Notes under the pieces: generated by a model
What the model was told of the DNA's origin: nothing
The model's input: only the letters and a program-made list of their open reading frames with translations
The model's database searches: none
Assembly: GCF_900110645.1 (NCBI RefSeq)
Contig: NZ_FOFB01000003.1
Coordinates: 1-64,000, forward strand
Reading direction: 5' to 3'
Origin: Neolewinella agarilytica
GTDB lineage: Bacteria > Bacteroidota > Bacteroidia > Chitinophagales > Saprospiraceae
Length of the DNA stretch: 64,000 nt
Part shown: in pieces, positions 1-64,000 of the stretch
How positions within the stretch are numbered: position 1 is the stretch's first letter
How the letters are laid out: every line of letters begins with the position of its first letter
Made by a program: the position numbers and the translations under genes

Positions 1-141
1 TTCTTCCTGATTTTCGACATTGGATCGAGTTGAGTAGTTTAAAGGTAGCAACCTATTCAATCAGAAGTCACTGTCTACTTTCGTGAGGAGCTCCATTTAC
101 CATTCTACCGCCTACAATACTACCGACTACCGTTCTGCCCA
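1..141. other. Non-coding left edge with CTACCG-type low-complexity DNA
   Basis: No gene is visible. Positions about 98-141 hold a pyrimidine-rich run built from CTACCG/ACTACC words, the same vocabulary as the larger array at 50461-50573. It lies directly beyond the stop codon of the minus-strand 4Fe-4S gene, the usual place for these words in this window. Confidence 0.6.
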
Positions 142-2022
142 CTACTCCATTAACTGAATGCCATTCTCTTCGGAGATGTGAATTACCCGCTCGGAAACGG
201 TACGCTGGCTGATGTCTTCCGCACCGTTTTCCAGGCGTAGAACGCCCCGTGGGCAGACCGCCGCACAAACACCACAGCCAACGCAGCTGGCCCTTACTAC
301 GTCCTGCCCTTTTTGTGCGTAAGAGCGCACGTCGATGCCCATCTCACAGTAAGTCGAACAGTTGCCGCAACTGATGCACTGGCCACCATTGACCGTGATC
401 CGGAAGCGACTCTGGAAGCGCTGTACCAGACCGAGGTAAGCGGCGAGCGGGCAGCCAAAGCGACACCAGACCCGGTTACCCATCAGTGGGTAAAAACCAG
501 TGCCGACCACGCCGGCAAAGCCTGCTCCGATCAGGAAGCCATACCACTTCTGGATGCCACTCGTCTGAATGCCGAATAGCTCCTGGGTACCCGTGGAATA
601 GCTATAGAGCGTCATGCCCGTCATGATGATGGCAGCAGCTAATACTCCGTGAATGATCCAGCGTTCAAATTTCCAGGCCCGCAGGCTTTTATCCGATAGC
701 TGCCGCCAGGGGTCGCCCATTGTTTCGGCCAGGCCGCCACAACCACAGACCCAGCTGCAGTACCAGCGTTTGCCGAGGAAGTGGACCATCAGTGGGACAC
801 CGATGATGATGAGCATAATACCCCAGCCAAGCATGAAAAGTCCCAGGCTGCCGGGGGTGTTCAGGAAGCCATCGATGGACCAGCTGAAGAAGAAGTCGTA
901 ATCCAGCGGCCAGATGTTCTTAAAGTCATACCAGGGCTTGTTGAGGGCTACCAGAATTTCGGGAATCATAAAGGCGAAGGCCAGCTGAAAGAACAGCACG
1001 GAGATCGTCCGGAAGATCTGGTATTTATTGTGTCGGTATTTAGAGATCATGCGCACGCCCATAACGACCATAATGGTACAATACATGAAGCCGTAGAGGA
1101 ACCATTGGCTGGCCTGCCCGCCTTCCTCTTTGCCGGAGAAAAACTGATAAATGCCTTCGCTGATAGGACTCACCATGGCCACCCAGGCCACGATGTGATG
1201 GCTGGCCCAGTAGAGCAAAAGGTAAAAGCCAATGAAATAGACACCCGCGAAAATGCCGAGGTAACCGCTCAGGCCTTCGGGGCTGGCGTCTCGCGCATCC
1301 CTGCCCCAGGAGTTTTGGGCGAACATCACCAGAGCAATGATGACAATGGCAATTAAGGCGGTGACGGCGGGCCAGAAAAACTTGTCGTCCATATAGTAAA
1401 AGCCGTATCCCAGAATACCCAGGATGGCCATGGTCAGGAACAGGGAGCGCCACCCCAGGTCAAGCCCCTTCGTGAGGGGGCTGTGGAAGATGTGGTCGTT
1501 CTTGATGCCGGGCTTAGCCCGGAACTTAGGGATGATGTAGAGCAGGCCTCCCAGTGCACCCAGCCCGAAGGTTAGCCAGAAGAATAACCAGGGATTGTTT
1601 CTTACCGGGCCACCGGCACCGCCCTGAATCCAGCCCATACGTTGATTTTTGAACTGCCATTCCGGAAGTTCAACCTCCCATTGCTGCTTGCCCTCGGGAA
1701 GACCGTCAGCTTTAATCTGCTGGTCCACCAGGCTTTTGGCCGTGTAGAAAGTCTGTTTCAGGGCTTTTTCGGCGGCGAAGGTGGTGGAATAAGTATTTTC
1801 GAATAAACCAGTCTGTTCACCAGCTACGATGAGCGCTCCCTGATGCATGGCGGCAATGCCCTGCTTGCTCTCATCAGAAGTTTCGAAGGGGGCGGTAATG
1901 GCGTCCTGGGTAAAGGTGTAATCGTCCAGCCCCAGCATGGCGGTAAAGATCAGCATGGCAACCGCGAAGAGCGCGAGGCCGATGTACTGGAGAGGAGACT
2001 TTTTGGTTGAGGTAGAAGACAT
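142..2022 (-). CDS. Polytopic membrane 4Fe-4S protein (NapH/NosR/CcoG-like)
   Basis: A 626-residue integral membrane protein that probably passes electrons through iron-sulfur clusters at the membrane. One N-terminal helix (about 12-30) is followed by an extracytoplasmic stretch and then several helices from about residue 142. CxxxCxC near 420 and CxxxC (CRFGC, about 520) resemble the paired cysteine motifs of NosR/NapH proteins. Two classical CxxCxxCxxxCP-type ferredoxin motifs follow: CISCGNCSTYC at about 549 (no proline) and CVGCGVCAAVCP at about 580. The FAD oxidoreductase gene lies 51 bp upstream on the same strand, so the two probably form one electron-transfer module. The donor and acceptor cannot be read from the sequence. 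Confidence 0.85.
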   Translation of the reverse strand: MSSTSTKKSPLQYIGLALFAVAMLIFTAMLGLDDYTFTQDAITAPFETSDESKQGIAAMHQGALIVAGEQTGLFENTYSTTFAAEKALKQTFYTAKSLVDQQIKADGLPEGKQQWEVELPEWQFKNQRMGWIQGGAGGPVRNNPWLFFWLTFGLGALGGLLYIIPKFRAKPGIKNDHIFHSPLTKGLDLGWRSLFLTMAILGILGYGFYYMDDKFFWPAVTALIAIVIIALVMFAQNSWGRDARDASPEGLSGYLGIFAGVYFIGFYLLLYWASHHIVAWVAMVSPISEGIYQFFSGKEEGGQASQWFLYGFMYCTIMVVMGVRMISKYRHNKYQIFRTISVLFFQLAFAFMIPEILVALNKPWYDFKNIWPLDYDFFFSWSIDGFLNTPGSLGLFMLGWGIMLIIIGVPLMVHFLGKRWYCSWVCGCGGLAETMGDPWRQLSDKSLRAWKFERWIIHGVLAAAIIMTGMTLYSYSTGTQELFGIQTSGIQKWYGFLIGAGFAGVVGTGFYPLMGNRVWCRFGCPLAAYLGLVQRFQSRFRITVNGGQCISCGNCSTYCEMGIDVRSYAQKGQDVVRASCVGCGVCAAVCPRGVLRLENGAEDISQRTVSERVIHISEENGIQLME

Positions 2023-2073
2023 GTCGGTCTTTTAATTCGTTGCTATTTGGTGTGTCGGTGGGTGGCTGTCGGA

Positions 2074-3456
2074 TTAGCCTTCTGGTCGTACGAAAGCCCG
2101 GGAGCCTTTCTTCCCAAAGCCGATATAATTCAGTACGGCACTCAGTCCCCGCTTTTTCTTCAGCTGTAGACTTTTACCGGACTGCTTGTTGTAGAGGTCG
2201 ACAACGTCTTGCTCGTATTCTTCGTAAAATTCCGGGTCGAAGTTGGCCATGCCAAGGTCTTGCAGGACGTCTTCGACGTGTTTTTTGTCTTGAATCCACT
2301 TTTCACAGACTTCGTGGCGATAACGAATCCCCATCAGATTGAAGCCTTTGATTGTCCCGTCGCTTTCTTCGTAGTTGATGCGAACGGCCTTCTCACCATC
2401 AGGGTGTTCCCAGTAGAGGGAGGCAAGGCCTTCCCGGCCGTGGGCGGGCACTTCGCCGTATACCTGATACTCGAGATCAAGAAATTTAGCGGAGTTGAAC
2501 CAGATGCCGGGGTCATAGCCGACTTTGCGGCCCATGATGTTATAGGCAACGGTTTCGCCCATCATCCGGCCGGTATACCAAATAGCTTCCACGCCACGGC
2601 GGCCGGGCTTGGGTTCCCTTACTTCGGCACAGTCGCCAATGGCGTAAACGTTGGGCGCGGAGGTCTCCAGGTAGTTATTGACTTTTATGCCTCTCCCCAA
2701 CTCAAGCCCTTCAGCATCACGCAGAAAATCGATGTTGGGGTGTACACCGGCGGTGAGGCCCACATACTGGCATTCGATGCGCTCTCCGTCTTTGGTGGTG
2801 ATGGCACCGGCGGCGCCGTTTCCGTCGTCGTGGATGGTGTCCAGCTCGGTGTTTTCCCGCAGGTCAATATGATGACTCTTAATGTGGCGGCTCACCATCC
2901 GGCTTTCTTCCGGAGGCAGAGCGTTGCTCCAGTAGGAACCTTCGCGAATGAGCAGAGAGACGGGAATGTGACGGCTATGCAGCATTTCGGCCAGTTCAAT
3001 GCCGATGAGCCCGCCGCCGACGATGACGGCAGACTTAATCTCATCCGTATGATCTTCCAGATATTCGAGGTCCTGGGCGGAGACCATGCCCCGCACGCGC
3101 TCCAGGTCCTGCCCGGGCCAGCCAAACTTATTCCAGCTACTGCCGGTGGCGAGCACGAGTTTGTCGTAAGGCATGGTAGTGCCGTCACCGAATTGGAGTT
3201 GTTGCTCTCCGGTATGCACCCGTTCCACATAAGCGCGTTTGAGGTCGATCCGGTTTTTCTCCCAGAAGAAGGGTTCGTAGGGCATCAGATCTTCCATCCG
3301 TTGGTGGCCCATGTACACATACATGAGGGCCGTACGGGAAAAAAAGTAGTCCGTTTCAGCAGAAATGAGCGTGATTCTAACGTCATCGTCGAGCTTGCGC
3401 AGCCAGCGGGCTGCCGTAACTCCGGCGATGCCGTTACCGATAATGGCGACGTGCAT
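2074..3456 (-). CDS. FAD/NAD-dependent oxidoreductase
   Basis: A 460-residue pyridine nucleotide-disulfide-type oxidoreductase. The N-terminus shows the FAD Rossmann motif GNGIAG (7-12), and a second dinucleotide motif, VGGGLIGIELAE, sits near residue 145 for NAD(P)H. An AIGDCAEV motif follows at about 270-277, as in nitrite reductase/rubredoxin reductase-like flavoproteins. No redox-active CxxxxC pair is visible near the N-terminus, so it is not a classical disulfide reductase. It is the first gene of a pair with the membrane 4Fe-4S protein and is likely the soluble partner that feeds or drains that protein. The physiological substrate is unknown. Confidence 0.85.
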   Translation of the reverse strand: MHVAIIGNGIAGVTAARWLRKLDDDVRITLISAETDYFFSRTALMYVYMGHQRMEDLMPYEPFFWEKNRIDLKRAYVERVHTGEQQLQFGDGTTMPYDKLVLATGSSWNKFGWPGQDLERVRGMVSAQDLEYLEDHTDEIKSAVIVGGGLIGIELAEMLHSRHIPVSLLIREGSYWSNALPPEESRMVSRHIKSHHIDLRENTELDTIHDDGNGAAGAITTKDGERIECQYVGLTAGVHPNIDFLRDAEGLELGRGIKVNNYLETSAPNVYAIGDCAEVREPKPGRRGVEAIWYTGRMMGETVAYNIMGRKVGYDPGIWFNSAKFLDLEYQVYGEVPAHGREGLASLYWEHPDGEKAVRINYEESDGTIKGFNLMGIRYRHEVCEKWIQDKKHVEDVLQDLGMANFDPEFYEEYEQDVVDLYNKQSGKSLQLKKKRGLSAVLNYIGFGKKGSRAFVRPEG

Positions 3457-3595
3457 GGTAAGTGGGTTTCTTAAATCTGCTGTAAACTACACTTTTAGAG
3501 GCAGTTTGTATATGTAAAAAGCATTTTCTTGACCGATGAAGACACTTGCGGACAAGTTTATTAAAAGGTGATAATTTCTACATAACCTGGCTTTA

Positions 3596-3618
3596 GGGCG
3601 CTCACCGCAGGGGCAAAG
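3596..3618 (+). repeat. Dispersed bipartite repeat, copy 1 (intergenic)
   Basis: GGGCGC-TCACC-GCAGGGGCAAAG, with AGCA 14 nt further on. Upstream of the lipoprotein gene. Confidence 0.7.
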
Positions 3619-3721
3619 GGGCTGTTTAGGAGCAAGGTGGCGTTGCATCGAACCATTAGCGGGTTAAAGTAGTCATGTGTTTGGGCGCTTTACCCAATTC
3701 CCTCACAAAATCACCCACAGC

Positions 3722-4246
3722 ATGAAACCCATCTACCTCCTTTTACTCCTCTTTATGGCCATTGGCTTCTTCGCCTGTACCGAAGACCCTACTCAGGTGG
3801 CTACCGAGCTTGTCCCTCAGCCGGAGGGCAAAGTACTGGACGCCCAAAACTTCGCTGACCTAACTGGCTTTATGGTCGAATTTGGCCTTTTCGAAGAAGG
3901 AAATCTGGTGGACCTGGAAGATTACGGCAGTGAAGACCTGCGTTTTTACCTCAATGATAAAGGCGAACTTGATCTTGATTTTCTAACGAAGGGTGGGGTC
4001 TCCGGAAAAATGACGATTGAGGAAGCTCTCGCGCACGCCCCCGTTCGTAATTGGCGGGAGACCATCGAGCTATCCTTTGACGAAAAAGAAGCTCCCCGCC
4101 TGCAGGAATGGTTGACGCAAAACTTTGCCGGGGCGGAGTATCTTGATCTGCGGATTTCCTACTTGGTCAACGGCACCATTGTGTTCAGTGGGCTACAGCC
4201 TCCTGCGGAAGACCTGATAGAGTTTGAGGCCGTGCCTTTGATTTGA
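3722..4246 (+). CDS. Small lipoprotein of unknown function
   Basis: A 174-residue protein starting MKPIYLLLLLFMAIGFFACTED. The hydrophobic segment ends in an FFAC lipobox, so it should be a lipid-anchored envelope protein. A longer reading from 3677 adds 15 residues before the signal peptide and is unlikely. The mature part is acidic and I recognise no domain. It stands alone between a divergent flavoprotein gene and truA. Confidence 0.75.
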   Translation: MKPIYLLLLLFMAIGFFACTEDPTQVATELVPQPEGKVLDAQNFADLTGFMVEFGLFEEGNLVDLEDYGSEDLRFYLNDKGELDLDFLTKGGVSGKMTIEEALAHAPVRNWRETIELSFDEKEAPRLQEWLTQNFAGAEYLDLRISYLVNGTIVFSGLQPPAEDLIEFEAVPLI

Positions 4247-4271
4247 TATCTGGCCGGGGGGATTTTGTCAC

Positions 4272-4367
4272 TCGTTGGAGTAACACGGGACGCTTGAAGG
4301 TCCTTCCAGGAGGCTTCGAGGTCCGCTAAGCCCCACGTAAGCCGTACCTTCGGCCCGTGTCAACGAC
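4272..4367 (+). repeat. MITE-related repeat overlapping the truA start
   Basis: The core at about 4281-4333 matches the core of the MITE-like element at 31301-31424, allowing a few mismatches and one gap. It carries the GGAC-n8-GTCC mini-hairpin GGACGCTTGAAGGTCC. The bounding inverted sequences are TCGTTG...ACACGGG (4272-4290) and CCCGTGT-CAACGA (4354-4366). The right end contains the truA GTG start codon. No clear target duplication is seen. Confidence 0.5.
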
Positions 4368-5163
4368 CCATCATTATTTTCTTTCACTTACCTATGACGG
4401 TACGGCTTACCGGGGCTGGCAGCGCCAGCCCGGAGGCGTCGTCACGGTGCAGCAAAGCCTGGAGGAAACCCTGAGCGAAATCCACGGCCGGGAAGTCATT
4501 CTCGGCGGCTGTGGCCGTACGGACGCCGGCGTACACGCCAGCCAGTACTACGCTTACCTGCGTACGGAGAAGGCGCTGAACGACAACTACGTCTTCATCG
4601 TGAATAAGCGGCTGCCGGAGGGCATCGCGCTGCGCGAAGCCATCCCGGTGTCCGACAAAGCCCAGGCCCGCTACGATGCTACGGAGCGGACTTACGACTA
4701 CTACTTTCACGGCCAGCCCGATGCCTTCCTGGATCGCTACAGCTCCCTGCTCGATTTATCCTCCTTTGCACCTGCGGTGAGCGCCCAAACGCTTCCCTTA
4801 CTGCTGCAATACACCGACTTCCGCGCTTTCTGCAAAACCCCCGATCGCCACAATACGACCCTGGTACATTTTCGGGAAGCGACGCTCTTCCGGAACCCCA
4901 CAGGTGATCGCTACCGGCTCCGCTTCGTTGCCAACCGATTTCTACGCGGGATGATCCGTCTGCTGGTCAATGACCTGCTTATGGTCGGTAAGGGCCAACT
5001 CTCCGCCACCGACTTCGAGCGGATGCTGCAAACCGGTGAGCGGAAACCGCACTTCCGTCTCGCTCCGCCGGAGGGGCTTTTTCTCACGGGCGTTCGCTAT
5101 CCTTACATCGACCAGGAAGCGGTGCTGCCGGTGAGTGGGAGAGGGGAGTGGATCGCTCTTTGA
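4357..5163 (+). CDS. truA: tRNA pseudouridine(38-40) synthase TruA
   Basis: A 268-residue TruA-family enzyme that isomerises uridines 38-40 in the tRNA anticodon arm. The family motif LTYDGTAYRGWQRQ appears at 11-24, and GCGRTDAGVHA contains the catalytic Asp (about D56). FRAFCK and RFLRGMIRLLV mark the C-terminal half. The start is GTG at 4357; the conserved region begins only about seven residues later, so no alternative is needed. This GTG lies inside the right inverted end of a repeat element (4272-4367). One copy of the dispersed GCAGGTGC repeat lies inside the gene (4764-4786) and encodes the loop SFAPAVSAQ. Confidence 0.92.
   Translation: MSTTHHYFLSLTYDGTAYRGWQRQPGGVVTVQQSLEETLSEIHGREVILGGCGRTDAGVHASQYYAYLRTEKALNDNYVFIVNKRLPEGIALREAIPVSDKAQARYDATERTYDYYFHGQPDAFLDRYSSLLDLSSFAPAVSAQTLPLLLQYTDFRAFCKTPDRHNTTLVHFREATLFRNPTGDRYRLRFVANRFLRGMIRLLVNDLLMVGKGQLSATDFERMLQTGERKPHFRLAPPEGLFLTGVRYPYIDQEAVLPVSGRGEWIAL
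4764..4786 (-). repeat. Dispersed bipartite repeat, copy 2 (in truA)
   Basis: On the minus strand GGGCGC-TCACC-GCAGGTGCAAAG, then AGCAGGG 14 nt on. Encodes part of a TruA loop. Confidence 0.85.
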
Positions 5164-5165
5164 AG

Positions 5166-6602
5166 TTACCGCAGAATAAGGCGCTTGCTGCCAACTACCC
5201 GACCGTTCTTACGCAGTAGAAGTAAAAAAGCTCCTGCAGGAAGTTTGCTGGTGTCAATCCTTAAACTTCCTCGAACGCCAGCTTGAGAAAATACCTTTCG
5301 TCCGAGTGGATCTATCAGCTGGAGGTCCACTAACTCAGTTTCTGGTAACGTTAGGTTGACGGCTTCTCGTCCCGGATTAGGATAGACCTGAAAGGCTATC
5401 GTTTCCTCGCTTTCGTCAGCCCGTAGTCCGGATAAAATTTCCTCAATGTTAAGGGGAGTTCCGCACTCACCAGCTGCTGTATTGGCATAAATAAGTTCTC
5501 TTCCAAATGGGAGGAAAAATGTAGACTCGCCGAAAGCTCCGGCAAAGCCTGGAAAGAAGAATAAACTGGGCGTGGCGTCATATTGACTGCCGTTCAAATA
5601 GCATCGGCCTTCTCCCAGAGGTTTCATTTCTACGCTATGTCGCTTGGCCAGTTCCCGGCAACCATCCGTCCGGAACAAATGTGCCGTGTGATAATGGCCC
5701 CCGGTTGGAGCATAGGATTCACCTGGTTGTTTGCGTAGCATGTCGAGTATTTGCTTTCCGAAATACCAGTTGCTATTGACCTCTCTAAGGTAGAAGGTGT
5801 CAATCATTTCTCCATTTCGATAAAACGTTTGGGAGTCAATTCTGGATCCAGTGTAGCTGATTTTCACGAAGCTTTCCGTTTTCTCGACGGAGGTCACTGA
5901 GACCGCCAGACGGGCAAAAGGAGAAAACCAATCATCAATCGTGAAGTGGAAAACATCCCCTGCGCTAATATCGAAAACCTCTTCGTCCGTAAAATTTTGC
6001 AAGCCAACTTTGGGGTTGCTCAGACCCCGCAGTGGCATCGAGCGGTTATCCTCCATTCTGCCGAACCAAGCCGCTGAAATCAGGCCATAATTTTTGCTAA
6101 TGATGATGGGGGGACCCAGTAGAGTATCCGTTTCCGGATGGTGGAAGGTAATGGTCTTTGCTGTATCCATTAGTCCCAGAAAGCTCATAGTGTCAATGGA
6201 CGTTATTTTACCTATGGCTACTACACCGCCAATTCGGCCCGCCGTCCAACTGCTGCCGATCTGGTCTTGGGTCTGAAGGCGGAAATATTCACTGCCGCCC
6301 ATATGCATGATAGTAGAATCCGAAGATTGGCATATTGCATAACCCGCGAATGAAGGCCCGGGACCGCAATCGTGCGACGAATAAAAGCTTTCAAACAATG
6401 GCTGGCAAGTCCGCGCATCCGTCTTCATGCCAACGATGGGAGATTCGATGAAAAAGGGATAGTCGTGATAATTCTCAGGCTCTAAAGAATACCTTTCGTA
6501 GAGATACTGCACACCGGGCCGAAAAAGCTGATAATCAAACTGTGCCGTTAAGGACGAAACACAAAGCGAAAAAATGATGATCGTAAGTAAAAGGTGTTTC
6601 AT
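5166..6602 (-). CDS. Secreted protein with T9SS type A sorting domain
   Basis: A 478-residue secreted protein. The start at 6602 gives a clean signal peptide (MKHLLLTIIIFSLCVSSLTA); the longer reading from 6647 adds 15 polar residues. The body is not a recognised enzyme. The last 80 or so residues (QVYPNPGREAVNL... ending in SKRLILR) form the Por-type C-terminal sorting domain, which directs export by the type IX system and cell-surface attachment. The gene is convergent with truA, with only 2 bp between the stop codons. Confidence 0.85.
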   Translation of the reverse strand: MKHLLLTIIIFSLCVSSLTAQFDYQLFRPGVQYLYERYSLEPENYHDYPFFIESPIVGMKTDARTCQPLFESFYSSHDCGPGPSFAGYAICQSSDSTIMHMGGSEYFRLQTQDQIGSSWTAGRIGGVVAIGKITSIDTMSFLGLMDTAKTITFHHPETDTLLGPPIIISKNYGLISAAWFGRMEDNRSMPLRGLSNPKVGLQNFTDEEVFDISAGDVFHFTIDDWFSPFARLAVSVTSVEKTESFVKISYTGSRIDSQTFYRNGEMIDTFYLREVNSNWYFGKQILDMLRKQPGESYAPTGGHYHTAHLFRTDGCRELAKRHSVEMKPLGEGRCYLNGSQYDATPSLFFFPGFAGAFGESTFFLPFGRELIYANTAAGECGTPLNIEEILSGLRADESEETIAFQVYPNPGREAVNLTLPETELVDLQLIDPLGRKVFSQAGVRGSLRIDTSKLPAGAFLLLLRKNGRVVGSKRLILR

Positions 6603-6653
6603 AGTTAATAAGACTAGTGTTGACCTTTGGCAAGGTGGATAACCCAAATATAA

Positions 6654-7106
6654 CTACTCTTTTTGCTTAGAGTCCACCCAAATCGTCACCGGTCCGTCGT
6701 TGACCAGGGCCACTTGCATGTCTGCACCAAACTCGCCCGTTTCCACTTGTCGTAAGGCGGTAAAGGATAGCTTTTTTACAAATTGCTCATAAAGTGGAAT
6801 GGAGATCGGTGGCTTCGCGCTACGGGTGAATCCGGGGCGATTACCCTTTTTCGTGCTGGCAAAAAGCGTAAACTGAGAAACGACGAGCAGCCCGCCGTCA
6901 ACGTCCATCACGCTGTGATTCATTTTGCCATCCTCGTCGCTGAAGATGCGCATATTCGCAATTTTATTGCAGAGCCAGTCGATGTCTTCCTCTCCGTCGG
7001 CTTCTTCAATGCCAAGCAGAATGAGCAGGCCCTGCTCTATCTGGCCCGTCACTTTATCGTTGACCGTTACGGAAGCAGAAGTAACTCTTTGGAGAAGCGC
7101 GCGCAT
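6654..7106 (-). CDS. dtd: D-aminoacyl-tRNA deacylase
   Basis: A 150-residue protein of the DTD family, which hydrolyses D-amino acids mischarged on tRNA. It has the expected length, the N-terminal [15 protein letters not shown], the signature SQFTLFAST, and the C-terminal [11 protein letters not shown], which corresponds to the cross-subunit GxPVT-type motif. It lies 51 bp from the next minus-strand gene and 57 bp from the GNAT gene upstream. Confidence 0.95.
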
Positions 7107-7141
7107 GAAGATTCTTTTTAGTGGACAATAATTTCAGGCCC

Positions 7142-7167
7142 AAAATACCAAAGAACCAAAAGACTAA
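7142..7167. repeat. Low-complexity word CCAAAGAACCAAAAGACTAA
   Basis: The 20-mer CCAAAGAACCAAAAGACTAA (7148-7167) recurs exactly, inverted, at 47397-47416. The neighbouring CAAAATACCAAAGAACCAA is matched at 47513-47531 with one change. The word overlaps the stop codon of the GNAT gene (7164-7166). Confidence 0.75.
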
Positions 7168-7709
7168 TCAACCAATTCCTTTTCCATCTGCCAATCCTCC
7201 ATCAAATAGCCGTTGCCAATGTCGGCATTGAACCGGCCAATTTTTTCAAATCCGAGGTATTCATAAAAGCTGACGGCTTTGTTCTGGTAATTGACGTCGA
7301 GCCGGAGTTTTTGCTGCCCCCCCCGGCGGGCAATACGGTCAACCTCCTCGATGAGGGCCTTGCCATAACCCCGCCCCTGTGTGGCCGGCAGTAGATAGAG
7401 TTTGTGGATCTTGGTCGTCCCTTCCAGATAATCAAACTGATAACTGACGTAGCCTACGGGCGTATACCGGTGGGTTGCCGCTTCGGGGTAATTCGCAGAT
7501 TCAGCGGACTTTTCCAGTAGTAAGAGGAAGGTGTGGCCTTTCCCGATTTGCTCGGTCATCGCCGGGATGCTGTACATCATGTCCAGCATATAGGTGATCT
7601 GTTCCGGAGAGAGAATATCTCCAAAGGTGTCCGGCCAGGTTCGCTGGGCGATGGACTGGATGATGGGGAAGTCAGCCGGAGTGGCGGGTTGAATGCGGTA
7701 GTCAGCCAT
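7164..7709 (-). CDS. GNAT family N-acetyltransferase
   Basis: A 181-residue GNAT-fold acetyltransferase. It begins YRIQPATPADFPIIQSIA, a typical beta1-alpha1 start. The acetyl-CoA loop appears as LLPATQGRGYGKALIEEV (motif A, Q/RxxGxG/A), and the C-terminal VSFYEYLGFEKIG is motif B. The acceptor substrate is not predictable. It is probably co-oriented with dtd. Its stop codon falls within a repeated low-complexity word. Confidence 0.88.
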   Translation of the reverse strand: MADYRIQPATPADFPIIQSIAQRTWPDTFGDILSPEQITYMLDMMYSIPAMTEQIGKGHTFLLLLEKSAESANYPEAATHRYTPVGYVSYQFDYLEGTTKIHKLYLLPATQGRGYGKALIEEVDRIARRGGQQKLRLDVNYQNKAVSFYEYLGFEKIGRFNADIGNGYLMEDWQMEKELVD

Positions 7710-7721
7710 GTTGATGTATCC

Positions 7722-7735
7722 ACGGCTTTAGCCGT
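7722..7735. repeat. Short palindrome ACGGCTTTAGCCGT
   Basis: A perfect short hairpin upstream of the GNAT gene. The form resembles the small palindromes scattered in genomes that carry REP-like sequences. Only one clear copy was found here. Confidence 0.35.
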
Positions 7736-7834
7736 AGGGTGGCAAAGATTATAATTTCCTTTGAAATGGGACGCTTGAGTTCGTCGACCGGAAATTACGA
7801 CGTAGGCGTTTGGCTAGCCCTCCGAAGGTAACCC

Positions 7835-8509
7835 TCAAACCCGCTCGTGCAATTCCGGCCCATTATTCCGCACGTTGCCCACGGCAGCGGAGACGGGGTA
7901 ATACTCCAGGCTTCCGTCGGGGGGTGTTTTCAGCAGGCCGAGAACATCGTCAAGCGGGAGGTCCGGGTCCAGCCAGTTGCTTTGGGTCTGTTCGTTGCCG
8001 AGTAGCATCGGCATCCGGTTGTGCACCGGGCTCATTTCGGCATTGGGGGCACCGGTGATGATGGAGAAGGTGTGGACGGGGCTTTCCGGATCGTCTTTCG
8101 GGCGCCAGCTCTCCCAGATGCCGGCCATGACGAGCAGGCTGCCGTCGGTGGGCATGATCCGCATGGGAGTTTTCCCGCCTTTGTGGCGCTGCCATTCGTA
8201 AAAGCTGTCGGCTAAGACCAGGCAGCGCCGCTCCCGGATCGGTTTTCTGAAACTGGGCTTATCCTCAATGCCTTCGCTACGGGCGTTGATCATGCGGGCA
8301 CCAATCTTCAGATCCTTGGCCCAAAACGGGACGAGCCCCCAGCGGAAGAGGTTGAGCTGATCAGGTTCTTTGCCGGTGATAACCAGCCCCTTTTGGGTAG
8401 GAGCGACATTGTAGTTCGTTGGCAGCCCTTCCACGGGGAGCTGGAGTTGCCGGCCAAACTGTTCCCGTAGTTTCTTTTCGTCGATGACGATGCTGTAGCG
8501 TCCGCACAT
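7835..8509 (-). CDS. SRAP-domain protein (YedK/HMCES family)
   Basis: A 224-residue SOS-response-associated peptidase-fold protein that forms a DNA-protein crosslink at abasic sites in single-stranded DNA. Key residues are visible. Cys2 follows the start Met (MCGRYSI) and is the crosslinking nucleophile after Met removal. The Asn lies in INARSEG, the Glu in DSFYEW and the His in VHNRMP. The length is normal. The start is fixed by the Cys2 requirement. Confidence 0.95.
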   Translation of the reverse strand: MCGRYSIVIDEKKLREQFGRQLQLPVEGLPTNYNVAPTQKGLVITGKEPDQLNLFRWGLVPFWAKDLKIGARMINARSEGIEDKPSFRKPIRERRCLVLADSFYEWQRHKGGKTPMRIMPTDGSLLVMAGIWESWRPKDDPESPVHTFSIITGAPNAEMSPVHNRMPMLLGNEQTQSNWLDPDLPLDDVLGLLKTPPDGSLEYYPVSAAVGNVRNNGPELHERV

Positions 8510-8570
8510 AGGATTTGATCAGTTAGTCTGAAGTCGTAACGTTGGAACGGGCATGATCGTTTTTTGCGAC

Positions 8571-8587
8571 GGCGCGCAGGTGCAATG
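8571..8587 (+). repeat. Dispersed bipartite repeat, copy 3 (intergenic, shortened)
   Basis: GGCGC directly joined to GCAGGTGCAATG; the usual 4-nt spacer is missing. AGCAGC follows after 14 nt. Near the infB terminator. Confidence 0.65.
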
Positions 8588-8646
8588 GTGGGGTGAAAAA
8601 GCAGCAAGGTTGCCGCTTTTGACCATCCGCTGTTTTGCCAAAACAA

Positions 8647-8688
8647 AAGCCCCGCCCGACAATTACGTCGAACGGGGCTTGTTTTTTT
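8647..8688. terminator. Rho-independent terminator after infB (bidirectional)
   Basis: Stem AAGCCCCG (8647-8654) with CGGGGCTT (8673-8680) and an inner CGAC/GTCG. It is flanked by a T-run on the plus strand and an A-rich stretch (TTTTG on the minus strand), so it can serve the minus-strand infB transcript. Confidence 0.85.
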
Positions 8689-8704
8689 GAGCGGCAGACG
8701 AGCG

Positions 8705-11629
8705 TTACTTCATCTTCTGCGCAATCTCAACGATTTCGTATCCTTCGATTACGTCACCTTCTTTGATGTCGTTGAAGTTCTTGATGTTAAGACCACACTC
8801 CATACCGGCGCGGACTTCCTTGACGTCGTCCTTGAAGCGCTTGAGGCTGGCCAGCTCACCAACGGCACCTTCCTTAAGCGGGAAGACGACGATACCATCA
8901 CGGATGATCCGGATGAGGGTGTTGCGGGTAATCTTACCTTCATCGACGTAACAGCCGGCAATGGTACCAATCTTGGAAATCTTGAAGGTTTCCCGAACGG
9001 TAACCTGGCAAACATTGCGTTCTTCCTTGGTCGGCTCAAGCATACCTTCGATGGCATCCCGAATTTCGTCGATTGCCTGGTAGATAACCGAGTAGGTTTT
9101 GATCTCCACTCCTTCGCGTTCTGCCAGTTTCCGGGCCGAACCGCTGGGGCGGACCTGGAAGCCAACGATGATGGCGTCTGAAGCCGTTGCCAGCAAAATA
9201 TCGGAATCGATAATCTGACCAACGGCCTTGTGGATAACGTTTACCTGAACGGTCTCCTGAGAGAGTTTGATCAGGGAATCAGACAGGGCTTCTACGGAAC
9301 CATCCACGTCACCTTTAACGATGAGGTTGAGCTCCTTAAAGTTACCCAATGCCAAACGGCGTCCGATTTCTTCCAGAGATATACGCTTGCTGGCACGGTT
9401 AGCCTGCTCACGGGCGATTTGGGCGCGACGACCGGCCAGCTGGCGGGCTTCCTGTTCGCTTTCCATCACTTTGAGCATCTCACCGGCTTGCGGGGCACCA
9501 TTGAGGCCAAGGAGCAGCGTTGGGCTGCCAGGTCTGACCTCTTTGACGCGCTTATTGCGCTCGTTGAACATGGCCTTAACACGACCACTGTTTTCACCGG
9601 CGACGATGATGTCCTGAATCTTCAGGGTACCATGGTTGACGATAATCTTGGTTACGTAGCCGCGGCCATGCTCCAGGGATGCCTCCACAATGGTGGCAAC
9701 CGCAGGACGGTCGGGGTTGGCCTTCAGTTCCAGCACTTCTGCTTCCAGCATGATCTTTTCCATCAGATCTTCAATGCCGATTCCCTTCAGGGCGGAGATG
9801 TCCTGTGACTGATACTTGCCACCGTACTCTTCAATGGGGTAGCCCATGGAGGCCAGTTCACCTTTGATTTTGTCGGGGTTGGCACCTGCTTTGTCGATCT
9901 TGTTGATCGCAAAGATCATCGGCACACCGGCCGCTTCTGCGTGGCTGATGGCTTCCTTCGTCTGGGGCATGATGTCATCATCGGCAGCGATGATAATGAC
10001 GGCAATATCCGTCACTTTAGCACCACGGGCACGCATAGCCGTAAAGGCTTCGTGACCCGGTGTATCCAGGAAGGTAACCCGTTTGCCTTCTTTAGTTTTC
10101 ACTTCGTAAGCACCAATGTGCTGCGTGATACCCCCGGCTTCGCCGTCGGTAACGGAGGCACTACGGATGTAATCAAGGAGAGAGGTCTTACCGTGGTCAA
10201 CGTGACCCATAACGGTAACAATTGGTGGACGCTCCTGAAGGTCTTCCGGATCATCAACCCACTCTTCTTCCTCTTCAACGTCTTCTTCGGCGGAGATGAA
10301 TTCTACTTCGTGCTCGAATTCTTCGGCGACGAGTTCAATGATCTCTGCGTCAAGACGCTGGTTGATCGAAACAATCACGCCGGCGTTCATACAGGCCATG
10401 ATAACATCTCCGACACCTACGTCCATCATGTTAGCCAATTCCTGGGCCGTGATGAACTCGGTTACCTGCAGCTTGTCAGTGGTGCGTTCGGCCTCAATGG
10501 CTTCCTGGCGTTCACGGATACGCTCGCGGTTATCCCGACGTTGACGTTGACGTTTCTTTTTGCCACCGCCGCCCTGAAGGCGGGCCATGGTTGCTTTGAT
10601 CTTATCTTCGATTTCCTTAGCGGAAACTTCACGGGGCTCATCGTTTCGGCTTCCTCCCCGACGGTTTCCGCCTGAGCGGTTACCGGGGCCACTGCCTGCA
10701 CGACCACGGGCGCCACCAGACTGTGGTGGTCCGGTCGTGATTTTTTTACGCTTCCGCTTCCGACGGTTTCCGTCAGAGTCTTTGGGTTCTGGCTTTTTGA
10801 TCTCAATCTTACCCATTACTTTCAACCCTCGCAGGTTGGGAGCATTGGCTTCGATTACCTTAGGGCCAGCAGGCTTTGGTGGCGTAGCAGGCGGAGTTGT
10901 GTCGCTTGCAGGGCCTCCTTTGGCCGGAGTTGCGGCTGGCTTCTCCGCTGCGGGCGCAGGCGCAGGTGCCGCAGGTTTTTTCTCGGGTGCCGGAGCAGGC
11001 TTTGGAGCAGGCTTCTTCGGCCCGGACTTCTTGCCAGAAGGCTTAGCTGCACGCTTCGCCGCCTCGAGGTCGATGTTACCGAGTACTTTCAGACCCGGAA
11101 CCTTACGCCTGGGCGGTTCTTCTTTAGCAGGTGCCGCCGGTTGGGCTGGCGCTGTTTTCTCCGCCGCAGGCTTTGCGGGTTCCGGCTTAGGAGCCGGTGC
11201 CGGAGCAGCCGGTGGCGTTTCTTCTTTTTTAGCAGCGGGCGCGGGAGCCGGGGCCGGTGGCGGAGCGGGTGCCGGCTTAGGAGCCGGGGCCGGAGCTTCC
11301 ACGGGCTTGGGCGGTGGAGGCGGTGGAGGTACAGCTCCGCCCGCAATAGGAGGCGGGGGCGGTAAAGTCCGACCAGGCACCTGAGGCGGGGGTGGGGGAG
11401 GCGGCACATTGGGTACAGCCGTTGGCCTGGTGTTGAATTCCAGGGCATCCGCCTTCTGCTTATCCGAAAGGGCTTTCGCGAACTCTTCACGCGCAGCATT
11501 CTCCATCTCCGGAGTAAGCTTTGCCGTCGGTTTATTCTCGACGTCAAACCCCTTTCCAGAGAGATGCTCGACGATCCGGGAGGTCGCCACATTAAGTTCG
11601 TTCGCTACTACAATTAGTCGTTTACTCAT
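8705..11629 (-). CDS. infB: Translation initiation factor IF-2
   Basis: A 974-residue GTPase that places initiator tRNA on the 30S subunit. An N-terminal IF2_N-like domain covers about 1-55. A very long Pro/Ala/Lys linker runs from about 70 to 275, followed by a basic Arg/Gly-rich stretch (285-370) and a second IF2_N region (about 385-440). The G domain has G1 GHVDHGKT (about 474-482), DTPGHEAF and NKID. Domains II-IV end in VEIAQKMK. The size is large because of the linker expansion, as is common in Bacteroidota. It follows nusA in the rimP-nusA-infB order but is separated from it by 331 bp holding a strong hairpin. Confidence 0.97.
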
Positions 11630-11960
11630 TCGATCTTTTAAGCACGCCGATGTTTAACCGCGTTGTGCTGACGCGGGGCGATTTAGAACTGCCCTAAATA
11701 GCCGTGGGTTTCCTGCTTTACAATACCGCGTTAGGCAGAAAAAATCCGGAACAATTTCCGGAAGCGATGCAAAGATAAGACAAAACTGGATTCCAGAGGG
11801 AAGCAACGGCCTTATCCTGCTTCGTCTTTGATAACATCCCTCTCCCGCTGAAAGTTGCGTTCGGGGAATGATGGCCTTAAGACCGGCGTTTTTCAGCTAA
11901 AACGCCGTGTTATGAACGAGTCATAACACGGCGCTTAAGAAAGTGAAAAGACAGGAAGAT
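11630..11960 (-). promoter_or_regulatory. nusA-infB intergenic region with infB promoter and hairpins
   Basis: In transcription order, this 331-bp stretch holds four elements. A 12-bp-stem hairpin (11904-11932) lies just after nusA. The promoter-like element TATCTTTG is at 11777-11770. A 7-bp hairpin, TCCGGAA/TTCCGGA, is followed by TTTTTT on the minus strand (11762-11739). A leader of about 110 nt then runs to the infB start. infB may therefore be transcribed separately, with possible early termination. No gene is seen. Confidence 0.5.
11897..11932 (-). terminator. Terminator hairpin after nusA
   Basis: A perfect 12-bp stem, GCCGTGTTATGA/TCATAACACGGC (11904-11915 and 11921-11932), with a 5-nt loop. 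It is followed on the minus strand by GTTTTAG, so the T-run is modest. Confidence 0.7.
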
Positions 11961-13340
11961 TTACTCTTCCTCTGCGGCTGCTTCCGGGGCGGGAGTGTCT
12001 TCCGCAACAGGAGCGGGTTTTACTTCCTCTTCCACTGCGGGAGCCGCAGCTTTAGCGGGAGCTTCTGCTGCCGGAGCGGCTGCTGCGGCAGCACTGGCTA
12101 CCTCTACATCGTCAAACTCAGCGGCAAGTACATTGACAACATTGCGAACCGTTTCCTCTTCCAGGTCAGTACGACGAACCAGCTCTTCAACACTGAGTTC
12201 AAGCACCGAACGGGCGGTGTCGCAGCCAATTGATTTGAAGGCGTCGAGCACCCACATTTCGATTTCGTCCTTAAATTCTTCGAGGTCGACATCGTCAATT
12301 TCCACCTCATTGTTCCGGTAAACATCGATTTCGAATTCCACCAACCGGCTGGCCAGCTTAATATTCGTTCCGCCTTTACCAATGGCCAGGCTTACCTGAT
12401 CGGGTTCCAGATAGACCTTGGCGCGCCGGGTTTCCATGTCCAGTTCAATATTTGATACGCGCGCGGGTGTCAATGATCGCTGGATGTAGAGATTGGTATT
12501 GTTGGTGAAGTTGATCACGTCAATATTCTCCTGGTTTAACTCCCGGACAATACCGTGAATACGAGATCCCTTCATACCTACACAGGCACCAACGGGGTCA
12601 ATCCGGTCATCATAGCTCTCAACGGATACCTTGGCCCGTTCGCCAGGGATGCGGACAATGCCCTTGATGGTGATCAGGCCGTCTTCGATTTCAGGGACTT
12701 CCTGCTCCATAAGCTTGGCCAGGAAGCGTTCATCCGTACGCGATACGATAACCACAGGGTTATTGTTGTTGCGCATTTCGACTTCTTTGATGATACCGCG
12801 CACCATGTCTCCCTTACGGAAGTAATCCCCCCGGATGGTTTCCACCCGTGGCATCACCAGTTCGCGGCCGTTAGCATCGTCAATAACGAGAATTTCCCGC
12901 TTAAGAATCTGCTGAACTTCACAGAGTACCAACTCGCCCTCACGCTCAGTGTATTGCTTGTAGAGTTCGTCTTTCTCCAGATCCATGATCCGGCTGATCA
13001 GCGTCTGACGGGCCGCCATGATGGAACGACGGCCGAAATCTTCGAGGAAAAGCTGCTCGTAGCACTCTTCGCCTACTTCATAATCTTCATCAACGGCCAG
13101 TGCCTCGGAGTAAGAGATCTCTGACAGTTCATCCGTTACCTCACCGTCTGGTACGATTTCGCGTACACGCCACAACTCAAGGTCTCCCCGGTTGGCGTTT
13201 ACGATGATGTTGAAGTTGTCGTCAGTGGTGAACTTCTTTTTAATCAGTGTACGGAATACATCTTCCAGAACCCGTACCATGGTCGGGCTGTCGATGGATT
13301 TTCCGGAGCTGAATTCCTTAAAGGTATCTACGAGATTCAT
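11961..13340 (-). CDS. nusA: Transcription termination/antitermination factor NusA
   Basis: A 459-residue NusA. An N-terminal RNAP-binding domain (1 to about 130) precedes an S1 domain (about 135-200). Two KH domains follow, with VGACVGMKGSRIHGIV and SLAIGKGGTNIKLASRL as the GxxG loops. A C-terminal part contains SVEELVRRTDLEEETV, and the protein ends in an Ala/Glu/Pro-rich tail. It is 3 bp downstream of rimP and certainly cotranscribed with it. In other bacteria NusA feeds back on this operon through leader terminators, which makes the hairpins noted here relevant. Confidence 0.96.
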   Translation of the reverse strand: MNLVDTFKEFSSGKSIDSPTMVRVLEDVFRTLIKKKFTTDDNFNIIVNANRGDLELWRVREIVPDGEVTDELSEISYSEALAVDEDYEVGEECYEQLFLEDFGRRSIMAARQTLISRIMDLEKDELYKQYTEREGELVLCEVQQILKREILVIDDANGRELVMPRVETIRGDYFRKGDMVRGIIKEVEMRNNNNPVVIVSRTDERFLAKLMEQEVPEIEDGLITIKGIVRIPGERAKVSVESYDDRIDPVGACVGMKGSRIHGIVRELNQENIDVINFTNNTNLYIQRSLTPARVSNIELDMETRRAKVYLEPDQVSLAIGKGGTNIKLASRLVEFEIDVYRNNEVEIDDVDLEEFKDEIEMWVLDAFKSIGCDTARSVLELSVEELVRRTDLEEETVRNVVNVLAAEFDDVEVASAAAAAAPAAEAPAKAAAPAVEEEVKPAPVAEDTPAPEAAAEEE

Positions 13341-13343
13341 GCC

Positions 13344-13814
13344 TTAGAAGCTTATTTTTACAATTGATTTCTTGATGTCGTCGAATGCAATGGGGGTATC
13401 TTCCACGACGGTTACTTTGCGCTTGCCCTCCTTGCGGCGGACTTTTGCCGTCAGGACGATGTTCTCATCCGTTACGGTCTTTAGTTCTCCCTTGAATTTC
13501 TCTCCTGCGGTAGTCGTAACTTCCAGCGTGCGACCCACGTTTTTGAGGTACTGCCGGTGAAACTTCAGTGGGCGGTCTACACCAGGGCTGCTGACGTTAA
13601 GCGTGTACTTTTCGCCCAATGGCTGTTCTTCGTCCAGATAAGCTTCAATAAAGCGGCTGATCTGTTGGCAACGGCGGAAAGTCATTGGGGAATCGCTGTC
13701 GACAAAAGCCTCCAGTTTAGTGTTCGAGTGGTTGATGTCCACCACGAAGCAATCAGAGAATTCTTCGTTTTCCACGAAGAAAGTTTCCAACATGTCTTTG
13801 ATCTTCTCCTCCAT
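13344..13814 (-). CDS. rimP: Ribosome maturation factor RimP
   Basis: A 156-residue RimP, needed for 30S subunit maturation. The family pattern VVDINHSNTKLEAFVDSD, the cis-residue segment LNVSSPGVDRPLKF and a C-terminal SH3-like barrel are visible. It is the first gene of rimP-nusA-infB. A strong terminator-type hairpin lies between the candidate promoter (13967-13974) and its start. Confidence 0.94.
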   Translation of the reverse strand: MEEKIKDMLETFFVENEEFSDCFVVDINHSNTKLEAFVDSDSPMTFRRCQQISRFIEAYLDEEQPLGEKYTLNVSSPGVDRPLKFHRQYLKNVGRTLEVTTTAGEKFKGELKTVTDENIVLTAKVRRKEGKRKVTVVEDTPIAFDDIKKSIVKISF

Positions 13815-13861
13815 AGGTTGAGAAATACTTGGTTTTAAACATGGCTGTCAAAAGAACCTCC

Positions 13862-13884
13862 CCCTGCATCCTGCGTCCGCGCCC
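13862..13884 (-). repeat. Dispersed bipartite repeat, copy 4 (intergenic)
   Basis: Minus strand GGGCGC-GGAC-GCAGGATGCAGGG. In the rimP leader, between the leader hairpin and the start codon. Confidence 0.75.
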
Positions 13885-13910
13885 TCATCTGAATTGAGGA
13901 GTAGGGACAC

Positions 13911-13939
13911 AAAAAAGAGGGAATCTAAACGATTCCCTC
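13911..13939 (-). terminator. Intrinsic terminator in the rimP leader or after the fasciclin gene
   Basis: A 9-bp perfect stem, GAGGGAATC/GATTCCCTC (13917-13925 and 13931-13939), has a 5-nt loop and is followed on the minus strand by TTTTTT (13916-13911). It lies between the fasciclin stop at 14006 and rimP at 13814, downstream of a TATCTTTG element. It may end the fasciclin transcript, attenuate the rimP operon, or do both. Confidence 0.8.
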
Positions 13940-13966
13940 CGGGTGCTTTTTACGGCCTTGTGATGG

Positions 13967-13974
13967 CAAAGATA
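13967..13974 (-). promoter_or_regulatory. Candidate rimP operon promoter (TATCTTTG)
   Basis: Matches the Bacteroidota TAnnTTTG element on the minus strand, about 150 nt upstream of rimP. No well-spaced upstream TTG was found, so support is partial. Confidence 0.4.
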
Positions 13975-14005
13975 ACGCTTTCCCACCAAATATGTTTCCC
14001 GTGAC

Positions 14006-15349
14006 TTACTCAAACGGAATAAGTACGGCCTCTATGAGGTGTATTACCCCGTTGGTGCCCTGAATATCGGTCGTAACAATATTAACTACGTTACCCGCGG
14101 CGTCGATGATTTGTGCGCCATCATCTAAAGAAAGCGTGATGTTAGCATCGGTGTTCAGCGTTGGAACAGAGCCAGGGGAAATGTTCTCGGCCCGTACGTT
14201 ACCTGCCACTACGTGATAGGTCAGTACCTGGGTGAGTTGCTCCGGGCTCAGGTCCGCCACTACATCAGCTATTGCCTCAAAGGCGTCGTTGTCTGGCGCG
14301 AAAACGGTCAGTGGATCGGTGCCACTCAGTGCACCCACCAGGTTAGCGCCCGTTAGTGCGTTGGTTAAAGAACTGAGATTTTCGTTAGCTACCGTAAATT
14401 CTACGATCGACTGCGGGCTCAGAACCTGATTAACGGCGTGAATGACGCCGTTGCTGGCTACTACGTCAGCCACAACTACCTGGGTTTCGCCATTGACGAA
14501 AACACCGTCGGCGTTTTTCTTCAGGCCAACGGAGAGTGCGCTTTCGTTCGGGCCGTTTGTGTTGAGGCTGGCGGCGTAGGACTGCCCGTCAGCAATGTCT
14601 CCTGCCGGTACGGCTGCACCCAGAACGTGGTAAAGAAGTACTTCGGTGAGTGCATCGTCGGAAAGATCGTCAAGGTTGATGCCTGCGTCTGCAAAAGCAT
14701 CATCGGTTGGGGCAAAGACGGTAAAGTTACCCGCGGCGGCGAGGGTAGCATCAAGGCCGGTCCGCTGCAGGGCCGTTACCAGTGTGGTGAAGCGGCCGTC
14801 ACGAACGGCACGGTCAACAATGCTGGGAGGAAGAAGGACCGCGTCGATTACGTGGATAACACCATTGACACCTTCAATATCTGCAGAGGTGACGGTCGCG
14901 TCGTTTACGGTAATGGAACCACCGGAACGTTCTACAAACAGAGGCAGGGCGGTGGAACCCGGGCCAGTGGTATTGGCGGAACCAACGACTGTTTCTCCGT
15001 CGGCAATATCAGCAGAACGGACAATGCTGCCGGAAATCACGTGGTACAATAATACGTTGCGAAGATCATCGTCCGAAAGGTCGTCCAGATTAATGCCCGA
15101 GGCCGCAAAAGCTGCATTAGTTGGCGCAAATACGGTGAACCGCCCGGTGAAAATATCCAGGGTTGCGTCGAGCCCGGTACGCTCCAGGGCGGAGACCAGG
15201 GTAGAGAACTGGTCATCTCCTGCGGCAATATCAGTTATGGTGCCGATAACGGGTACAGTCGGGCGATCTTCATCATCATCACAAGAAGTGAAAGCGACGG
15301 TAAACAGCATAAGAATGGCTATCCATCTGCCTGATAGATTGGTAAGCAT
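14006..15349 (-). CDS. Lipoprotein with three fasciclin (FAS1) domains
   Basis: A 447-residue protein with a signal peptide and lipobox (LFTVAFTSCDDDE), so it is anchored in the envelope. Three tandem FAS1 domains follow (about 38-172, 173-311, 313-447). Each has the H-box-like FTVFAPTNAAF or DDAF motif and ends in the YHV...GVIHVID pattern. FAS1 repeats usually mediate adhesion. The gene is monocistronic. A 9-bp-stem terminator lies 67 bp past its stop. Confidence 0.93.
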   Translation of the reverse strand: MLTNLSGRWIAILMLFTVAFTSCDDDEDRPTVPVIGTITDIAAGDDQFSTLVSALERTGLDATLDIFTGRFTVFAPTNAAFAASGINLDDLSDDDLRNVLLYHVISGSIVRSADIADGETVVGSANTTGPGSTALPLFVERSGGSITVNDATVTSADIEGVNGVIHVIDAVLLPPSIVDRAVRDGRFTTLVTALQRTGLDATLAAAGNFTVFAPTDDAFADAGINLDDLSDDALTEVLLYHVLGAAVPAGDIADGQSYAASLNTNGPNESALSVGLKKNADGVFVNGETQVVVADVVASNGVIHAVNQVLSPQSIVEFTVANENLSSLTNALTGANLVGALSGTDPLTVFAPDNDAFEAIADVVADLSPEQLTQVLTYHVVAGNVRAENISPGSVPTLNTDANITLSLDDGAQIIDAAGNVVNIVTTDIQGTNGVIHLIEAVLIPFE

Positions 15350-15553
15350 AATGTATGAATTGTAGCGGAGATTAAGGTGATAGTTTACTAATGACTCCCC
15401 GCTGGGTTATTGGGTTAAATTCAATGGTTACAATAGAAGAAACGATTGTTTTGTTCATGCCATTTCCCGCTTGGCCAGCCGTTTAACCAACTACTGTTAA
15501 AGTGCAGATTTTGGTGAACAATTTTCGCCAGCTCCTTGAAAGTCAGTTATTTG

Positions 15554-15576
15554 GGGCGCGGCCGCAGGGTGCAAGG
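15554..15576 (+). repeat. Dispersed bipartite repeat, copy 5 (intergenic)
   Basis: GGGCGC-GGCC-GCAGGGTGCAAGG, with AGCA downstream. Between the SulP gene end and the fasciclin gene start. Confidence 0.75.
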
Positions 15577-15621
15577 CGGGAGCATTGAGGAGCAGGGGAG
15601 TGGCAGTGGCTCTCAGGGGGA

Positions 15622-17328
15622 CTATCCGTGTTGCACTGCCGGCGAGTCCCACCCCCGGTCACGGGAGGCATCATTGATGTAGGCAAGCGCGGATTGAATG
15701 GAGAGAAAGTGGCGATCAGCACCCATTCGCTCCATTAGTCCCGATTTAAAAAGCATATCCCGGACCGGGCCGATGGTGCCGCAAAGGTATAGGCTGATGT
15801 TCCGACGCTCCAGACCTTCGAGAAAGCGCGTCAGCGCATAAATCCCGCTGGAATCGATGTCGTTAATGGTGTGTCCGTCAATGATAACTGCCCGTAAGGC
15901 GTCTCCTTTTTTTGCCACGAGGGCTTCCATCTCATCCCGAAAAAAATCGGCGTTGCTGAAGTACAGTTCAGAATCAAAACGGACGATCAATACGGTAGGG
16001 TCACATACTGAGCCTTTGAAACGTTCTACGTTGCGGAACGCATTAGTGCCTTCCACCCTTCCCAATTCTGCCAAGTGCGGGCGTGCCGCCCGCGCGAAGG
16101 CAAAGTACAGCGAAAGCAGAACCCCACCCGCAATACCGTATTGTAAGCCGGCGAACAGGGTAAAGAGGAAAGTTAATAGCAGGGTGAAAAATTCTTTGGG
16201 GGCCAGCGACCATAGCCGTTTCATTTCTCTGAGGTCAAATAAATTGCGGACCGAAAAAACAATGATAGCTGCCAATACGGGTTTGGGCAGGTAATAAAAA
16301 GCAGGGGTTAAGAAAAGGAGTACGACAACGAGCATCAGCGCAGACAGGATTCCGCTGACGGGGCTCCTGCCACCCGCTCCTTCCAAAACCGCAGACCGGC
16401 TAAAGCTGGCCGAAGTAGGAATGCCCTGGAAGAAAGCTCCCCCGATTTTACTTAAGCCCAGAGCTGCCAATTCCCGGTTAGGCCGGACTCGGTAATATTC
16501 GTAATCAGGAGCGAAAGCCTTGCCGATAGAGAGAGTTTCGACGAAAGAGATCAGGGAAATGACCAGTGCCACGGGCAGCACTTCCCGAATGGAGGCCATC
16601 GAAAGTTCGGGCAGCAAAAAGGAAGGCAGGCCGGAGGGGACGTAGCCAACGGTTGAAATATCCCAACTTTGACCTAATTGCCAGACCAATACCGTAGAGA
16701 TGGCTACGACCAGAAAAAAGGTCGGAAACTTTTTGGGTAGAAAACGACTACCCAGCCATAGTACGATCAGGGTGCCTCCGCCCAGCAAGGCGGTGGGCCA
16801 ATGAAAACTCTCCAGGCTATTAAATAGGTTCAATAGGGTGCTATGCAGAAAACCGGCTCGCTCGGCATTGATTCCCATCAGGGTGTTTAGCTGTGAAACC
16901 ATGATGAGTACTGCCGCTGCTGAGACGAAGCCGGAAAGTACGGGCCGGCTCAACAGGCTGGCAATACCGCCTAGCCGCAGAATACTGTAAAGCAGCTGTA
17001 AGGCACCAGTTACCCCGGCGAGCAAAACAGCATAACCCAGATATTCGGCGGAACCAGGCTCGGCCAGTCCTGCCAGTCCGTTCAGGCATAGCAAGGATGC
17101 CAGGGCAGTTGGACCAACCGAAACATGTGGCGTGCTGGCCGTCAGGGCATAGATTACCATCGGGACCAGGGCGGCATAAAGACCGTAAACGGGGTCTACT
17201 CCCGCCAGCATTCCGTAGGCCATTGCCTGTGGAATGAGCAGTATGCATAGGGTGAAACCAGCCGTCAGATCGGACAGGAAGCCACCTTGGCGATAGTCAG
17301 CAGGAAAGGGAAACCAGTTGGCTGGCAT
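15622..17328 (-). CDS. SulP family anion transporter with STAS domain
   Basis: A 568-residue SulP (SLC26) permease, a sulfate/bicarbonate-type anion transporter. The N-terminal motif LSDLTAGFTLCILLIPQAMAYG is the family signature. About 10-14 membrane helices are followed by a cytoplasmic STAS domain, with the VIIDGHTINDIDSSGIYAL phosphate-loop-like region in the last 120 residues. The start at 17328 is preferred. A TAACTTTG promoter element lies just upstream (17371-17364), and an ATG further upstream at 17535 would overlap the divergent neighbour and add atypical sequence. The anion is not predictable. Confidence 0.9.
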   Translation of the reverse strand: MPANWFPFPADYRQGGFLSDLTAGFTLCILLIPQAMAYGMLAGVDPVYGLYAALVPMVIYALTASTPHVSVGPTALASLLCLNGLAGLAEPGSAEYLGYAVLLAGVTGALQLLYSILRLGGIASLLSRPVLSGFVSAAAVLIMVSQLNTLMGINAERAGFLHSTLLNLFNSLESFHWPTALLGGGTLIVLWLGSRFLPKKFPTFFLVVAISTVLVWQLGQSWDISTVGYVPSGLPSFLLPELSMASIREVLPVALVISLISFVETLSIGKAFAPDYEYYRVRPNRELAALGLSKIGGAFFQGIPTSASFSRSAVLEGAGGRSPVSGILSALMLVVVLLFLTPAFYYLPKPVLAAIIVFSVRNLFDLREMKRLWSLAPKEFFTLLLTFLFTLFAGLQYGIAGGVLLSLYFAFARAARPHLAELGRVEGTNAFRNVERFKGSVCDPTVLIVRFDSELYFSNADFFRDEMEALVAKKGDALRAVIIDGHTINDIDSSGIYALTRFLEGLERRNISLYLCGTIGPVRDMLFKSGLMERMGADRHFLSIQSALAYINDASRDRGWDSPAVQHG

Positions 17329-17363
17329 GGGGGAGGTTGGCCGGTTTGAATGGTTAGCAAGAG

Positions 17364-17371
17364 CAAAGTTA
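17364..17371 (-). promoter_or_regulatory. Candidate SulP gene promoter (TAACTTTG)
   Basis: A Bacteroidota TAnnTTTG element on the minus strand, 35 bp upstream of the chosen SulP start. It supports the shorter start. Confidence 0.5.
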
Positions 17372-17421
17372 CGCATCGGTAAGCTAGGCCCGTCCGCCAG
17401 ATTCGCCACCTGGCGCATCTT

Positions 17422-17892
17422 GTGCTTATGCTGACCAAACTTTTTTGCTGTGCTTTTCTGATGGCGCCCGCCCACGACACGATTCTGCCGCCCCCACCAC
17501 CCCCCCCGATCGATGAGAATCAACTGTTTACTCATTGGGAAAAGATGCCGGAGATGGCCTTGTGTGATTACCTCAAAAACCCCTCAGAACGGAAGGAGTG
17601 TATGACGGAGCACATCATCAAAATTATTTATGGTAACCTGAAGTGGCCTCCGCTTGCCCGGGAAAGCTGCGTAGAAGGTATGGCCGTCATCTCCTTCGCA
17701 GTTACGGAAACAGGCGTATTAGAAGACTTTAAGATCGTCCGAGATCCGGGAGCCGGCACGGGGGAGGAAGCGCTCAGGGTAGTGAAATTGCTAGCGGAAG
17801 AAACCGGCCCCTGGCACCCGGGAACGGCTGGCCCGGACCGAAAACCCGTCCGTGTACAATACAATATGCCCGTAAAATTCAAGCTCAGGTAA
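17422..17892 (+). CDS. Exported TonB C-terminal-domain protein
   Basis: About 156 residues, starting at GTG 17422 or ATG 17428. A short signal-like N-terminus is followed by a proline run and then a TonB_C domain. From IIKIIYGNLKWPPLARE onward it closely parallels the C-terminus of the full TonB at 36593-37525 (GxVEGMAVxSF, VRxPGAxTGEEALRVV, PVKFKL). The cytoplasmic/membrane anchor needed for ExbBD coupling is absent. It may bind TonB boxes without energising transport, or be a regulator or chaperone-like periplasmic protein. It is divergent from the SulP gene. Confidence 0.8.
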   Translation: MLMLTKLFCCAFLMAPAHDTILPPPPPPPIDENQLFTHWEKMPEMALCDYLKNPSERKECMTEHIIKIIYGNLKWPPLARESCVEGMAVISFAVTETGVLEDFKIVRDPGAGTGEEALRVVKLLAEETGPWHPGTAGPDRKPVRVQYNMPVKFKLR

Positions 17893-18013
17893 GTCGCTTT
17901 TGTGGACTTGAGAGCACTTGATTTGCCGAAAGGTTGGCTAACACTTAGCGCTAACGTCCTTTTAACATACACTCTTCGCACTTTATAACCCTTTACCTAC
18001 GTTGGTAAGGCTG

Positions 18014-18021
18014 TACCTTTG
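18014..18021 (+). promoter_or_regulatory. Candidate promoter TACCTTTG of the giant T9SS adhesin gene
   Basis: A TAnnTTTG match about 88 bp upstream of the ATG at 18109. A TTTAC at about 17992 is the only candidate upstream element. Confidence 0.45.
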
Positions 18022-18108
18022 CGGTCTTTTCCGGATGTACCTCCGGAATAGACTGTATCAGGTGGCTTCAAAACTGTCGTCTCCCCCTTTGAACTGAATT
18101 TGCTCGGT

Positions 18109-21100
18109 ATGCAACACGGCTCTACGCTCCGTTCCATCATTACTCTTTTTTTCTTTTGTTGCCTGCTGGCTCCAATGAGCCTGCTGGCTCAGCGGCCCGT
18201 AGCGGTAAAGATTCCTGATGTTTCTAAGGACAAACTGCCTCTCCCGTTAAAAATGGACTGTAATGATGCTGGCCAGGTAAGTGAGTTCGCTGACTTTCAA
18301 ATGGTGAGTACAAGTTTTGGGACCAATATTCAATCTACTGATGTTCGGCCCTTCAACAACCGACCAGATACTATCTTCCTTTGCTTTGATGATCAATTTA
18401 CGGTAGACATCGTTCCGGGGTCTGAAGATCTTTCCGGAGATCCCTTCCCGGCCACAACGCCAGGAGTCGGCTTTGCTTTCTATCGCTGTGCACCAACGGT
18501 CACCGGGCCAACTATTCAGGATATTCGTGCCGATGCCTGTGTAGCCGATAACGGTCTCACTCCTTTTGATGCTCTGGCCGTTGGCGTTAATGCTACAGGG
18601 TACGCTACGGGAGACTATAAGCTAATCGTTGCTAATGATTTGCAAGGAGGATTTACGATTCCCGGCCTTTTTCCCGTTGGAGGAGAACCAACTCCGGTAG
18701 TGTTGACGCTGGCGCCCATCACTTTTGACGATTTTGACGATACTGCGTTTGAGGCAGTTTATGAAGGCAACCCCATTGGCCAATGTGTCGATGTTGCCAT
18801 AGATCAACGATTTCAGGTGGCTTACCTTAATCCAGTCAATGTGGCTAACCTTGGCGTTGATCCGGGCATCGCTTGTGAAGGACTGTTTGATGTTCGGGGG
18901 GGGACCCCGGAGCTACGTGGTGGTACGGGATATAATATCACCATTGAAGAGACAACTACGGGAGCAAGGGCAACGATCCTTACCCCATCAGACCAGATAG
19001 TGCACAACGCCGTAATCCGTTATCGGGTGCCGGCTGCAGGTACTTACCGTATCTCCATTGAAGATGCTAATGGCTGCCCACTGGAAAATACGACCATTAC
19101 GCACACGGATGGCTGCCCGCAGCCAGTCGGTTTTACCTTCCCTTACGGTACGGGCTTACCGGGCGAAAGCTTCTGTCTCCCCGTAACGGTGGATAATTTT
19201 ACGGACGTTGTTGGTTTTCAGTTTGAACTTGGATTTGATCCTGCAGTACTTCGTTTTGATAGCTTAAACAACTTTAGTACTGACCTTGTCGCCGGTGTCG
19301 CGTTTAATGGCCCGGTAAGCAGTGGGGGCACACTTAGTGAAGGAACGGTCCGAATAGTTTACAGCGATAACTTTGCTGGTCCTTCTACGATTCCCCAAGG
19401 CGGGCAAATCTTTGATGTATGCTTTACCATTATTGGTGATCTGGACGATCAAAGCCCACTGGACTTTAATACTGGAGCAGGTACAATTGGTGTTGAGTAT
19501 ACCCGAGACTCTGGAGAAATAGGGGAGCCAACGAGTCGCCCGGGGGCTATCTCCGTAACCGATCAGGCCTTCCTGGTGGAGCTTGATCCGGAAGGAGAAA
19601 TCTGTGTCGATAGTGACGATGGAAGCATTATGGTCCGGGCCTCCGGTACGGAGGGGCCGTTTGAGTTTTCTCTTCGCCAGATAATGCCGGTGCTGGAGCC
19701 AGGCTTCAGACCCTCACAGACCCAGAACACGGTTCCCGCAACCATCACCTTCCCGAGCCTGGAGGCGGCAACCTATGAAGTCCGGGTAGTCGATGGAAAC
19801 GGAGCGGTTGTTTTGCAGGAAATTGAGGTGGCGTCCGGTTTGGACGTCAACGTAATCGTACTGGTAAACAATGCCCCGTCCTGTGCCGGATTTGATGATG
19901 GGGAGGTACGTGCTGATGTATTTGCTAACGGAGTACTCGTAGTGGACCCCGTCGCGGCAGGCTATACTTTTGCCTGGGAGAACAGCACGGAAACCAGCGA
20001 AGTACTGAGTAACCTGACCGCAGGAAACTATGAAGTGACGGTTACCGCTCCGAATGGTATTTGTAGTAGTACGGATATTGGTCCTTTGGGCGACCCTGAT
20101 CCGGTAACCACTCCGACCATGAACATTGATGATGCTACCTGTTCCGGAGCACCGGATGGCTCTATTGCCGTCGGTGCCCAGGGGGGCGTTGGTCCCTATG
20201 ATATTCAGTGGCCAGGAGCATTGGGGACTGACATGGGGGTGTCGACTTCCTTCCGGGACAACCTCCTCCCGGGTGATTACGAGGTCTTCGTAACCGATAG
20301 CGAAGGGTGTGCGGATACCTCCGTTTTCACCCTTTCTGCAGAAAAAATACTGGACATCAATTTCACGATTGACAGCATCGCCTGTTTCGGAGATGCGAAT
20401 GCGGTCATCAACGTCAGTGGTACGGTGACGGGGGCTCCGCCCGTTGGGGATTATTTCGCCCGAATTGTGAACCTGGCTACTTCGGTAGTTGGGCCGGAGG
20501 AGAGAATTGTCAACAATGACCCCTTCCCCTTCTCTGGTTTGGATACGGGAACCTACGTGATCGTACTCCGGGACGAAGACCCTGCAGGCTGTGAGACGAC
20601 CGATACCATCAGGATTACGCAACCCGACTTACTGGAGATTGACGATGACCTGATGATCACCAATGAGACCTGTACGACGGGGATGGACGGGACGGTTACG
20701 GCCGCCGTTGCTGGCGGCACCATGCCCTATGAATATCGTTGGGTAAACGATAGCCTCGATATGCCAATGGACACCATCACGCCGGGAATGGCCCTGACCA
20801 GCCTGAGCGCTGACACCAATTATATACTCATCGTGACGGACAGGAACGGTTGTACGGACACCGCTCGTTTTACCATCAATGCACCTGCGGCCGCGCAACT
20901 AATGCCCATTGATACCAGCTTCATTTCCTGTCCCGGAGATGCGGACGGGCAACTTACGGTAGTGGCTACCCCGCCCATGGGAGAAACGATTACCAGTTTC
21001 CGCTGGTTCCGGGTCAACGCTGACGGTAGCTTAGGCAGCCTAGTCGCTAATGGTGCTACAACAGACGATAATCTGCCAGTAGGTGTTTACGAAGTGCAGG

Positions 21101-22968
21101 TGATAACCTCCAACTCCTGTACAATTGCCGCACGCGGTGTTGTGGTCAGCCCGGGTGAAGTATTCTTAAACGGATTTAGTGCAAACGACCCCCAATGCCC
21201 TGGCGACGCCAACGGCAGCATATTCCTCGACCCTGCGGGAGGAACACCGAACGCTAACGGAACCTACAATTACGTATGGTCTACCGATCCTTTTGGAGCA
21301 CCTACGCAGAATCCGGCCTTCACGAACCTGACAGCCGGTAGTTACACCGTTACGATTACGGATGCGAATGGCTGTCTGCCCGCTTTTGATACCACTTTCG
21401 TACTGGTCGATCCGCCGGCCATTACCGGTACTTTTGCTCTCACGCCGGTTAGCTGTCCGGATGATATGGTGATGGATGGCTCGGCTACCTTCACGGCCAG
21501 CTATTCCGATGGTACCCAGGGTACCTATGACTTTATCTGGCCGGCCACCGGTGGTAATGCTTCAGGAGTAATGATGGACACCGAAGACAACCTCGCCCGC
21601 GGGCCCGTTACCGTTCGGGTTACGGATGGTGTTTGTAGTGAATCTTTCGTTGATACTATTCGCAGCCCCGACGCTTTTGAAGTAGTGCTGGAAACAGAAC
21701 CAGTAAGTTGTAACGGATTGACGGACGGAGAGGCCACCGCCATCGTCACCGGTGGTACCCCCGGCTACGTTTTCGATTGGGGCGCAGCTTCAACGGATAC
21801 GGATAATAGTATCAGTAATTTGGCTGCCAGTAATGCCTACCAGGTTCAGATCACCGACATGAACGGCTGCTCCCCCGCAGCAGAATCGTTTATCATTCGT
21901 GAGCCAGACCCACTCACCCTTACGGTTGATCAGGCGCTATCAACAGAAACGGTCCAGTGTGCCGGAGATGCGAATGGTCGGATCAACGTCTTCATCAGCA
22001 GTACGAATAATAATGACCTGGCGATGAATCCTTATTCCTGGTCCGGTAATGTTGCTGCGGCGGATTCTCCGCTGGCCAGTGACCTTGCACCGGGAACCTA
22101 CTCGGTTACCGTTACGGACGTTGAAGGCTGCCAGGACAGCGTCTCCTACACCATCGGAGAGCCAGAGGCTATAACCTTTAATGTTCTTCCCATTGAGGAG
22201 CCGCTCTGCTTTGGAGAGACGACGCCCGTGTTGATTGATACGGCCTTTGGAGGTACGTCCAATGGCATCGAGGATTTCTCTTTCTCCGTAAACAACGATG
22301 GCTTCCGTATCAACGTCGGCCAGGCAGGTAGTGCCTTTGCCGGAGAGGTGGTCGTTACGGTCTTCGACAGTGTAGGCTGTTCTGCCGACCAAACTTTCAG
22401 TGTCAACCAGCCGCCGCAGATCATCATTGACCTGCCCGAAGAAATTACCGTTGAGTTGGGCGATAGCCTTACCAGGCTCAATCCGCTCATCAGCCCCGCC
22501 GGTGATATTTATGAATTCTTATGGACGCCAGCGGATTTCCTCAGCTCTGATACCGTCCGCAACCCGCTACTGTTTCCTTTTGAGAGCCGGGACTATACTT
22601 TCCAGGTCACCAACATGAACGGTTGTCAGGCATTTGCGGACATCTTTGTTGATGTGGATGCTAACCGAAACGTTTACATCCCGAATGTCTTCAGCCCGAA
22701 CCGGGACGGTAGAAATGAAGACTTCCGCATTTTCGCCTGTCAGGGCGTCCGGCGCGTCAACTCCGTTCAGGTGTTTGATCGTTGGGGAGGACTTCTCTTC
22801 TCTAAAACCAACTTTGAGCCTAACTGCCTCGATGGCATCAAGCTCTGGGAAGGAGAAGGGCAGAATGGAAAGCCCGTTAACCCCGGCGTATTTGTTTACG
22901 TAGTAGAGGTGGAATTCCTGGATGACGTGAAGCTGGTGTACCGCGGAGACGTTACGGTACTTCGGTAA
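18109..22968 (+). CDS. Giant cell-surface protein, SprB-like repeats, T9SS type B sorting domain
   Basis: A protein of about 1619 residues with a signal peptide (ITLFFFCCLLAPMSLLAQ). The first third includes a cohesin-like stretch (GESFCLPVTVDNFTDVVGFQ, about 350-480). A long series of SprB-type repeats follows, each with the pattern CxGxxDGxxxVxxxGGxxPYxxxW...LxxGxYxVxVTDxxGC. The last 90 residues (YIPNVFSPNRDGRNEDF ... VFDRWGGLLFSK) form the gliding-motility-associated/type B C-terminal signal for type IX export. It is probably a surface adhesin or gliding protein. ATG at 18109 is preferred over TTG at 18100. Confidence 0.92.
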   Translation: MQHGSTLRSIITLFFFCCLLAPMSLLAQRPVAVKIPDVSKDKLPLPLKMDCNDAGQVSEFADFQMVSTSFGTNIQSTDVRPFNNRPDTIFLCFDDQFTVDIVPGSEDLSGDPFPATTPGVGFAFYRCAPTVTGPTIQDIRADACVADNGLTPFDALAVGVNATGYATGDYKLIVANDLQGGFTIPGLFPVGGEPTPVVLTLAPITFDDFDDTAFEAVYEGNPIGQCVDVAIDQRFQVAYLNPVNVANLGVDPGIACEGLFDVRGGTPELRGGTGYNITIEETTTGARATILTPSDQIVHNAVIRYRVPAAGTYRISIEDANGCPLENTTITHTDGCPQPVGFTFPYGTGLPGESFCLPVTVDNFTDVVGFQFELGFDPAVLRFDSLNNFSTDLVAGVAFNGPVSSGGTLSEGTVRIVYSDNFAGPSTIPQGGQIFDVCFTIIGDLDDQSPLDFNTGAGTIGVEYTRDSGEIGEPTSRPGAISVTDQAFLVELDPEGEICVDSDDGSIMVRASGTEGPFEFSLRQIMPVLEPGFRPSQTQNTVPATITFPSLEAATYEVRVVDGNGAVVLQEIEVASGLDVNVIVLVNNAPSCAGFDDGEVRADVFANGVLVVDPVAAGYTFAWENSTETSEVLSNLTAGNYEVTVTAPNGICSSTDIGPLGDPDPVTTPTMNIDDATCSGAPDGSIAVGAQGGVGPYDIQWPGALGTDMGVSTSFRDNLLPGDYEVFVTDSEGCADTSVFTLSAEKILDINFTIDSIACFGDANAVINVSGTVTGAPPVGDYFARIVNLATSVVGPEERIVNNDPFPFSGLDTGTYVIVLRDEDPAGCETTDTIRITQPDLLEIDDDLMITNETCTTGMDGTVTAAVAGGTMPYEYRWVNDSLDMPMDTITPGMALTSLSADTNYILIVTDRNGCTDTARFTINAPAAAQLMPIDTSFISCPGDADGQLTVVATPPMGETITSFRWFRVNADGSLGSLVANGATTDDNLPVGVYEVQVITSNSCTIAARGVVVSPGEVFLNGFSANDPQCPGDANGSIFLDPAGGTPNANGTYNYVWSTDPFGAPTQNPAFTNLTAGSYTVTITDANGCLPAFDTTFVLVDPPAITGTFALTPVSCPDDMVMDGSATFTASYSDGTQGTYDFIWPATGGNASGVMMDTEDNLARGPVTVRVTDGVCSESFVDTIRSPDAFEVVLETEPVSCNGLTDGEATAIVTGGTPGYVFDWGAASTDTDNSISNLAASNAYQVQITDMNGCSPAAESFIIREPDPLTLTVDQALSTETVQCAGDANGRINVFISSTNNNDLAMNPYSWSGNVAAADSPLASDLAPGTYSVTVTDVEGCQDSVSYTIGEPEAITFNVLPIEEPLCFGETTPVLIDTAFGGTSNGIEDFSFSVNNDGFRINVGQAGSAFAGEVVVTVFDSVGCSADQTFSVNQPPQIIIDLPEEITVELGDSLTRLNPLISPAGDIYEFLWTPADFLSSDTVRNPLLFPFESRDYTFQVTNMNGCQAFADIFVDVDANRNVYIPNVFSPNRDGRNEDFRIFACQGVRRVNSVQVFDRWGGLLFSKTNFEPNCLDGIKLWEGEGQNGKPVNPGVFVYVVEVEFLDDVKLVYRGDVTVLR

Positions 22969-23000
22969 AAGAACGCTTGTGGTTCATTTGAACACAGCCT

Positions 23001-23063
23001 GCGGCTGGCCAACCTTTATTAATCCTTAGTGATTGATGACCGTTGGCCAGCCGCTTCTTTTTT
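23001..23063 (+). terminator. Terminator after the T9SS adhesin gene
   Basis: A perfect 13-bp stem, GCGGCTGGCCAAC (23001-23013) with GTTGGCCAGCCGC (23042-23054), has a loop of about 28 nt and is followed by TTCTTTTTT. It is immediately followed by a copy of the dispersed repeat (23064). Confidence 0.85.
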
Positions 23064-23085
23064 GGCGCAGGACGCAGGTGCAAGG
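23064..23085 (+). repeat. Dispersed bipartite repeat, copy 6 (intergenic)
   Basis: GGCGC-AGGAC-GCAGGTGCAAGG, then AGCA 15 nt on. Abuts the T-run of the adhesin terminator. Confidence 0.8.
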
Positions 23086-23210
23086 GGAAGGAAAATGGAG
23101 CAATGAGCTCAGGAAGACACTTTTCAAACAAAAACATTACGCAAAAAGATTACAAAAATGCACTTATCGTCATAAAGTGAAAATATTTTTGCTTTTTTAT
23201 ACATAAAGTG

Positions 23211-23241
23211 TTGCGCGGTAGTTTGCTTGTGTTTATATTTG
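23211..23241 (+). promoter_or_regulatory. recA promoter
   Basis: TTG at 23211-23213 and TATATTTG at 23234-23241, separated by 20 bp, match the Bacteroidota -33/-7 promoter pattern well. It sits about 40 bp before the recA ATG. No LexA-type palindrome was recognised near it. Confidence 0.75.
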
Positions 23242-23282
23242 TGTCACAACAAAACAAAAGCAGTACTTTCAATAAAACAAAA

Positions 23283-24365
23283 ATGGCAGATACTAACAAA
23301 GAAACCGCCGCCAAGCTAAAGGCACTCCAAATGACGATTGATCGTCTGGATAAAGCTTATGGTAAAGGCACCATTATGCGTCTGGGGGAAAGCCAGGCAG
23401 CAAATGTAGAAGCTATTCCCACGGGCTCTCTCGGGCTTGATGTAGCCCTCGGTATCGGAGGTCTTCCTAAAGGACGAATCATCGAAGTTTATGGCCCGGA
23501 ATCTTCGGGTAAGACAACCCTTGCTATCCATGCTATCGCAGAATGTCAGAAGCGTGGAGGTATTGCGGCTATCGTTGATGCAGAACATGCCTTTGACCGG
23601 TTCTACGCCCAGAGCCTGGGAGTAGACACGGACAATCTGTTGATCTCTCAACCCGACAATGGTGAGCAGGCGCTGGAAATTGCAGAAAACCTTATCCGCT
23701 CCGGCGCTATCGATATTTTGGTGGTTGATTCCGTTGCGGCTCTTGTTCCCCGTGCAGAAATTGAAGGAGAAATGGGCGACAGCAAAATGGGCCTGCAGGC
23801 TCGTCTTATGTCGCAGGCCATGCGTAAGCTTACCGGTACTATCGGTAAGACCGGATGTTGCTGTATTTTCATTAACCAGCTCCGGGAGAAGATTGGTGTT
23901 ATGTTCGGTAACCCCGAAACGACTACGGGAGGTAATGCACTGAAGTTCTATGCTTCTGTTCGTTTGGACATCCGCCGCTCCGGTGCTGCCATCAAGGATA
24001 AAGAAGGCAATGTTGTTGGCAATCACGTGAAAGTGAAAGTGGCTAAGAATAAACTGGCCGCTCCATTCCGGGTCGCTGAGTTTGACATCATGTATGGCGA
24101 AGGTATCTCCAAGCGAGGTGAAATTGTCGACCTGGGTGTTGATCAGGACATCATCGCTAAATCTGGTGCCTGGTACGCTTACGGTGATGCTAAAATCGCT
24201 CAGGGTCGGGAAGCCGCCAAACAATTCATGATGGACAACCCCGAAGTGGCCGACGAGATTGAAGCAAAAATCAAGGCTAAACTCATGGGCATTGATGAAG
24301 AAGAAGTAGCTCCCGCTGCCAGCAACGGCAAGGGGAAGAAAGCAGATGCTGCAGTAGAAGCCTAA
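23283..24365 (+). CDS. recA: Recombinase RecA
   Basis: A 360-residue RecA, the strand-exchange ATPase of homologous recombination. Walker A is GPESSGKT (71-78), followed by the catalytic region DAEHAFD. Walker B is [10 protein letters not shown], and loop L2 is in [27 protein letters not shown] Lys/Ala-rich tail ends the protein. The start at 23283 (MADTNKE) is chosen. A longer reading begins upstream in the promoter region and is not credible. The gene is monocistronic, with its own promoter and terminator. Confidence 0.98.
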
Positions 24366-24420
24366 ATGGCTTGCCCTGCTTAGGCAATACTCACTGACTT
24401 CCTCGGGGAGTTACGGTCAG

Positions 24421-24478
24421 AAGGCCGGCGTCCAGCATTACCTCAATGAGGTGGGGCTGGGGGCCGGCCTTTCTTTTT
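24421..24478 (+). terminator. recA terminator
   Basis: Stem AAGGCCGGC (24421-24429) with GCCGGCCTT (24463-24471), with an inner CCAGC/GCTGG, followed by TCTTTTT. Confidence 0.88.
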
Positions 24479-24641
24479 GCGTTGAAAGCTGATACGGCTT
24501 AGTATCAGAGTTTTGCATTTACATGGTAAGCAGCTGCCGGATGCTGGTTAGCTATAGCTCACGGGCATGTATGCTGGTCGGGTCTCTGCTGGCTTAAATG
24601 CCGGCAAACAACCGAAACGCTTTCATCTTCCCATTCCGCCG

Positions 24642-24649
24642 TAACTTTG
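24642..24649 (+). promoter_or_regulatory. Candidate mnmG promoter (TAACTTTG)
   Basis: A TAnnTTTG match 43 bp upstream of the mnmG start. The only nearby upstream box is a weak TTTC at about 24621. Confidence 0.5.
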
Positions 24650-24692
24650 CCTGTCCTTCAGGCGTTAGTAATACCTCCAAACCAAAGTCAAT

Positions 24693-26558
24693 ATGTTTCC
24701 CACCTACGACGTAATTGTTGTCGGAGCCGGCCACGCCGGCTGTGAAGCTGCCATCGCTGCGGCTAACCTCGGTGCAAAGGTGCTGCTGGCAACGATGAAC
24801 CTGAACACCATCGCTCAGATGAGTTGCAACCCCGCTATGGGCGGTGTAGGCAAGGGGCAGATTGTACGAGAAATTGACGCCATGGGCGGATACTCCGGCA
24901 TCATCACCGACGAGACGATGGTCCAGTTCCGGATGCTGAACAAGAGTAAGGGCCCCGCGATGTGGAGCCCACGGGCGCAGAGCGATCGGATGGCCTTCGC
25001 CCTCAATTGGCGGCAGAAGCTGGAAGCACACCCTAACGTTGACTTCTGGCAGGAGATGATTACCGGTGTCATCATTAAAGATGGTCGTGCGAAGGGTGTC
25101 TACACGAGCCTTGGTCTGGAGATCCCGGGCCATTCGGTGGTGTTGACTAATGGTACTTTCCTGAACGGTACGATCCACATCGGCGAGAAGCAGTTTGGTG
25201 GTGGCCGCGCCGGAGAGCGCGCCGCAACGGGCCTTACCGCCCAGCTGGAAGAAATTGGCTTTGAGAGCGGACGCATGAAGACGGGCACGCCCGCCCGCCT
25301 GGACGGTCGCTCTCTTGACTGGTCGAAGATGGAAGAACAACCCGGAGACGAGAACCCCGGCCGCTTCAGCTACACCGATACGCCGCCGCTGACGGATCAG
25401 ATGCCCTGCCACATCACCTACACCAGCCAGGAAGTACACGATACTTTGCGGGAGGGTTTTGATCGCAGCCCGATGTTCAACGGTCGGATTCGCGGCCTGG
25501 GGCCGCGCTACTGCCCCAGTATTGAAGATAAGATCGACCGTTTCGCCGGTCGCGACCGTCACCAGCTCTTCGTGGAGCCCGAAGGCAGAAATACCTGTGA
25601 GATTTACGTCAATGGCTTCAGCTCGAGCTTGCCGGAGGATGTGCAGTATAAGGCGTTGCGTAAGATCGTTGGCTTTGAGAACGCGAAAATGTTCCGGCCT
25701 GGCTATGCTATTGAGTACGACTTCTTCCCGCCCACACAGTTGCAGGCGACGCTGGAGACCCGGCTTGTGCCCCGGCTTTATTTTGCCGGACAAATCAACG
25801 GTACGACCGGCTACGAAGAAGCCGGCTGCCAGGGCATGATGGCCGGCTTTAACGCTGCGCTGGCCGTTCAGGAGCGAGAGCCACTGGTGCTGAAGCGCAG
25901 CGATGCCTACATCGGTGTACTGATTGATGACCTGATCAACAAGGGCACCAAGGAGCCCTACCGAATGTTTACCAGCCGGGCGGAGTACCGGATTTTGCTG
26001 CGGCAGGATGACGCTGACCTGCGACTTAGCCCCGTAGCCGACGCCCTTGGCGTACAAAATATGGAGCAACGGATGACGCGGGTAAACGACAAGCGTGCCG
26101 GGGTGGAGGCGATCCAGCGGGAGTTACGCAATCACAGTGTAACGCCGGATCAGCTGAACAATTTTCTGGCCTCGAAGGGAGAAACCCCACTGAAGCAGGG
26201 TGTAAAGCTACTCTCCGTGCTCACCCGTCCCGGTGTTACCATTGAGGGGCTGGCTACGGCCGTGCCCGCTCTGGAGAGCTTCCTGTCAAGATATGATGCG
26301 GAGACAATCAACCTGGCCGAAGTAACCCTGAAGTACGAAGGGTACATCGAGCGGGAGCAGGCGGCAGTAGATAAAATGAACCGCCTGGAGGGTATTCGTC
26401 TGCACAATACCTTCGACTACGAAAGTCTCACCTCGCTGAGTAAGGAAGCCCGGCAGAAGCTCAATGAGCTAAAACCGCGAACGATTGGTCAGGCGAGCCG
26501 CATTTCTGGCGTGAGCCCCGCTGACGTGAGCGTCTTGTTGGTGCATTTGGGTCGCTAA
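24693..26558 (+). CDS. mnmG: tRNA U34 carboxymethylaminomethyl-modifying enzyme MnmG
   Basis: A 621-residue FAD protein that acts with MnmE to modify wobble uridines. The FAD motif [10 protein letters not shown] comes near the N-terminus. It is followed by [17 protein letters not shown], the signature [13 protein letters not shown] with the family Cys-free loop, and [16 protein letters not shown]. The C-terminal helical region ends in the [20 protein letters not shown] motif typical of GidA. Length is as expected. Confidence 0.97.
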
Positions 26559-26645
26559 GCAGTCCTTTTCAATATTCGATGAGGAAGCAATTGGCTTTTA
26601 CTCAACCCTTCCCCCCCCTTTCCGCGTTAGCAAGCTGAAGTGGCT

Positions 26646-27518
26646 ATGGAAGACAAGACCATCCTCATAACTGGAGCAAATGACGGCATTGGCCGCGCCA
26701 CAGCTGAACGGCTGGCGGCCCGGGGTGCGCACCTCGTACTGGCCTGCCGGGATGAAGTGAAAGCCCAGCAGACGGCCCAGGCTATTACCAGCAAAACGGG
26801 CAACCATCGCATTGATACCCTTCCGTTGGACTTAAGCAGCTTTCGCTCGGTTCGGGCGGCAGCAGATGAGTTTTTGGCCGAGCATCCTAAGCTTGATGTG
26901 CTGATTAATAACGCAGGCGTATATACCGATACACTGGAAATAACGGAAGATGGCTACGAGTTACAGTTCGCCGTCAATCACCTCGGGCATTTTTTGCTGA
27001 CGATGTTGTTGCTGCCGGCCCTGCGTTGTTGCCGGAACTGTAGCCGGGTCATTAATGTGAGCAGTGCGCTGCACTTTAAGGGGGGGCTTGATTTTAGTTC
27101 CTTTGACGGGAAGGCCGCAGGCAAAAGCTACAGCGGTACGAAAGCTTACGCCCAGAGTAAACTCTCTAATGTGCTCTTTACGATGGAGCTGGACCGACGC
27201 TTCGGGCAGGAGTTGACGACGAACTGCCTGCACCCTGGTCTGGTGGGTACCCGGCTGGCGAATAAGAAAGCCGGAGCGCTGACGAGTACGGTTTGGTCTA
27301 TGTACAAGCCCTTTGCCATCAAACCAAACAAGGGGGCGGATACGTCGGTCTACCTGGCGGCAAGCCCGGAGGTGAAGGATGTTTCCGGCCGGTATTTTGA
27401 CGAAAACCAGTGCTTGCAAAAGCCATCGAGCATTGCCCGCAATGAGCAACTGGCCCGCCGGCTGTGGGAATACAGTGAGCAGGCCGTAGCGGATTTCCTG
27501 AAGGGAGAGGAAGAGTAG
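26646..27518 (+). CDS. Short-chain dehydrogenase/reductase
   Basis: About 290 residues, classical SDR fold, of the retinol dehydrogenase/WWOX-like kind. The NAD(P) motif is TGANDGIG, followed by NNAG, a Ser in INVSSALHF and the catalytic YAQSK. The C-terminal half ends in a charged tail. ATG at 26646 is preferred; GTG at 26640 is in frame. The substrate is unknown. The stop codon TAG at 27516-27518 shares its last base with the first base of a dispersed-repeat copy. Confidence 0.9.
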   Translation: MEDKTILITGANDGIGRATAERLAARGAHLVLACRDEVKAQQTAQAITSKTGNHRIDTLPLDLSSFRSVRAAADEFLAEHPKLDVLINNAGVYTDTLEITEDGYELQFAVNHLGHFLLTMLLLPALRCCRNCSRVINVSSALHFKGGLDFSSFDGKAAGKSYSGTKAYAQSKLSNVLFTMELDRRFGQELTTNCLHPGLVGTRLANKKAGALTSTVWSMYKPFAIKPNKGADTSVYLAASPEVKDVSGRYFDENQCLQKPSSIARNEQLARRLWEYSEQAVADFLKGEEE

Positions 27519-27542
27519 GGCGCGGGGCCGCAGGTGCAAAGG
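27518..27542 (+). repeat. Dispersed bipartite repeat, copy 7 (at SDR stop codon)
   Basis: GGGCGC-GGGGCC-GCAGGTGCAAAG. Its first G is the last base of the SDR stop codon. Forms an inverted pair with copy 8. Confidence 0.85.
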
Positions 27543-27651
27543 AATTGCTTGATAACAGCAGTGGCTGCTGCCTCAACCCTCCGTCTCAGGAGAATCGTTT
27601 TGGATGGAAAGACCGTGCTTGCGGCGGGGCACTCTCTGCTCTTTTACCCCG

Positions 27652-27674
27652 CTTTGCACCTGCGAGTTGCGCCC
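27652..27674 (-). repeat. Dispersed bipartite repeat, copy 8 (intergenic)
   Basis: Minus strand GGGCGC-AACTC-GCAGGTGCAAAG, then AGCAGAG 13 nt on. Points toward copy 7; upstream of tatC. Confidence 0.85.
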
Positions 27675-27746
27675 CCGTACTATCAAATTGCCGTCACGTT
27701 TGCGTTTCCCCTTTTCTACTAAACCCGCAATCTTTACCTTCGCCTT

Positions 27747-28613
27747 ATGGCACTAGATCAAGTGGACGTAGATGACTGGGAAGTCGACGAAGACGGAAAG
27801 CCCCAACCACCTGGGGACAAAGAGATGTCTTTCGTAGATCACCTCGAAGAACTGAGATGGCACGTGATGCGGTCATTGATCGCCATTGTGCTGTGTGGTA
27901 TCGTGCTTTTTATCTTCAATGACTGGTACTTCCGGCACGTTTTATTTGGCACGAATTACGACGATTTTCCCAGCTATAAGTTTTTCTGCAACCTGAGTCA
28001 ATGGCTTGGGACGGGAGAAGCACTCTGTATGACGGGCCCGAATGTGATCATCCAGGCAACCGAATTTGGCGAATCTTTTATTACCGCAGTGAAGATGTCA
28101 TTCATCGGTGGTTTCGTCATTTCGTTTCCTTACGTCTTTTATCAAATTTGGTCTTTTATTCGTCCGGGGCTCTACAAAGAAGAGCAAAAGGCTACGCGCG
28201 GCGTTATCTTTATTTGCTCCCTGTTGTTTTTCATCGGTGTCTGTTTTGGCTTTTTTGTCATCGCGCCCTTCGGCACAAACTTTCTGATGGGCTTTGAAGT
28301 TGGCGGGGCCGTTAACCAGCCGAAGATGGGCTCAATGGTCAGCTACATGGTCATGTTTACCCTGCCCGCTGCCCTGATTTTTGAACTCCCCGTTCTCGTT
28401 CATTTTCTGGCTAGCTTCGGTCTGATAACGGCCGAAAGTATGCGCAAATACCGTAAACACAGTTTTATCGGTATACTCGTTCTGGCCAGTATCCTGACGC
28501 CTCCGGACGTGGTTACTCAGGTGCTGATCGCCCTGCCGCTGTACGTTCTTTACGAAATCTCAGTCTTCATCGCTAAACGCGCGCAGAAGAAGTATCAGGC
28601 GGGGCTGGAGTAA
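27747..28613 (+). CDS. tatC: Sec-independent translocase subunit TatC
   Basis: A 288-residue polytopic protein, the twin-arginine signal receptor. The N-terminal motif MSFVDHLEELRWHVMRS is diagnostic, and FYQIWSFIRPGLYKEEQK follows the second helix. Six helices are visible. An acidic extension of about 28 residues precedes the family start, as in other Bacteroidota. A TACCTTCG element ends 5 bp before the ATG, which suggests a very short or absent leader. Confidence 0.96.
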   Translation: MALDQVDVDDWEVDEDGKPQPPGDKEMSFVDHLEELRWHVMRSLIAIVLCGIVLFIFNDWYFRHVLFGTNYDDFPSYKFFCNLSQWLGTGEALCMTGPNVIIQATEFGESFITAVKMSFIGGFVISFPYVFYQIWSFIRPGLYKEEQKATRGVIFICSLLFFIGVCFGFFVIAPFGTNFLMGFEVGGAVNQPKMGSMVSYMVMFTLPAALIFELPVLVHFLASFGLITAESMRKYRKHSFIGILVLASILTPPDVVTQVLIALPLYVLYEISVFIAKRAQKKYQAGLE

Positions 28614-28635
28614 ACTTATTCACTCCCCACTTCAC

Positions 28636-28643
28636 TATCTTTG
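28636..28643 (+). promoter_or_regulatory. Candidate promoter TATCTTTG of the TPR gene
   Basis: Matches TAnnTTTG, 20 bp before the ATG at 28663 and just after tatC. The gene may thus be transcribed separately from tatC. Confidence 0.45.
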
Positions 28644-28662
28644 CGGACACAAAAGCTTTTAC

Positions 28663-29274
28663 ATGTTTATCATTCCTCCGTACGTACGTTTTGCCCTGAT
28701 TGCCCTCTGTTTGATCGGGGGTATTGCTCTTTGGGCCAGTCTGGGCGTCTGGTACGGTATTTTCTTCGTCATTACGGGGATTATCCTTTTCGTTGGTTAC
28801 GTGCTGCTGGGGACGGTCGCACCGGCGGCTAAAGCCATCCAGGTACAAGACTTCGATGGTGCTGAAAAGCTGCTCAATCTGACGCTAAAGCCTGAGTGGC
28901 TCTACAGCGCCAACCGCGCCTTCTATTACATGATGAAAGGTAACATCTCTCTGGCACGTAAAGACATCAATGGCGGGGAGGCCTGGCTCCGTAAGGCAGA
29001 GCAGATCGATATCCCTACGCCAACGGAGAAAGCGACCCTTCACTTCCAATTGGCTCAGATCGAGTACCAGCGTAAAAATTTCACCGCTGCCAAGAAGTAC
29101 CTCGCCAAGGCTAAGGAGGCCAACATCAAGATCCCGCAAATCCGGGAACAAATTGATATGATGGATCAGGCGCTCAAGCAGTCCGGTCAGGTCAAAGCCG
29201 CTCAGCGAATGGGTAAGCAGGGGCACGGTATGATGGCACGTGGCAATAAGCGCCGGCGGCCGAAGAACCGGTAA
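28663..29274 (+). CDS. Membrane-anchored TPR-type protein
   Basis: 203 residues. Two hydrophobic helices (about 8-26 and 30-50) are followed by helical repeats of TPR type (AEKLLNLTLKPEWLYSANRAFYYMMKG; LHFQLAQIEYQRKNFTAAKKYL) and a very basic Arg/Lys-rich tail. It probably acts as a cytoplasmic-face scaffold. I do not recognise a specific family. Confidence 0.75.
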   Translation: MFIIPPYVRFALIALCLIGGIALWASLGVWYGIFFVITGIILFVGYVLLGTVAPAAKAIQVQDFDGAEKLLNLTLKPEWLYSANRAFYYMMKGNISLARKDINGGEAWLRKAEQIDIPTPTEKATLHFQLAQIEYQRKNFTAAKKYLAKAKEANIKIPQIREQIDMMDQALKQSGQVKAAQRMGKQGHGMMARGNKRRRPKNR

Positions 29275-29408
29275 GGTTGTCTGGTGGTGCTTCTGGTCTT
29301 GTTGGCTGCCGAAAGGGGGAGGTGGCAGAATTGTTTCGTTCCTACTTGCTTTTGAGAGCCATACTTCTGATGCCAGAAGCTGAAACAGTACCATAACAAC
29401 GCATTGGA

Positions 29409-29756
29409 CTACGAATGATCCTTCAGTTTTGGGTTGTTCCGATGCCGTTCGCTATCCCGCTTCGTTTTCTTCTCCAGGTTTTTCTTTAGCGCATCCTCCA
29501 GGTCCACGCCCGTTTGATTGGCCAGGCAGATGAGGACGAATAGAACGTCCGCCATCTCGTCCGCTAGTTGGGCCGGAGCGCTGGCGGCGTCTTCTGGCCG
29601 TTTAAAAGACTGCTCCCCATACATCCGGGCCATTAAGCGCGCTACTTCACCCGTTTCCTCCATCAGGATGGCCGTGTTGGTCAGTTCGTCGTAGTAGCGT
29701 ATGCCTACGGTATTAATCCAATGATCTACAGTGGATTGGGCCTTGGCGAGTGTCAT
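29409..29756 (-). CDS. MazG-like nucleotide pyrophosphohydrolase
   Basis: A 115-residue all-alpha NTP pyrophosphohydrolase of the MazG/dUTPase-like clan. The metal-binding motifs EETGEVARL and DEMADVLFVLICLAN (ExxxE plus ExxD) are present. It likely hydrolyses non-canonical or excess nucleoside triphosphates. It is short, as in single-domain members. It stands alone, convergent with the TPR gene. Confidence 0.85.
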   Translation of the reverse strand: MTLAKAQSTVDHWINTVGIRYYDELTNTAILMEETGEVARLMARMYGEQSFKRPEDAASAPAQLADEMADVLFVLICLANQTGVDLEDALKKNLEKKTKRDSERHRNNPKLKDHS

Positions 29757-29930
29757 TGGTGGTGATTTTAGTGGGGCTAAGTAAATCGAATTTTAGCGAA
29801 AATCGATAAAATGGCAAGGAGTTTGGATGGGTTTAGAGAAAAACAAGCCTTTATCCATAGCTGAAAAACGTAATGTGTTGCTTATTTTTATTCACTTATT
29901 GGTATTTATCTTTCTGTTTTTCAGGATTTT

Positions 29931-30011
29931 ATGTTGGAAAATGAAGTATTTTATTTCACAAATAAGCAAATGTGTCCTTGTTGTCGGCAGCTAATGGATG
30001 CACATTTGTAA
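29931..30011 (+). CDS. Micro-ORF A with CPCC motif
   Basis: A 26-codon ORF ending ...KQMCPCCRQLMDAHL. Its stop TAA overlaps the ATG of the next ORF (TAATG). The CPCC is a possible zinc knuckle. A TATCTTTC element lies about 18 bp upstream. Together with ORF B it could be one zinc-ribbon gene broken or rejoined by a -1 frameshift. Coding status is uncertain. Confidence 0.3.
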   Translation: MLENEVFYFTNKQMCPCCRQLMDAHL

Positions 30012-30148
30012 TGTCAGAGGGAGTAAACGTGCTTCATCATGACAAGATTTATGTTCATGGGATTATGATTTGTAAGTGGTGTCGTCCCGGTTTTCGATTG
30101 GGACGACCCCTTTTTCACACACGCACACACTTTGAGAACACCCAATAA
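30011..30148 (+). CDS. Micro-ORF B with CKWC motif
   Basis: A 45-codon ORF starting MSEGVNVLHHDKIYVHG and containing MICKWCRPG, a second CxxC. It is offset by one base from ORF A and overlaps its stop. Its 3' half covers the terminator hairpin at 30081-30107, which argues that only the first part, if any, is meaningful. Confidence 0.25.
   Translation: MSEGVNVLHHDKIYVHGIMICKWCRPGFRLGRPLFHTRTHFENTQ
30081..30115 (+). terminator. Plus-strand terminator without an upstream long gene
   Basis: Stem GTCGTCCC (30081-30088) / GGGACGAC (30100-30107) with an 11-nt loop, followed by CCCTTTTT. The only upstream plus-strand features are the micro-ORFs. Confidence 0.75.
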
Positions 30149-30176
30149 AAAAGCCGGTCCCAATCGGGAACCGGCT
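30145..30176 (-). terminator. Minus-strand terminator of the GreA/B-like gene
   Basis: Stem AGCCGGT-CCC / GGG-ACCGGCT (30152-30161 and 30166-30176), with TTTTTTATT following on the minus strand. It lies about 165 bp after the GreA/B-like stop. Confidence 0.8.
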
Positions 30177-30286
30177 GTAATACATTCATGGGATCAAAAC
30201 AAAAGCACTAAAGATATTCGAAAGATAGTCCGGAAACATCGCTCCGGCAAATTTCAATCTAAGATTTTTTCGTGAGATTATGATGC

Positions 30287-30323
30287 AGCCCCACCGGATT
30301 ATGGTTCCGGAGGGGCTTTTTTT
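30287..30323 (+). terminator. Second gene-less plus-strand terminator
   Basis: Stem AGCCCC-CCGG / CCGG-GGGGCT (30287-30297 and 30307-30317), followed by seven T. No T-run on the other strand, so it is plus-directed. It suggests a short transcript from about 30180. Confidence 0.75.
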
Positions 30324-30339
30324 ATCGCTTCTAAACTGC

Positions 30340-30804
30340 TTAGAAAGAGGAAATTAGTTGAAAACTATTACCGTTGATCTCTACTTTGTCTCCGTCGGTT
30401 TTACCCTGTAGCTCTTTAAAGAGTGGGCTGTCCGTCGAAATACCACGATAGGAAGTTCCGTCTATCTGAAATTCATCCGCGGCAACGGCTACAAAGAAGT
30501 TCCCTTTGTCTGTCTGGATGACATCCCCCAACTGGATCTCCTCATTAGGGTCAATTGAGCCCAAACCGTTGAGGACATTTATATCTCGTTGTAGTGCGTC
30601 AATGGTGGAAGCCCTTGCTTCAATCCGGTTCATCGCCTGATCTTTTTTGCCGTCATTGAGCATACCTCCGTCAGCTTCACTTTCTTTTTTAGCTCCGGAC
30701 ATTTCCGAGTTCTGCATACTCATCATGTTATCATAAGAAGCTTGCTTTTCAGCAAGAAGGTGAGCAATGATCTTCTTTTTAATGGCAGGAAGTGTGTCTT
30801 TCAT
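30340..30804 (-). CDS. GreA/GreB-like C-terminal-domain protein
   Basis: A 154-residue protein with a helical N-terminus (KKKIIAHLLAEKQASYDNMM...) and a GreA/B-type C-terminal domain (IQLGDVIQTDKGNFFVAV ... ISTDSPLFKELQGKTDGDKV). In Bacteroidota such proteins are often mislabelled 3-oxoacyl-ACP synthase. It probably binds RNA polymerase near the secondary channel. The start at 30804 is chosen because the upstream reading to 30957 runs through non-coding DNA. Confidence 0.75.
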   Translation of the reverse strand: MKDTLPAIKKKIIAHLLAEKQASYDNMMSMQNSEMSGAKKESEADGGMLNDGKKDQAMNRIEARASTIDALQRDINVLNGLGSIDPNEEIQLGDVIQTDKGNFFVAVAADEFQIDGTSYRGISTDSPLFKELQGKTDGDKVEINGNSFQLISSF

Positions 30805-31059
30805 AATGGTAAAATTTTTGTAGTTAATGGTTAATGTGACAACCGGAGTAGAACCCGTATCTGCCGACTTGATTACCCGTAAGATAAGGGGAGTTCCACG
30901 GAGTTGTCTGGTCCTATTACGTAAAGGCTCCCGGGCATGTTTGTAATTGCTTTTCAATTTTTGCGTGCAGGCCGAACATTCCTATCCTCAGAAGCTATTT
31001 ATTAATAGAGGCAATAAAATGCTATTGGCTCTAACAACCAAAACATAGTTACGTAAGGG

Positions 31060-31264
31060 ACGAGCGAATTACTACAACGAACATACCACCCGGTGAGACC
31101 GAGGTGGTTGCTCCTTGTAGTAACTGCCCTTCGAGTGACGATTATACCTCCGTTGCGAGCGTTTCACCTGGTGAAACGGTATGCTCAAGAACTAAGGTCA
31201 TGTCTTTTGCTGGGTTTTTGGTTAATGTTCGGGCGAGTCTACTCAGGTAGGCTCGCCTTTTCTT
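31060..31264 (+). ncRNA. Candidate structured non-coding RNA with terminator
   Basis: Nested stems are visible. The outer stem is TTACTACAA/TTGTAGTAA (31069-31077 with 31115-31123, 9 bp perfect), enclosing ACCACC/GGTGGT (31085-31090 with 31103-31108). A second hairpin, CGTTTCACC/GGTGAAACG, spans 31160-31178. It ends in a strong plus-strand terminator at 31232-31264. No ORF of note is inside. The 5' end is a guess. It does not match any RNA family I recognise (not tmRNA, RNase P, SRP or 6S). Confidence 0.5.
31232..31264 (+). terminator. Terminator of the RNA candidate
   Basis: GGCGAG-t-CTAC / GTAG-g-CTCGCC (31232-31242 with 31247-31257) with a TCAG tetraloop, followed by TTTTCTT. No plus-strand gene precedes it for about 2 kb. 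Confidence 0.85.
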
Positions 31265-31291
31265 ATTGAACACTTGCGTTCTGGCAAAAGC

Positions 31292-31300
31292 CATTACCGC
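31292..31300 (+). repeat. Left target duplication CATTACCGC
   Basis: This 9-mer recurs exactly at 31425-31433, on the other side of the inverted-repeat element. Confidence 0.65.
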
Positions 31301-31424
31301 CAGGGCAATTGCAAACTCGGATAACGCGGACGCTCGAAGGTCCTTTCAGGGACGCTTTGAGGTCCGCTTAGCCTGGCTCAAGGGGCTTCGTAGCGTCCCT
31401 GCGTGGAGCTTGCTATTGCCCTGT
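31301..31424. mobile_element. MITE-like non-autonomous element
   Basis: About 124 bp. The terminal inverted repeats are CAGGGCAATTGCAAACTC (31301-31318) and GAGCTTGCTATTGCCCTG (31406-31423), 16 of 18 matching. They are flanked by the 9-bp direct repeat CATTACCGC. The interior has two GGAC-n8-GTCC mini-hairpins (31328-31365) and resembles the sequence upstream of truA. There is no ORF, so it would need a transposase supplied elsewhere. The right duplication contains the HNH stop codon. Confidence 0.65.
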
Positions 31425-31433
31425 CATTACCGC
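31425..31433 (+). repeat. Right target duplication CATTACCGC
   Basis: Exact copy of 31292-31300, separated by one base from the right inverted repeat. It includes the complement of the HNH gene stop codon (31427-31429). Confidence 0.65.
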
Positions 31434-31744
31434 TGTTTCGCGACCCAGCTCACATGGCGGATAATCCGCTCATCCGCTAAAAGGCTTTCTTTAGTATTGA
31501 AGTTTCGGGCAAGCTCTTTTTCATCCGGGATGATCCGGTGAATTCCCTTATGGCACTGCCGGCAAATACGAATACGCCGATGGGTCATTTCTTCCTTACT
31601 GAATAATTTCAGGAAGTACTTTTTTCCGTGAACTGCGCGGGGAATCAGGTGATGCTCCGTCAGCGGCTTTTGCCGCGTACAAAGTTCACATTCACCCACC
31701 GGCCCTTTCATCCGGTCCGTATAATTTTTTCCTTTCCTTGCCAT
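31427..31744 (-). CDS. HNH-type zinc-knuckle nuclease-like protein
   Basis: 105 residues with the pattern CELC ... TEHHLIPRAVHGK ... CRQCHKGIHR. Two zinc-binding CxxC pairs surround an HH/H motif, as in small HNH endonucleases. ATG at 31744 is preferred; the longer reading to 31810 overlaps the upstream gene. It is 34 bp downstream of the DUF5686 gene and may be cotranscribed. The target is unknown. A MITE-like element sits exactly at its 3' end. Confidence 0.8.
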   Translation of the reverse strand: MARKGKNYTDRMKGPVGECELCTRQKPLTEHHLIPRAVHGKKYFLKLFSKEEMTHRRIRICRQCHKGIHRIIPDEKELARNFNTKESLLADERIIRHVSWVAKQR

Positions 31745-31778
31745 GATAATGTACCCTGACAACTGCTGACGGAGGCCA

Positions 31779-34361
31779 TTAGTTGCTTCGCCCGAAAGTA
31801 CTGGCAACACTTAGGCGTACGCCAAAATCATCATATTTAAGGTCTCGAAAGCTCGTTACGAATTCAAGCCGGAAAATCCGGAAGATGTTATCGATCGAGT
31901 AGCCTACCTCTGTGTAATTGTCTGAGGTAGGTGTATGCAGGTAATTGACGAAAAGATCCTCCTTTAGCCCCAGCAGGTGGAGTTTCCAGATTTGGGTTAA
32001 TAAGAATTTCCGGAATTGGTAGTGGCCATAAAACTCGAGGTACTCTTCCGAGGTGCTCTCCAGATAGTAGGGCAGCAGGCGATAGCTGCCGATAGGGTCC
32101 AGAGAGGTGAGCAGAATTTCAGAGGTGGAGAAGTGCTGGAAGTCCGGGAAGTCAACCGAGGCGTTGTTGAGGAAAGCACCTCCTTTGATCAACAGGTCAA
32201 CTTTTCCTTTGCGGCCAACGTCGAACCGATGCTGGTAAGCCGCTTCCAGGAGCGTGAAGTCGGCCGTACTTTCTCCGATGTCGGGCAGTCCCGCTCTGAT
32301 GTTGGCGGAGAGTGTGGGGGCCGAGGATTCGATCTTCACTTTCTTACCGTTTTCTACCCGGTACCTGAGGCCCGGGCGCCAGCTGAAGCCGAGCCGGGCA
32401 GTGGCGGCCGGGCTTACGTTCGTTACTGTCCCCAACTGGGCGTTGAGGGGTGCATTAGCGGCGTAAGCTCCTTCCCCTTTGGCAAACCAGCGCTGCTGGC
32501 TCGTATTGCTTACAGCCCTGCGATCTTCGTAGGCCAGGGTTACTTCCGCCCGGAAAGCATCTCCATAGTTCTTCCGGTAGTCAAACTGCCCGTAGGAGCG
32601 CTCATAGAGGCGGATGAAATTTTTCCCGTTGAAGAGGTTGGTGTAAGTGCTGATCCAGGGCTCAATGGCCGGACGGCTGTCAAACTGCCGCAGGAAGCGG
32701 CCGCCCGTTAACTGAAACCTGGGCTCGTTATTGTCGCCTCCGCTTCTGCCAATTTTCAGGTCTCCCTGTAAACTTAGCCGCTCCCAACTCAGGCCGTAGC
32801 GGGGCGTAATGCCGATTCTGTATTTCTTACGGGTATTTCTGAAGCCGATTCTTCCCCCTAAGGCATATCCCTCAACGGGGTTGAAAAAAGGATCGGGGAA
32901 AAAGCTGGTCCGGAGGTGAGGGTTCTTTCTCTTCTTCCCGGTATCTCCCGGCGCTTTGATCTTTATTTCTGACTCTCCACTATTGGTGGATTCGACCTTG
33001 GCGATCCGGTCAACCTGTTCCAGACTGTCCGAAATGAAATAGGCGAGTTTCTCCTGATCCGTTAGCGGAACCGGACGAATTTTAGCCCAGGCAGCCGTGT
33101 CCGTCACAATGGTGACCGTACTGTCATCTTTATAGCTGTAATTACTGACAACTTCCGGTTCTTCGGATTTTTCCCGCTCTTCCTTCTCATAGGACCGCAT
33201 GAGCTTTCTCAGGTCTTTCCGGGTAATTTCACCACCGTCCGCCAGCCGGGCTTCCAGATCGGATACTTCGGTAGCTTTTTTCGTTCGCCGGGCAATTTCT
33301 GGCTGAGTCTTTTCATCAATAACCTCTACGTATCCCCCGAGCGTTTCATTGAGCTCCAGCTGGTAGTCGCTTACGGTGCTGAGGTAGTGATACTCGAAGG
33401 CAACGCCAAAGATCTGTCCTGCGGCATCGAGGGTTGTCGTTACGGGCATCCAGACGTGCTCTTCCACTTCAGCAAAGTTCTGGGTAATGTCGATCTGAAA
33501 CCCCAGTTTATAGGTTGTCAGGTCCAGGCTGTGCAATGACCAATCGTCCTGCACGATATAAACGTAGCCTTCAAACACATCTTCCCCCCGGCTGCGGGGA
33601 ATAACCTTGATCTTATTGATCAGCTCGTCCCGGTCAACAAAAACACCTTCGAGCTCAAACTTGTAATAGCCAAAGGCTTTGGGATTAAGTGGGCTGATGA
33701 TCTCTCCTGCCACGAGCGGATCGTAAAAGGAGGTGAAAAGATATTGGGCCGCGTCAAAGTCGGACTCGCCTACTTCAAGTTTAGAGAGTACCTCCTGCTC
33801 ATAATTGTTCGGCCGGGTGTACTTTACTTTACTGGTGGATTCTGAGGTGAACGGCCGCTTCAGGGTTTCATCAATTTCTTTTTTGTCTTCTTTTGAAACC
33901 ATCGCGCGTATCAGCCCTGGAATCTTGTTGACCTTCCCGGTGCCCTTAATGTACACTTCTGCGGTATAGCTGTCCAGCTGATTACGGTGATAGTCTGCTT
34001 TAGAGATCGCCCGGCGGATGACGGAGTAACTTTTGTCTTCGCCACCGCTAATGATTTCTACCTGCTGCAGTTCCAGAGCCTCACTCACGAGCTTAACGTC
34101 CATCGTACGGCTTCCCGAGATGTTTTTCACCTGGGTCTGGTAACCCAGGTATTGGAATACGACAGTGTTGTTTCCGCCCTTGAGTTTTACCTGGAAGTAG
34201 CCGTCAGCATTACTGGCGGCCCCGCTCTGGGTTTCCTGTACGTAGATGGAAGCGAAGGGCAGAGGATCTCCGGTTTCGGCGTCCGTTATTCTGCCGGAGA
34301 GGCTTTGGGCGCTGACGCAGGTGCAGAGAAAGGTTAATAAAAGCAGGGTAAGGAATCGCAT
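31779..34361 (-). CDS. CarboxypepD_reg/DUF5686 outer-membrane protein
   Basis: An 860-residue protein. After a signal peptide (LLLLTFLCTCVSAQ) comes a CarboxypepD_reg-like beta-sandwich (SGRITDAETGDPLPFASIYV, about 20-105). A long DUF5686 region follows, and its C-terminal half is rich in alternating strands typical of an outer-membrane barrel. Such proteins occur widely in Bacteroidota; the substrate is unknown. The signal-peptide segment FLCTCVSAQ is encoded by a dispersed-repeat copy (34307-34328). The same peptide recurs in the unrelated TolC protein at 61506-63005. Confidence 0.88.
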   Translation of the reverse strand: MRFLTLLLLTFLCTCVSAQSLSGRITDAETGDPLPFASIYVQETQSGAASNADGYFQVKLKGGNNTVVFQYLGYQTQVKNISGSRTMDVKLVSEALELQQVEIISGGEDKSYSVIRRAISKADYHRNQLDSYTAEVYIKGTGKVNKIPGLIRAMVSKEDKKEIDETLKRPFTSESTSKVKYTRPNNYEQEVLSKLEVGESDFDAAQYLFTSFYDPLVAGEIISPLNPKAFGYYKFELEGVFVDRDELINKIKVIPRSRGEDVFEGYVYIVQDDWSLHSLDLTTYKLGFQIDITQNFAEVEEHVWMPVTTTLDAAGQIFGVAFEYHYLSTVSDYQLELNETLGGYVEVIDEKTQPEIARRTKKATEVSDLEARLADGGEITRKDLRKLMRSYEKEEREKSEEPEVVSNYSYKDDSTVTIVTDTAAWAKIRPVPLTDQEKLAYFISDSLEQVDRIAKVESTNSGESEIKIKAPGDTGKKRKNPHLRTSFFPDPFFNPVEGYALGGRIGFRNTRKKYRIGITPRYGLSWERLSLQGDLKIGRSGGDNNEPRFQLTGGRFLRQFDSRPAIEPWISTYTNLFNGKNFIRLYERSYGQFDYRKNYGDAFRAEVTLAYEDRRAVSNTSQQRWFAKGEGAYAANAPLNAQLGTVTNVSPAATARLGFSWRPGLRYRVENGKKVKIESSAPTLSANIRAGLPDIGESTADFTLLEAAYQHRFDVGRKGKVDLLIKGGAFLNNASVDFPDFQHFSTSEILLTSLDPIGSYRLLPYYLESTSEEYLEFYGHYQFRKFLLTQIWKLHLLGLKEDLFVNYLHTPTSDNYTEVGYSIDNIFRIFRLEFVTSFRDLKYDDFGVRLSVASTFGRSN
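34307..34328 (+). repeat. Dispersed bipartite repeat, copy 9 (DUF5686 signal peptide)
   Basis: GGGCGC-TGAC-GCAGGTGCAGAG, with AGCAGGG 14 nt on. Read on the minus strand it encodes LCTCVSAQ. Confidence 0.85.
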
Positions 34362-34716
34362 GGGAAGTGGCTTAAGGCCACCAAATTAGTCTTACCTGCG
34401 CGACCTGCACCATTTCTTAACCAAACTTTATAAGTAAACCCTGCCAGGATCGACGAAGGGAGCAGAAATCAGACGTAAAGTCGTATGGACTGGCGGGGGA
34501 GGGGAGCGTGTTAAAGGGGAAAAGGTAATTTTCAAAGCAAGGGCAAAAGCGCTTGGGGGAAGGGGGGGAGAAGAGAACTACTCCGGGCATATCACCTTGG
34601 AGGTAACCGGATGGCTGGTGCTTGCCATCAGTGATTGCTGCTACTAGGCACCGTCTTGCGAAAAGATGGGGCACGACCCGAAAGCCGGCCTTCTCTATTC
34701 TTGGATTAAGTTAAAC
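34362..34716. other. Intergenic region between csp and the DUF5686 gene
   Basis: 355 bp. No ORF, clear promoter or strong terminator was recognised. Purine-rich runs occur around 34490-34575. Confidence 0.5.
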
Positions 34717-34908
34717 TTAGACAACCTTTACGTTGACAGCATTAGGGCCTTTACGACCTTCTTCTACTTCGAAGCTTACTTTGTCGCCTTCGCGAATGTC
34801 GTCGATCAGGCCGTTGGCGTGAACGAAAACGTCTTTGCCGCCGTCATCCGGGGCGATGAAACCAAATCCCTTGGTCTCATTGAAGAACTTTACTGTTCCT
34901 TCTTTCAT
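34717..34908 (-). CDS. Cold-shock-domain protein
   Basis: A 63-residue CspA-type RNA chaperone. RNP1-like KGFGFI and RNP2-like VFVHA are present in the fold [18 protein letters not shown]. The start at 34908 matches the family; an upstream Met at 34938 is not needed. A TATCTTTG promoter element sits 28 bp upstream. Confidence 0.95.
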
Positions 34909-34935
34909 AATGGAAAAATTTAAAAACTTAGCGGG

Positions 34936-34943
34936 CAAAGATA
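34936..34943 (-). promoter_or_regulatory. csp promoter element (TATCTTTG)
   Basis: A TAnnTTTG match on the minus strand, 28 bp before the csp ATG. Confidence 0.55.
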
Positions 34944-35311
34944 CTTCTTTAAACCCAGCGTTGGTTTTTTTGACGCCGGGCGGGATCGTTTGTCACGAAT
35001 AAAAGATGTTCGAACATTCATTAATCGTCTGAAAGACCCCTTGTTTGTTGACTTATAGCAGATTTAGCTGGTTTTAAGTGGAGTAGAAAAAAAATGAAAA
35101 TAATTCTCATTTGTTCTGGAAAACGGGCGCTCAGCGCCCTGAATGATCCCACTCTGCTTTCTCAACGCTCTCTTCGCACCTGCGGCAGCGCCCCTGAATC
35201 ATGCTTGTTATTGGTCCTATTCATACGGCATTCCCCGCCCATCCCCAGCGTTTCCGGCGGGAAAGGGGTACTCCGAGTAAAAGAAAATCATGCAGTTATT
35301 TCCGGGAGGAG
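34944..35311. other. Intergenic region between purK and csp
   Basis: Holds a perfect 12-bp palindrome ATGTTCGAACAT (35006-35017) and one dispersed-repeat copy (35172-35193). No gene was recognised. Confidence 0.5.
35172..35193 (-). repeat. Dispersed bipartite repeat, copy 10 (intergenic)
   Basis: Minus strand GGGCGC-TGCC-GCAGGTGCGAAG, then AGCAGAG 15 nt on. Between purK and csp. Confidence 0.85.
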
Positions 35312-36457
35312 CTATCGGCTTATGATTCGTACGGCCTCCTTGGCGGCGGCGGCCCGCTGGCGGGCCATCTCTACGGTGTCACCCAGAGCGGTTACGTGGC
35401 CCATCTTCCGGAAGGGGCGGGTATCTGCCTTGCCGTAGAGGTGGGGGTATACTTCGGGGAGGCTCAGGAGTTTTTCCCAACCCTCATACACGGCTGGCCC
35501 GCTATGGTCTTCTGCACCGAGCAAATTGATCATCGCCCCCGGACGAAGGAGGTCCGTAGCCCCCAGCGGAAGGTCCAATACGGCCCGGAGATGTTGTTCA
35601 TACTGGCTGGTAACGCAGGCCTCGATGGTGTGGTGGCCACTGTTGTGCGGCCGCGGTGCGACTTCGTTTACCAGAATCTCTCCTTCCGGCGTAAGGAATA
35701 GCTCAACGGCCAGCAGGCCAACAATGCCCATCTGCTCCGTTACCTGCCGGGCAAGCGCCGCAGCCCGCGCATCGGTGTCACTGTCTACGGCCGCGGGGCA
35801 AACGAGAAACTCTACCAGGTTAGCAGTTGGGTGAAATTCCATCTCTACTGTCGGGAACACCCGCATCTCGCCGGAGGGCGAGCGGGCAACAATGATGGCT
35901 AACTCTTTGTCAATATCAACCATCGTTTCCACGAGGCAGGGAACGTCGAGTAACTTCGTCTCTAAGTCTTCCGAATTCCGGATCACGGCAACGCCCTGAC
36001 CGTCATAACCTCCCGTTCGCGCTTTTTGCACAAAGGGCAAGGCCAGCTGGCCCGCCGCTACTGCGGACGATACTTCCGAAGCATCATTGTAAAGCCTGAA
36101 GTCAGAGGTAGGAATGTCGTTTTCGGCGTAGAACTGTTTCTGCAGCCCTTTGTCTTTGATCAGGTCAATGATGTGTGGCTGGGGGTATACCTTAATCCCT
36201 TCTTCCACGAGCTGGTGCAAAGCGGCAGTATCAATATGCTCAATCTCAATGGTGACAACGTCCATCCTGCGGCCAAATTCCAGCACGTCCTGTTTGTTTC
36301 GGAAATCACCGGAGGTGAACTTCGTGGCGTAATTAGCGGCCGGGAAGCTATGGTTCAGGTCGAGGACATGAATGGGCAGGTGCCAATCCGCACCGGCCTG
36401 ACAGAGCATTTTTCCGAGCTGGCCGCCGCCAAGAATTCCTAAACGAGGGAAAGACAT
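35312..36457 (-). CDS. purK: N5-carboxyaminoimidazole ribonucleotide synthase PurK
   Basis: A 381-residue ATP-grasp enzyme of purine synthesis, which carboxylates AIR using bicarbonate and ATP. It begins FPRLGILGGGQLGKML. KARTGGYDGQGVAVI, EIEHIDT and VNEVAPRPHNSGHHTIEACVTSQYEQHLRA are typical. The start at 36457 gives the normal N-terminus; the upstream reading to 36562 crosses the terminator region. No purE is seen next to it. Confidence 0.95.
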   Translation of the reverse strand: MSFPRLGILGGGQLGKMLCQAGADWHLPIHVLDLNHSFPAANYATKFTSGDFRNKQDVLEFGRRMDVVTIEIEHIDTAALHQLVEEGIKVYPQPHIIDLIKDKGLQKQFYAENDIPTSDFRLYNDASEVSSAVAAGQLALPFVQKARTGGYDGQGVAVIRNSEDLETKLLDVPCLVETMVDIDKELAIIVARSPSGEMRVFPTVEMEFHPTANLVEFLVCPAAVDSDTDARAAALARQVTEQMGIVGLLAVELFLTPEGEILVNEVAPRPHNSGHHTIEACVTSQYEQHLRAVLDLPLGATDLLRPGAMINLLGAEDHSGPAVYEGWEKLLSLPEVYPHLYGKADTRPFRKMGHVTALGDTVEMARQRAAAAKEAVRIISR

Positions 36458-36531
36458 AGTATTTGTAGTATGGTAGTAGTGAGAGTATGATAGTAGCGAA
36501 GGTATAAAGATTGGCCAATACGGGCCAACGT

Positions 36532-36569
36532 AAAAAGCCGGCGCCTCCCTTTCGGGAAACACCGGCTTT
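36532..36569 (-). terminator. tonB terminator
   Basis: Stem AAAGCCGG (36534-36541) / CCGGCTTT (36562-36569) with an inner CCC/GGG. TTTTTAC follows on the minus strand. It lies 24 bp past the tonB stop. Confidence 0.8.
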
Positions 36570-36592
36570 CTGTTTTTATCAGCTAAGCGCGA

Positions 36593-37525
36593 TTACTCGA
36601 GCTTGAACTTTACGGGAAGGTTGAACTGTACGCGTACGTTACGTCCACCCTGCTGACCAGGCGTCCATCTCAGGCCCTTGGTATTCATGAGTTCTACTAC
36701 ACGCAATGCTTCCTCACCGGTTTTTGCACCGGGGTTACGCACTACTTTAGCATCGGTTACCTTACCGTCTTTCTCTACAACGAAAGAAACAACGGCCATA
36801 CCTTCAACACCGTTCTCACGGGCAATGGCGGGGTACTTGATGTTACCGTAGATGAATTCGAGCATCTTTTTGTCAGCACAAGCCTTCTTTTCAGCGTAGC
36901 TGCCCAGGTCATCACAACCGGGGAAGAGCGGCATTTGCTCTACGACCTTAAAGATCTCTTCCACCTTCGGAGCTGGTGGTGGTGGCGGTGGTGGTGGGGG
37001 TGGAGGCGGAGCCTTCTCTTCCTTCACTTCCGGCGGTGGCTCATTATTAGCCATATCTTCCTCCGCAGTCATATCCTCGAATTTCGGTGGATCTTCTTCA
37101 ATCAACTCTTCTTCGGGAACTTCCTCAATCACCGGCGGTGGTGGCGGCGGTGGTGGTGGGGGTGGTTCTGCAGTACGTGGCGGCTCTACTTCGATCTCTT
37201 CTTCGAGTTCGAGAGCGCCATCGGGAATATAAATTTCCTTGGAGTACTGCGTCCAGCCGAAGGCTAGCAGTGAGACACCGACGGCAAGCGCCAGGCCAAA
37301 GTTGAAGAAGGTGGAACTGAGGCCAAAAACGTCTAAGCGTTCGTACTTCGCACGGTTAGCGATGTAAGATTTGTTAGCGTTGTCAGCTTCCTGGTAATCA
37401 CCCTGGAGCGCTTTCTCGGTTCGCTTGTTATAGACAGATCTCATGAAGAAGATCATGCCGATAAAAGCGGCGAGCATTACTGCCAGAGTGATAGCCAGTG
37501 CACCTCCCGAGATTGAGATATCCAT
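36593..37525 (-). CDS. Energy transducer TonB
   Basis: A 310-residue protein. One helix lies at about 8-28 and a second at about 70-88 (FNFGLALAVGVSLLAFGW). Two proline runs follow (about 115-135 and 170-190), separated by acidic sequence, and a TonB_C domain makes up the last 95 residues (GNIKYPAIARENGVEGMAV... PVKFKLE). It should couple inner-membrane proton motive force to outer-membrane receptors. It follows vanZ-type and gcvH genes on the same strand. Confidence 0.92.
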   Translation of the reverse strand: MDISISGGALAITLAVMLAAFIGMIFFMRSVYNKRTEKALQGDYQEADNANKSYIANRAKYERLDVFGLSSTFFNFGLALAVGVSLLAFGWTQYSKEIYIPDGALELEEEIEVEPPRTAEPPPPPPPPPPPVIEEVPEEELIEEDPPKFEDMTAEEDMANNEPPPEVKEEKAPPPPPPPPPPPPAPKVEEIFKVVEQMPLFPGCDDLGSYAEKKACADKKMLEFIYGNIKYPAIARENGVEGMAVVSFVVEKDGKVTDAKVVRNPGAKTGEEALRVVELMNTKGLRWTPGQQGGRNVRVQFNLPVKFKLE

Positions 37526-37545
37526 GACTATCGGGTTTAAAAAAG

Positions 37546-37989
37546 TTATTCGTTAATCTCCGCCGGAGCAGAGATTTTATTTTTGAAATAATAGAAAAGG
37601 AAAAAGAGCAAACCGCCGAGTATTGCGCCGAGTAGATTAGCGACCATATCAACGGGGTCAAAACTTCTTCCGGTACCTGCCACTGCCTGTAAAAACTCCA
37701 TCAAAGTGCCGTAGGCCGCAGCGATGAAAACAGCGAAAAGGATGCCTTTTGCTCCGCGTTCGGAGTATAAGACCGACAATAATAACGCAAAAATGGCGTA
37801 AGCACCAAAATGAGCGACCTTGTCGGGCGAAAAAAGCGTACTCCAGTCGGGAATTGCCGGTAGTTTCGTGCCAGGGGCAAGACTAACATAAGCCAGCAAA
37901 AGACCGTATGCTACCGCCGCAAACCGTTGTAAACGGCGGTTGTTAAGGCTAGATGCCTCGCTTTTTGTTTTTGGTGGGGGAGTGCGCAA
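37546..37989 (-). CDS. VanZ-like membrane protein
   Basis: A 147-residue membrane protein with four helices. The family pattern DKVAHFGAYAIFALLL and GTLMEFLQAVAGTGRSFDPVDMVANLLGAILG matches VanZ-like proteins, whose role is poorly known. It lies 5 bp after gcvH and 20 bp before tonB, so the three form an operon. Confidence 0.85.
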   Translation of the reverse strand: MRTPPPKTKSEASSLNNRRLQRFAAVAYGLLLAYVSLAPGTKLPAIPDWSTLFSPDKVAHFGAYAIFALLLSVLYSERGAKGILFAVFIAAAYGTLMEFLQAVAGTGRSFDPVDMVANLLGAILGGLLFFLFYYFKNKISAPAEINE

Positions 37990-37994
37990 AAAAA

Positions 37995-38384
37995 TCAGGA
38001 AATAAGTTCCTGGTATTGTTCCGCGGTGAGTAGTCCGTCGCGATCATCAGCGTCAGCCAGCTCTAATTTGATGATCCAGCCCTTGCCGTAGGGGTCTTCG
38101 TTGACCAGCGTTGGGTTGTCCCCTTCGTTTTCGTCGAGTTCACTGTTGAACTCGAGGACTTTGCCGGGTAGGGGGAGGAAGAGCTCACTGGTTGTTTTGA
38201 CGGCTTCAACGGTGCCGAAAACGTCATTACGGTCGAGATCTTCGCCAACGGTGTCTACTTCAACATAGACGAGCTCATCCAGGGCTTCCTGGGCAAAGTC
38301 GGTGATGCCGATGGTGGCCGTGTTTCCTTCAATCAGGACCCACTCGTGTTCTTCGGTGTAGAAGAGATGGTCTGGAACGTTCAT
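37995..38384 (-). CDS. gcvH: Glycine cleavage system H protein
   Basis: A 129-residue lipoyl carrier that shuttles the aminomethyl group between P, T and L proteins. The motif EAVKTTSELFLPLPGKV contains the lipoylated lysine, and the protein starts HLFYTEEHEWV as expected. The other gcv genes are not in the window. Confidence 0.96.
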   Translation of the reverse strand: MNVPDHLFYTEEHEWVLIEGNTATIGITDFAQEALDELVYVEVDTVGEDLDRNDVFGTVEAVKTTSELFLPLPGKVLEFNSELDENEGDNPTLVNEDPYGKGWIIKLELADADDRDGLLTAEQYQELIS

Positions 38385-38410
38385 TATGGTTAGAATATGG
38401 TAAAACGGTT

Positions 38411-38450
38411 AGGATTTGCGGCGGTAAGGTAAGCAGCCGCCGCAAATCCT
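38411..38450. terminator. 14-bp-stem hairpin between gltA and gcvH
   Basis: A perfect stem, AGGATTTGCGGCGG (38411-38424) / CCGCCGCAAATCCT (38437-38450), with a 12-nt loop. On the minus strand it is followed by AACCGTTTTACC. It probably ends or stabilises the citrate synthase transcript. Confidence 0.6.
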
Positions 38451-38460
38451 GACGGTGAAA

Positions 38461-39765
38461 TTATGCGTCTTTGAGCTGAGCCTTGATCCAGTCGCTGGTA
38501 ACGGATTTTGGTCGCTCCAGCGGCATTCCCAGTGCGCGGCTCCAAATGCCCGCGGCGAGTACACCCAGGGCGCGGCTCACACCGAAGAGGACGGTGTAGT
38601 AGCTGTATTCCTTGATGCCGTAGTGAACGAGCAAGGCGCCAGAGTGAGCATCAACATTAGGCCAGGGGTTTTTGACTTTGCCAAGTGCCTGAAGCATGGG
38701 AGGAACGGTATCAAAAATCTTCCAGACGGTTTCGATCAGGTCACTGCCTTTGATGTACTCTTCAGCAAAGCGACGCTGCGCCGTGAAGCGGGGGTCAGGC
38801 TCGCGAAGAACGGCGTGGCCGTAACCCGGGATAACCTTACCTGCGTCCAGCGTTTCCTGCACGTAGGTGGCAATCTGTTCTTTGGTGGGCGTCTTGGTAC
38901 CGAGGTTTTCGATCATTTCGAAGATCCACTTGATGACTTCCTGGTTGGCCAGGCCGTGAAGCGGGCCGGCCAGGGCGTTCATGCCTGCGCTGAAAGACAG
39001 GTAGGGGTCACTAAGCGTAGAGCCAACGAGATTGACAGTGTGCGCTGAAGCGTTACCACCTTCGTGGTCAGCGTGGATCGTGAGGTAAAGACGCATGAGG
39101 CTGCGGAAGTCTTCATCGTCGTTGCCCAGCATGTGAGCGAAGTTGGCTGCCCAGTCGAGGCTCTTGTCGGCCGGAATATGATCTCCGCCGTGGAATGACC
39201 GGCGGTAAATGTAGGCCGCTACGCGGGGCAGACGGGCGATGAGGTTCATGCTGTCTTCGTAGCAGGCATCCCAGTAATCAGTTTTACTCATGCCTTCGGC
39301 GTAGCGACGGCTGAAAATACTGTCAGACTGCATAGCCATGATGCCGATCGTGAACTGTGTCATCGGGTGAGCATCATCGGGTAGCGCGTCAAGACTGGTC
39401 ATAACCTGCTGTGGAAGATCGGAGCGGCTCTGCCAGTCTTTAGTCAGGTCGTTTACTTCTTCTGCGGTTGGAATCTCTCCGGTGAGCATGAGCCAGAATA
39501 AGCCTTCGGGCTTTGGCTCTCCTTGTGGGCCGGAGGGCAATAGCTTCTTGATTTCAGGAATGGAATAACCCCGGAAACGAATGCCTTCATTAGCATCGAG
39601 TTGGCTGGTTTCCCAGAGCATCATTTTTATGCCGCGGGCACCTCCGGTGATTTGCCGCAACACTACCTCGTCCATTTTTCGTTCACCGTGCTCTTTATTA
39701 ATAGCACGCATTTCGGTGTAAAGGGCAAGTGCCTTAGCGGCAAATTTTTTCTTAAGGGATTCCAT
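38461..39765 (-). CDS. gltA: Citrate synthase (eukaryotic-like type)
   Basis: A 434-residue citrate synthase that makes citrate from oxaloacetate and acetyl-CoA. Its overall form (long N-terminus, GPLHGLANQEVIKWI, VIPGYGHAVLREPDPR, NVDAHSGALL) is closer to the mitochondrial enzymes than to E. coli GltA. The active-site His residues and the catalytic Asp (VDAHSG) are present. It is monocistronic, with a long hairpin at its 3' side. Confidence 0.94.
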   Translation of the reverse strand: MESLKKKFAAKALALYTEMRAINKEHGERKMDEVVLRQITGGARGIKMMLWETSQLDANEGIRFRGYSIPEIKKLLPSGPQGEPKPEGLFWLMLTGEIPTAEEVNDLTKDWQSRSDLPQQVMTSLDALPDDAHPMTQFTIGIMAMQSDSIFSRRYAEGMSKTDYWDACYEDSMNLIARLPRVAAYIYRRSFHGGDHIPADKSLDWAANFAHMLGNDDEDFRSLMRLYLTIHADHEGGNASAHTVNLVGSTLSDPYLSFSAGMNALAGPLHGLANQEVIKWIFEMIENLGTKTPTKEQIATYVQETLDAGKVIPGYGHAVLREPDPRFTAQRRFAEEYIKGSDLIETVWKIFDTVPPMLQALGKVKNPWPNVDAHSGALLVHYGIKEYSYYTVLFGVSRALGVLAAGIWSRALGMPLERPKSVTSDWIKAQLKDA

Positions 39766-39988
39766 CTGATCGGGTATCTTTAAAAGCTTTGTTTTGTTGG
39801 TTAGTCAGTGAATGCACTTACATTCATTCTTACCTTGGGTAACGCCAACGGGCACCTTCGGTTCGAGGATTACTTAACAGCGAGCAAATAACGTGATTTT
39901 ACGTCGCCTAAACGTACTTTTCAGCTGGAAAATCCTTGCTGTTGCCAAATAATTGTTTGTAGGGTGCTCATTGCCAGCTACAAACTCC

Positions 39989-40011
39989 CTTTGCACCTGC
40001 GCGGGGCGCCC
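39989..40011 (-). repeat. Dispersed bipartite repeat, copy 11 (intergenic)
   Basis: Minus strand GGCGC-CCCGC-GCAGGTGCAAAGG. Just beyond the SpoIIM-family gene stop. Confidence 0.8.
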
Positions 40012-40035
40012 CAAAAGGAGCTCTTTTAGCACAGG

Positions 40036-41877
40036 TCATTCCATTTCCATCCCCCGGATGCGGCGCTTAGTCCCAACACTCTCGATGCGTTCCAATAGTC
40101 CATCAGCTCTTTCCACTTCCCGGAGGTGATAGAAGTTCAGCGAGAAGGACAGCGCCCAAATGCAGAATACGATGCCAAACAAGAACCAGTAGCTAATGGC
40201 CTGCAAGACAACGTTGGCGTTGTCGATCGTGATGCTGTCGGCATAAAAGATCCAATCGAGGAAGGCAAAAATGAGGCTGCCTACTGTGGTGTCCAGCAGC
40301 CACATGCAGGGTACTGCCATAATGATGATGAGCAAAAAGTTGGAATAGGCCGAGAGAATGTTGGTGTACACAAACTTAAAAGTCTCCTGCGGAGACGCTA
40401 GCCCGGAATAGCCCGCATAGGCGAAGGTCATCAGAAAGGGGAGTAGGAGAAAGGCAAACAGCCCGGCAATGGTTCCGCTGAATGCAAAGCCTACGGCGAT
40501 GGCTGTGCAAACCAGATAGAGGAAGGCTTCGGATCGCCAACTGGCGGGAAGCAGCTCGATGTCAGTTGACTTCCAGAAGATTTCGAATGATAAGCGAAGC
40601 AATCCGTAAAATCCAGCGGCCACGAGTAGCAGATAAAGAAAACCACGATCCCGGGAAAAGCTGGTGGTCAGCTCATGTACGTTATGAAAATCTCCCAGGA
40701 AGCTGCCGTCAAAAATATAGCGGGTGCTGGAGTTGGAGCCGTAGAAGTAAAAAGAGAGTAAGCAGAAACCCAGGGTGATGACAAATATACCGCCGAAGAG
40801 TAAGCCTGCATTGGAACGCAGCATGCTGAAGACGGTCGTGAGGTTGTCTCCTGATGTACGGATCTGTTTCAGCTTCACCTTCTCCGTGTCTACCCTTGCT
40901 ACTCTGGCAACGGCTTCTTCCTCCAGCCGCGGCCTCGCCGCAACGCGGCGCGGGTAGAATACGTAGTACCAGAGAATAAAGGCGAAACAGAGAATGATGA
41001 ACATCGCCCGAATGCCATCGGCCAGCTCCGTATGCCGGGTGAGGTAGCCTTCGAGAAAGCCAGCAATGATGAACAGCGGCACGGTGCCGAGCATGATCTT
41101 GAGCCCGTCGCGGGCGGAGTTGCGGAAGGCCGTTAGCCGGGAGTGGGTGCCCGGGAAAAGCAAGCCCCGGCCCATGGCCAGTCCGGCTCCGCCGGCAATG
41201 ACGATGCTGCTGATCTCCAGCGCACCGTGGATCCAGATGGTGAGGAAGCTTTCCTGAAAAATCCCCTGATCGTAGAAGAAATACTGAAAAACGCCCAGCA
41301 TAACCCCGTTGCGGATCAACTGTACGATGGTGCCAACGGCAAAGAAAGCCCCGGCAATAAAGGTCATGAAGGCTACGAAGATGTTGTTCAACGTGATCCG
41401 TAAAGACATGTTGAAGGGAGACATCTGCTTGTAGACTGCCATCGGGTCTCCGCTTTGGATGTTCTCCCGGGTCATGTCCATGTAGTACTCCCCGAGGATG
41501 GTTTCGGCGAAGCCCGAATCAATGCGGTAACTCACAATGCCGATGAGCATGGCCAAGACGAAAACGCCCAGTGAGATCAGGAGCGGGAGGCGTTGGGCGA
41601 AAACTACCCGGGGTAGTTCGTCCGTCCAGAAGGTGAAAAAGCGACTGGTTTCTCCCCGTCGGCCCCGATAAATGTGCAGAAAGGTCCGTTGTGCCAGTCC
41701 GTTGAGGTAAACGCGAACCGAACGGTTGGGATAGAAGGTGCGGGAGTAGGAAAGATCATCCGTGGTGTGGACGTACAATTGGTTGAGCAGTTCGGGGTCC
41801 TGCTCGTCGTTGTCCAGGGCACGCTCGTAGCGTTTCCACTTCTTTTGGTTCTTTTCTATGAATTCGGTTTCCCGCAT
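40036..41877 (-). CDS. SpoIIM-family membrane protein with long C-terminal extension
   Basis: 613 residues. The first 330 or so match stage II sporulation M-type proteins (DUF95; KKWKRYERALDN, SFLTIWIHGALEISSIVIAGGAGLAMG, with several helices). In Bacteroidota these usually stop near 330 residues. Here a further 280 residues add about six helices (from VFSMLRSNAGLLFGGIFV to LSFSLNFYHLRE), so it may be a fusion with a neighbouring membrane gene. No MoxR, DUF58 or RDD genes are visible nearby. Confidence 0.8.
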   Translation of the reverse strand: MRETEFIEKNQKKWKRYERALDNDEQDPELLNQLYVHTTDDLSYSRTFYPNRSVRVYLNGLAQRTFLHIYRGRRGETSRFFTFWTDELPRVVFAQRLPLLISLGVFVLAMLIGIVSYRIDSGFAETILGEYYMDMTRENIQSGDPMAVYKQMSPFNMSLRITLNNIFVAFMTFIAGAFFAVGTIVQLIRNGVMLGVFQYFFYDQGIFQESFLTIWIHGALEISSIVIAGGAGLAMGRGLLFPGTHSRLTAFRNSARDGLKIMLGTVPLFIIAGFLEGYLTRHTELADGIRAMFIILCFAFILWYYVFYPRRVAARPRLEEEAVARVARVDTEKVKLKQIRTSGDNLTTVFSMLRSNAGLLFGGIFVITLGFCLLSFYFYGSNSSTRYIFDGSFLGDFHNVHELTTSFSRDRGFLYLLLVAAGFYGLLRLSFEIFWKSTDIELLPASWRSEAFLYLVCTAIAVGFAFSGTIAGLFAFLLLPFLMTFAYAGYSGLASPQETFKFVYTNILSAYSNFLLIIIMAVPCMWLLDTTVGSLIFAFLDWIFYADSITIDNANVVLQAISYWFLFGIVFCIWALSFSLNFYHLREVERADGLLERIESVGTKRRIRGMEME

Positions 41878-41889
41878 GTACGAATGGGT

Positions 41890-41985
41890 GAATTATTGAA
41901 TAGGGGAAGGAGAGAATGAGTGAATGGGGGAAGGAGAGAATGAGAGAATGGGGGAAGGAGAGAATGAGAGAATGAATAAGTGAAT
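41890..41985. repeat. 24-bp tandem repeat (GAATGAGAGAATGGGGGAAGGAGA type)
   Basis: Three successive 24-bp units (41890-41913, 41914-41937, 41938-41961) of the GAATGAG-AGAATGGGGG-AAGGAGA kind, then a degenerate fourth. It lies between the SpoIIM gene start and the M28 peptidase stop. The purine-rich strand is the plus strand. Confidence 0.8.
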
Positions 41986-42026
41986 GTACGTCATATTCTT
42001 TCATTCGACCATTCCTGCATTCACTC

Positions 42027-43019
42027 TCATATCTTCCCGGCCGCCTCATTATAGACTACTGCGAGGACGACCTGGCCGACGGCGCGTAGGGTGCGCTTGT
42101 CGATATTATCCATGTTGTCATCGCCGGTGTGCCAGTGGGCGACGAAACCACTTTGAGTTTCGGGGCGGTGATTGATGATGTCCACCATGGGGATGCCTGC
42201 ATCCCGCATGATAAAAAAGTGGTCGTCAGTTACTCCGGGGCTTCCGTCTTCCTTTGGGAAATAGCTTCCGAAGCCCATTCCTGCAGCCATGTTCCAGACT
42301 TTCTTTACCACTTCGGGAGCGTTGGTTTTGGAGTAACCTTCGATGGCGAATCGCGCGTTGCGTGCGCCGACCATATCGAGCAAAATGCCGTAGCGTGGTT
42401 TGGGGGCTTTCACGGTTTTGGCGTAGTGCTGGGCGCCGAGGCCCCAGCTGTCAGCATTACCGGAGTCGCCCTGATCTTCTGCGTCGAGAAAGATGATGTC
42501 GACGCCGATATCGGGAGTGGAGAGGCCGAGTTGCCGGGCTACTTCGAGGAGGACGCCGACGCCGCTGGCACCGTCATCGGCACCCATGACGATGGCGGTG
42601 GGGTCGTCTTCGAGTTGGCTGTCGGCTACGTGGCGGGTGTCCCAATGAGCGGCCAGCAGAAGCCGGTCAGTTGACTGAGGGTTGTAGCGACCAATGATGT
42701 TGGTGCCCTTGTAGCCGTTGGCGGTGAAGGTTTGCAGTTCAACGACGGCGCCGAATTCTTTCAGTTTGCCGGCGAGCCATTCCCCGGTAGCGTCGTGCTC
42801 CGGGGTGTTCATCATGCGGGGGCCGAAGGCCACCTGGCGGGCGACGTAGGCGTAGGCGCTGTCGCGGTTGAAGGCGGGTACGGGCTTGGCTTCTGATTTT
42901 GGCGCAGGCGCGGCCGCAGGTGCAGAGGGCGTGTCTACGGCAGCATCCTCTCCACAGGCGGTAAGCAGAAGGATAAACAGGAGGCTAAGTAATGGGCGGA
43001 AGGCTGAATGTGGGCGCAA
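42027..43019 (-). CDS. M28 family peptidase lipoprotein (glutaminyl cyclase-like)
   Basis: 330 residues. The signal peptide has lipobox LLLTACGED. A Pro/Ala linker follows (PSAPAAAPAPKSE), then an M28 zinc hydrolase domain. Metal ligands are visible in LLAAHWDTRHVAD, MGADDGASGVGVLLE and FLDAEDQG. VTDDHFFIMRDAGIPMVDII and HWHTGDDNMDNI follow. The WGLGAQHYA context resembles bacterial/plant-type glutaminyl cyclases. The linker after the lipobox is encoded by a dispersed-repeat copy (42907-42927). Confidence 0.9.
   Translation of the reverse strand: MRPHSAFRPLLSLLFILLLTACGEDAAVDTPSAPAAAPAPKSEAKPVPAFNRDSAYAYVARQVAFGPRMMNTPEHDATGEWLAGKLKEFGAVVELQTFTANGYKGTNIIGRYNPQSTDRLLLAAHWDTRHVADSQLEDDPTAIVMGADDGASGVGVLLEVARQLGLSTPDIGVDIIFLDAEDQGDSGNADSWGLGAQHYAKTVKAPKPRYGILLDMVGARNARFAIEGYSKTNAPEVVKKVWNMAAGMGFGSYFPKEDGSPGVTDDHFFIMRDAGIPMVDIINHRPETQSGFVAHWHTGDDNMDNIDKRTLRAVGQVVLAVVYNEAAGKI
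42907..42927 (+). repeat. Dispersed bipartite repeat, copy 12 (M28 peptidase linker)
   Basis: GGCGC-GGCC-GCAGGTGCAGAG, with AGCA 16 nt on. Encodes the SAPAAAPA linker after the lipobox. Confidence 0.8.
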
Positions 43020-43042
43020 GGGGAAAGGAGTTTGGGCGGTTC

Positions 43043-43155
43043 GGGTACATCTACAGTTGTACCCTAAAGGGGGAAGTCAGATGGTTTTCGGGTATAAGTA
43101 CAGATGTACCCAAGATACGAAGGTTTGGTTTTCGGGTACATCTGTACTTGTACCC
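43043..43155. repeat. Cluster of three GGGTAC palindromes
   Basis: Three 22-bp imperfect palindromes lie at 43043-43064, 43090-43111 and 43134-43155. Each begins GGGTA(C/T)A and ends T(A/G)TACCC-like, with an inner GTAC or ACAG. Copies 1 and 3 share orientation and copy 2 is inverted. The cluster lies between the M28 gene start and the stop of the CFFCG protein gene. Confidence 0.8.
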
Positions 43156-43166
43156 GAAAAAAGGAC

Positions 43167-43628
43167 CTACTTCCCCGCCCCTTCGTCGCTACCCTTAATA
43201 ACCGTCGCCTCCGTCAGCACATACATCAGTCGGTTGATGTCGTCACTGTTCAACGCCAGCCTGCCGCGTAGTTTGATGCGCTCGGTGCTGTACTTCACAG
43301 GTTCGGTGCTGGTGACCTCCATCACTGTCTCGGGGCCAGCCCCGCCGCAGAAGAAACACATGTTGTAGGGGTAAGCACTGAAGACAAACTCCGTATGACT
43401 CTTATATCCTTCAACGGGAACGATGTAGCCACTTACTTCCACCATCTCTCCTTCCAGCGCCTGAATGCCTTCGCTGAACACGGGCACATCCACCTTGAAG
43501 CCGAGTAGCTCATCGAACTTTTTCTCGTAGGTAATTTTGGAGAGTGTCTTCCAAAGATTCGTGTCTTGTGCCTGAAGGCTGGCTCCGGCAACGAAAACAA
43601 AGGCAAGGGTAAGTAGCAGCGTGCGCAT
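43167..43628 (-). CDS. Secreted DUF3299-like protein
   Basis: About 153 residues. The signal peptide is LLLTLAFVFVAGASLQAQ. The region FSAYPYNMCFFCGGAGPETVMEV has the conserved CxxCG of a family of small periplasmic beta proteins found with metal-related genes. That assignment is tentative. ATG at 43628 is chosen; a promoter element TATCTTTG lies 21 bp upstream. Confidence 0.7.
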   Translation of the reverse strand: MRTLLLTLAFVFVAGASLQAQDTNLWKTLSKITYEKKFDELLGFKVDVPVFSEGIQALEGEMVEVSGYIVPVEGYKSHTEFVFSAYPYNMCFFCGGAGPETVMEVTSTEPVKYSTERIKLRGRLALNSDDINRLMYVLTEATVIKGSDEGAGK

Positions 43629-43648
43629 AGTAGTTTGGCTTGAGTTTG

Positions 43649-43656
43649 CAAAGATA
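43649..43656 (-). promoter_or_regulatory. Promoter element TATCTTTG of the CFFCG protein gene
   Basis: A TAnnTTTG match on the minus strand, ending 20 nt before the ATG. Confidence 0.5.
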
Positions 43657-43714
43657 GGAACGTGAAAACGGATAAGTGGATGCATAAGAGGGTGTTAAAA
43701 TAAAGAGCAGGGAC

Positions 43715-45070
43715 TTATTCGAGGCAATAGCCCAGGATTTTATCCTGACAATCTCCTTTTTGTAACCATAGGTCGGCTGACGCCTCTCCCGTTACGATTT
43801 GGAGTCTGGGGTTACGGAGGTACAAATGAAAGAGTAGTTGCTGGGGAACATTGTTGGGTACCGCTACGGAGGCGTTGTTCAGCAGCTCGTCTTCCCAGCT
43901 TTTCGTTAGTGGTCTTATTGCGTCTTGGTCATGATAGTGGTGCCTGACTTTAAAACCGATGAGCACCAGCCATATCAATAAGATGGGATAAACCAAAAAA
44001 CGTTTCCACTCAAACAGGAAATGAATAGCCCTTGCCAAGGCGTAGGCTAAAAAGGGATAAACCGGAGCGGGGTACCATTGATGTTTGTTTTGGCTCATCG
44101 TCAACAGAAACCCGACCGAGCAAAAAAGGAGGAAGCTAAAAACGAGAAGCTCGTCTTTTTTCACCCAACGGTAGAAGGCTTTCCAGCCAATGGTGATTGG
44201 AAGGAGAATTAGTGCGGCATACAAAAGGTAGATCCACGGACCGAAACCGAGGTCGAGGGCTACCAGGAGAAAATCCCAATGATAACCAGATTCAAATTCG
44301 GAGTTGCTGAAGCGCTCTACTCCGTCGGTCAGGAACATGGCTTGCCACAGGTTTTTTTGCCCGTTCGCATAATCAGTTGCCAGGCCAAACTGGCTGCAGA
44401 GTAAATAAGCCAGAAAACCCGCTGCAATGGCAGTTCCGAGCACGAGTAAGACTGGGCGAAATTTTTGTTGGCACACCGCTCTTCTTCGCCAAACGTAGGC
44501 CATTGCACCGGGGATAATCAGTGCGATGGCTACTCCTTTGGTGAGGAAAGCCAACAGGATTGCTCCGAGCGCATAATACAGCCGAATGGCTTTTGCTTCG
44601 TTGAGATACCGGAAAAGCTCGCCCAGCCCAATGGTAAGAAAGAGGAGGAAGAGCATGTCCGTATCTCCCGCACGAGCGACGTGGAAGCCAATGATGCCAT
44701 TGACGGAAATCAGGATGCCGAGGACTGTGTTAGCTAGCTGGCCGTTTTGCCAGTTTCTTATCCATAACCACAGGTAGGTCAGATAGGCGAGCATCGCAAA
44801 TAAAGAGGGCAACCGAAGGCTCCAGATATTTACTCCAAACCATTTGAAGCTTAAGGCCAGTACCCAGGTGAAGAGGGGAGGCTTAGTGTTGAAGCTGTCA
44901 GTCTGGTCCAGAAAACGGTAGTTCCACCAGTCAGCGGTCTGTAGCATCCTGAGGGCATTGATGCCGCGGCGGGCTTCGTCCCAGGCGTGTACTTCCGCCG
45001 AGCCGATGTTGATGGCGCAGAAAATACTGGCAATAAGAATTAGTAGGAGGAACAGGGCTTTGGAGGTCAT
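43715..45070 (-). CDS. Glycosyltransferase family 39/ArnT-like membrane protein
   Basis: A 451-residue polytopic protein with about 10-12 helices. The N-terminal loop INIGSAEVHAWDEARRGINALRM carries the Asp/Glu pair of GT-C transferases (DE motif), and NTKPPLFTWVLAL follows. It should transfer a sugar from a polyprenyl-phosphate donor to lipid or protein outside the membrane. The acceptor is unknown. It appears monocistronic. Confidence 0.85.
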   Translation of the reverse strand: MTSKALFLLLILIASIFCAINIGSAEVHAWDEARRGINALRMLQTADWWNYRFLDQTDSFNTKPPLFTWVLALSFKWFGVNIWSLRLPSLFAMLAYLTYLWLWIRNWQNGQLANTVLGILISVNGIIGFHVARAGDTDMLFLLFLTIGLGELFRYLNEAKAIRLYYALGAILLAFLTKGVAIALIIPGAMAYVWRRRAVCQQKFRPVLLVLGTAIAAGFLAYLLCSQFGLATDYANGQKNLWQAMFLTDGVERFSNSEFESGYHWDFLLVALDLGFGPWIYLLYAALILLPITIGWKAFYRWVKKDELLVFSFLLFCSVGFLLTMSQNKHQWYPAPVYPFLAYALARAIHFLFEWKRFLVYPILLIWLVLIGFKVRHHYHDQDAIRPLTKSWEDELLNNASVAVPNNVPQQLLFHLYLRNPRLQIVTGEASADLWLQKGDCQDKILGYCLE

Positions 45071-45162
45071 TCGCCCAACTAATTTAAAGCAATTGGCTCA
45101 AAAAACAGGTAAGGTAGTAGGAGGGGGTGGTACTTCAGGCACTGCTTTTTAAAGACCTCTTC

Positions 45163-45186
45163 CCCTGCACCTGCGGTCCCGCGCCC
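45163..45186 (-). repeat. Dispersed bipartite repeat, copy 13 (intergenic)
   Basis: Minus strand GGGCGC-GGGACC-GCAGGTGCAGGG, then AGCAGTG 18 nt on. Between the LysE-type gene and the GT39-like gene. Confidence 0.8.
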
Positions 45187-45203
45187 CATTTGACAACGTA
45201 TTG

Positions 45204-45818
45204 CTACCCCAACCAAACCCTTACCCCCAGCACGACTCCAAATGCCCCCAGCGCCAGCGCCCCCAGGCGCTGTACCTGCAGAATGACCCTCGGGGTAAGC
45301 ATGTCCCGCAGTTTACGGGCGCCCAGCACCTTGATGGAATCGGTAATAACGATCGTCAGTAATATGCCGCCATAAATGGCCCAGGCATTGGCGTCGTTGA
45401 GGCCCCGATCGTGCACCTGGGTAACGGTGAACAAGGACCAAAAGCCGATGGTGAAGGGGTTGAAAGTATTGATCGCAAAGCCCTGCGCAAAGGCACTTAA
45501 GAGCCCTCTTTTGCTGGGTATTTCCCGTTCCTCTGACAAGTCCGGCGGGTCCCTGAACCACATAATTGCAGCGGTGATCAGCAGAATTACACTGCCGATG
45601 GATCCCACCATTTCTTCAAAGTAACTGGTGTTAAGAACAGAAGAGAGGCCACCAATTCCGTAATGAGTGACGGCAATCAATGAGATGTCACTTACCCAAA
45701 TACCTAAAGCTGCGGTGAAGGCTGCCAGTGTGCCTCGCCGCAAACTCATTTGCAATAATAGTACCAGCAGTGGCCCCACCAGCAGTGCCAGTAGCAGACC
45801 GGCACGGATACCTTCCAG
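45204..45818 (-). CDS. LysE-type amino acid exporter (start uncertain)
   Basis: A RhtB/LysE-family exporter with six helices; the C-terminus has FNPFTIGFW in place of the usual NPK. GTG at 45779 would be the first standard start. However, the family signature GLLLALLVGP begins upstream of it in the same open frame, which stays open to a stop at 45852-45854. The real N-terminus is thus probably near 45818 (CTG) or another non-standard codon. Alternatively a start has been lost by mutation or sequencing error. It follows bcp by about 40 bp. Confidence 0.78.
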   Translation of the reverse strand: MEGIRAGLLLALLVGPLLVLLLQMSLRRGTLAAFTAALGIWVSDISLIAVTHYGIGGLSSVLNTSYFEEMVGSIGSVILLITAAIMWFRDPPDLSEEREIPSKRGLLSAFAQGFAINTFNPFTIGFWSLFTVTQVHDRGLNDANAWAIYGGILLTIVITDSIKVLGARKLRDMLTPRVILQVQRLGALALGAFGVVLGVRVWLG

Positions 45819-45860
45819 TATAAAGCTTAGTTGACCGATTGGGGAGATTAATTAGGTAGG

Positions 45861-46322
45861 TTACGCTTCGTCGGCCATAATTTGCTCCGCGTGTACCTTG
45901 GTTTTTACCTTGGTGTACACCCGGTCAATTATGCCGTTTTCATCAATCACAAAGGTAGTGCGTAGCACACCATCGTATTCGCGGCCCATGAATTTCTTCG
46001 GCCCCCAGGTGCCGTAGGCGTCCATCATTTTGTGTTCTTCGTCGGCCAGCAAGGGCATCGGCAGGGAGTGCTTGTCAATGAATTTCTGGTGCTTCGCCGG
46101 CTTGTCAGGGCTAACGCCCAGCAGTTCATAACCTTTTGCCTTTAGTTCCCCGAAGTTGTCACGCAGGGAGCAGGCCGCGGCCGTACAGCCGGGCGTGTCG
46201 TCTTTAGGATAAAAGAAAATGATGAGTTTCTTGCCAGCATAATCAGCCAGAGAAACGGTACTGCCATCGTGGAGGGTACCGGAAAAGTCGGGGGCGGCAT
46301 CGCCTTTTTGTAAGCTTGTCAT
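45861..46322 (-). CDS. bcp: Thiol peroxidase BCP
   Basis: A 153-residue peroxiredoxin Q/BCP that reduces hydroperoxides with thioredoxin. The motif FFYPKDDTPGCTAAACSLRD shows the peroxidatic Cys in PGCT and the nearby resolving Cys (CTAAAC). The start at 46322 (MTSLQKGD) is used; a GTG six bases earlier is possible. Confidence 0.95.
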   Translation of the reverse strand: MTSLQKGDAAPDFSGTLHDGSTVSLADYAGKKLIIFFYPKDDTPGCTAAACSLRDNFGELKAKGYELLGVSPDKPAKHQKFIDKHSLPMPLLADEEHKMMDAYGTWGPKKFMGREYDGVLRTTFVIDENGIIDRVYTKVKTKVHAEQIMADEA

Positions 46323-46393
46323 GCCCACTAAACGAAGAAGTGGCAGAGTAGTTGAACGAGGCGCCCGTCAGCATCGTTGTAACTTTACCCGAT

Positions 46394-46591
46394 ATGAAAG
46401 ATACACTCATTCTTCTCTGTATTCTTGCCGTTGCGGTAGCCATCTACTGGCCAATTCTGCGGATTGCCCGTAAGGACATCGCCGACCGCGCCAATGCAGG
46501 CCTGGGCAACGGTATGCTCTACGCCGTTCTGCTGCTGCCACTATTCGGCCCAATCATTTATTTACTGCTCAGGAGCCGGTTCCGGGTGTAA
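46394..46591 (+). CDS. Small PLDc_N-like membrane protein
   Basis: A 65-residue protein with two helices (LILLCILAVAVAIYWPI and MLYAVLLLPLFGPIIYLLL). The second resembles the phospholipase-D nuclease N-terminal transmembrane family (LLPLFGPIIYL). The start at 46394 is preferred to 46352. A TAACTTTA element precedes it closely. Confidence 0.7.
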   Translation: MKDTLILLCILAVAVAIYWPILRIARKDIADRANAGLGNGMLYAVLLLPLFGPIIYLLLRSRFRV

Positions 46592-46698
46592 GGCTCTAAG
46601 CGTTTAATAAGAAATTCAGAGCTATACAGAAAGCGTTTACTTTTCGCTTCCAACGCCTCCAACATGCGGCAGCCTACCAGACTACAAGGACCACCAGG

Positions 46699-47379
46699 CT
46701 ACCCCAGCGCCCGCTGGCTTTTCGCCACATAATCCTCCAGGTAAGTATCCAGGCTTTTGCGTTTGTATTGCATGACGAAACGCGGGTGGGAGAGCGGAAT
46801 GACTTCCCCGAACCATTTTTGCTCGTCGTTGAGCGCCTTCAGGAATTTATAGTTTTTTCCCTCTCCGAGACAGAGCAGAAAGTCCGTCCTGCTGCCAAAA
46901 GCCAGTTGGGTGTTGAAGTTCTCGATGATCCGCGGACGGATCGCCTTCTCCAGCTTTTTATCGTCGTAGTAATTGTAGTTTTTACCGTTTTTGACAAAGC
47001 CCAGCGGGCAGGCCGAGGTGATGTAGAAGTCTTTGTAGAAGGCTTCCGGTCCGCCCATGGCATTGATCCAGCGATAGATGAAATCCGCGCTCAGTTCCGG
47101 CCGGCTGGTGAAAGGATGCTCAATGCTACATTCTTCTCTTAACATCTTGGGTCCGGTAAAGGGAACACCCGTCACACCGGCACCGAAGCGGCCAGGATTG
47201 ATGCCCGCCACGAAAATTCTGGGATTGTCGTCGTCAAAATACTTCTCGTAAAAGGCCGTCATGCAGGCCTGGGTGTCTTCTCCGTCGAACGGGAAAAGAA
47301 GCTCCACGCCTTTGGGGAGTTTCCAGTCGGGCGTCAGGGTTTTGAAGTGGAAATCCAGGACGGATTGAGAGAAGGACAT
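46699..47379 (-). CDS. SMUG2-like uracil-DNA glycosylase family protein (DUF4918)
   Basis: A 226-residue protein of the uracil-DNA glycosylase superfamily. Motif 1 is VAGINPGRFGAGVTGVPFTG and motif 2 is PLSHPRFVMQYKR. The hydrolytic Asn is in INPG and the His in LSHP. It should excise uracil or related bases. It stands alone, with low-complexity words on both sides. Confidence 0.88.
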   Translation of the reverse strand: MSFSQSVLDFHFKTLTPDWKLPKGVELLFPFDGEDTQACMTAFYEKYFDDDNPRIFVAGINPGRFGAGVTGVPFTGPKMLREECSIEHPFTSRPELSADFIYRWINAMGGPEAFYKDFYITSACPLGFVKNGKNYNYYDDKKLEKAIRPRIIENFNTQLAFGSRTDFLLCLGEGKNYKFLKALNDEQKWFGEVIPLSHPRFVMQYKRKSLDTYLEDYVAKSQRALG

Positions 47380-47396
47380 GCTGTTAGTTTAGTTCT

Positions 47397-47416
47397 TTAG
47401 TCTTTTGGTTCTTTGG
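47397..47416. repeat. Inverted exact copy of the 7148-7167 word
   Basis: TTAGTCTTTTGGTTCTTTGG, the reverse complement of CCAAAGAACCAAAAGACTAA at 7148-7167. It lies just upstream of the SMUG2-like gene start. Confidence 0.75.
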
Positions 47417-47479
47417 CATTGCCGCGTATTACAGATGGCAATGTGTGCTTAGTTTAAAGCCAATTTACGTTGTTCGCCT

Positions 47480-47535
47480 CCGACGCCTCCGACGCCTCCG
47501 ACGCGCGGTAGCTCCAAAATACTAAAGAACCAACC
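47480..47535. repeat. GCCTCCGAC repeats and CAAAATACTAAAGAACCAA word
   Basis: Tandem GCCTCCGAC units (about 47478-47502) are followed by GCGGTAGC. The word CAAAATACTAAAGAACCAA (47513-47531) differs by one base from 7141-7159. It lies directly after the der stop codon. Confidence 0.65.
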
Positions 47536-48837
47536 CTACTTCTTCCTAAAGAACAAAGAAATCGGCACGCCCGTAAAGTCAAATTCTTCCCGGATTTTAT
47601 TCTCCAGGTAGTTCTTATAGCTTTCTTTGATGTGCTGCGGATGATTAGTGTAGAAAGCAAAGGCCGGGTAAGCTATCGGCAGTTGAGTGACGTACTTAAT
47701 GCTAATCTCCCGGCCACGGTAGCTGGGGGGGGCATAGCGGCTCATGACGCGTTGCATAACGTCATTAAGCTGGCTGGTAGGGATGCGGCGGCTTCGGTTT
47801 TCGTGTACCTGCCCGATGGCTTCCACTACTTTCATGATCCGCTGCTTCTCCAGCACACTCATAAATATGACGGGGAGATCGTTGAAAGGCGCGAATTTTT
47901 CGGTAATCGTCTTCTCGAAATCCCGGGCCGTATTGGTCTCCTTGTTTTCTACCAGGTCCCACTTGTTGACGGCAATAACCACTCCTTTGTTTCGCTTCTG
48001 AGCGATCCGGAAGATGGCGAGGTCCTGACTTTCCACCCCGTCGGTCGCATCAATGATTAGCACAATGATGTCCGCTTTTTCGATGGCGCGGATGGCGCGC
48101 ATGACGGAGTAAAACTCCAGGTTTTCGTAAACCTTGGCTTTCTTACGGATGCCGGCCGTGTCGACCAGATTAAATTCGTGCCCGAATTTATTGTAGTAGC
48201 TGTTGATGCTATCGCGGGTGGTGCCGGCGATGTCCGTCACAATATTACGCTCTTCGCCAAGCAGGGCGTTGACGAAGCTTGATTTGCCAGCGTTAGGCTG
48301 GCCAACGATGGCAATTTGAGGAATGGTCGACGGTTCTTCCACGTGGTTAGTAACGTGTTCCACTACCGCATCCAGCAAATCGCCCGTGCCAGAGCCGGTA
48401 ACGGAAGAGAGGAAGAAGGTTTCCTCAAAACCAAGAGACCAAAACTCGTTGGCCTCCAGCTGCCGTGCGTGGTTATCCACTTTATTGACGGCAAGAATGA
48501 CGGGCTTCTTTGCCTTACGAAGCATACGGGCTACTTGCTCGTCGAGGTCCGTAAGACCAGTAGCTACGTCTACCATAAAGATAATGACGGTGGCTTCGTC
48601 AATAGCGATTTCTACCTGGTCACGGATGGCAGCCTCGAAAACATCGTCGCTGTTGCGCACGAAGCCTCCGGTGTCTACCACGGCAAATTCTTTACCGTTC
48701 CAGTCAGATTGTCCATACTGCCGGTCGCGGGTCACCCCACTCTGGTCATCGACAATGCTGACTTTTTCCCCGATCAATCGGTTGAAAAGCGTTGATTTTC
48801 CGACGTTCGGCCGGCCGACGATGGCTACGATATCCAT
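47536..48837 (-). CDS. der: Ribosome biogenesis GTPase Der
   Basis: A 433-residue double-GTPase needed for 50S subunit assembly. It has two G domains (GRPNVGKS near residue 8, GQPNAGKS near 180), each with NKxD and DTxG motifs, and a C-terminal KH-like domain. The start at 48837 (MDIVAIVGRPNVGKST) is the family start; a reading from 48939 adds 34 residues over the promoter. TACCTTTG lies at 48900-48893. Confidence 0.97.
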   Translation of the reverse strand: MDIVAIVGRPNVGKSTLFNRLIGEKVSIVDDQSGVTRDRQYGQSDWNGKEFAVVDTGGFVRNSDDVFEAAIRDQVEIAIDEATVIIFMVDVATGLTDLDEQVARMLRKAKKPVILAVNKVDNHARQLEANEFWSLGFEETFFLSSVTGSGTGDLLDAVVEHVTNHVEEPSTIPQIAIVGQPNAGKSSFVNALLGEERNIVTDIAGTTRDSINSYYNKFGHEFNLVDTAGIRKKAKVYENLEFYSVMRAIRAIEKADIIVLIIDATDGVESQDLAIFRIAQKRNKGVVIAVNKWDLVENKETNTARDFEKTITEKFAPFNDLPVIFMSVLEKQRIMKVVEAIGQVHENRSRRIPTSQLNDVMQRVMSRYAPPSYRGREISIKYVTQLPIAYPAFAFYTNHPQHIKESYKNYLENKIREEFDFTGVPISLFFRKK

Positions 48838-48892
48838 AATGTAAAAGGCTTGGTAAAATACAACCACCGGGAGACTCCCTTGGTTGCGGCCG

Positions 48893-48900
48893 CAAAGGTA
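48893..48900 (-). promoter_or_regulatory. der promoter element (TACCTTTG)
   Basis: A TAnnTTTG match on the minus strand, giving a leader of about 50 nt before the der ATG. Confidence 0.6.
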
Positions 48901-48949
48901 CGGGTTAAGCAGCAGGGAATTGAGGGGCACTTCCGGCAAGTTCAGCAGA

Positions 48950-48969
48950 GGCGCGGCCGCAGGTGCAAA
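48950..48969 (+). repeat. Dispersed bipartite repeat, copy 14 (intergenic)
   Basis: GGCGC-GGCC-GCAGGTGCAAAA, with AGCAGGG 13 nt on. Upstream of the plus-strand hypothetical gene. Confidence 0.85.
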
Positions 48970-49036
48970 AGTTTGTTGGATAGCAGGGAGGGAACAGGCC
49001 CGTCGCTTAGTACATTAGCTACACTTTTGTCACTTC

Positions 49037-49585
49037 ATGAAATACGAACTCCAGGGTATATTTCTTAAACCTTCACCGATGTCTTCTGACAAAAGGAAAG
49101 GTAATGCCCCCATTGGGTGGAAGGCCTGGTGGAATGGTTCGGTATACGCCAACCCCTTGCAGGAATCAATAGGGCGGTTAACAGCCGTATTCAGCCATGC
49201 GCTGCGCTCACCTGACGAATGGGTGACTGGAGCACAGGGAAGTATTGTCTTTTCAGGAGGACGAGTGACCGTCCGGGACCCTTACCGGCGGCGTCAGGTG
49301 TACGAGTCGTACACCTGGCGGGATCTTGAGATACACTACAGAACACCTGAGAACGCTAAACCTGACAGCCCTTATAATTCCTGGATTACTTTTAACAAGT
49401 TTCCGAGGAAGGTGAAAATCCCTTTTGTCTTCAAAGAAGAAGAGATAAGGCGCTTAACCAGTTTTTTTCTGCGGGATAAAATTCCATTCAAGGAATACAT
49501 GAACGGCAAACGCGCCTTCCGCTGCCGCTACCTGGATGCTGAACAGATCGATCACGTCATCAAAAAGTACGGTATTGAGTGGTGA
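49037..49585 (+). CDS. Conserved-looking hypothetical protein
   Basis: 182 residues, without signal peptide or helices. It is rich in Arg, Trp and Tyr (WKAWWNGSVYANPLQ, RVTVRDPYRRRQVYESYTWRDLEIHY). A start at 49079 (MSSDKRKG) is also possible. Its composition suggests a PH-like or nucleic-acid-binding fold, but no family is recognised. It is the only plus-strand gene between der and rlmB. Confidence 0.6.
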   Translation: MKYELQGIFLKPSPMSSDKRKGNAPIGWKAWWNGSVYANPLQESIGRLTAVFSHALRSPDEWVTGAQGSIVFSGGRVTVRDPYRRRQVYESYTWRDLEIHYRTPENAKPDSPYNSWITFNKFPRKVKIPFVFKEEEIRRLTSFFLRDKIPFKEYMNGKRAFRCRYLDAEQIDHVIKKYGIEW

Positions 49586-49681
49586 ACTTTTCCCGCCCTC
49601 CCACATGCGGCAACCCGTCACATTCTCCCTCCTTCCAATTGCGGTAGCCACTACATTACTACCGTCTACATTACTACACTA
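49586..49681. repeat. Low-complexity word region after rlmB
   Basis: Contains CACATGCGGCAACC, ATTGCGGTAGCC and ACTACCGTCTAC words. These are also found near 46660, 47500 and 50461-50573. It lies between two convergent gene ends. Confidence 0.55.
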
Positions 49682-50431
49682 CTACCCCAGCCCCATCCGC
49701 TTTCGCATCGTCTCATAAAGCAGAATTCCTGCCGCCACGCTCACGTTAAGGCTGTTGAGTGTGCCCGCCTGCGGAATTTTGAAGGTCTCATCCGCCGCCC
49801 GGGCTACGCCCGTGGAGATACCTTCCCCCTCCGCTCCCATCACAATACAGAGCGGTTCGGTAAGCTCCAGCTCGTGCAGCATTTTATCGGCTTTCAGGTC
49901 GCTGGCGATGACTTTTACCCCACTCATCTGTAAGGTCTCTACGGTGTTGACCAGGCTTTTCTCGCGACAGACCGGCAGTCGCAGCAGCGCCCCGGCGCTG
50001 CTTTTTACGGCGTCCGGCGTCAGGCCGGCACTATTCTTTTGGGGGATGATGATGCCATGAGCGCCACATACCTCGGCCGAGCGGGCAATGGCCCCCAGGT
50101 TGCGTACATCCGTCACACCATCCAGCAACAACAACAGGGGCGTTTCTCCCTGCTCGTAGATCATGGGAAGCAGGTTCTCCGTTTTCTGGTAGGCAGCTGC
50201 CGCTAACTGGGCCACCACGCCCTGGTGGTTACCTCTCACCATCCGTTGCAGCTTCGCCTGGGGGATGATCGTGAAGGGGACCTCCATCGTCTTACAGAGA
50301 TTGCGTAACTCTTTCTCGAATTCGCCCCGGGTTCCCTGCTGCAGAAAAACTTTGTCGACCGGATTACCAGACTGTAAAGCCTCCAGCACCGGGTGGCGAC
50401 CATAAATGAGATCTTCTCTTTCTCTTGCCAT
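49682..50431 (-). CDS. rlmB: 23S rRNA (guanosine-2'-O)-methyltransferase RlmB
   Basis: A 249-residue SpoU/TrmH-type knotted methyltransferase. The N-terminal substrate-binding part begins DLIYGRHPVLEAL. Motif 1 is LLLDGVTDVRNLGAIARSAEVCGAHG, motif 2 is IVMGAEGEGIS and motif 3 is LNVSVAAGILLYE. Length and order fit RlmB. A TACCTTTG element lies at 50443-50436, only 4 bp before the ATG. Confidence 0.93.
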   Translation of the reverse strand: MAREREDLIYGRHPVLEALQSGNPVDKVFLQQGTRGEFEKELRNLCKTMEVPFTIIPQAKLQRMVRGNHQGVVAQLAAAAYQKTENLLPMIYEQGETPLLLLLDGVTDVRNLGAIARSAEVCGAHGIIIPQKNSAGLTPDAVKSSAGALLRLPVCREKSLVNTVETLQMSGVKVIASDLKADKMLHELELTEPLCIVMGAEGEGISTGVARAADETFKIPQAGTLNSLNVSVAAGILLYETMRKRMGLG

Positions 50432-50435
50432 GGGG

Positions 50436-50443
50436 CAAAGGTA
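50436..50443 (-). promoter_or_regulatory. rlmB promoter element, near-leaderless (TACCTTTG)
   Basis: A TAnnTTTG match on the minus strand ending 4 bp before the ATG. Transcription would start at or next to the start codon. Confidence 0.5.
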
Positions 50444-50460
50444 GACTGTAGAGTTGTAGA

Positions 50461-50573
50461 CGGTAGTACGGTAGACGGTAGAAATGTAAAAAGAAGGATT
50501 CTACCGTCTACCGACTACCGACTACCAAACTACCGACTACCGTCTACCAAACTACCGACTACCGTCTACCCCC
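50461..50573. repeat. CTACCG array with 15-bp-stem hairpin
   Basis: A perfect inverted repeat, CGGTAGACGGTAGAA (50469-50483) / TTCTACCGTCTACCG (50499-50513), is followed by two 22-bp units of the CTACCGACTACCGTCTACC-AAA kind. The array encodes the last residues (GVDGSR) and the stop codon of the hypothetical gene at 50552. Confidence 0.85.
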
Positions 50574-52009
50574 ACACTCTCCCGCATTAACCACTGCTTC
50601 GCGACCAGCGGATCCGTTTCCCCGATGGTTTGGTGGAGGGAGGAGAGTTTCTTGTCGTAGCTCTTCCGGTCCATAAAGTCGGCCTGATGTTTTAGGTTGA
50701 CGAGTTGTTTCGTAAAGCGGACGTAGTTGGTATAGCTGCGCTTGTCTTTAACGCTGATATTCTTATTGCGACGGACATAAAGACGGAAGGTCTCCAGCAA
50801 ATTAAGGGCGTATTCCTGGTCCGCCTGATCGTAGGCGATTCTTACCTCCAGCAGCACCCGGGCAAGGTGCACCTTTACGTCGGAGTCGGAAACGGTGATG
50901 AGCAGGTCAGTCGCTTCGTCGTAGCGCTTGAGACTGTAGAGGAATTGGGCTTTGTTGAGGGCGTAGGCATTGTCCCGTTCGCGTTCGGGCAGGCGCTCAC
51001 GGTTATCTTCAATGAAGCGCTCGGTCCATTCGTGTTCCCCGGTGGCGGAGCCGAGGGTTACGATGTTTTTATAGTCCCACTCACTGATGATATCCTTATT
51101 GTAAATGATGCCCGTGTCCAGCCCCCGGCGGTAAAGGCTCAAAAGCTCCACGCGATAATCTGCGTGTCCGGTCATAATCCGCTGAATGCAATAGTTGGAC
51201 GCGAAGCCGTAGAGGTCTTTCTGGTGGTCGTAGGGTAGGCGGTCGAAGCTTTCATCGAGGTAAAAGCGCATCCGTTCGTAGTGGCTTACGTCGTCGGGCT
51301 CCCGCAGGCTCATCAGGATGTGGTAGTAGCAGTCGATGCTGGGTTCTACCGTTTCGTTGAGTAGTTGGCTGCCTGCCTCTCCGTTCAAAAAGTCCAGCAC
51401 GGGCTCCAGCAGTAGGAACTCATAATGGGTATTCATCACCATCATGTTAGCGGTGAGCTGGCAGGCGTGGCGAAGTTTTTCTACGATGAAAAACCGGTCG
51501 AGATGGTCAAGCATGGCCTGCATCTCCCGCGTGTCTGAGCGCTTGAGGTTACCCTGATAATAGCCATTGATGGCCTTCCATTCATAGGCGGCCAGGTGGG
51601 TGTCGCCGTCGCGGTACTGGTGTTTTTCTACCATGCGATCCAGCCGTTTACCCCGGTTTTCGAGCAGACGAAAACGCTGCAGTTCCTTCGTGCGCTTCAG
51701 CGTGAGGACCTCTTCGCGGAAGGCTTCGCTCTGCAATTGCTCTACGGCCAGGAAGCGATTAACGAGCTTCATGAGCGATGACTGCAGGCTGGAGAGCGAT
51801 TGCCCGCTGCCCGCAACCTTCACTGCATCCTGCGCCCGCGCCTCGTCCAGCTTCGGCCGTGTTTTACCCAGTTCCTTCAGAATGAAACTAAGCAGCAGTT
51901 CCGTCGCCTCATGCCGGTTAAAGTAGGGGCTGGCCACGAACTGCCGCAGGCGCTCGCGCTCCCGGCCATCCATGGCCGCAATTTGCCGCACTACTTTGCT
52001 GTCTTGCAT
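50552..52009 (-). CDS. Hypothetical alpha-helical protein
   Basis: 485 residues, almost entirely helical, with TPR-like pairs in the second half (ERDNAYALNKAQFLYSLKRYDEATDLLI; HLARVLLEVRIAYDQADQEYALNLLETF). There is no signal peptide. It is probably a cytoplasmic scaffold; the specific function is unknown. A dispersed-repeat copy at 51823-51842 encodes EARAQDA near residue 58. The C-terminal GVDGSR and stop come from the CTACCG array, so the original end may differ. Confidence 0.72.
   Translation of the reverse strand: MQDSKVVRQIAAMDGRERERLRQFVASPYFNRHEATELLLSFILKELGKTRPKLDEARAQDAVKVAGSGQSLSSLQSSLMKLVNRFLAVEQLQSEAFREEVLTLKRTKELQRFRLLENRGKRLDRMVEKHQYRDGDTHLAAYEWKAINGYYQGNLKRSDTREMQAMLDHLDRFFIVEKLRHACQLTANMMVMNTHYEFLLLEPVLDFLNGEAGSQLLNETVEPSIDCYYHILMSLREPDDVSHYERMRFYLDESFDRLPYDHQKDLYGFASNYCIQRIMTGHADYRVELLSLYRRGLDTGIIYNKDIISEWDYKNIVTLGSATGEHEWTERFIEDNRERLPERERDNAYALNKAQFLYSLKRYDEATDLLITVSDSDVKVHLARVLLEVRIAYDQADQEYALNLLETFRLYVRRNKNISVKDKRSYTNYVRFTKQLVNLKHQADFMDRKSYDKKLSSLHQTIGETDPLVAKQWLMRESVGVDGSR
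51823..51842 (-). repeat. Dispersed bipartite repeat, copy 15 (in hypothetical gene)
   Basis: Minus strand GGCGC-GGGC-GCAGGATGCAG, with AGCGGG further on. Encodes ARAQDA. Confidence 0.7.
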
Positions 52010-52041
52010 AAAGCAAATATAAAAGCTGGGGAGTTGGTGAA

Positions 52042-53253
52042 CTAGCCCTTAGACTTGTATTCCCCCATCTCCACGCCCGAAACATCCATCTGCTCGAAAG
52101 CCTCCCAGCTGGCGTCCGGCGTAAGCGCCTTCCGGTAAGCGAGGTGCACCCGGTGAATGTCTGTATTCATCTTCCGGCAGGTTTTAACCATCACCTCGTT
52201 GTGGCCCCGGATGGTGGCCATGTCAACGTAGCGGTAGGTCCGGCTGGTGTGACGGTTGCCGCTCTGGAACATGGCATCCACCATCAGCGGATACACGCCC
52301 ATTCGTTGGTATTCACTCACGATGCCGAAGGCGACTCCCTTGCAGTTGCGCGGCTTCTTCTGAAACTTGAGCCGGTAGAGGAAGCGGGGCAGGCCCTTCC
52401 AGTCCATCTTACCGTTCACGCCCTGCATGAAGCAGTTGATGTCGGGGATGAGGCCCGCCAGCCCGATCGGCTGGTCGTCCTTATCGTAGGCCAGACAGGT
52501 CAGGTGAGGATCCATGATGGGCTTCATCTGCTGGAAGGTGGGAAGGATATCTTCGCCACTCAGCGGCTGAAAGTAGGGCCAGTGGTTAAAGGCCGAGTTG
52601 TAGGCCTGGGCGAAGTCATGCGAGCTCTGCACCAGGTTGTTTTTATCGATCTGTTTGGTGTACAGCCCGTAGCGATCCCGGACGCGCTTGGCCAGGCCCG
52701 CAAGTCGGTCGCCGGGAAATTCAGAAACGATGCCCCGCATCGTCAGACACTGTTCATGGGCCCGGTAGCCGCGCTCTTCGAACATCCGCTGGTAGTAGGG
52801 CGGGTTATATGTCTCCTGATAGAGTGGGCGGTACCAACCCCTCACTAACAGGCCCCAGAATTTATCCCGTTCGCCGAAGTTGATCGGTCCGTCGACGGCT
52901 TTCATCCCCTTGTCCGTAAGCCATTGCTCGGCGGCGGAGAACAGCAGCTCGGCCACTTCATCGTCTTCAATACTTTCAAAGAAACCGATACCACCTACGG
53001 GGATGTCCAGTTCTTCGTTTCGCGTTTCGTCGATAAAGGCTGCGATGCGGCCTACCGGCCGCTTTCCGTCAGCCAACACGACCCATTTCCGCAGGTTGTC
53101 TCCCGTAAAAGACTTGTTTTTGTCGCTCAGGATGCCCTCAATGTCCGTCCGCAGTGGATAGATGTACTGCTTATTGCCACGATAGACTTCGTCCAGCACA
53201 GCGTGGAATTGCTTGAAACCAGTAACGGGGTGGAGTTGGTAGCTTTTGCTCAT
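52042..53253 (-). CDS. GNAT-fold-like hypothetical protein
   Basis: 403 residues. It resembles a Bacteroidota family annotated as N-acetyltransferase-like. Two GNAT-like halves are suggested (PVGRIAAFID...GGIGFFESIED and LAYDKDDQPIGLAGLIPDIN), with AFGIVSEYQRMGVYPLMVDAMF as a CoA-loop-like segment. The substrate is unknown. The start at 53253 (MSKSYQLHPV) is fixed by a TATCTTTG element 8 bp upstream. Confidence 0.72.
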   Translation of the reverse strand: MSKSYQLHPVTGFKQFHAVLDEVYRGNKQYIYPLRTDIEGILSDKNKSFTGDNLRKWVVLADGKRPVGRIAAFIDETRNEELDIPVGGIGFFESIEDDEVAELLFSAAEQWLTDKGMKAVDGPINFGERDKFWGLLVRGWYRPLYQETYNPPYYQRMFEERGYRAHEQCLTMRGIVSEFPGDRLAGLAKRVRDRYGLYTKQIDKNNLVQSSHDFAQAYNSAFNHWPYFQPLSGEDILPTFQQMKPIMDPHLTCLAYDKDDQPIGLAGLIPDINCFMQGVNGKMDWKGLPRFLYRLKFQKKPRNCKGVAFGIVSEYQRMGVYPLMVDAMFQSGNRHTSRTYRYVDMATIRGHNEVMVKTCRKMNTDIHRVHLAYRKALTPDASWEAFEQMDVSGVEMGEYKSKG

Positions 53254-53260
53254 CGGACCG

Positions 53261-53268
53261 CAAAGATA
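53261..53268 (-). promoter_or_regulatory. Promoter element TATCTTTG of the GNAT-like gene
   Basis: A TAnnTTTG match on the minus strand ending 7 bp before the ATG at 53253; another near-leaderless arrangement. Confidence 0.5.
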
Positions 53269-53429
53269 GATTTCTGGGGGGATTAACGGGGACGGACGTA
53301 AATGATTGGCAAAAGCGATTCCCCTGGATTTGGGCAGATGTGAAATAAGGAGGAGTAACGAATACAAATGAACCGGTGGGGTGGGTAGGCGATAGCACTT
53401 TGTTAAATTCGGCGCTTTGCCAGGTCTCT

Positions 53430-53939
53430 TTATTCCTGGTAGGCTCCAGATGAATAGGTTAGTTCGTAGCTGTGGGTGTAGATTTCAAAAACTATTCCGA
53501 AAGGGTCCTGGACGTACACCATCTTGTAGGGCTTTTCGTTAGGGTAGTACTCTCGGATCGGCATTCTTTGCTTTCCTCCTGCTTCAACGATTTTCTTCGT
53601 TAGGCCTTCAATGTCAGGGTCTTGTACGCAGAAATGGAAGAGCCCGGTATTAAAAGGGTTAAATTCAGGAGCTTCTTTTACGCCGTGGGGAAAAGAGAAT
53701 AGTTCGATTCCGATACCGTCGGAAGTCGATAGGTGAGCAATTTCAAACGTTTCCCAGTCGTGCCCGAAAACATCGATGCACATCTGCCCAATGGCAGTTT
53801 CTGCTTCTTTGTGAACGGTGGATGGCTTCATCACCACGTACCATCCCATAACGTTTTGGTAAAAATCAACCGCCTTGTGAATGTCCGGAACGGTTATCCC
53901 GATGTGGGAGAAGGATCTGGGGTACTTTGCGTCTTTCAT
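53430..53939 (-). CDS. VOC superfamily (glyoxalase-like) protein
   Basis: About 169 residues with vicinal-oxygen-chelate repeats. It has SHIGITVPDIHKAVDFYQNVMGW, HFCVQDPDIEGLTKKIVEAGG and VYVQDPFGIVFEIYTH. Metal ligands are His (SHIG), His (LFHFCV) and Glu (FEIY). The reaction is not predictable. A Met at 53957 is an alternative start. Confidence 0.85.
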   Translation of the reverse strand: MKDAKYPRSFSHIGITVPDIHKAVDFYQNVMGWYVVMKPSTVHKEAETAIGQMCIDVFGHDWETFEIAHLSTSDGIGIELFSFPHGVKEAPEFNPFNTGLFHFCVQDPDIEGLTKKIVEAGGKQRMPIREYYPNEKPYKMVYVQDPFGIVFEIYTHSYELTYSSGAYQE

Positions 53940-54045
53940 GTTTTGGAGACGGAACATACGAGCCAGAGGGAAGTTTAACCTATTGCCACAAACAGGATGA
54001 TGGGCTCATTTAGCGGTACACTCTACGGTTAAACCTCTTCCCACT

Positions 54046-55329
54046 TTAAAACTCCACCCGCAGCCTCGTCCATCCATCGGCTTCCGTCTGGAGTTGGTAG
54101 CTGGCGTCGTGGGCTTCCAGAATATCCCGGGTGAGGGTAAGGCCTACGCCCTGGCCAGTGGGCTTGGTGCTGAAAAAAGGGGTGAATATTTTATCGGCAA
54201 CCTCCTCCGGAATTCCGGGGCCGTCATCAGCGATGATGAATCCATTCGGAAAGGCACTGGAGGAAATGCGGATGTTGCCGTCCTGGTTGATGCTTTGCCG
54301 GGCGTTGGTGAGTGCATTGACGACGACTTGTTCGAGCAGAGCGGCGTCTGCCTTTACCCAGACCCCATCGGGGTGAAGATCATAGCGTAAGTCAATGTTC
54401 TTTTCCCGCAGCACAGTTTCCATTACCTCGCCAGTACGGTGGAGCATGGCGTTAAGGTCGATCCGTTTTTTATCGGGCGGCGGCAGGCGGACGACCTTGG
54501 CGAAATGCCGCATGAAGGACGTCATGTTCTCCGCCCGGTTGATGACGGCCGGCAGGTAGTCTTTGCTCAACTGCCCCAGCCCTTCTTCTTCCTCCGTGGC
54601 GGCTTCCAGCAGACTGCGGAGCACACTCACTACGGCGGCATTGGAGTTGTTTACTTCGTGGGCCATCATCCGGATGACTTTGCCGTAGGCCTCCCGCTCA
54701 GCGGCCATGATTTCGCTGGTCACATCCTGAACCACCAGGAAGCCCCGTTCAAACCCCCGGTCCACAAAAGTGGCCCGCTCTACGTGGTAACGGCGGTTGC
54801 CGGGACCGGTAAAAGTGTCAATGGCCGCAGTACTGTTCTGGCGCGGACGCAGGTGCAAAGAAGGTTCCAGGACAGCCGTGCGAAAGACCTCTTCGCGGCA
54901 GAGCTTTTCCATCCAGTTGTTCATGCTTTCTACCTCCCCGTCGAAGTCGAGAATCACCACCCCGATCTCCGCTGCGGCCAGCAGCCGGTCCAGGAATTCC
55001 TCTTGTTGCCGGCTACTTACCCGCTCGTCCCGCAGTTGATCAATCATCCGGTTATAGATGTTCACGATGCGGTCCATTTCCAGGCTGCCGGTGGGCATGA
55101 GCTTGACGGTGAAGTCCTGGTCGGCCAGCGCATCCGCGCCACGTGCCAGCAGACGAAGGGGCGAGATTAAGGAACGGAAAATCCGATAAGCAATGTAGGC
55201 TGACAGCATCAAAGCGGCTTCCCCGACAAATACCATGTATTTATACCCTTTCAGTTGGTTGAAGACCAGTATGATCAGGGCCAGGTGAATGGCGGCTAAA
55301 TAGAGGATGTATTTTAGAGAAGAGGACAA
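54046..55329 (-). CDS. NtrY-type sensor histidine kinase
   Basis: 427 residues. Two N-terminal helices (7-24, 31-50) are followed by a HAMP-like segment (to about 105) and a PAS-like domain (110-205). The dimerisation/phosphoacceptor region has H224 (MMAHEVNNS). HATPase_c motifs are NALTNA, DDGPGIPEE and GQGVGLTLT. It should phosphorylate the NtrC-type regulator at 56197-57576, from which it is separated by xisH-xisI. A dispersed-repeat copy encodes SLHLRPRQN inside the PAS region (about 157-165). Confidence 0.9.
   Translation of the reverse strand: MSSSLKYILYLAAIHLALIILVFNQLKGYKYMVFVGEAALMLSAYIAYRIFRSLISPLRLLARGADALADQDFTVKLMPTGSLEMDRIVNIYNRMIDQLRDERVSSRQQEEFLDRLLAAAEIGVVILDFDGEVESMNNWMEKLCREEVFRTAVLEPSLHLRPRQNSTAAIDTFTGPGNRRYHVERATFVDRGFERGFLVVQDVTSEIMAAEREAYGKVIRMMAHEVNNSNAAVVSVLRSLLEAATEEEEGLGQLSKDYLPAVINRAENMTSFMRHFAKVVRLPPPDKKRIDLNAMLHRTGEVMETVLREKNIDLRYDLHPDGVWVKADAALLEQVVVNALTNARQSINQDGNIRISSSAFPNGFIIADDGPGIPEEVADKIFTPFFSTKPTGQGVGLTLTRDILEAHDASYQLQTEADGWTRLRVEF
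54840..54860 (+). repeat. Dispersed bipartite repeat, copy 16 (in histidine kinase)
   Basis: GGCGC-GGAC-GCAGGTGCAAAG. Read on the minus strand it encodes SLHLRPRQ in the PAS region. Confidence 0.85.
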
Positions 55330-55338
55330 TGGGGAAGG

Positions 55339-55680
55339 TTAGGCGGCTTTTTGTTGTTCTGTGCCTACTTTCTTTTCAGTAGCCCAGCCAATAGTTAAAT
55401 CTTTGGGCATAACCCCATATTCTTCTAACTCCCTGAGAGGTTCAATATCAGTATTATTTTGAAGTAAAACTATTTTACCCGTGTCCGTTACTTGCAGGTG
55501 TACCATCAGGAAGTGGACCCAACCTTCCGTACCCTGACCATATTCCAATAAGAAGAAGTGCCCATCAGACTCACTTTCTACCACTGAAAGTGGCACGCCG
55601 GTTTGCTCGTCCGGATGGTAGTCTACCCAGTCCTGCAAGTATTTGCGCAGTTGCTTTTTGAGCTGTGTTACTTTCTCCAT
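55339..55680 (-). CDS. XisI family protein
   Basis: A 113-residue protein matching XisI, first known as an excision-controlling factor of the Anabaena fdxN element. VTQLKKQLRKYLQDWVDYHP, DTGKIVLLQNNTDIEPLRELEEYGV and DLTIGWATEKK are family-like. It overlaps xisH by 13 nt, so the two are translationally coupled. It ends 9 bp before the kinase gene. Local DNA is much AT-richer than both flanks, suggesting recent arrival. Its molecular role is unclear. Confidence 0.85.
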   Translation of the reverse strand: MEKVTQLKKQLRKYLQDWVDYHPDEQTGVPLSVVESESDGHFFLLEYGQGTEGWVHFLMVHLQVTDTGKIVLLQNNTDIEPLRELEEYGVMPKDLTIGWATEKKVGTEQQKAA

Positions 55681-56087
55681 TTCGTGATTATTTCTTCTTC
55701 GACATTGAAAACAACAATTCTTACTTTAAGGTTATTTATAACTGATGAATAAAGCTTGGTCAGGGTTATTTCTTCATAGAAGAAATCTGGAATGGCCAGG
55801 AAGAGCTCTCGTGTTTCTGTTGAAATATCAAGGGCGGCTTCATACATCATATATTGTCCTAATGCTTTTTCCAACTCGCTCATGTCGTTGAGACTGATAA
55901 AGTTTTTGATTTCGGCAGCGATTTTTAGAGGAGTATTAGTTACTTCTCCTTCACTTTTTTCGGCCGCCAAATCAATGTAAACGCCCTTACTGTCAATTCT
56001 TAGATAGAAGGGGTCATGGGTCACCTTCCACCCATCTTTTTCTAAAGCTCTTCGAAACTGATTATGATAGGTGTCCTTTTTAGGCAT
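55668..56087 (-). CDS. XisH family PD-(D/E)XK-like nuclease
   Basis: A 139-residue protein beginning PKKDTYHNQFRRALEKDGWK, the XisH signature. D39 (YIDLAAEKS) and E59-x-K61 (IAAEIKNF) give the PD-(D/E)XK catalytic pattern known for the family clan. XisH was described as required for fdxN-element excision in Anabaena heterocysts, but most XisHI pairs lie outside such elements. No XisF recombinase or element boundary is visible here. Low GC and the position inside a regulator-kinase pair point to horizontal transfer. Confidence 0.87.
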   Translation of the reverse strand: MPKKDTYHNQFRRALEKDGWKVTHDPFYLRIDSKGVYIDLAAEKSEGEVTNTPLKIAAEIKNFISLNDMSELEKALGQYMMYEAALDISTETRELFLAIPDFFYEEITLTKLYSSVINNLKVRIVVFNVEEEIITKWRK

Positions 56088-56196
56088 GAAAATGTAGTCA
56101 GTGAAAAGAAAGGAAAAACCTTTCTGCTCGGGATTAGTAAATATTCACTGCTGTAGTTTGCTTGCCGTCGTAAGATACTGCATTCTATAGGTTCCC

Positions 56197-57576
56197 TCAC
56201 GTCCCAATCCCATACTTCTCCAGCCGTCGGTATAAGGCAGCCCGCGTAAGTCCCAATTCCCGCGCCGTAGCGGCAATTTCGCCACCACTGCGGCCCAGGG
56301 CCGCCTTGATCATTTTGATCTCCATCTCTTCCAGGGTCATGCCGCTGGGGGTGGCGGACTCGTTGGTGGGCTGTGGCCTGGTGTTACGGTCCAGGTCTTC
56401 GACCTGGATGACAGTCGCCGGAGCCAGAATAGCGGTGCGCTCCATCAGGTTTTGTAACTGGCGGATGTTGCCGGCGAAGGGCTGCCGGCGCAACCATTTT
56501 ATGGCGTCGGGACCTAGCTTTAGCTTCGGCCGTTCGTAGCGCTTACGGGCACTGATGAGGAAGTGTTCGGCCAGCAGGGGGATGTCTTCGGGCCGCTCGC
56601 GCAGCGGCGGCAGGTGGAGGTGGATCAGGTTGATCCGGTAGAGGAGGTCTTCGCGGAAGGTGCCGGCGGTGACCATAGATTGGAGGTCTCTGCTGGTGGC
56701 CGACAGGATGCGTACGTCGGTTTTACGGACGCGGCTGTCTCCCAGCCGCTCATACTGTCGTTCCTGTAATACGCGTAGTAGTTTGACCTGGGCGGCGGGG
56801 GCGAGGTCTCCGATTTCGTCCAGGAAGAGGGTTCCGCCCTCGGCCATTTCGAAGCGGCCTTTTCTGTCGGCCCGGGCGTCAGTAAAAGCACCGGCTTTAT
56901 GGCCGAAGAGTTCGCTCTCGAACAGCCCGGCGGGTACCCCGCCGAGGTTAACGGCGACGAAGGGCTTACCCGCTCGACGGCTCGCTGCGTGGATGGCCTC
57001 TGCGACGAGCTCTTTACCCGTTCCGCTTTCTCCGGTGATGAGCACGGAGGCCTGGGTGGCGGCTACGCGCCGCGCCTGATCAAGGACTTTGTTCAGAGCT
57101 TCGGACTGCCCGATTATGCCCGAGAAAGTGTCAACTTCCCCTGCTTTCTCCGAGCCTTCCGTCGCACCTGCGGCTGCGCCCCCATGCCCGAAACCCGGAG
57201 GCAGCTTGTCGATCTGAATCGACACGGCATTGAGTAATTCCCGGTTGTCCCAGGGCTTCGCGATGAAGTCACGCGCTCCGGCTTTCATTCCTTCCACGGC
57301 GAGTTGAACGGTTGCCCAGCCGGTCATCTGGATGATGGGCAGGCGAGGGTAAGCGGCGAGCAATTTGCGTAGCAGGCTCATGCCGTCCCGGCCGCTGGTG
57401 TCGATGCTGAAGTTCATATCCAGCAAGACCAGGGCAGGCTTGTGCTCTTCTACCGCCGGAAGGGCATCATCCGGATAATTAACGCTGAACGCCCGGTAGC
57501 CCGCCCGCTTCAGAAGAAGTTCGAGGCTGGTGGCGACCATGGTGTCGTCGTCGATAATCAGGATGGCGTGATTCAT
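56197..57576 (-). CDS. NtrC-type AAA+ response regulator
   Basis: 459 residues. The receiver domain has the phosphoacceptor D53 (VLLDMNF). The AAA+ domain (about 150-380) has Walker A GESGTGKE (182-189), Walker B GGTLFLDEIG and the R-finger region. A Fis-type HTH (LEEMEIKMIKAALG...TRAALYRRLEKYG) ends the protein. The sigma-54-contacting GAFTGA loop reads GAFTDA (229-234). The receiver-AAA linker GGAAAGATEG is encoded by a dispersed-repeat copy (57161-57182). It probably controls the efflux genes upstream. Confidence 0.92.
   Translation of the reverse strand: MNHAILIIDDDTMVATSLELLLKRAGYRAFSVNYPDDALPAVEEHKPALVLLDMNFSIDTSGRDGMSLLRKLLAAYPRLPIIQMTGWATVQLAVEGMKAGARDFIAKPWDNRELLNAVSIQIDKLPPGFGHGGAAAGATEGSEKAGEVDTFSGIIGQSEALNKVLDQARRVAATQASVLITGESGTGKELVAEAIHAASRRAGKPFVAVNLGGVPAGLFESELFGHKAGAFTDARADRKGRFEMAEGGTLFLDEIGDLAPAAQVKLLRVLQERQYERLGDSRVRKTDVRILSATSRDLQSMVTAGTFREDLLYRINLIHLHLPPLRERPEDIPLLAEHFLISARKRYERPKLKLGPDAIKWLRRQPFAGNIRQLQNLMERTAILAPATVIQVEDLDRNTRPQPTNESATPSGMTLEEMEIKMIKAALGRSGGEIAATARELGLTRAALYRRLEKYGIGT
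57161..57182 (-). repeat. Dispersed bipartite repeat, copy 17 (in response regulator linker)
   Basis: Minus strand GGGCGC-AGCC-GCAGGTGCGACG, then AGCAGGG 16 nt on. Encodes GAAAGAT between receiver and AAA+ domains. Confidence 0.8.
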
Positions 57577-57638
57577 TTGATGGCTAAGGTTTTGGGCAGG
57601 CTAAGGTATGCCCCGGCTTAATGCAATCGTTAAGGTAA

Positions 57639-58031
57639 CTACTTATTTATCCCTGGTGGTGGCGGCGGAGGCGGCGGTAGCGGTGGTGTGCCGAAGCTCT
57701 TTCTCGCGCTCGCACCAAGGGCTTTTGCCACCTTAAGTGCTTCTTCGTCGGTTCCGGTATAGGAAATCAGCAGGCTGTTTTTCCGGGTATTGAGTTCGAT
57801 CATCGTTCCGCTGGGCCCCTCATGGGTGGCTACACCACTGATTTTACGATCAGCAGGTTGACCGGTCAAGGCATTATAGGTCCGTTGGAGTTGATCGGCT
57901 TTGTTTTTACTCACCTTCATCTTGAGGGAGTAGCCTTCCTGATCACAGGTTTCGGTCATGCTTTGGTGAGAATTCTGAGCGGTCAGCGACATTGCCACGA
58001 CGAGCATCAAAAGGCTGAGAAAGTATTTCAT
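57639..58031 (-). CDS. Small secreted protein with proline tail
   Basis: 130 residues. The signal peptide is MKYFLSLLMLVVAMSLTAQ. The mature part has no recognised domain and ends in a run of prolines (PPLPPPPPPPPGINK). It lies between the permease and regulator genes of the efflux locus and is probably cotranscribed. ATG at 58031 is preferred over 58070. Confidence 0.65.
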   Translation of the reverse strand: MKYFLSLLMLVVAMSLTAQNSHQSMTETCDQEGYSLKMKVSKNKADQLQRTYNALTGQPADRKISGVATHEGPSGTMIELNTRKNSLLISYTGTDEEALKVAKALGASARKSFGTPPLPPPPPPPPGINK

Positions 58032-58079
58032 GGTAGTATAAGGTCTGGTTAGGAATGAGGATGGTTGCAAGGTGAAAGG

Positions 58080-59258
58080 TTAGTCTTCGTGCAAAACATT
58101 GGCTGGCTGTAAACGCGAAGCCTGGAAGCTGGGCAGAAACGCACAGATAGTAACGATGAGCAGGATCGTTAAAACAGCTGCAATAATGCCGTAGTAAAAG
58201 AATTTTCCGGGGATGTCCATTAATTCCAGGATGGGAACCTGAACGGCAAAAAAGGTGCCCAGCAGCAGCCCCGCCAGCGTTACAATTAATACCTCCATCA
58301 CGAATTGCGTGGTTACCTCTCTGGGGGTAGCGCCCATGGCTTTTCGAAGCCCGATTTCTGCCCGTCGACGATTGATCTGGGTGAACAGCACGCCGAATAA
58401 GCCAAGCGCAATGTTGATGAGCAGGAAGCCGGAGATGACCATTAAAATTACGATGGGAATCACAATGGGCCGGTTGGCTTTAATCCGGTCCTTAGCCATA
58501 TCCCAGATCACAACGTCCGTGTTTTTGGTGGCACTCACGAGTAAGTTGTAAATGGGTTCTTCCACTTCTGCCAGGCTGTTTGGGCGAAGGCGGATAATCA
58601 TCATCTCAAAGGGCTCTCCGTTGTCCATTCGCTCTACCTGAGGATAGAACGTCAATGGAAAGTTCTCCGCAAAATTACTCTTGTACTTAAAGTCATTGGT
58701 CACGCCAACGATGATGTGCTCCCCGTTCACCTCCGCAATGGAGTCTACGATGGTTTCCACATTGGGGAAGAAGCGCTCTTTATACTCACGGTTGACGACT
58801 ATCGGGCGGTATTTACCCCGGAGATCGTCTTCGGTAAACCACCGGCCATCCATCATTTCAACTTCAGCGGCATCGCCGAAGTGCTTATCCACAAACATCA
58901 TCTGTGTTTGAATGAGCTGGCCGCTGGCGTCTGAGCTCGTCTGCCAGGTGCTTCCCCCGAAAGGATTAACGGGCCCAATCCAGGTAACCGCTTCTACATC
59001 AGACATGGCCAGCAGGTCCTGGCGAATCCTTTCTTGTGTTTTTAATACAGTAAGAGAGTCCATTTCATCATCAAAATCCAGGCGGACGCCGATACTGTTT
59101 TCGTAATTGAAGCCCAATGGAGACTGGTAGCGCTCCAAATTATAGAGAATAAAGGAATAGACGCCAAAGAGGACGATAAAAGCCAGCAGGATTTCCAGAA
59201 AGATCATCCCGTTAGCACGGCGCTTGTTCCACATCAATTTTAGCAGGTGACTAAACAT
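58080..59258 (-). CDS. MacB/FtsX-type ABC permease
   Basis: 392 residues. One N-terminal helix is followed by a large extracytoplasmic MacB-PCD-like domain and then three helices (FtsX fold; INRRRAEIGLRKAMGATPREVT is the family coupling segment). It is the second permease of the locus, 48 bp from the first, so the transporter may be heterodimeric. Confidence 0.9.
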   Translation of the reverse strand: MFSHLLKLMWNKRRANGMIFLEILLAFIVLFGVYSFILYNLERYQSPLGFNYENSIGVRLDFDDEMDSLTVLKTQERIRQDLLAMSDVEAVTWIGPVNPFGGSTWQTSSDASGQLIQTQMMFVDKHFGDAAEVEMMDGRWFTEDDLRGKYRPIVVNREYKERFFPNVETIVDSIAEVNGEHIIVGVTNDFKYKSNFAENFPLTFYPQVERMDNGEPFEMMIIRLRPNSLAEVEEPIYNLLVSATKNTDVVIWDMAKDRIKANRPIVIPIVILMVISGFLLINIALGLFGVLFTQINRRRAEIGLRKAMGATPREVTTQFVMEVLIVTLAGLLLGTFFAVQVPILELMDIPGKFFYYGIIAAVLTILLIVTICAFLPSFQASRLQPANVLHED

Positions 59259-59306
59259 GCGTTGGTATTTTAGTTCGTTAAAAAGTGGGTTCCTGTTACC
59301 AGGGTA

Positions 59307-60635
59307 TTATCGGAGTGAGTCCGCTACGTTGGTGCGGCTCATTCGATAGGCGGGCAAAATGCCCGACAGGAAACCGAAGAGGATGATGACGATCAGGAAA
59401 TAGAGGAAAACCTGATAAGAATAAGACAGGCGGGTAATGCCTAAGAGGTCGTTGGCGTTGACGTAGGAAATAACGCCGAGCGCTAAGGCCAAACCAATAA
59501 TTCCACCGATGAAGGTCAGGACGAGGTTCTCGAAAATAAACTGATAGAGAATATCTCTGGAGTTCGCCCCGAAGGCCTTACGAACACCGATCTCACTCTT
59601 GCGCTCATAGACCCGGCTGATGTTCAGATTAATGAGGTTGATGAGAGGTAAAGCAACGAACAGAAACAGTAAAAGAGTAACGGGTATGAAGAGCATTCTC
59701 AATGCACGTTCCGAATCCCTTTCCTGTAGAATGGTTTGCGCAAAGCCCTCAATGGCCGTTGCATTATATACTTTGATTGCGTCGTAATATTCGTCACCGG
59801 ACATGTCGAAGTTCTCCGACAGAAAGTCAATCTCCTTTTTGAGAGCGTCCCGCTTATCCGGAGAAGCCACCATAAAGAAAGCACTAAAGCCCCCTTGGAT
59901 ATCATCATCACTCATGGCCCGGGGGTCCACTTTAGTAATCGGGAAGTAGACATCGCCAGCAAACAGTGGGCTGTCAGACATCGGCCGGGCAACGATGCCC
60001 CTTACCTTGAAAGACTCTTTTCCCAACTGCATTTCCTGACCAAGAACGGAGGCGCCAGCGCTGCCAAAATAGATCTTGGCGGCCTTGTCAGTAATGACGA
60101 CCGCCTGGCTGGCCTGTTCGTCATCCTGTTCGTTAAGTGGACCTCCATGCAGGAATTCAAAGTCTAGAATTTTCCAGTAATCAGCATTTACGTAGTAGGG
60201 CGAGAAGGAGAATTTCCGCCCATCCAGATAACCGTCAATATTGGAATTGTCATTGTAGAAAGCAGAGTATTCCGCTCCGTCAAGATTCTGCAGGTGCTCC
60301 GTGACAAATTTGTAACTCATCGGCCCGTTGGAATTGGAGACGATATTGTCTTCGTACGTATAGGAAGTATCGAAGCGCATGTTAGCATCCGCCAGTTTTA
60401 CCGTGTCGATCGTCATGATCGTATCGGTTTCTGTCCGGGTGCGTTCCAGCATGGGAGCAATGACCAAGCGGTCGCGATTGGTCACCGGTTGATTGTTACC
60501 AATCATGGCGTCGAACATGGAGGTAAGCAACATCAGAATCATCAGCGTAAAACTGATGCCAAACAGACTGATGAAGGTGTAAAGCGGCTTGCGCTTGAGG
60601 ACCTTAATGGCAAGGGTTAAGTAATTTTTTAACAC
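59307..60635 (-). CDS. MacB/FtsX-type ABC permease
   Basis: 442 residues with the same layout as its neighbour: an N-terminal helix (TFISLFGISFTLMILMLLTSMF), a periplasmic domain and three helices. ERKSEIGVRKAFGANSRDILYQFIFENL is the coupling helix. It lies between the ATPase gene and the second permease gene, with a palindromic repeat cluster in the 104-bp gap upstream. Confidence 0.9.
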   Translation of the reverse strand: MLKNYLTLAIKVLKRKPLYTFISLFGISFTLMILMLLTSMFDAMIGNNQPVTNRDRLVIAPMLERTRTETDTIMTIDTVKLADANMRFDTSYTYEDNIVSNSNGPMSYKFVTEHLQNLDGAEYSAFYNDNSNIDGYLDGRKFSFSPYYVNADYWKILDFEFLHGGPLNEQDDEQASQAVVITDKAAKIYFGSAGASVLGQEMQLGKESFKVRGIVARPMSDSPLFAGDVYFPITKVDPRAMSDDDIQGGFSAFFMVASPDKRDALKKEIDFLSENFDMSGDEYYDAIKVYNATAIEGFAQTILQERDSERALRMLFIPVTLLLFLFVALPLINLINLNISRVYERKSEIGVRKAFGANSRDILYQFIFENLVLTFIGGIIGLALALGVISYVNANDLLGITRLSYSYQVFLYFLIVIILFGFLSGILPAYRMSRTNVADSLR

Positions 60636-60670
60636 AGCTGGATATGTTTTATAAATGAAGGGAGTGGGAG

Positions 60671-60740
60671 CCTAAAAACGAAGCGTCTGCAAGGCCGAAG
60701 GCCGTCTAAAAGCACGTAGTGCATCTAAAAGCAAAGCGTC
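60671..60740. repeat. CTAAAA tandem palindrome cluster
   Basis: Four successive 15-19-bp units begin CTAAAA or CTGCAA and enclose small palindromes (CGAAGCG, GGCCGAAGGCC, GCACGTAGTGC, then a degenerate GCAAAGC). It fills the gap between the ABC ATPase and permease genes. Confidence 0.7.
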
Positions 60741-61462
60741 TAGCTCACGCGCTCCCCGTCCGATAATCTCACCAGTCGGTGCGTCTTTTTTGCCATTCGC
60801 TCGTCGTGTGTTACCATCACGATGGTGGTACCCAGGTCTTCGTTTAACTTCAGGAGAATATCCATTATCTCGTCTCCCATCCGGCTGTCCAGATTACCCG
60901 TTGGTTCATCCGCCAGGATAATGTTGGGGCGGCCAACAATGGCCCGGGCAATAGCTACCCGCTGCTTCTGTCCACCAGAAAGCTGATTAGGGAAATGCGT
61001 GGAGCGATTACTCAAACCTACATGGGCAAGGGCCTCCGTGGCCAGGCGGCGGCGCTCTTTGCTGCCAACTTTGCGGTAGAGTAGGGGCAGTTCGACGTTG
61101 TCCACTACGGTCAGGTCATTGATCAGGTGAAAGCTCTGAAAGATGAAGCCCAGCTGTTCGTTCCGGAAGCGAGCGATCCGTGTTCCGTTATAATCGGTAA
61201 TCTGCTGGCCGGCCAGCGTGACGGTCCCTTCCGAAGGCTCGTCAATTAAGCCCATGATGTTGAGCAGCGTCGACTTGCCGCAACCGGATGGGCCCATAAT
61301 GCTGAGGAACTCTCCGCTGGGGACACTGAGGTTCATCTTCTGCAGGGCAAGGGTTTCGATGGTGTCCGTTCGGTAGGCCTTGCTGACGTTTTTAATTTCG
61401 ATCATAGCTGGAGTGGTTGTTGCGGAAATTGGTGGGGTATTGGGAGTAGTTGCGGTAGTCAT
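60740..61462 (-). CDS. ABC transporter ATP-binding protein (MacB/LolD type)
   Basis: About 240 residues. Walker A is GPSGCGKST, the Q-loop is FIFQSF, the signature is LSGGQKQRVAIARA and Walker B is IILADEPTG. It energises the adjacent FtsX-type permeases. The domain proper starts at 61405 (MIEIKNVSKAY); 61462 adds a Thr/Pro-rich stretch of 19 residues. Either start is possible. Confidence 0.92.
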   Translation of the reverse strand: MTTATTPNTPPISATTTPAMIEIKNVSKAYRTDTIETLALQKMNLSVPSGEFLSIMGPSGCGKSTLLNIMGLIDEPSEGTVTLAGQQITDYNGTRIARFRNEQLGFIFQSFHLINDLTVVDNVELPLLYRKVGSKERRRLATEALAHVGLSNRSTHFPNQLSGGQKQRVAIARAIVGRPNIILADEPTGNLDSRMGDEIMDILLKLNEDLGTTIVMVTHDERMAKKTHRLVRLSDGERVS

Positions 61463-61505
61463 GATGGAGGTTTTGTACCGCCGACTGAAGTCGACGGATG
61501 GTGTA

Positions 61506-63005
61506 CTATTCGCCCAGCGGCTTGTCATTAATAAAGTCCCACAGCGTCAGCCGGGCGAGCCGGGCGTAGGTAGTCCAGTAAGCGCGGAGGGTCTGGGCGT
61601 AGGCCCGGGTGTTCTGGTCCCGGAATTGTTGCGCCAGGCTCAGCTGAGCCAAAGGAATGGCGCCGAGCTCATAACTCTCGCGGCTGATCTCGAAACGCTC
61701 TTGCGCCAGGTCTTTGATCTGAGTAGCCAACTCCAGTTCTTCCTGAACGGTGCGCCATTGATCCAGCAGTTGTACCAGTTCAGTACCCAGATCCATTTCG
61801 GTACGGCGGGCGACTTCTTCCGCCAGACTGCGGTTAGTCGTCGCCTGCTTGTTGAGTGCTTTGCGCTGACCCCAGTCCAGGATGGGCATGGAAAGGTTAA
61901 CGCTCAGGATGCGTTCGTTGCGGGGGTCGGTATAAATGGGCGAGAGGTCTTCATCGTTGCGGATGAAGCCGAAGCCGGCTTCAATGTCAATACGGGGGCC
62001 GAGGTCGCGTTTGGTACGGTCAACCTCCCGATCGGCTTCCATGGTTTGTTGGCGGGCGGCGAGTATTTCCGGACGGCGGTTGAGCATAAATTCGGCGGCT
62101 TCTTTAGCGGATATTTCCGTCTTCACTTTAGCATCGGGCAACTGTGGAAGGAGCAGCTCTCCCTCATAAGGGCGGCCCAATAATTGTTGGATGGAGGCGG
62201 AAGCGGCAGCTACGAGGCGTTCGGCCCGCAGCAGGTTTTGTTCCGCGCTTGTGAGTTCGAGGCGGAGTTGTACCAGGTCACCCCGGTTAATCTTACCGAG
62301 TTCGTAGCGCTTTTCGGCTACGGTGTAAAGTTGTTCGTTAGCCTGTTTGTTAGTCTCGGCAATGCGGCGTTCCTGATCGGCCGAGACGAGGTCAAAGAAG
62401 CGCTCCGTAGCGTCCAGTGCGGCAGTGGCACGGGCGGCGGCCAGTTGCCGTTCGCTCACTTTTTGGGCGAGCGGTAATATTTTCCGATTCCACTTCCAGG
62501 GGTTAAAGGCCAGCAGTGGCTGCCGGTAGAAAAGGCGAATGGGCGAGCCGTTGTACCCCTTGGTGTCTTGTGAAAAATTGTCGGTGCGTTGCAGGCGGCT
62601 CTCCAGGCTGATGCTGCCGCCGGTACTGGCAATTTGCTGGCTGGCAAAGAGGCCGACGAAGCTGTTGTTGAGCTCAATTTCCCGGAAGGCAACGGTGCCG
62701 TCGTCCTGGGTGACTTCAGTGCTGGTCCGGTAGTAATTCGGGAAATTAGCGTTTAGGTCCAGGCGGGGTTTAAGGCTGGCGTTAAAGGCCACCAGGTCAA
62801 GATCGGCCGCGCGGAGATCCTGATCAGCCACCAATACCCCCAGCGCGTTTTGGGCCGCCATTTGTTGTAGCTCGCTGAGGCTGATGGTTGTTTGGGCGCT
62901 AACGCAGGTGCAAAGAAAAGACAAGCAGCAAAGTAGGCCAGCGGTCAACACGAACCTGTTTTCTGTCTGCTTCTTACCCACCTTGATGATCATTGTCTTT
63001 AACAT
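61506..63005 (-). CDS. TolC-family outer-membrane efflux protein
   Basis: About 499 residues. The signal peptide includes LLCCLSFLCTCVSAQ. Two outer-membrane efflux repeats follow, made of long amphipathic helices (AARATAALDATERFFDLVSADQ ... QLRLELTSAEQNLLRAE). It should form the exit duct of the tripartite transporter. The start at 63005 is chosen; the reading to 63080 runs through a heptamer repeat. FLCTCVSAQ is encoded by a dispersed-repeat copy (62894-62915). Confidence 0.9.
   Translation of the reverse strand: MLKTMIIKVGKKQTENRFVLTAGLLCCLSFLCTCVSAQTTISLSELQQMAAQNALGVLVADQDLRAADLDLVAFNASLKPRLDLNANFPNYYRTSTEVTQDDGTVAFREIELNNSFVGLFASQQIASTGGSISLESRLQRTDNFSQDTKGYNGSPIRLFYRQPLLAFNPWKWNRKILPLAQKVSERQLAAARATAALDATERFFDLVSADQERRIAETNKQANEQLYTVAEKRYELGKINRGDLVQLRLELTSAEQNLLRAERLVAAASASIQQLLGRPYEGELLLPQLPDAKVKTEISAKEAAEFMLNRRPEILAARQQTMEADREVDRTKRDLGPRIDIEAGFGFIRNDEDLSPIYTDPRNERILSVNLSMPILDWGQRKALNKQATTNRSLAEEVARRTEMDLGTELVQLLDQWRTVQEELELATQIKDLAQERFEISRESYELGAIPLAQLSLAQQFRDQNTRAYAQTLRAYWTTYARLARLTLWDFINDKPLGE
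62894..62915 (+). repeat. Dispersed bipartite repeat, copy 18 (TolC signal peptide)
   Basis: GGGCGC-TAAC-GCAGGTGCAAAG, with AGCAGC 10 nt on. Encodes LCTCVSAQ, as copy 9 does. Confidence 0.85.
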
Positions 63006-63032
63006 GTTTTCCGTTTTATTGGATGATACCCT

Positions 63033-63083
63033 GCAACCTGCAACCCGCAACCCGCAACCCGCAACCTGCCCCCCCTGCAACCT
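63033..63083. repeat. Heptamer repeat GCAACCC/GCAACCT
   Basis: Five tandem 7-bp units (GCAACCT, GCAACCC x3, GCAACCT), then a C-run and a further GCAACCT. It lies in the gap between the membrane fusion protein and TolC genes. Confidence 0.75.
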
Positions 63084-63085
63084 GC

Positions 63086-64000
63086 TTACTCCGTAAGCTT
63101 AAAACTACTTACCCGTTCCAACTCCTCGGTGTCGGAGATGATGATCCGGTCTCCTGCCTCCAGGCCGCCCAGAATTTCTACAAAGTCTCCGTTTCGAATA
63201 CCCGTTGCTACTTCGAGACGCACCGCTTCCTCTCCGCGAATTGCGAAAACTGATTGCATTTTTCCTCCTCTGAAAGCCGGGCCGTTCTTCACGCGCAGGA
63301 CGTCCTCCCGGCGATTCGTGATTACGTACAGCTCAGCCCGGAGGTTGGGACGGAGGTTATCGTTGCTCGGGTTGTCGAGCTCGACGCGGAAGCGTAGTGC
63401 ATTGTCAGTTACTTCCGGCAGGATGGAGCTGATCTTTCCGGGGAGTTTGGCACCGTTAATCCGCATTTCGATGGGTAAGCCAACGTTGATTTGTTCCGCA
63501 AAGCGGTCGGAGCAGGTAGCTTCTATCTTGTAGCGACCCAGGTTGGCAATGCGCGCCAGCGGCGCGCCTTCGGTTACCTGCTGACCGATGTTCTCATTAA
63601 CCCAGGTGACGACACCGGGGCGGGGAGCGCGAACTTCCGTCTCCCGCATCTTCCGGCTCAGCTGCTGGACCTCTTTTTCTTCCATGCCTACCTCCAGTTG
63701 TAGCTGTCGCTTGCGGCCGGCGAGACTGTTTTGGCTGTAGGCGAGTGCATTGTCGAGCTTATCAGATTCCAGTTTGGTAATCTTTACGGCCAGTTCGGCG
63801 GCTTCTACTTCTTCGGCGGTGGCGCCGCCGATTTTCAGCAAACGGCGGGCGTCAGCCAGACGGGCTTCGGCGGCGGCGAGCTCAAGCTTTTTGATCTCGG
63901 CGTCGTAGCCGAAGTCTTTCAGGTCCCGCTCGTATTCAAGGTTGAGCAAACCAATGTTATTTTCCTTGAGCGCGAGTTGATCGCGGCGGCCGTCCAGCTG
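63086..64000 (-). CDS. Membrane fusion protein of the efflux system (partial)
   Basis: The C-terminal 304 residues of a HlyD/RND-type periplasmic adaptor; the open frame continues past the window edge, so the start is missing. Coiled-coil hairpin helices (LELAAAEARLADARRLL..., NSLAGRKRQLQLEVGMEEKEV) lead into a lipoyl/barrel part (VRAPRPGVVTWVNENIGQQVTEGAPLARIA) and a membrane-proximal domain. It bridges the ABC permeases and TolC. Confidence 0.9.
   Translation of the reverse strand, partial: QLDGRRDQLALKENNIGLLNLEYERDLKDFGYDAEIKKLELAAAEARLADARRLLKIGGATAEEVEAAELAVKITKLESDKLDNALAYSQNSLAGRKRQLQLEVGMEEKEVQQLSRKMRETEVRAPRPGVVTWVNENIGQQVTEGAPLARIANLGRYKIEATCSDRFAEQINVGLPIEMRINGAKLPGKISSILPEVTDNALRFRVELDNPSNDNLRPNLRAELYVITNRREDVLRVKNGPAFRGGKMQSVFAIRGEEAVRLEVATGIRNGDFVEILGGLEAGDRIIISDTEELERVSSFKLTE

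Follow-up and report, generated by a model that had tools for sequence, protein, structure and literature searches.

The closest described relatives of the repeat reported here are the REP/REPIN sequences and their RAYT enzymes, as found in P. fluorescens SBW25 and E. coli. These systems comprise hundreds to thousands of short (20–60 bp), extragenic copies that form an imperfect palindrome or hairpin and carry a GTAG or CGTC tag at one end, arranged in close inverted doublets and spelled in a species-specific way; they occur together with an HUH/Y1 enzyme related to TnpAREP, and flanking copies point at its gene. PMC3116915 describes the SBW25 REPs as random beyond 200 bp and regards REP singlets as remnants, PMC8266576 describes TnpAREP as strand-specific on ssDNA, and PMC6006769 places the TnpAY1 subclasses 2.6 and 2.4 among the class 2 HUH proteins that occur in Bacteroidetes. 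The role of REP sequences and of domesticated HUH enzymes is still debated.

In the whole stretch of DNA analysed here (64 kb, hereafter the window), a three-block weight matrix (PWM) together with a profile HMM identified 19 accepted copies of a repeat, 10 on the plus and 9 on the minus strand (Table 1), which confirms the repeat of at least 18 copies on both strands described in an earlier note on this DNA. The consensus, TTTGGGCGC-(3, sometimes 4-5)-CGCAGGTGCA[A/G]nGGAAGG-(mostly 5-7)-GAGCA[A/G], matches the bipartite motif plus AGCA block given there, and tolerates one additional core base (copies 13869, 15568 and 51828). Allowing at most one mismatch, GCAGGTGCAAAG occurs 14 times in the window, whereas shuffles gave a mean of 0.42 and a maximum of 2. 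The genome-wide count that the note had proposed yielded 788 near-exact matches to a 13-mer, compared with 5 for its reversed control, and by extrapolation the whole genome holds ~1,900 copies. Two candidates were excluded, one at 10966 on the plus strand, which sits in the Ala/Pro-rich part of an IF-2 gene, and a weak one at 40925 on the minus strand (PWM score 11.7). A decayed partner was suspected next to 8580, but the sequence there resembles an inverted repeat of high G+C content with a run of Ts behind it, and we make no claim for it. Neither Rfam families nor tRNAs were found in the window. Among the 20 genera sampled, high abundance is confined to one; in other genera of the same family (66–100 kb each, a sample too small for exclusion) no comparable k-mer was found.

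Table 1. Accepted copies of the repeat in the window. Labels beginning with G are genomes.
Copy	Coordinates	Strand	Context	Score	Other genomes
3611	3588..3642	+	Intergenic; core GCAGGGGCAAAG	PWM 30.2	Same place in G014; not found in G004
4770	4740..4794	-	Antisense in pseudouridine synthase gene	PWM 41.9	Not found in G004 or G014
8580	8557..8611	+	Intergenic	PWM 30.7	Close convergent pair here in G004 and G014
13869	13839..13893	-	Intergenic; extra core base	HMM 16.3, PWM 13.5	Conserved in G004, G014
15568	15545..15599	+	Intergenic; extra core base	PWM 21.6	Not found in G004 or G014
20883	20853..20907	-	Doubtful copy (first block poor); antisense in large gene	PWM 25.7	
23078	23055..23109	+	Intergenic	PWM 39.5	
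27534	27511..27565	+	Intergenic; left arm of close convergent pair (cores 124 bp apart)	PWM 36.0	
27658	27628..27682	-	Right arm of close convergent pair	PWM 35.0	
34321	34298..34352	+	Antisense in gene; gene frame gives signal-peptide-like stretch LLLLTFLCTCVSAQ (frame table)	PWM 45.6	
35178	35148..35202	-	Intergenic	PWM 33.3	
39995	39965..40019	-	Intergenic	PWM 38.3	
42920	42897..42951	+	Antisense in M28 peptidase gene (APAAAP linker)	PWM 31.7	Same place in G004, G014, G003
45169	45139..45193	-	Intergenic	PWM 36.6	Same place in G004, G014; not in G003
48963	48940..48994	+	Intergenic, upstream of EngA-type GTPase gene	PWM 30.5	Same place in G004, G014
51828	51798..51852	-	Sense in gene; extra core base	HMM 15.8	Not found in G004 or G014
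54853	54830..54884	+	Antisense at codon 158 of sensor kinase gene	PWM 37.9	Same codon region in G004, G014 (weak) and others
57166	57136..57190	-	Sense at codon 136 of NtrC-type regulator, between receiver and sigma-54 domains	PWM 34.5	In 14/19 relatives with the G000 matrix, in 2 more with own-dialect spelling
62908	62885..62939	+	Upstream of outer-membrane efflux gene	PWM 43.2	Same place in G004, G014, G005, G003

The repeat resembles the REP/REPIN-RAYT systems in several respects: (i) It is short, with a unit length of 42 bp, and reaches a comparable copy number. (ii) It forms close inverted pairs. In two genomes, 14 and 13 convergent pairs lie within 200 bp where ~2 are expected in each, and divergent pairs at this distance number 0 and 1. 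(iii) The species of the genus spell the repeat differently at shared places, G003 and G001 each having its own spelling there, a dialect structure that the earlier note had missed. (iv) Genes for RAYT-like HUH enzymes are present in 20 of the 21 genomes of the genus. For the four candidates tested, the best NCBIfam match was NF047646, the REP-associated tyrosine transposase (E 2e-13 to 1e-17), with scores of 51–64 bits, below the family cut-off of 80; the one candidate tested against the PDB had TnpArep 4er8 as its best match (E 0.0036), and the HUH, Tyr and NP columns are invariant in both RAYT-like alignments. (v) Flanking copies tend to point at the dispersed genes among these, though at fewer than half of them: within 600 bp of 48 dispersed RAYT-like genes there are 28 inward and 3 outward copies, against 74 inward and 56 outward at 211 ordinary genes taken as a control. 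This corresponds to 0.58 versus 0.35 inward copies per gene, a modest excess, with an inward flank at 22 of the 48 dispersed genes and none at the other 26.

In contrast to the REP/REPIN-RAYT systems, however, the repeat has features of its own: (i) The consensus contains neither a GTAG nor a CGTC tag, and the stem is tiny. The variable spacer, overlooked in this respect by the earlier note, resembles a hairpin loop, GCG-N4-CGC: across 252 sites the distance from GCG to CGC is 4 nt in 206, 6 nt in 22 and 5 nt in 14, and the putative stem has only 3 bp, without covariation. (ii) The repeat is not extragenic, since 62 of 139 sites (45%) lie in called genes, where they use tolerated reading frames. 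The 77 intergenic sites have a density roughly 2.6- to 13-fold above the genic one, and copies are independent of gene orientation. Density is highest in divergent intergenic DNA and, among the intergenic classes, lowest between convergent genes, which rules out a terminator role; a signal-peptide-coding repeat is ruled out as well, because LLCTCVSAQ is read only by some antisense-frame copies and most sites are intergenic. (iii) Copies on the same strand avoid one another. Neighbouring copies largely alternate in orientation (104 of 126 neighbours are opposite), and same-orientation pairs closer than 3.2 kb number 35 against 123 expected in two genomes; beyond this distance they occur at 0.84–1.24 times expectation, so long-range coverage or periodicity is unsupported. 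Same-orientation depletion reaches ~3 kb, whereas divergent depletion reaches only ~1 kb. Alternation and same-strand exclusion had escaped the earlier note, whose phrase 'spread evenly' holds for each orientation (CV 0.46 for plus and 0.44 for minus copies on 400 kb of contig C27) but not for all copies pooled (CV 0.83). Even spacing is not shown in G001 (plus CV 0.42, minus CV 1.04, alternation 21 of 33). Compared with a model of exclusion in which the dead zone is 2 kb long, the largest gaps are shorter in G000 (P 0.005 and 0.011) but not in G004 (P 0.21 and 0.22). (iv) Single copies are kept at orthologous places: one relative has 8 of 12 copies of the window at the same place and in the same orientation, another has 9 of 12, with ~65–83% DNA identity in the flanks. 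Among 19 paired units, the inner sequence is largely shared in just 2 (two pairs, 82% identical), two further units share a 29–36 bp piece with another place, and in the remaining 15 the inner sequence is unique within the sequence searched. These data support the view that the copies reflect recognition and not recent clonal copying. (v) The intact RAYT-like proteins inspected, like the TnpAY1 subclasses 2.6 and 2.4 of PMC6006769, are Bacteroidetes proteins of the HUH type; unlike them, they have 217–245 aa, carry some 60 more residues ahead of the HUH motif than TnpArep 4er8, and read Y[VI]LNNP.

On balance we consider it probable, if far from certain, that the repeat is a REP-like family recognised as ssDNA, probably by RAYT-like HUH enzymes. 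It is REP-like and not a proven REP, because it has no GTAG tag and no long palindrome, and 45% of its copies lie in genes. One strand, when exposed as ssDNA, would fold as GCG-N4-CGC and offer a RAYT-type HUH/Y1 endonuclease the downstream AGGTGCAAAGG...AGCA stretch. Such an enzyme would read a single strand, so that plus and minus copies would be separate targets, and two same-strand copies within exposed ssDNA (up to ~3 kb) could act as the ends of an IS200/IS605-like excision through which same-strand close pairs would be lost. Close inward-facing pairs (REPIN-like) would be the favoured arrangement. Many sites would be ancient and maintained, their spelling shifting in place and presumably tracking the recognising enzyme.

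Several observations count against this model. Divergent pairs closer than 800 bp are depleted (0 against 7.3 expected and 4 against 8.1 in two genomes), which excision does not predict. The RAYT-like scores are below cut-off, more than half of the dispersed genes have no inward flank, and at the 10 group B RAYT-like genes, from 10 genomes, 7 copies face outward and 0 inward; G018 contains repeats, but a RAYT was sought there and none found, and G010 has a RAYT, yet only 2 exact repeat copies. The missing tag, the 3-bp stem, the genic copies, the unique inner segments and the minus-strand CV in G001 weigh in the same direction, as does the account in PMC3116915 of REPs that are random beyond 200 bp and of singlets as remnants. 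A bolder form of the model, which we put forward tentatively and regard as less likely than not, is that of a domesticated RAYT-REP system, in which each of the ~1,900 sites would be maintained by selection per strand, fixed for longer than 25–30% coding divergence and re-spelled in concert when the enzyme changes. This would be a genome-wide ssDNA marking system with a 3-kb same-strand exclusion.

The main rival, which seems to us rather unlikely, is a self-recognition signal for DNA uptake, of the DUS/USS type. It would be read on the single strand being imported and would spread through biased uptake, and same-strand copies close to one another would be redundant and decay. Such a signal would be the first in Bacteroidota, as far as is known, and we know of no DNA-uptake signal elsewhere in this group. 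The repeat is like USS/DUS in its copy number, its dialects inside one genus at fixed places, its genic copies in tolerated frames, its inverted pairs and the equal frequency of both orientations. ComEC was found in 37 of the 40 genomes searched for it and DprA in 23 of 26, but both occur outside the genus too, and a search with PF00437 alone in 17 same-genus genomes found no convincing type IV pilus ATPase, the matches being partial and at most 25.5 bits. Uptake sequences are reported in PMC1939737 as lying within ORFs and as evenly spaced (Karlin et al., as cited), if less even, in the judgement of that source, than a compaction signal would be. According to the same source orientation is irrelevant for uptake in H. 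influenzae, whereas the depletion seen here varies with relative orientation; and PMC2397512 describes DUS pairs in terminators, whereas the repeat is densest between divergent and sparsest between convergent genes.

An oriented chromosome-maintenance signal (a Chi-like stop, a translocase or a nucleoid anchor), bound as duplex DNA, is in our opinion improbable. The orientation-specific spacing, the conserved positions and the independence of gene orientation would suit it, but a loop length that varies from 4 to 6 nt is awkward for duplex binding and there is no order beyond ~3 kb. E. coli Chi also has an asymmetric G-rich core and sites a few kb apart, but it is replichore-biased and unevenly spaced: in a 350-kb control (71 sites), strand counts were 27:10 and 5:29 by replichore, and the majority strands had spacing CVs of 0.90 and 1.13, the minority strands of 1.54 and 0.85. 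The repeat is split 62 plus to 65 minus on contig C27 and 402 to 386 among the genome-wide 13-mer matches, which rules out identity with Chi; the earlier note had argued against both Chi and KOPS-like functions from the lack of strand polarity.

Finally, a plain non-autonomous mobile element (MITE/REPIN) that continues to spread and produces depletion and conservation as side effects is very improbable: it would account for the close convergent pairs, for the few inner sequences that are shared and for 8580 and 42920 being single in the window where relatives carry pairs, but not for the unique inner segments in 15 of 19 units, the positions common to diverged species or the own spelling of G003 and G001 at shared places. 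The REP-like character, the RAYT link, the recognition and the non-Chi/KOPS part of the earlier interpretation stand, and its small, freely hopping element does not, because many sites are orthologous at ~65–83% DNA identity.

Under the favoured REP-like reading, a family with single copies conserved across species and a sharp same-strand depletion to ~3 kb, a distance close to the length of ssDNA that becomes exposed, would make it possible to test directly, by counting, whether such enzymes act on ssDNA in vivo; the same family would also test whether REP-like repeats serve the host. As a separate observation, GGCGGCGGCG is in excess in G021.

The repeat that the earlier note had described on both strands of the window is real, far above shuffled and reversed controls: (i) GCAGGTGCAAAG, with at most one mismatch, has 14 matches in the window against a shuffle mean of 0.42; (ii) a weight matrix of three blocks, built from the window together with 400 kb of contig C27 of the matched genome (G000), finds at score 14 a total of 139 sites in this training sequence versus 2 in its reverse, and at score 16, in 360 kb of a relative outside the training set (G004), 114 versus 0 in the control; (iii) across the genome, the 13-mer core (at most one mismatch) gives 402 forward and 386 reverse matches against 2 and 3 in the control. 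At about 0.30 sites per kb, the genome would hold roughly 1,900 copies. The exact 13-mer occurs at least once in all 20 same-genus relatives searched (range 1 to 244) and in 3 of 19 genomes outside the genus, with one or two copies each. The site at 10966 was dropped as a coding coincidence, and weight-matrix scans across Ala/Pro-rich linkers call for caution over such look-alikes.

Each orientation by itself is evenly spaced. Along C27 the coefficient of variation (CV) of spacing is 0.46 for plus and 0.44 for minus copies, versus 0.98 at random (0 of 2000 simulations that low), and 0.83 when both are pooled. Orientations alternate because of this evenness: 104 of 126 adjacent sites on C27 are opposite (82.5%, where two independent series with the observed intervals give 74%), as are 16 of 19 in the window (10966 still included) and 84 of 101 single-copy transitions once close pairs are excluded. 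G004 agrees (CV 0.55 and 0.53; alternation 84/120), as does the relative G003 with its own dialect (55 sites against 2 in the control; CV 0.49 and 0.53; 42/54), while G001 (34 sites, control 1) is even for plus only (CV 0.42; minus 1.04). Up to 3.2 kb, the pooled same-orientation pairs of G000 and G004 reach 0.16 to 0.49 of the expected number, and past that distance 0.84 to 1.24; the pattern is thus a same-strand exclusion zone and not an order over long distances. Convergent pairs less than 200 bp apart are enriched (14 in G000 and 13 in G004, about 2 expected in each), while there are too few divergent pairs under 800 bp (0 versus 7.3 and 4 versus 8.1 expected, respectively). Two of the close convergent pairs of C27 (Table) have inner segments that are 82% identical and partly palindromic, the sole such case among 19 inner segments. 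Chi of E. coli K-12 (71 sites, 350 kb), taken as a control, behaves differently: it is replichore-biased and unevenly spaced.

Places are conserved while spelling changes. Excluding 10966, 12 elements from two parts of the window (1-20 kb and 42-62.9 kb) were compared: 8 have a counterpart at the same place and orientation in G004 and 9 in G014, agreeing within 52 bp by anchor mapping, in flanking DNA about 65-83% identical. With the G000 matrix, G005 retains 2 of 7 tested places; G003, whose dialect reads GGGCGGG..CGCGGGAGC, retains 3 of 5. The element inside an NtrC-type gene is seen with the G000 matrix in 14 of the 19 relatives that have the orthologous gene, and G003 and G001 carry it at the same codon in their own spellings; spelling has therefore changed while place and orientation stayed.

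By custom-script gene calls, 77 of the 139 sites fall between genes and 62 inside them, 32 antisense and 30 sense. On two long contigs (the window by itself being too small for intergenic classes), density per kb is 1.4-2.0 in divergent, 1.1-1.2 in tandem and 0.4-0.6 in convergent intergenic regions, and 0.15-0.17 inside genes, where copies occupy tolerated frames: ends of signal peptides (LLCTCVSAQ), APAAAP linkers, GARTQVQ and GADAGAK.

The spacer, described as variable in the earlier note, is mostly 4 nt long. Among 252 sites whose core starts with CGC (two genomes plus the window; 8 others excluded), GCG lies upstream at 4 nt in 206, 6 nt in 22, 5 nt in 14 and 3 nt in 4, and is absent in 6; the spacer is therefore most simply read as the loop of a small hairpin. 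This spacing, seen without covariation, would point to recognition as single-stranded DNA.

Candidates for the RAYT-type transposase that the earlier note had proposed to look for are present. Of 40 relatives, 35 encode Y1_Tnp proteins, and a distinct long, RAYT-like form is present in 20 of 21 genus genomes, some copies broken by stops; outside the genus matches weaken (best 133 bits in G021 and 100 in G023). The long form was not found in G018, a fragmented assembly of about 880 contigs; this genome has 81 exact core copies. REP-associated tyrosine transposase is the best model for 4 of 4 tested proteins, with scores under the model cut-off, the single protein tested matches TnpAREP 4er8 (E 0.0036), and the HUH, Tyr and NP positions do not vary in either alignment.

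Flanks were examined for 58 genes of the genus (59 hit rows, one G005 gene filling two), 55 in a first round and 3 added later. Within 600 bp, 22 of 48 dispersed genes have at least one inward-facing element, with 28 inward and 3 outward in total, versus 74 and 56 at 211 ordinary genes of comparable length, taken from G000 and G004 only. The preference for the inward orientation is clear (P 0.0002) and the surplus in number modest (P 0.01; both values from 45 genes); misses in other dialects are likely, since only three dialect matrices were used. The 10 remaining genes, group B, separated post hoc after the first data were seen, have 0 inward and 7 outward elements, the latter 260-503 bp upstream in 7 of 10. 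Seven lie about 4 kb from one common ~950-aa ORF, which gives group B the look of a single orthologous locus, with the G000 member on another contig. That member is 40-45% identical to six other aligned group B proteins, a candidate for dialect co-evolution.

In IS200/IS605 relatives, the DNA between two ends on one strand is excised as a single-stranded circle. Such circles are also reported in PMC6006769, which describes Bacteroidetes subclass 2.6 genes as flanked by atypical structures; TnpAREP enzymes are reported to bind folded single-stranded REP strand-specifically (PMC8266576). Were this family to work likewise, two same-strand copies on one exposed single strand would invite deletion, and the measured same-strand depletion is what this predicts. 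Redundancy is equally simple: a nearby second same-strand copy would add nothing and decay. Both fit that depletion and the data favour neither; the depletion of divergent pairs falls outside what excision explains.

The element is REP-like and probably linked to RAYT; what is strong and new about it is that same-strand depletion, fixed positions and dialects occur together. SBW25 REPs are reported as random in extragenic space past 200 bp, with singlets as remnants (PMC3116915). REPs inside genes, and REPs mainly between tandem and convergent genes, are reported in PMC3733652. A search that most subscription papers lay outside found, among the records listed, no description of the element in work on uptake sequences, Chi or RAYT in Bacteroidetes or on Lewinella repeats; uptake sequences in general are treated in PMC1939737, PMC2397512 and PMC2346458, and type IV filaments in PMC6668835. 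C27 also carries what looks, from its repeats, like a large CRISPR array, spaced 71-76 bp among the copies listed.

Table. Positions of the features discussed.
Feature	Sequence	Position or locus	Remark
Chance look-alike	window	10953-10975	Ala/Pro-rich part of IF-2 gene
Element in NtrC-type gene	window	gene 56197-57576	codon 136
Close convergent pair	C27 (G000)	54435-54601	
Close convergent pair	C27 (G000)	63206-63370	
CRISPR-like array	C27 (G000)	~299979-304224 (end of L064, L065)	~59 regularly spaced repeats containing GGATTAAGAC
Group B RAYT-like genes		L287, L289, L290, L312, L351, L356, L357	apparently common locus
Group B RAYT-like gene, G000 member	C30	L277	on another contig
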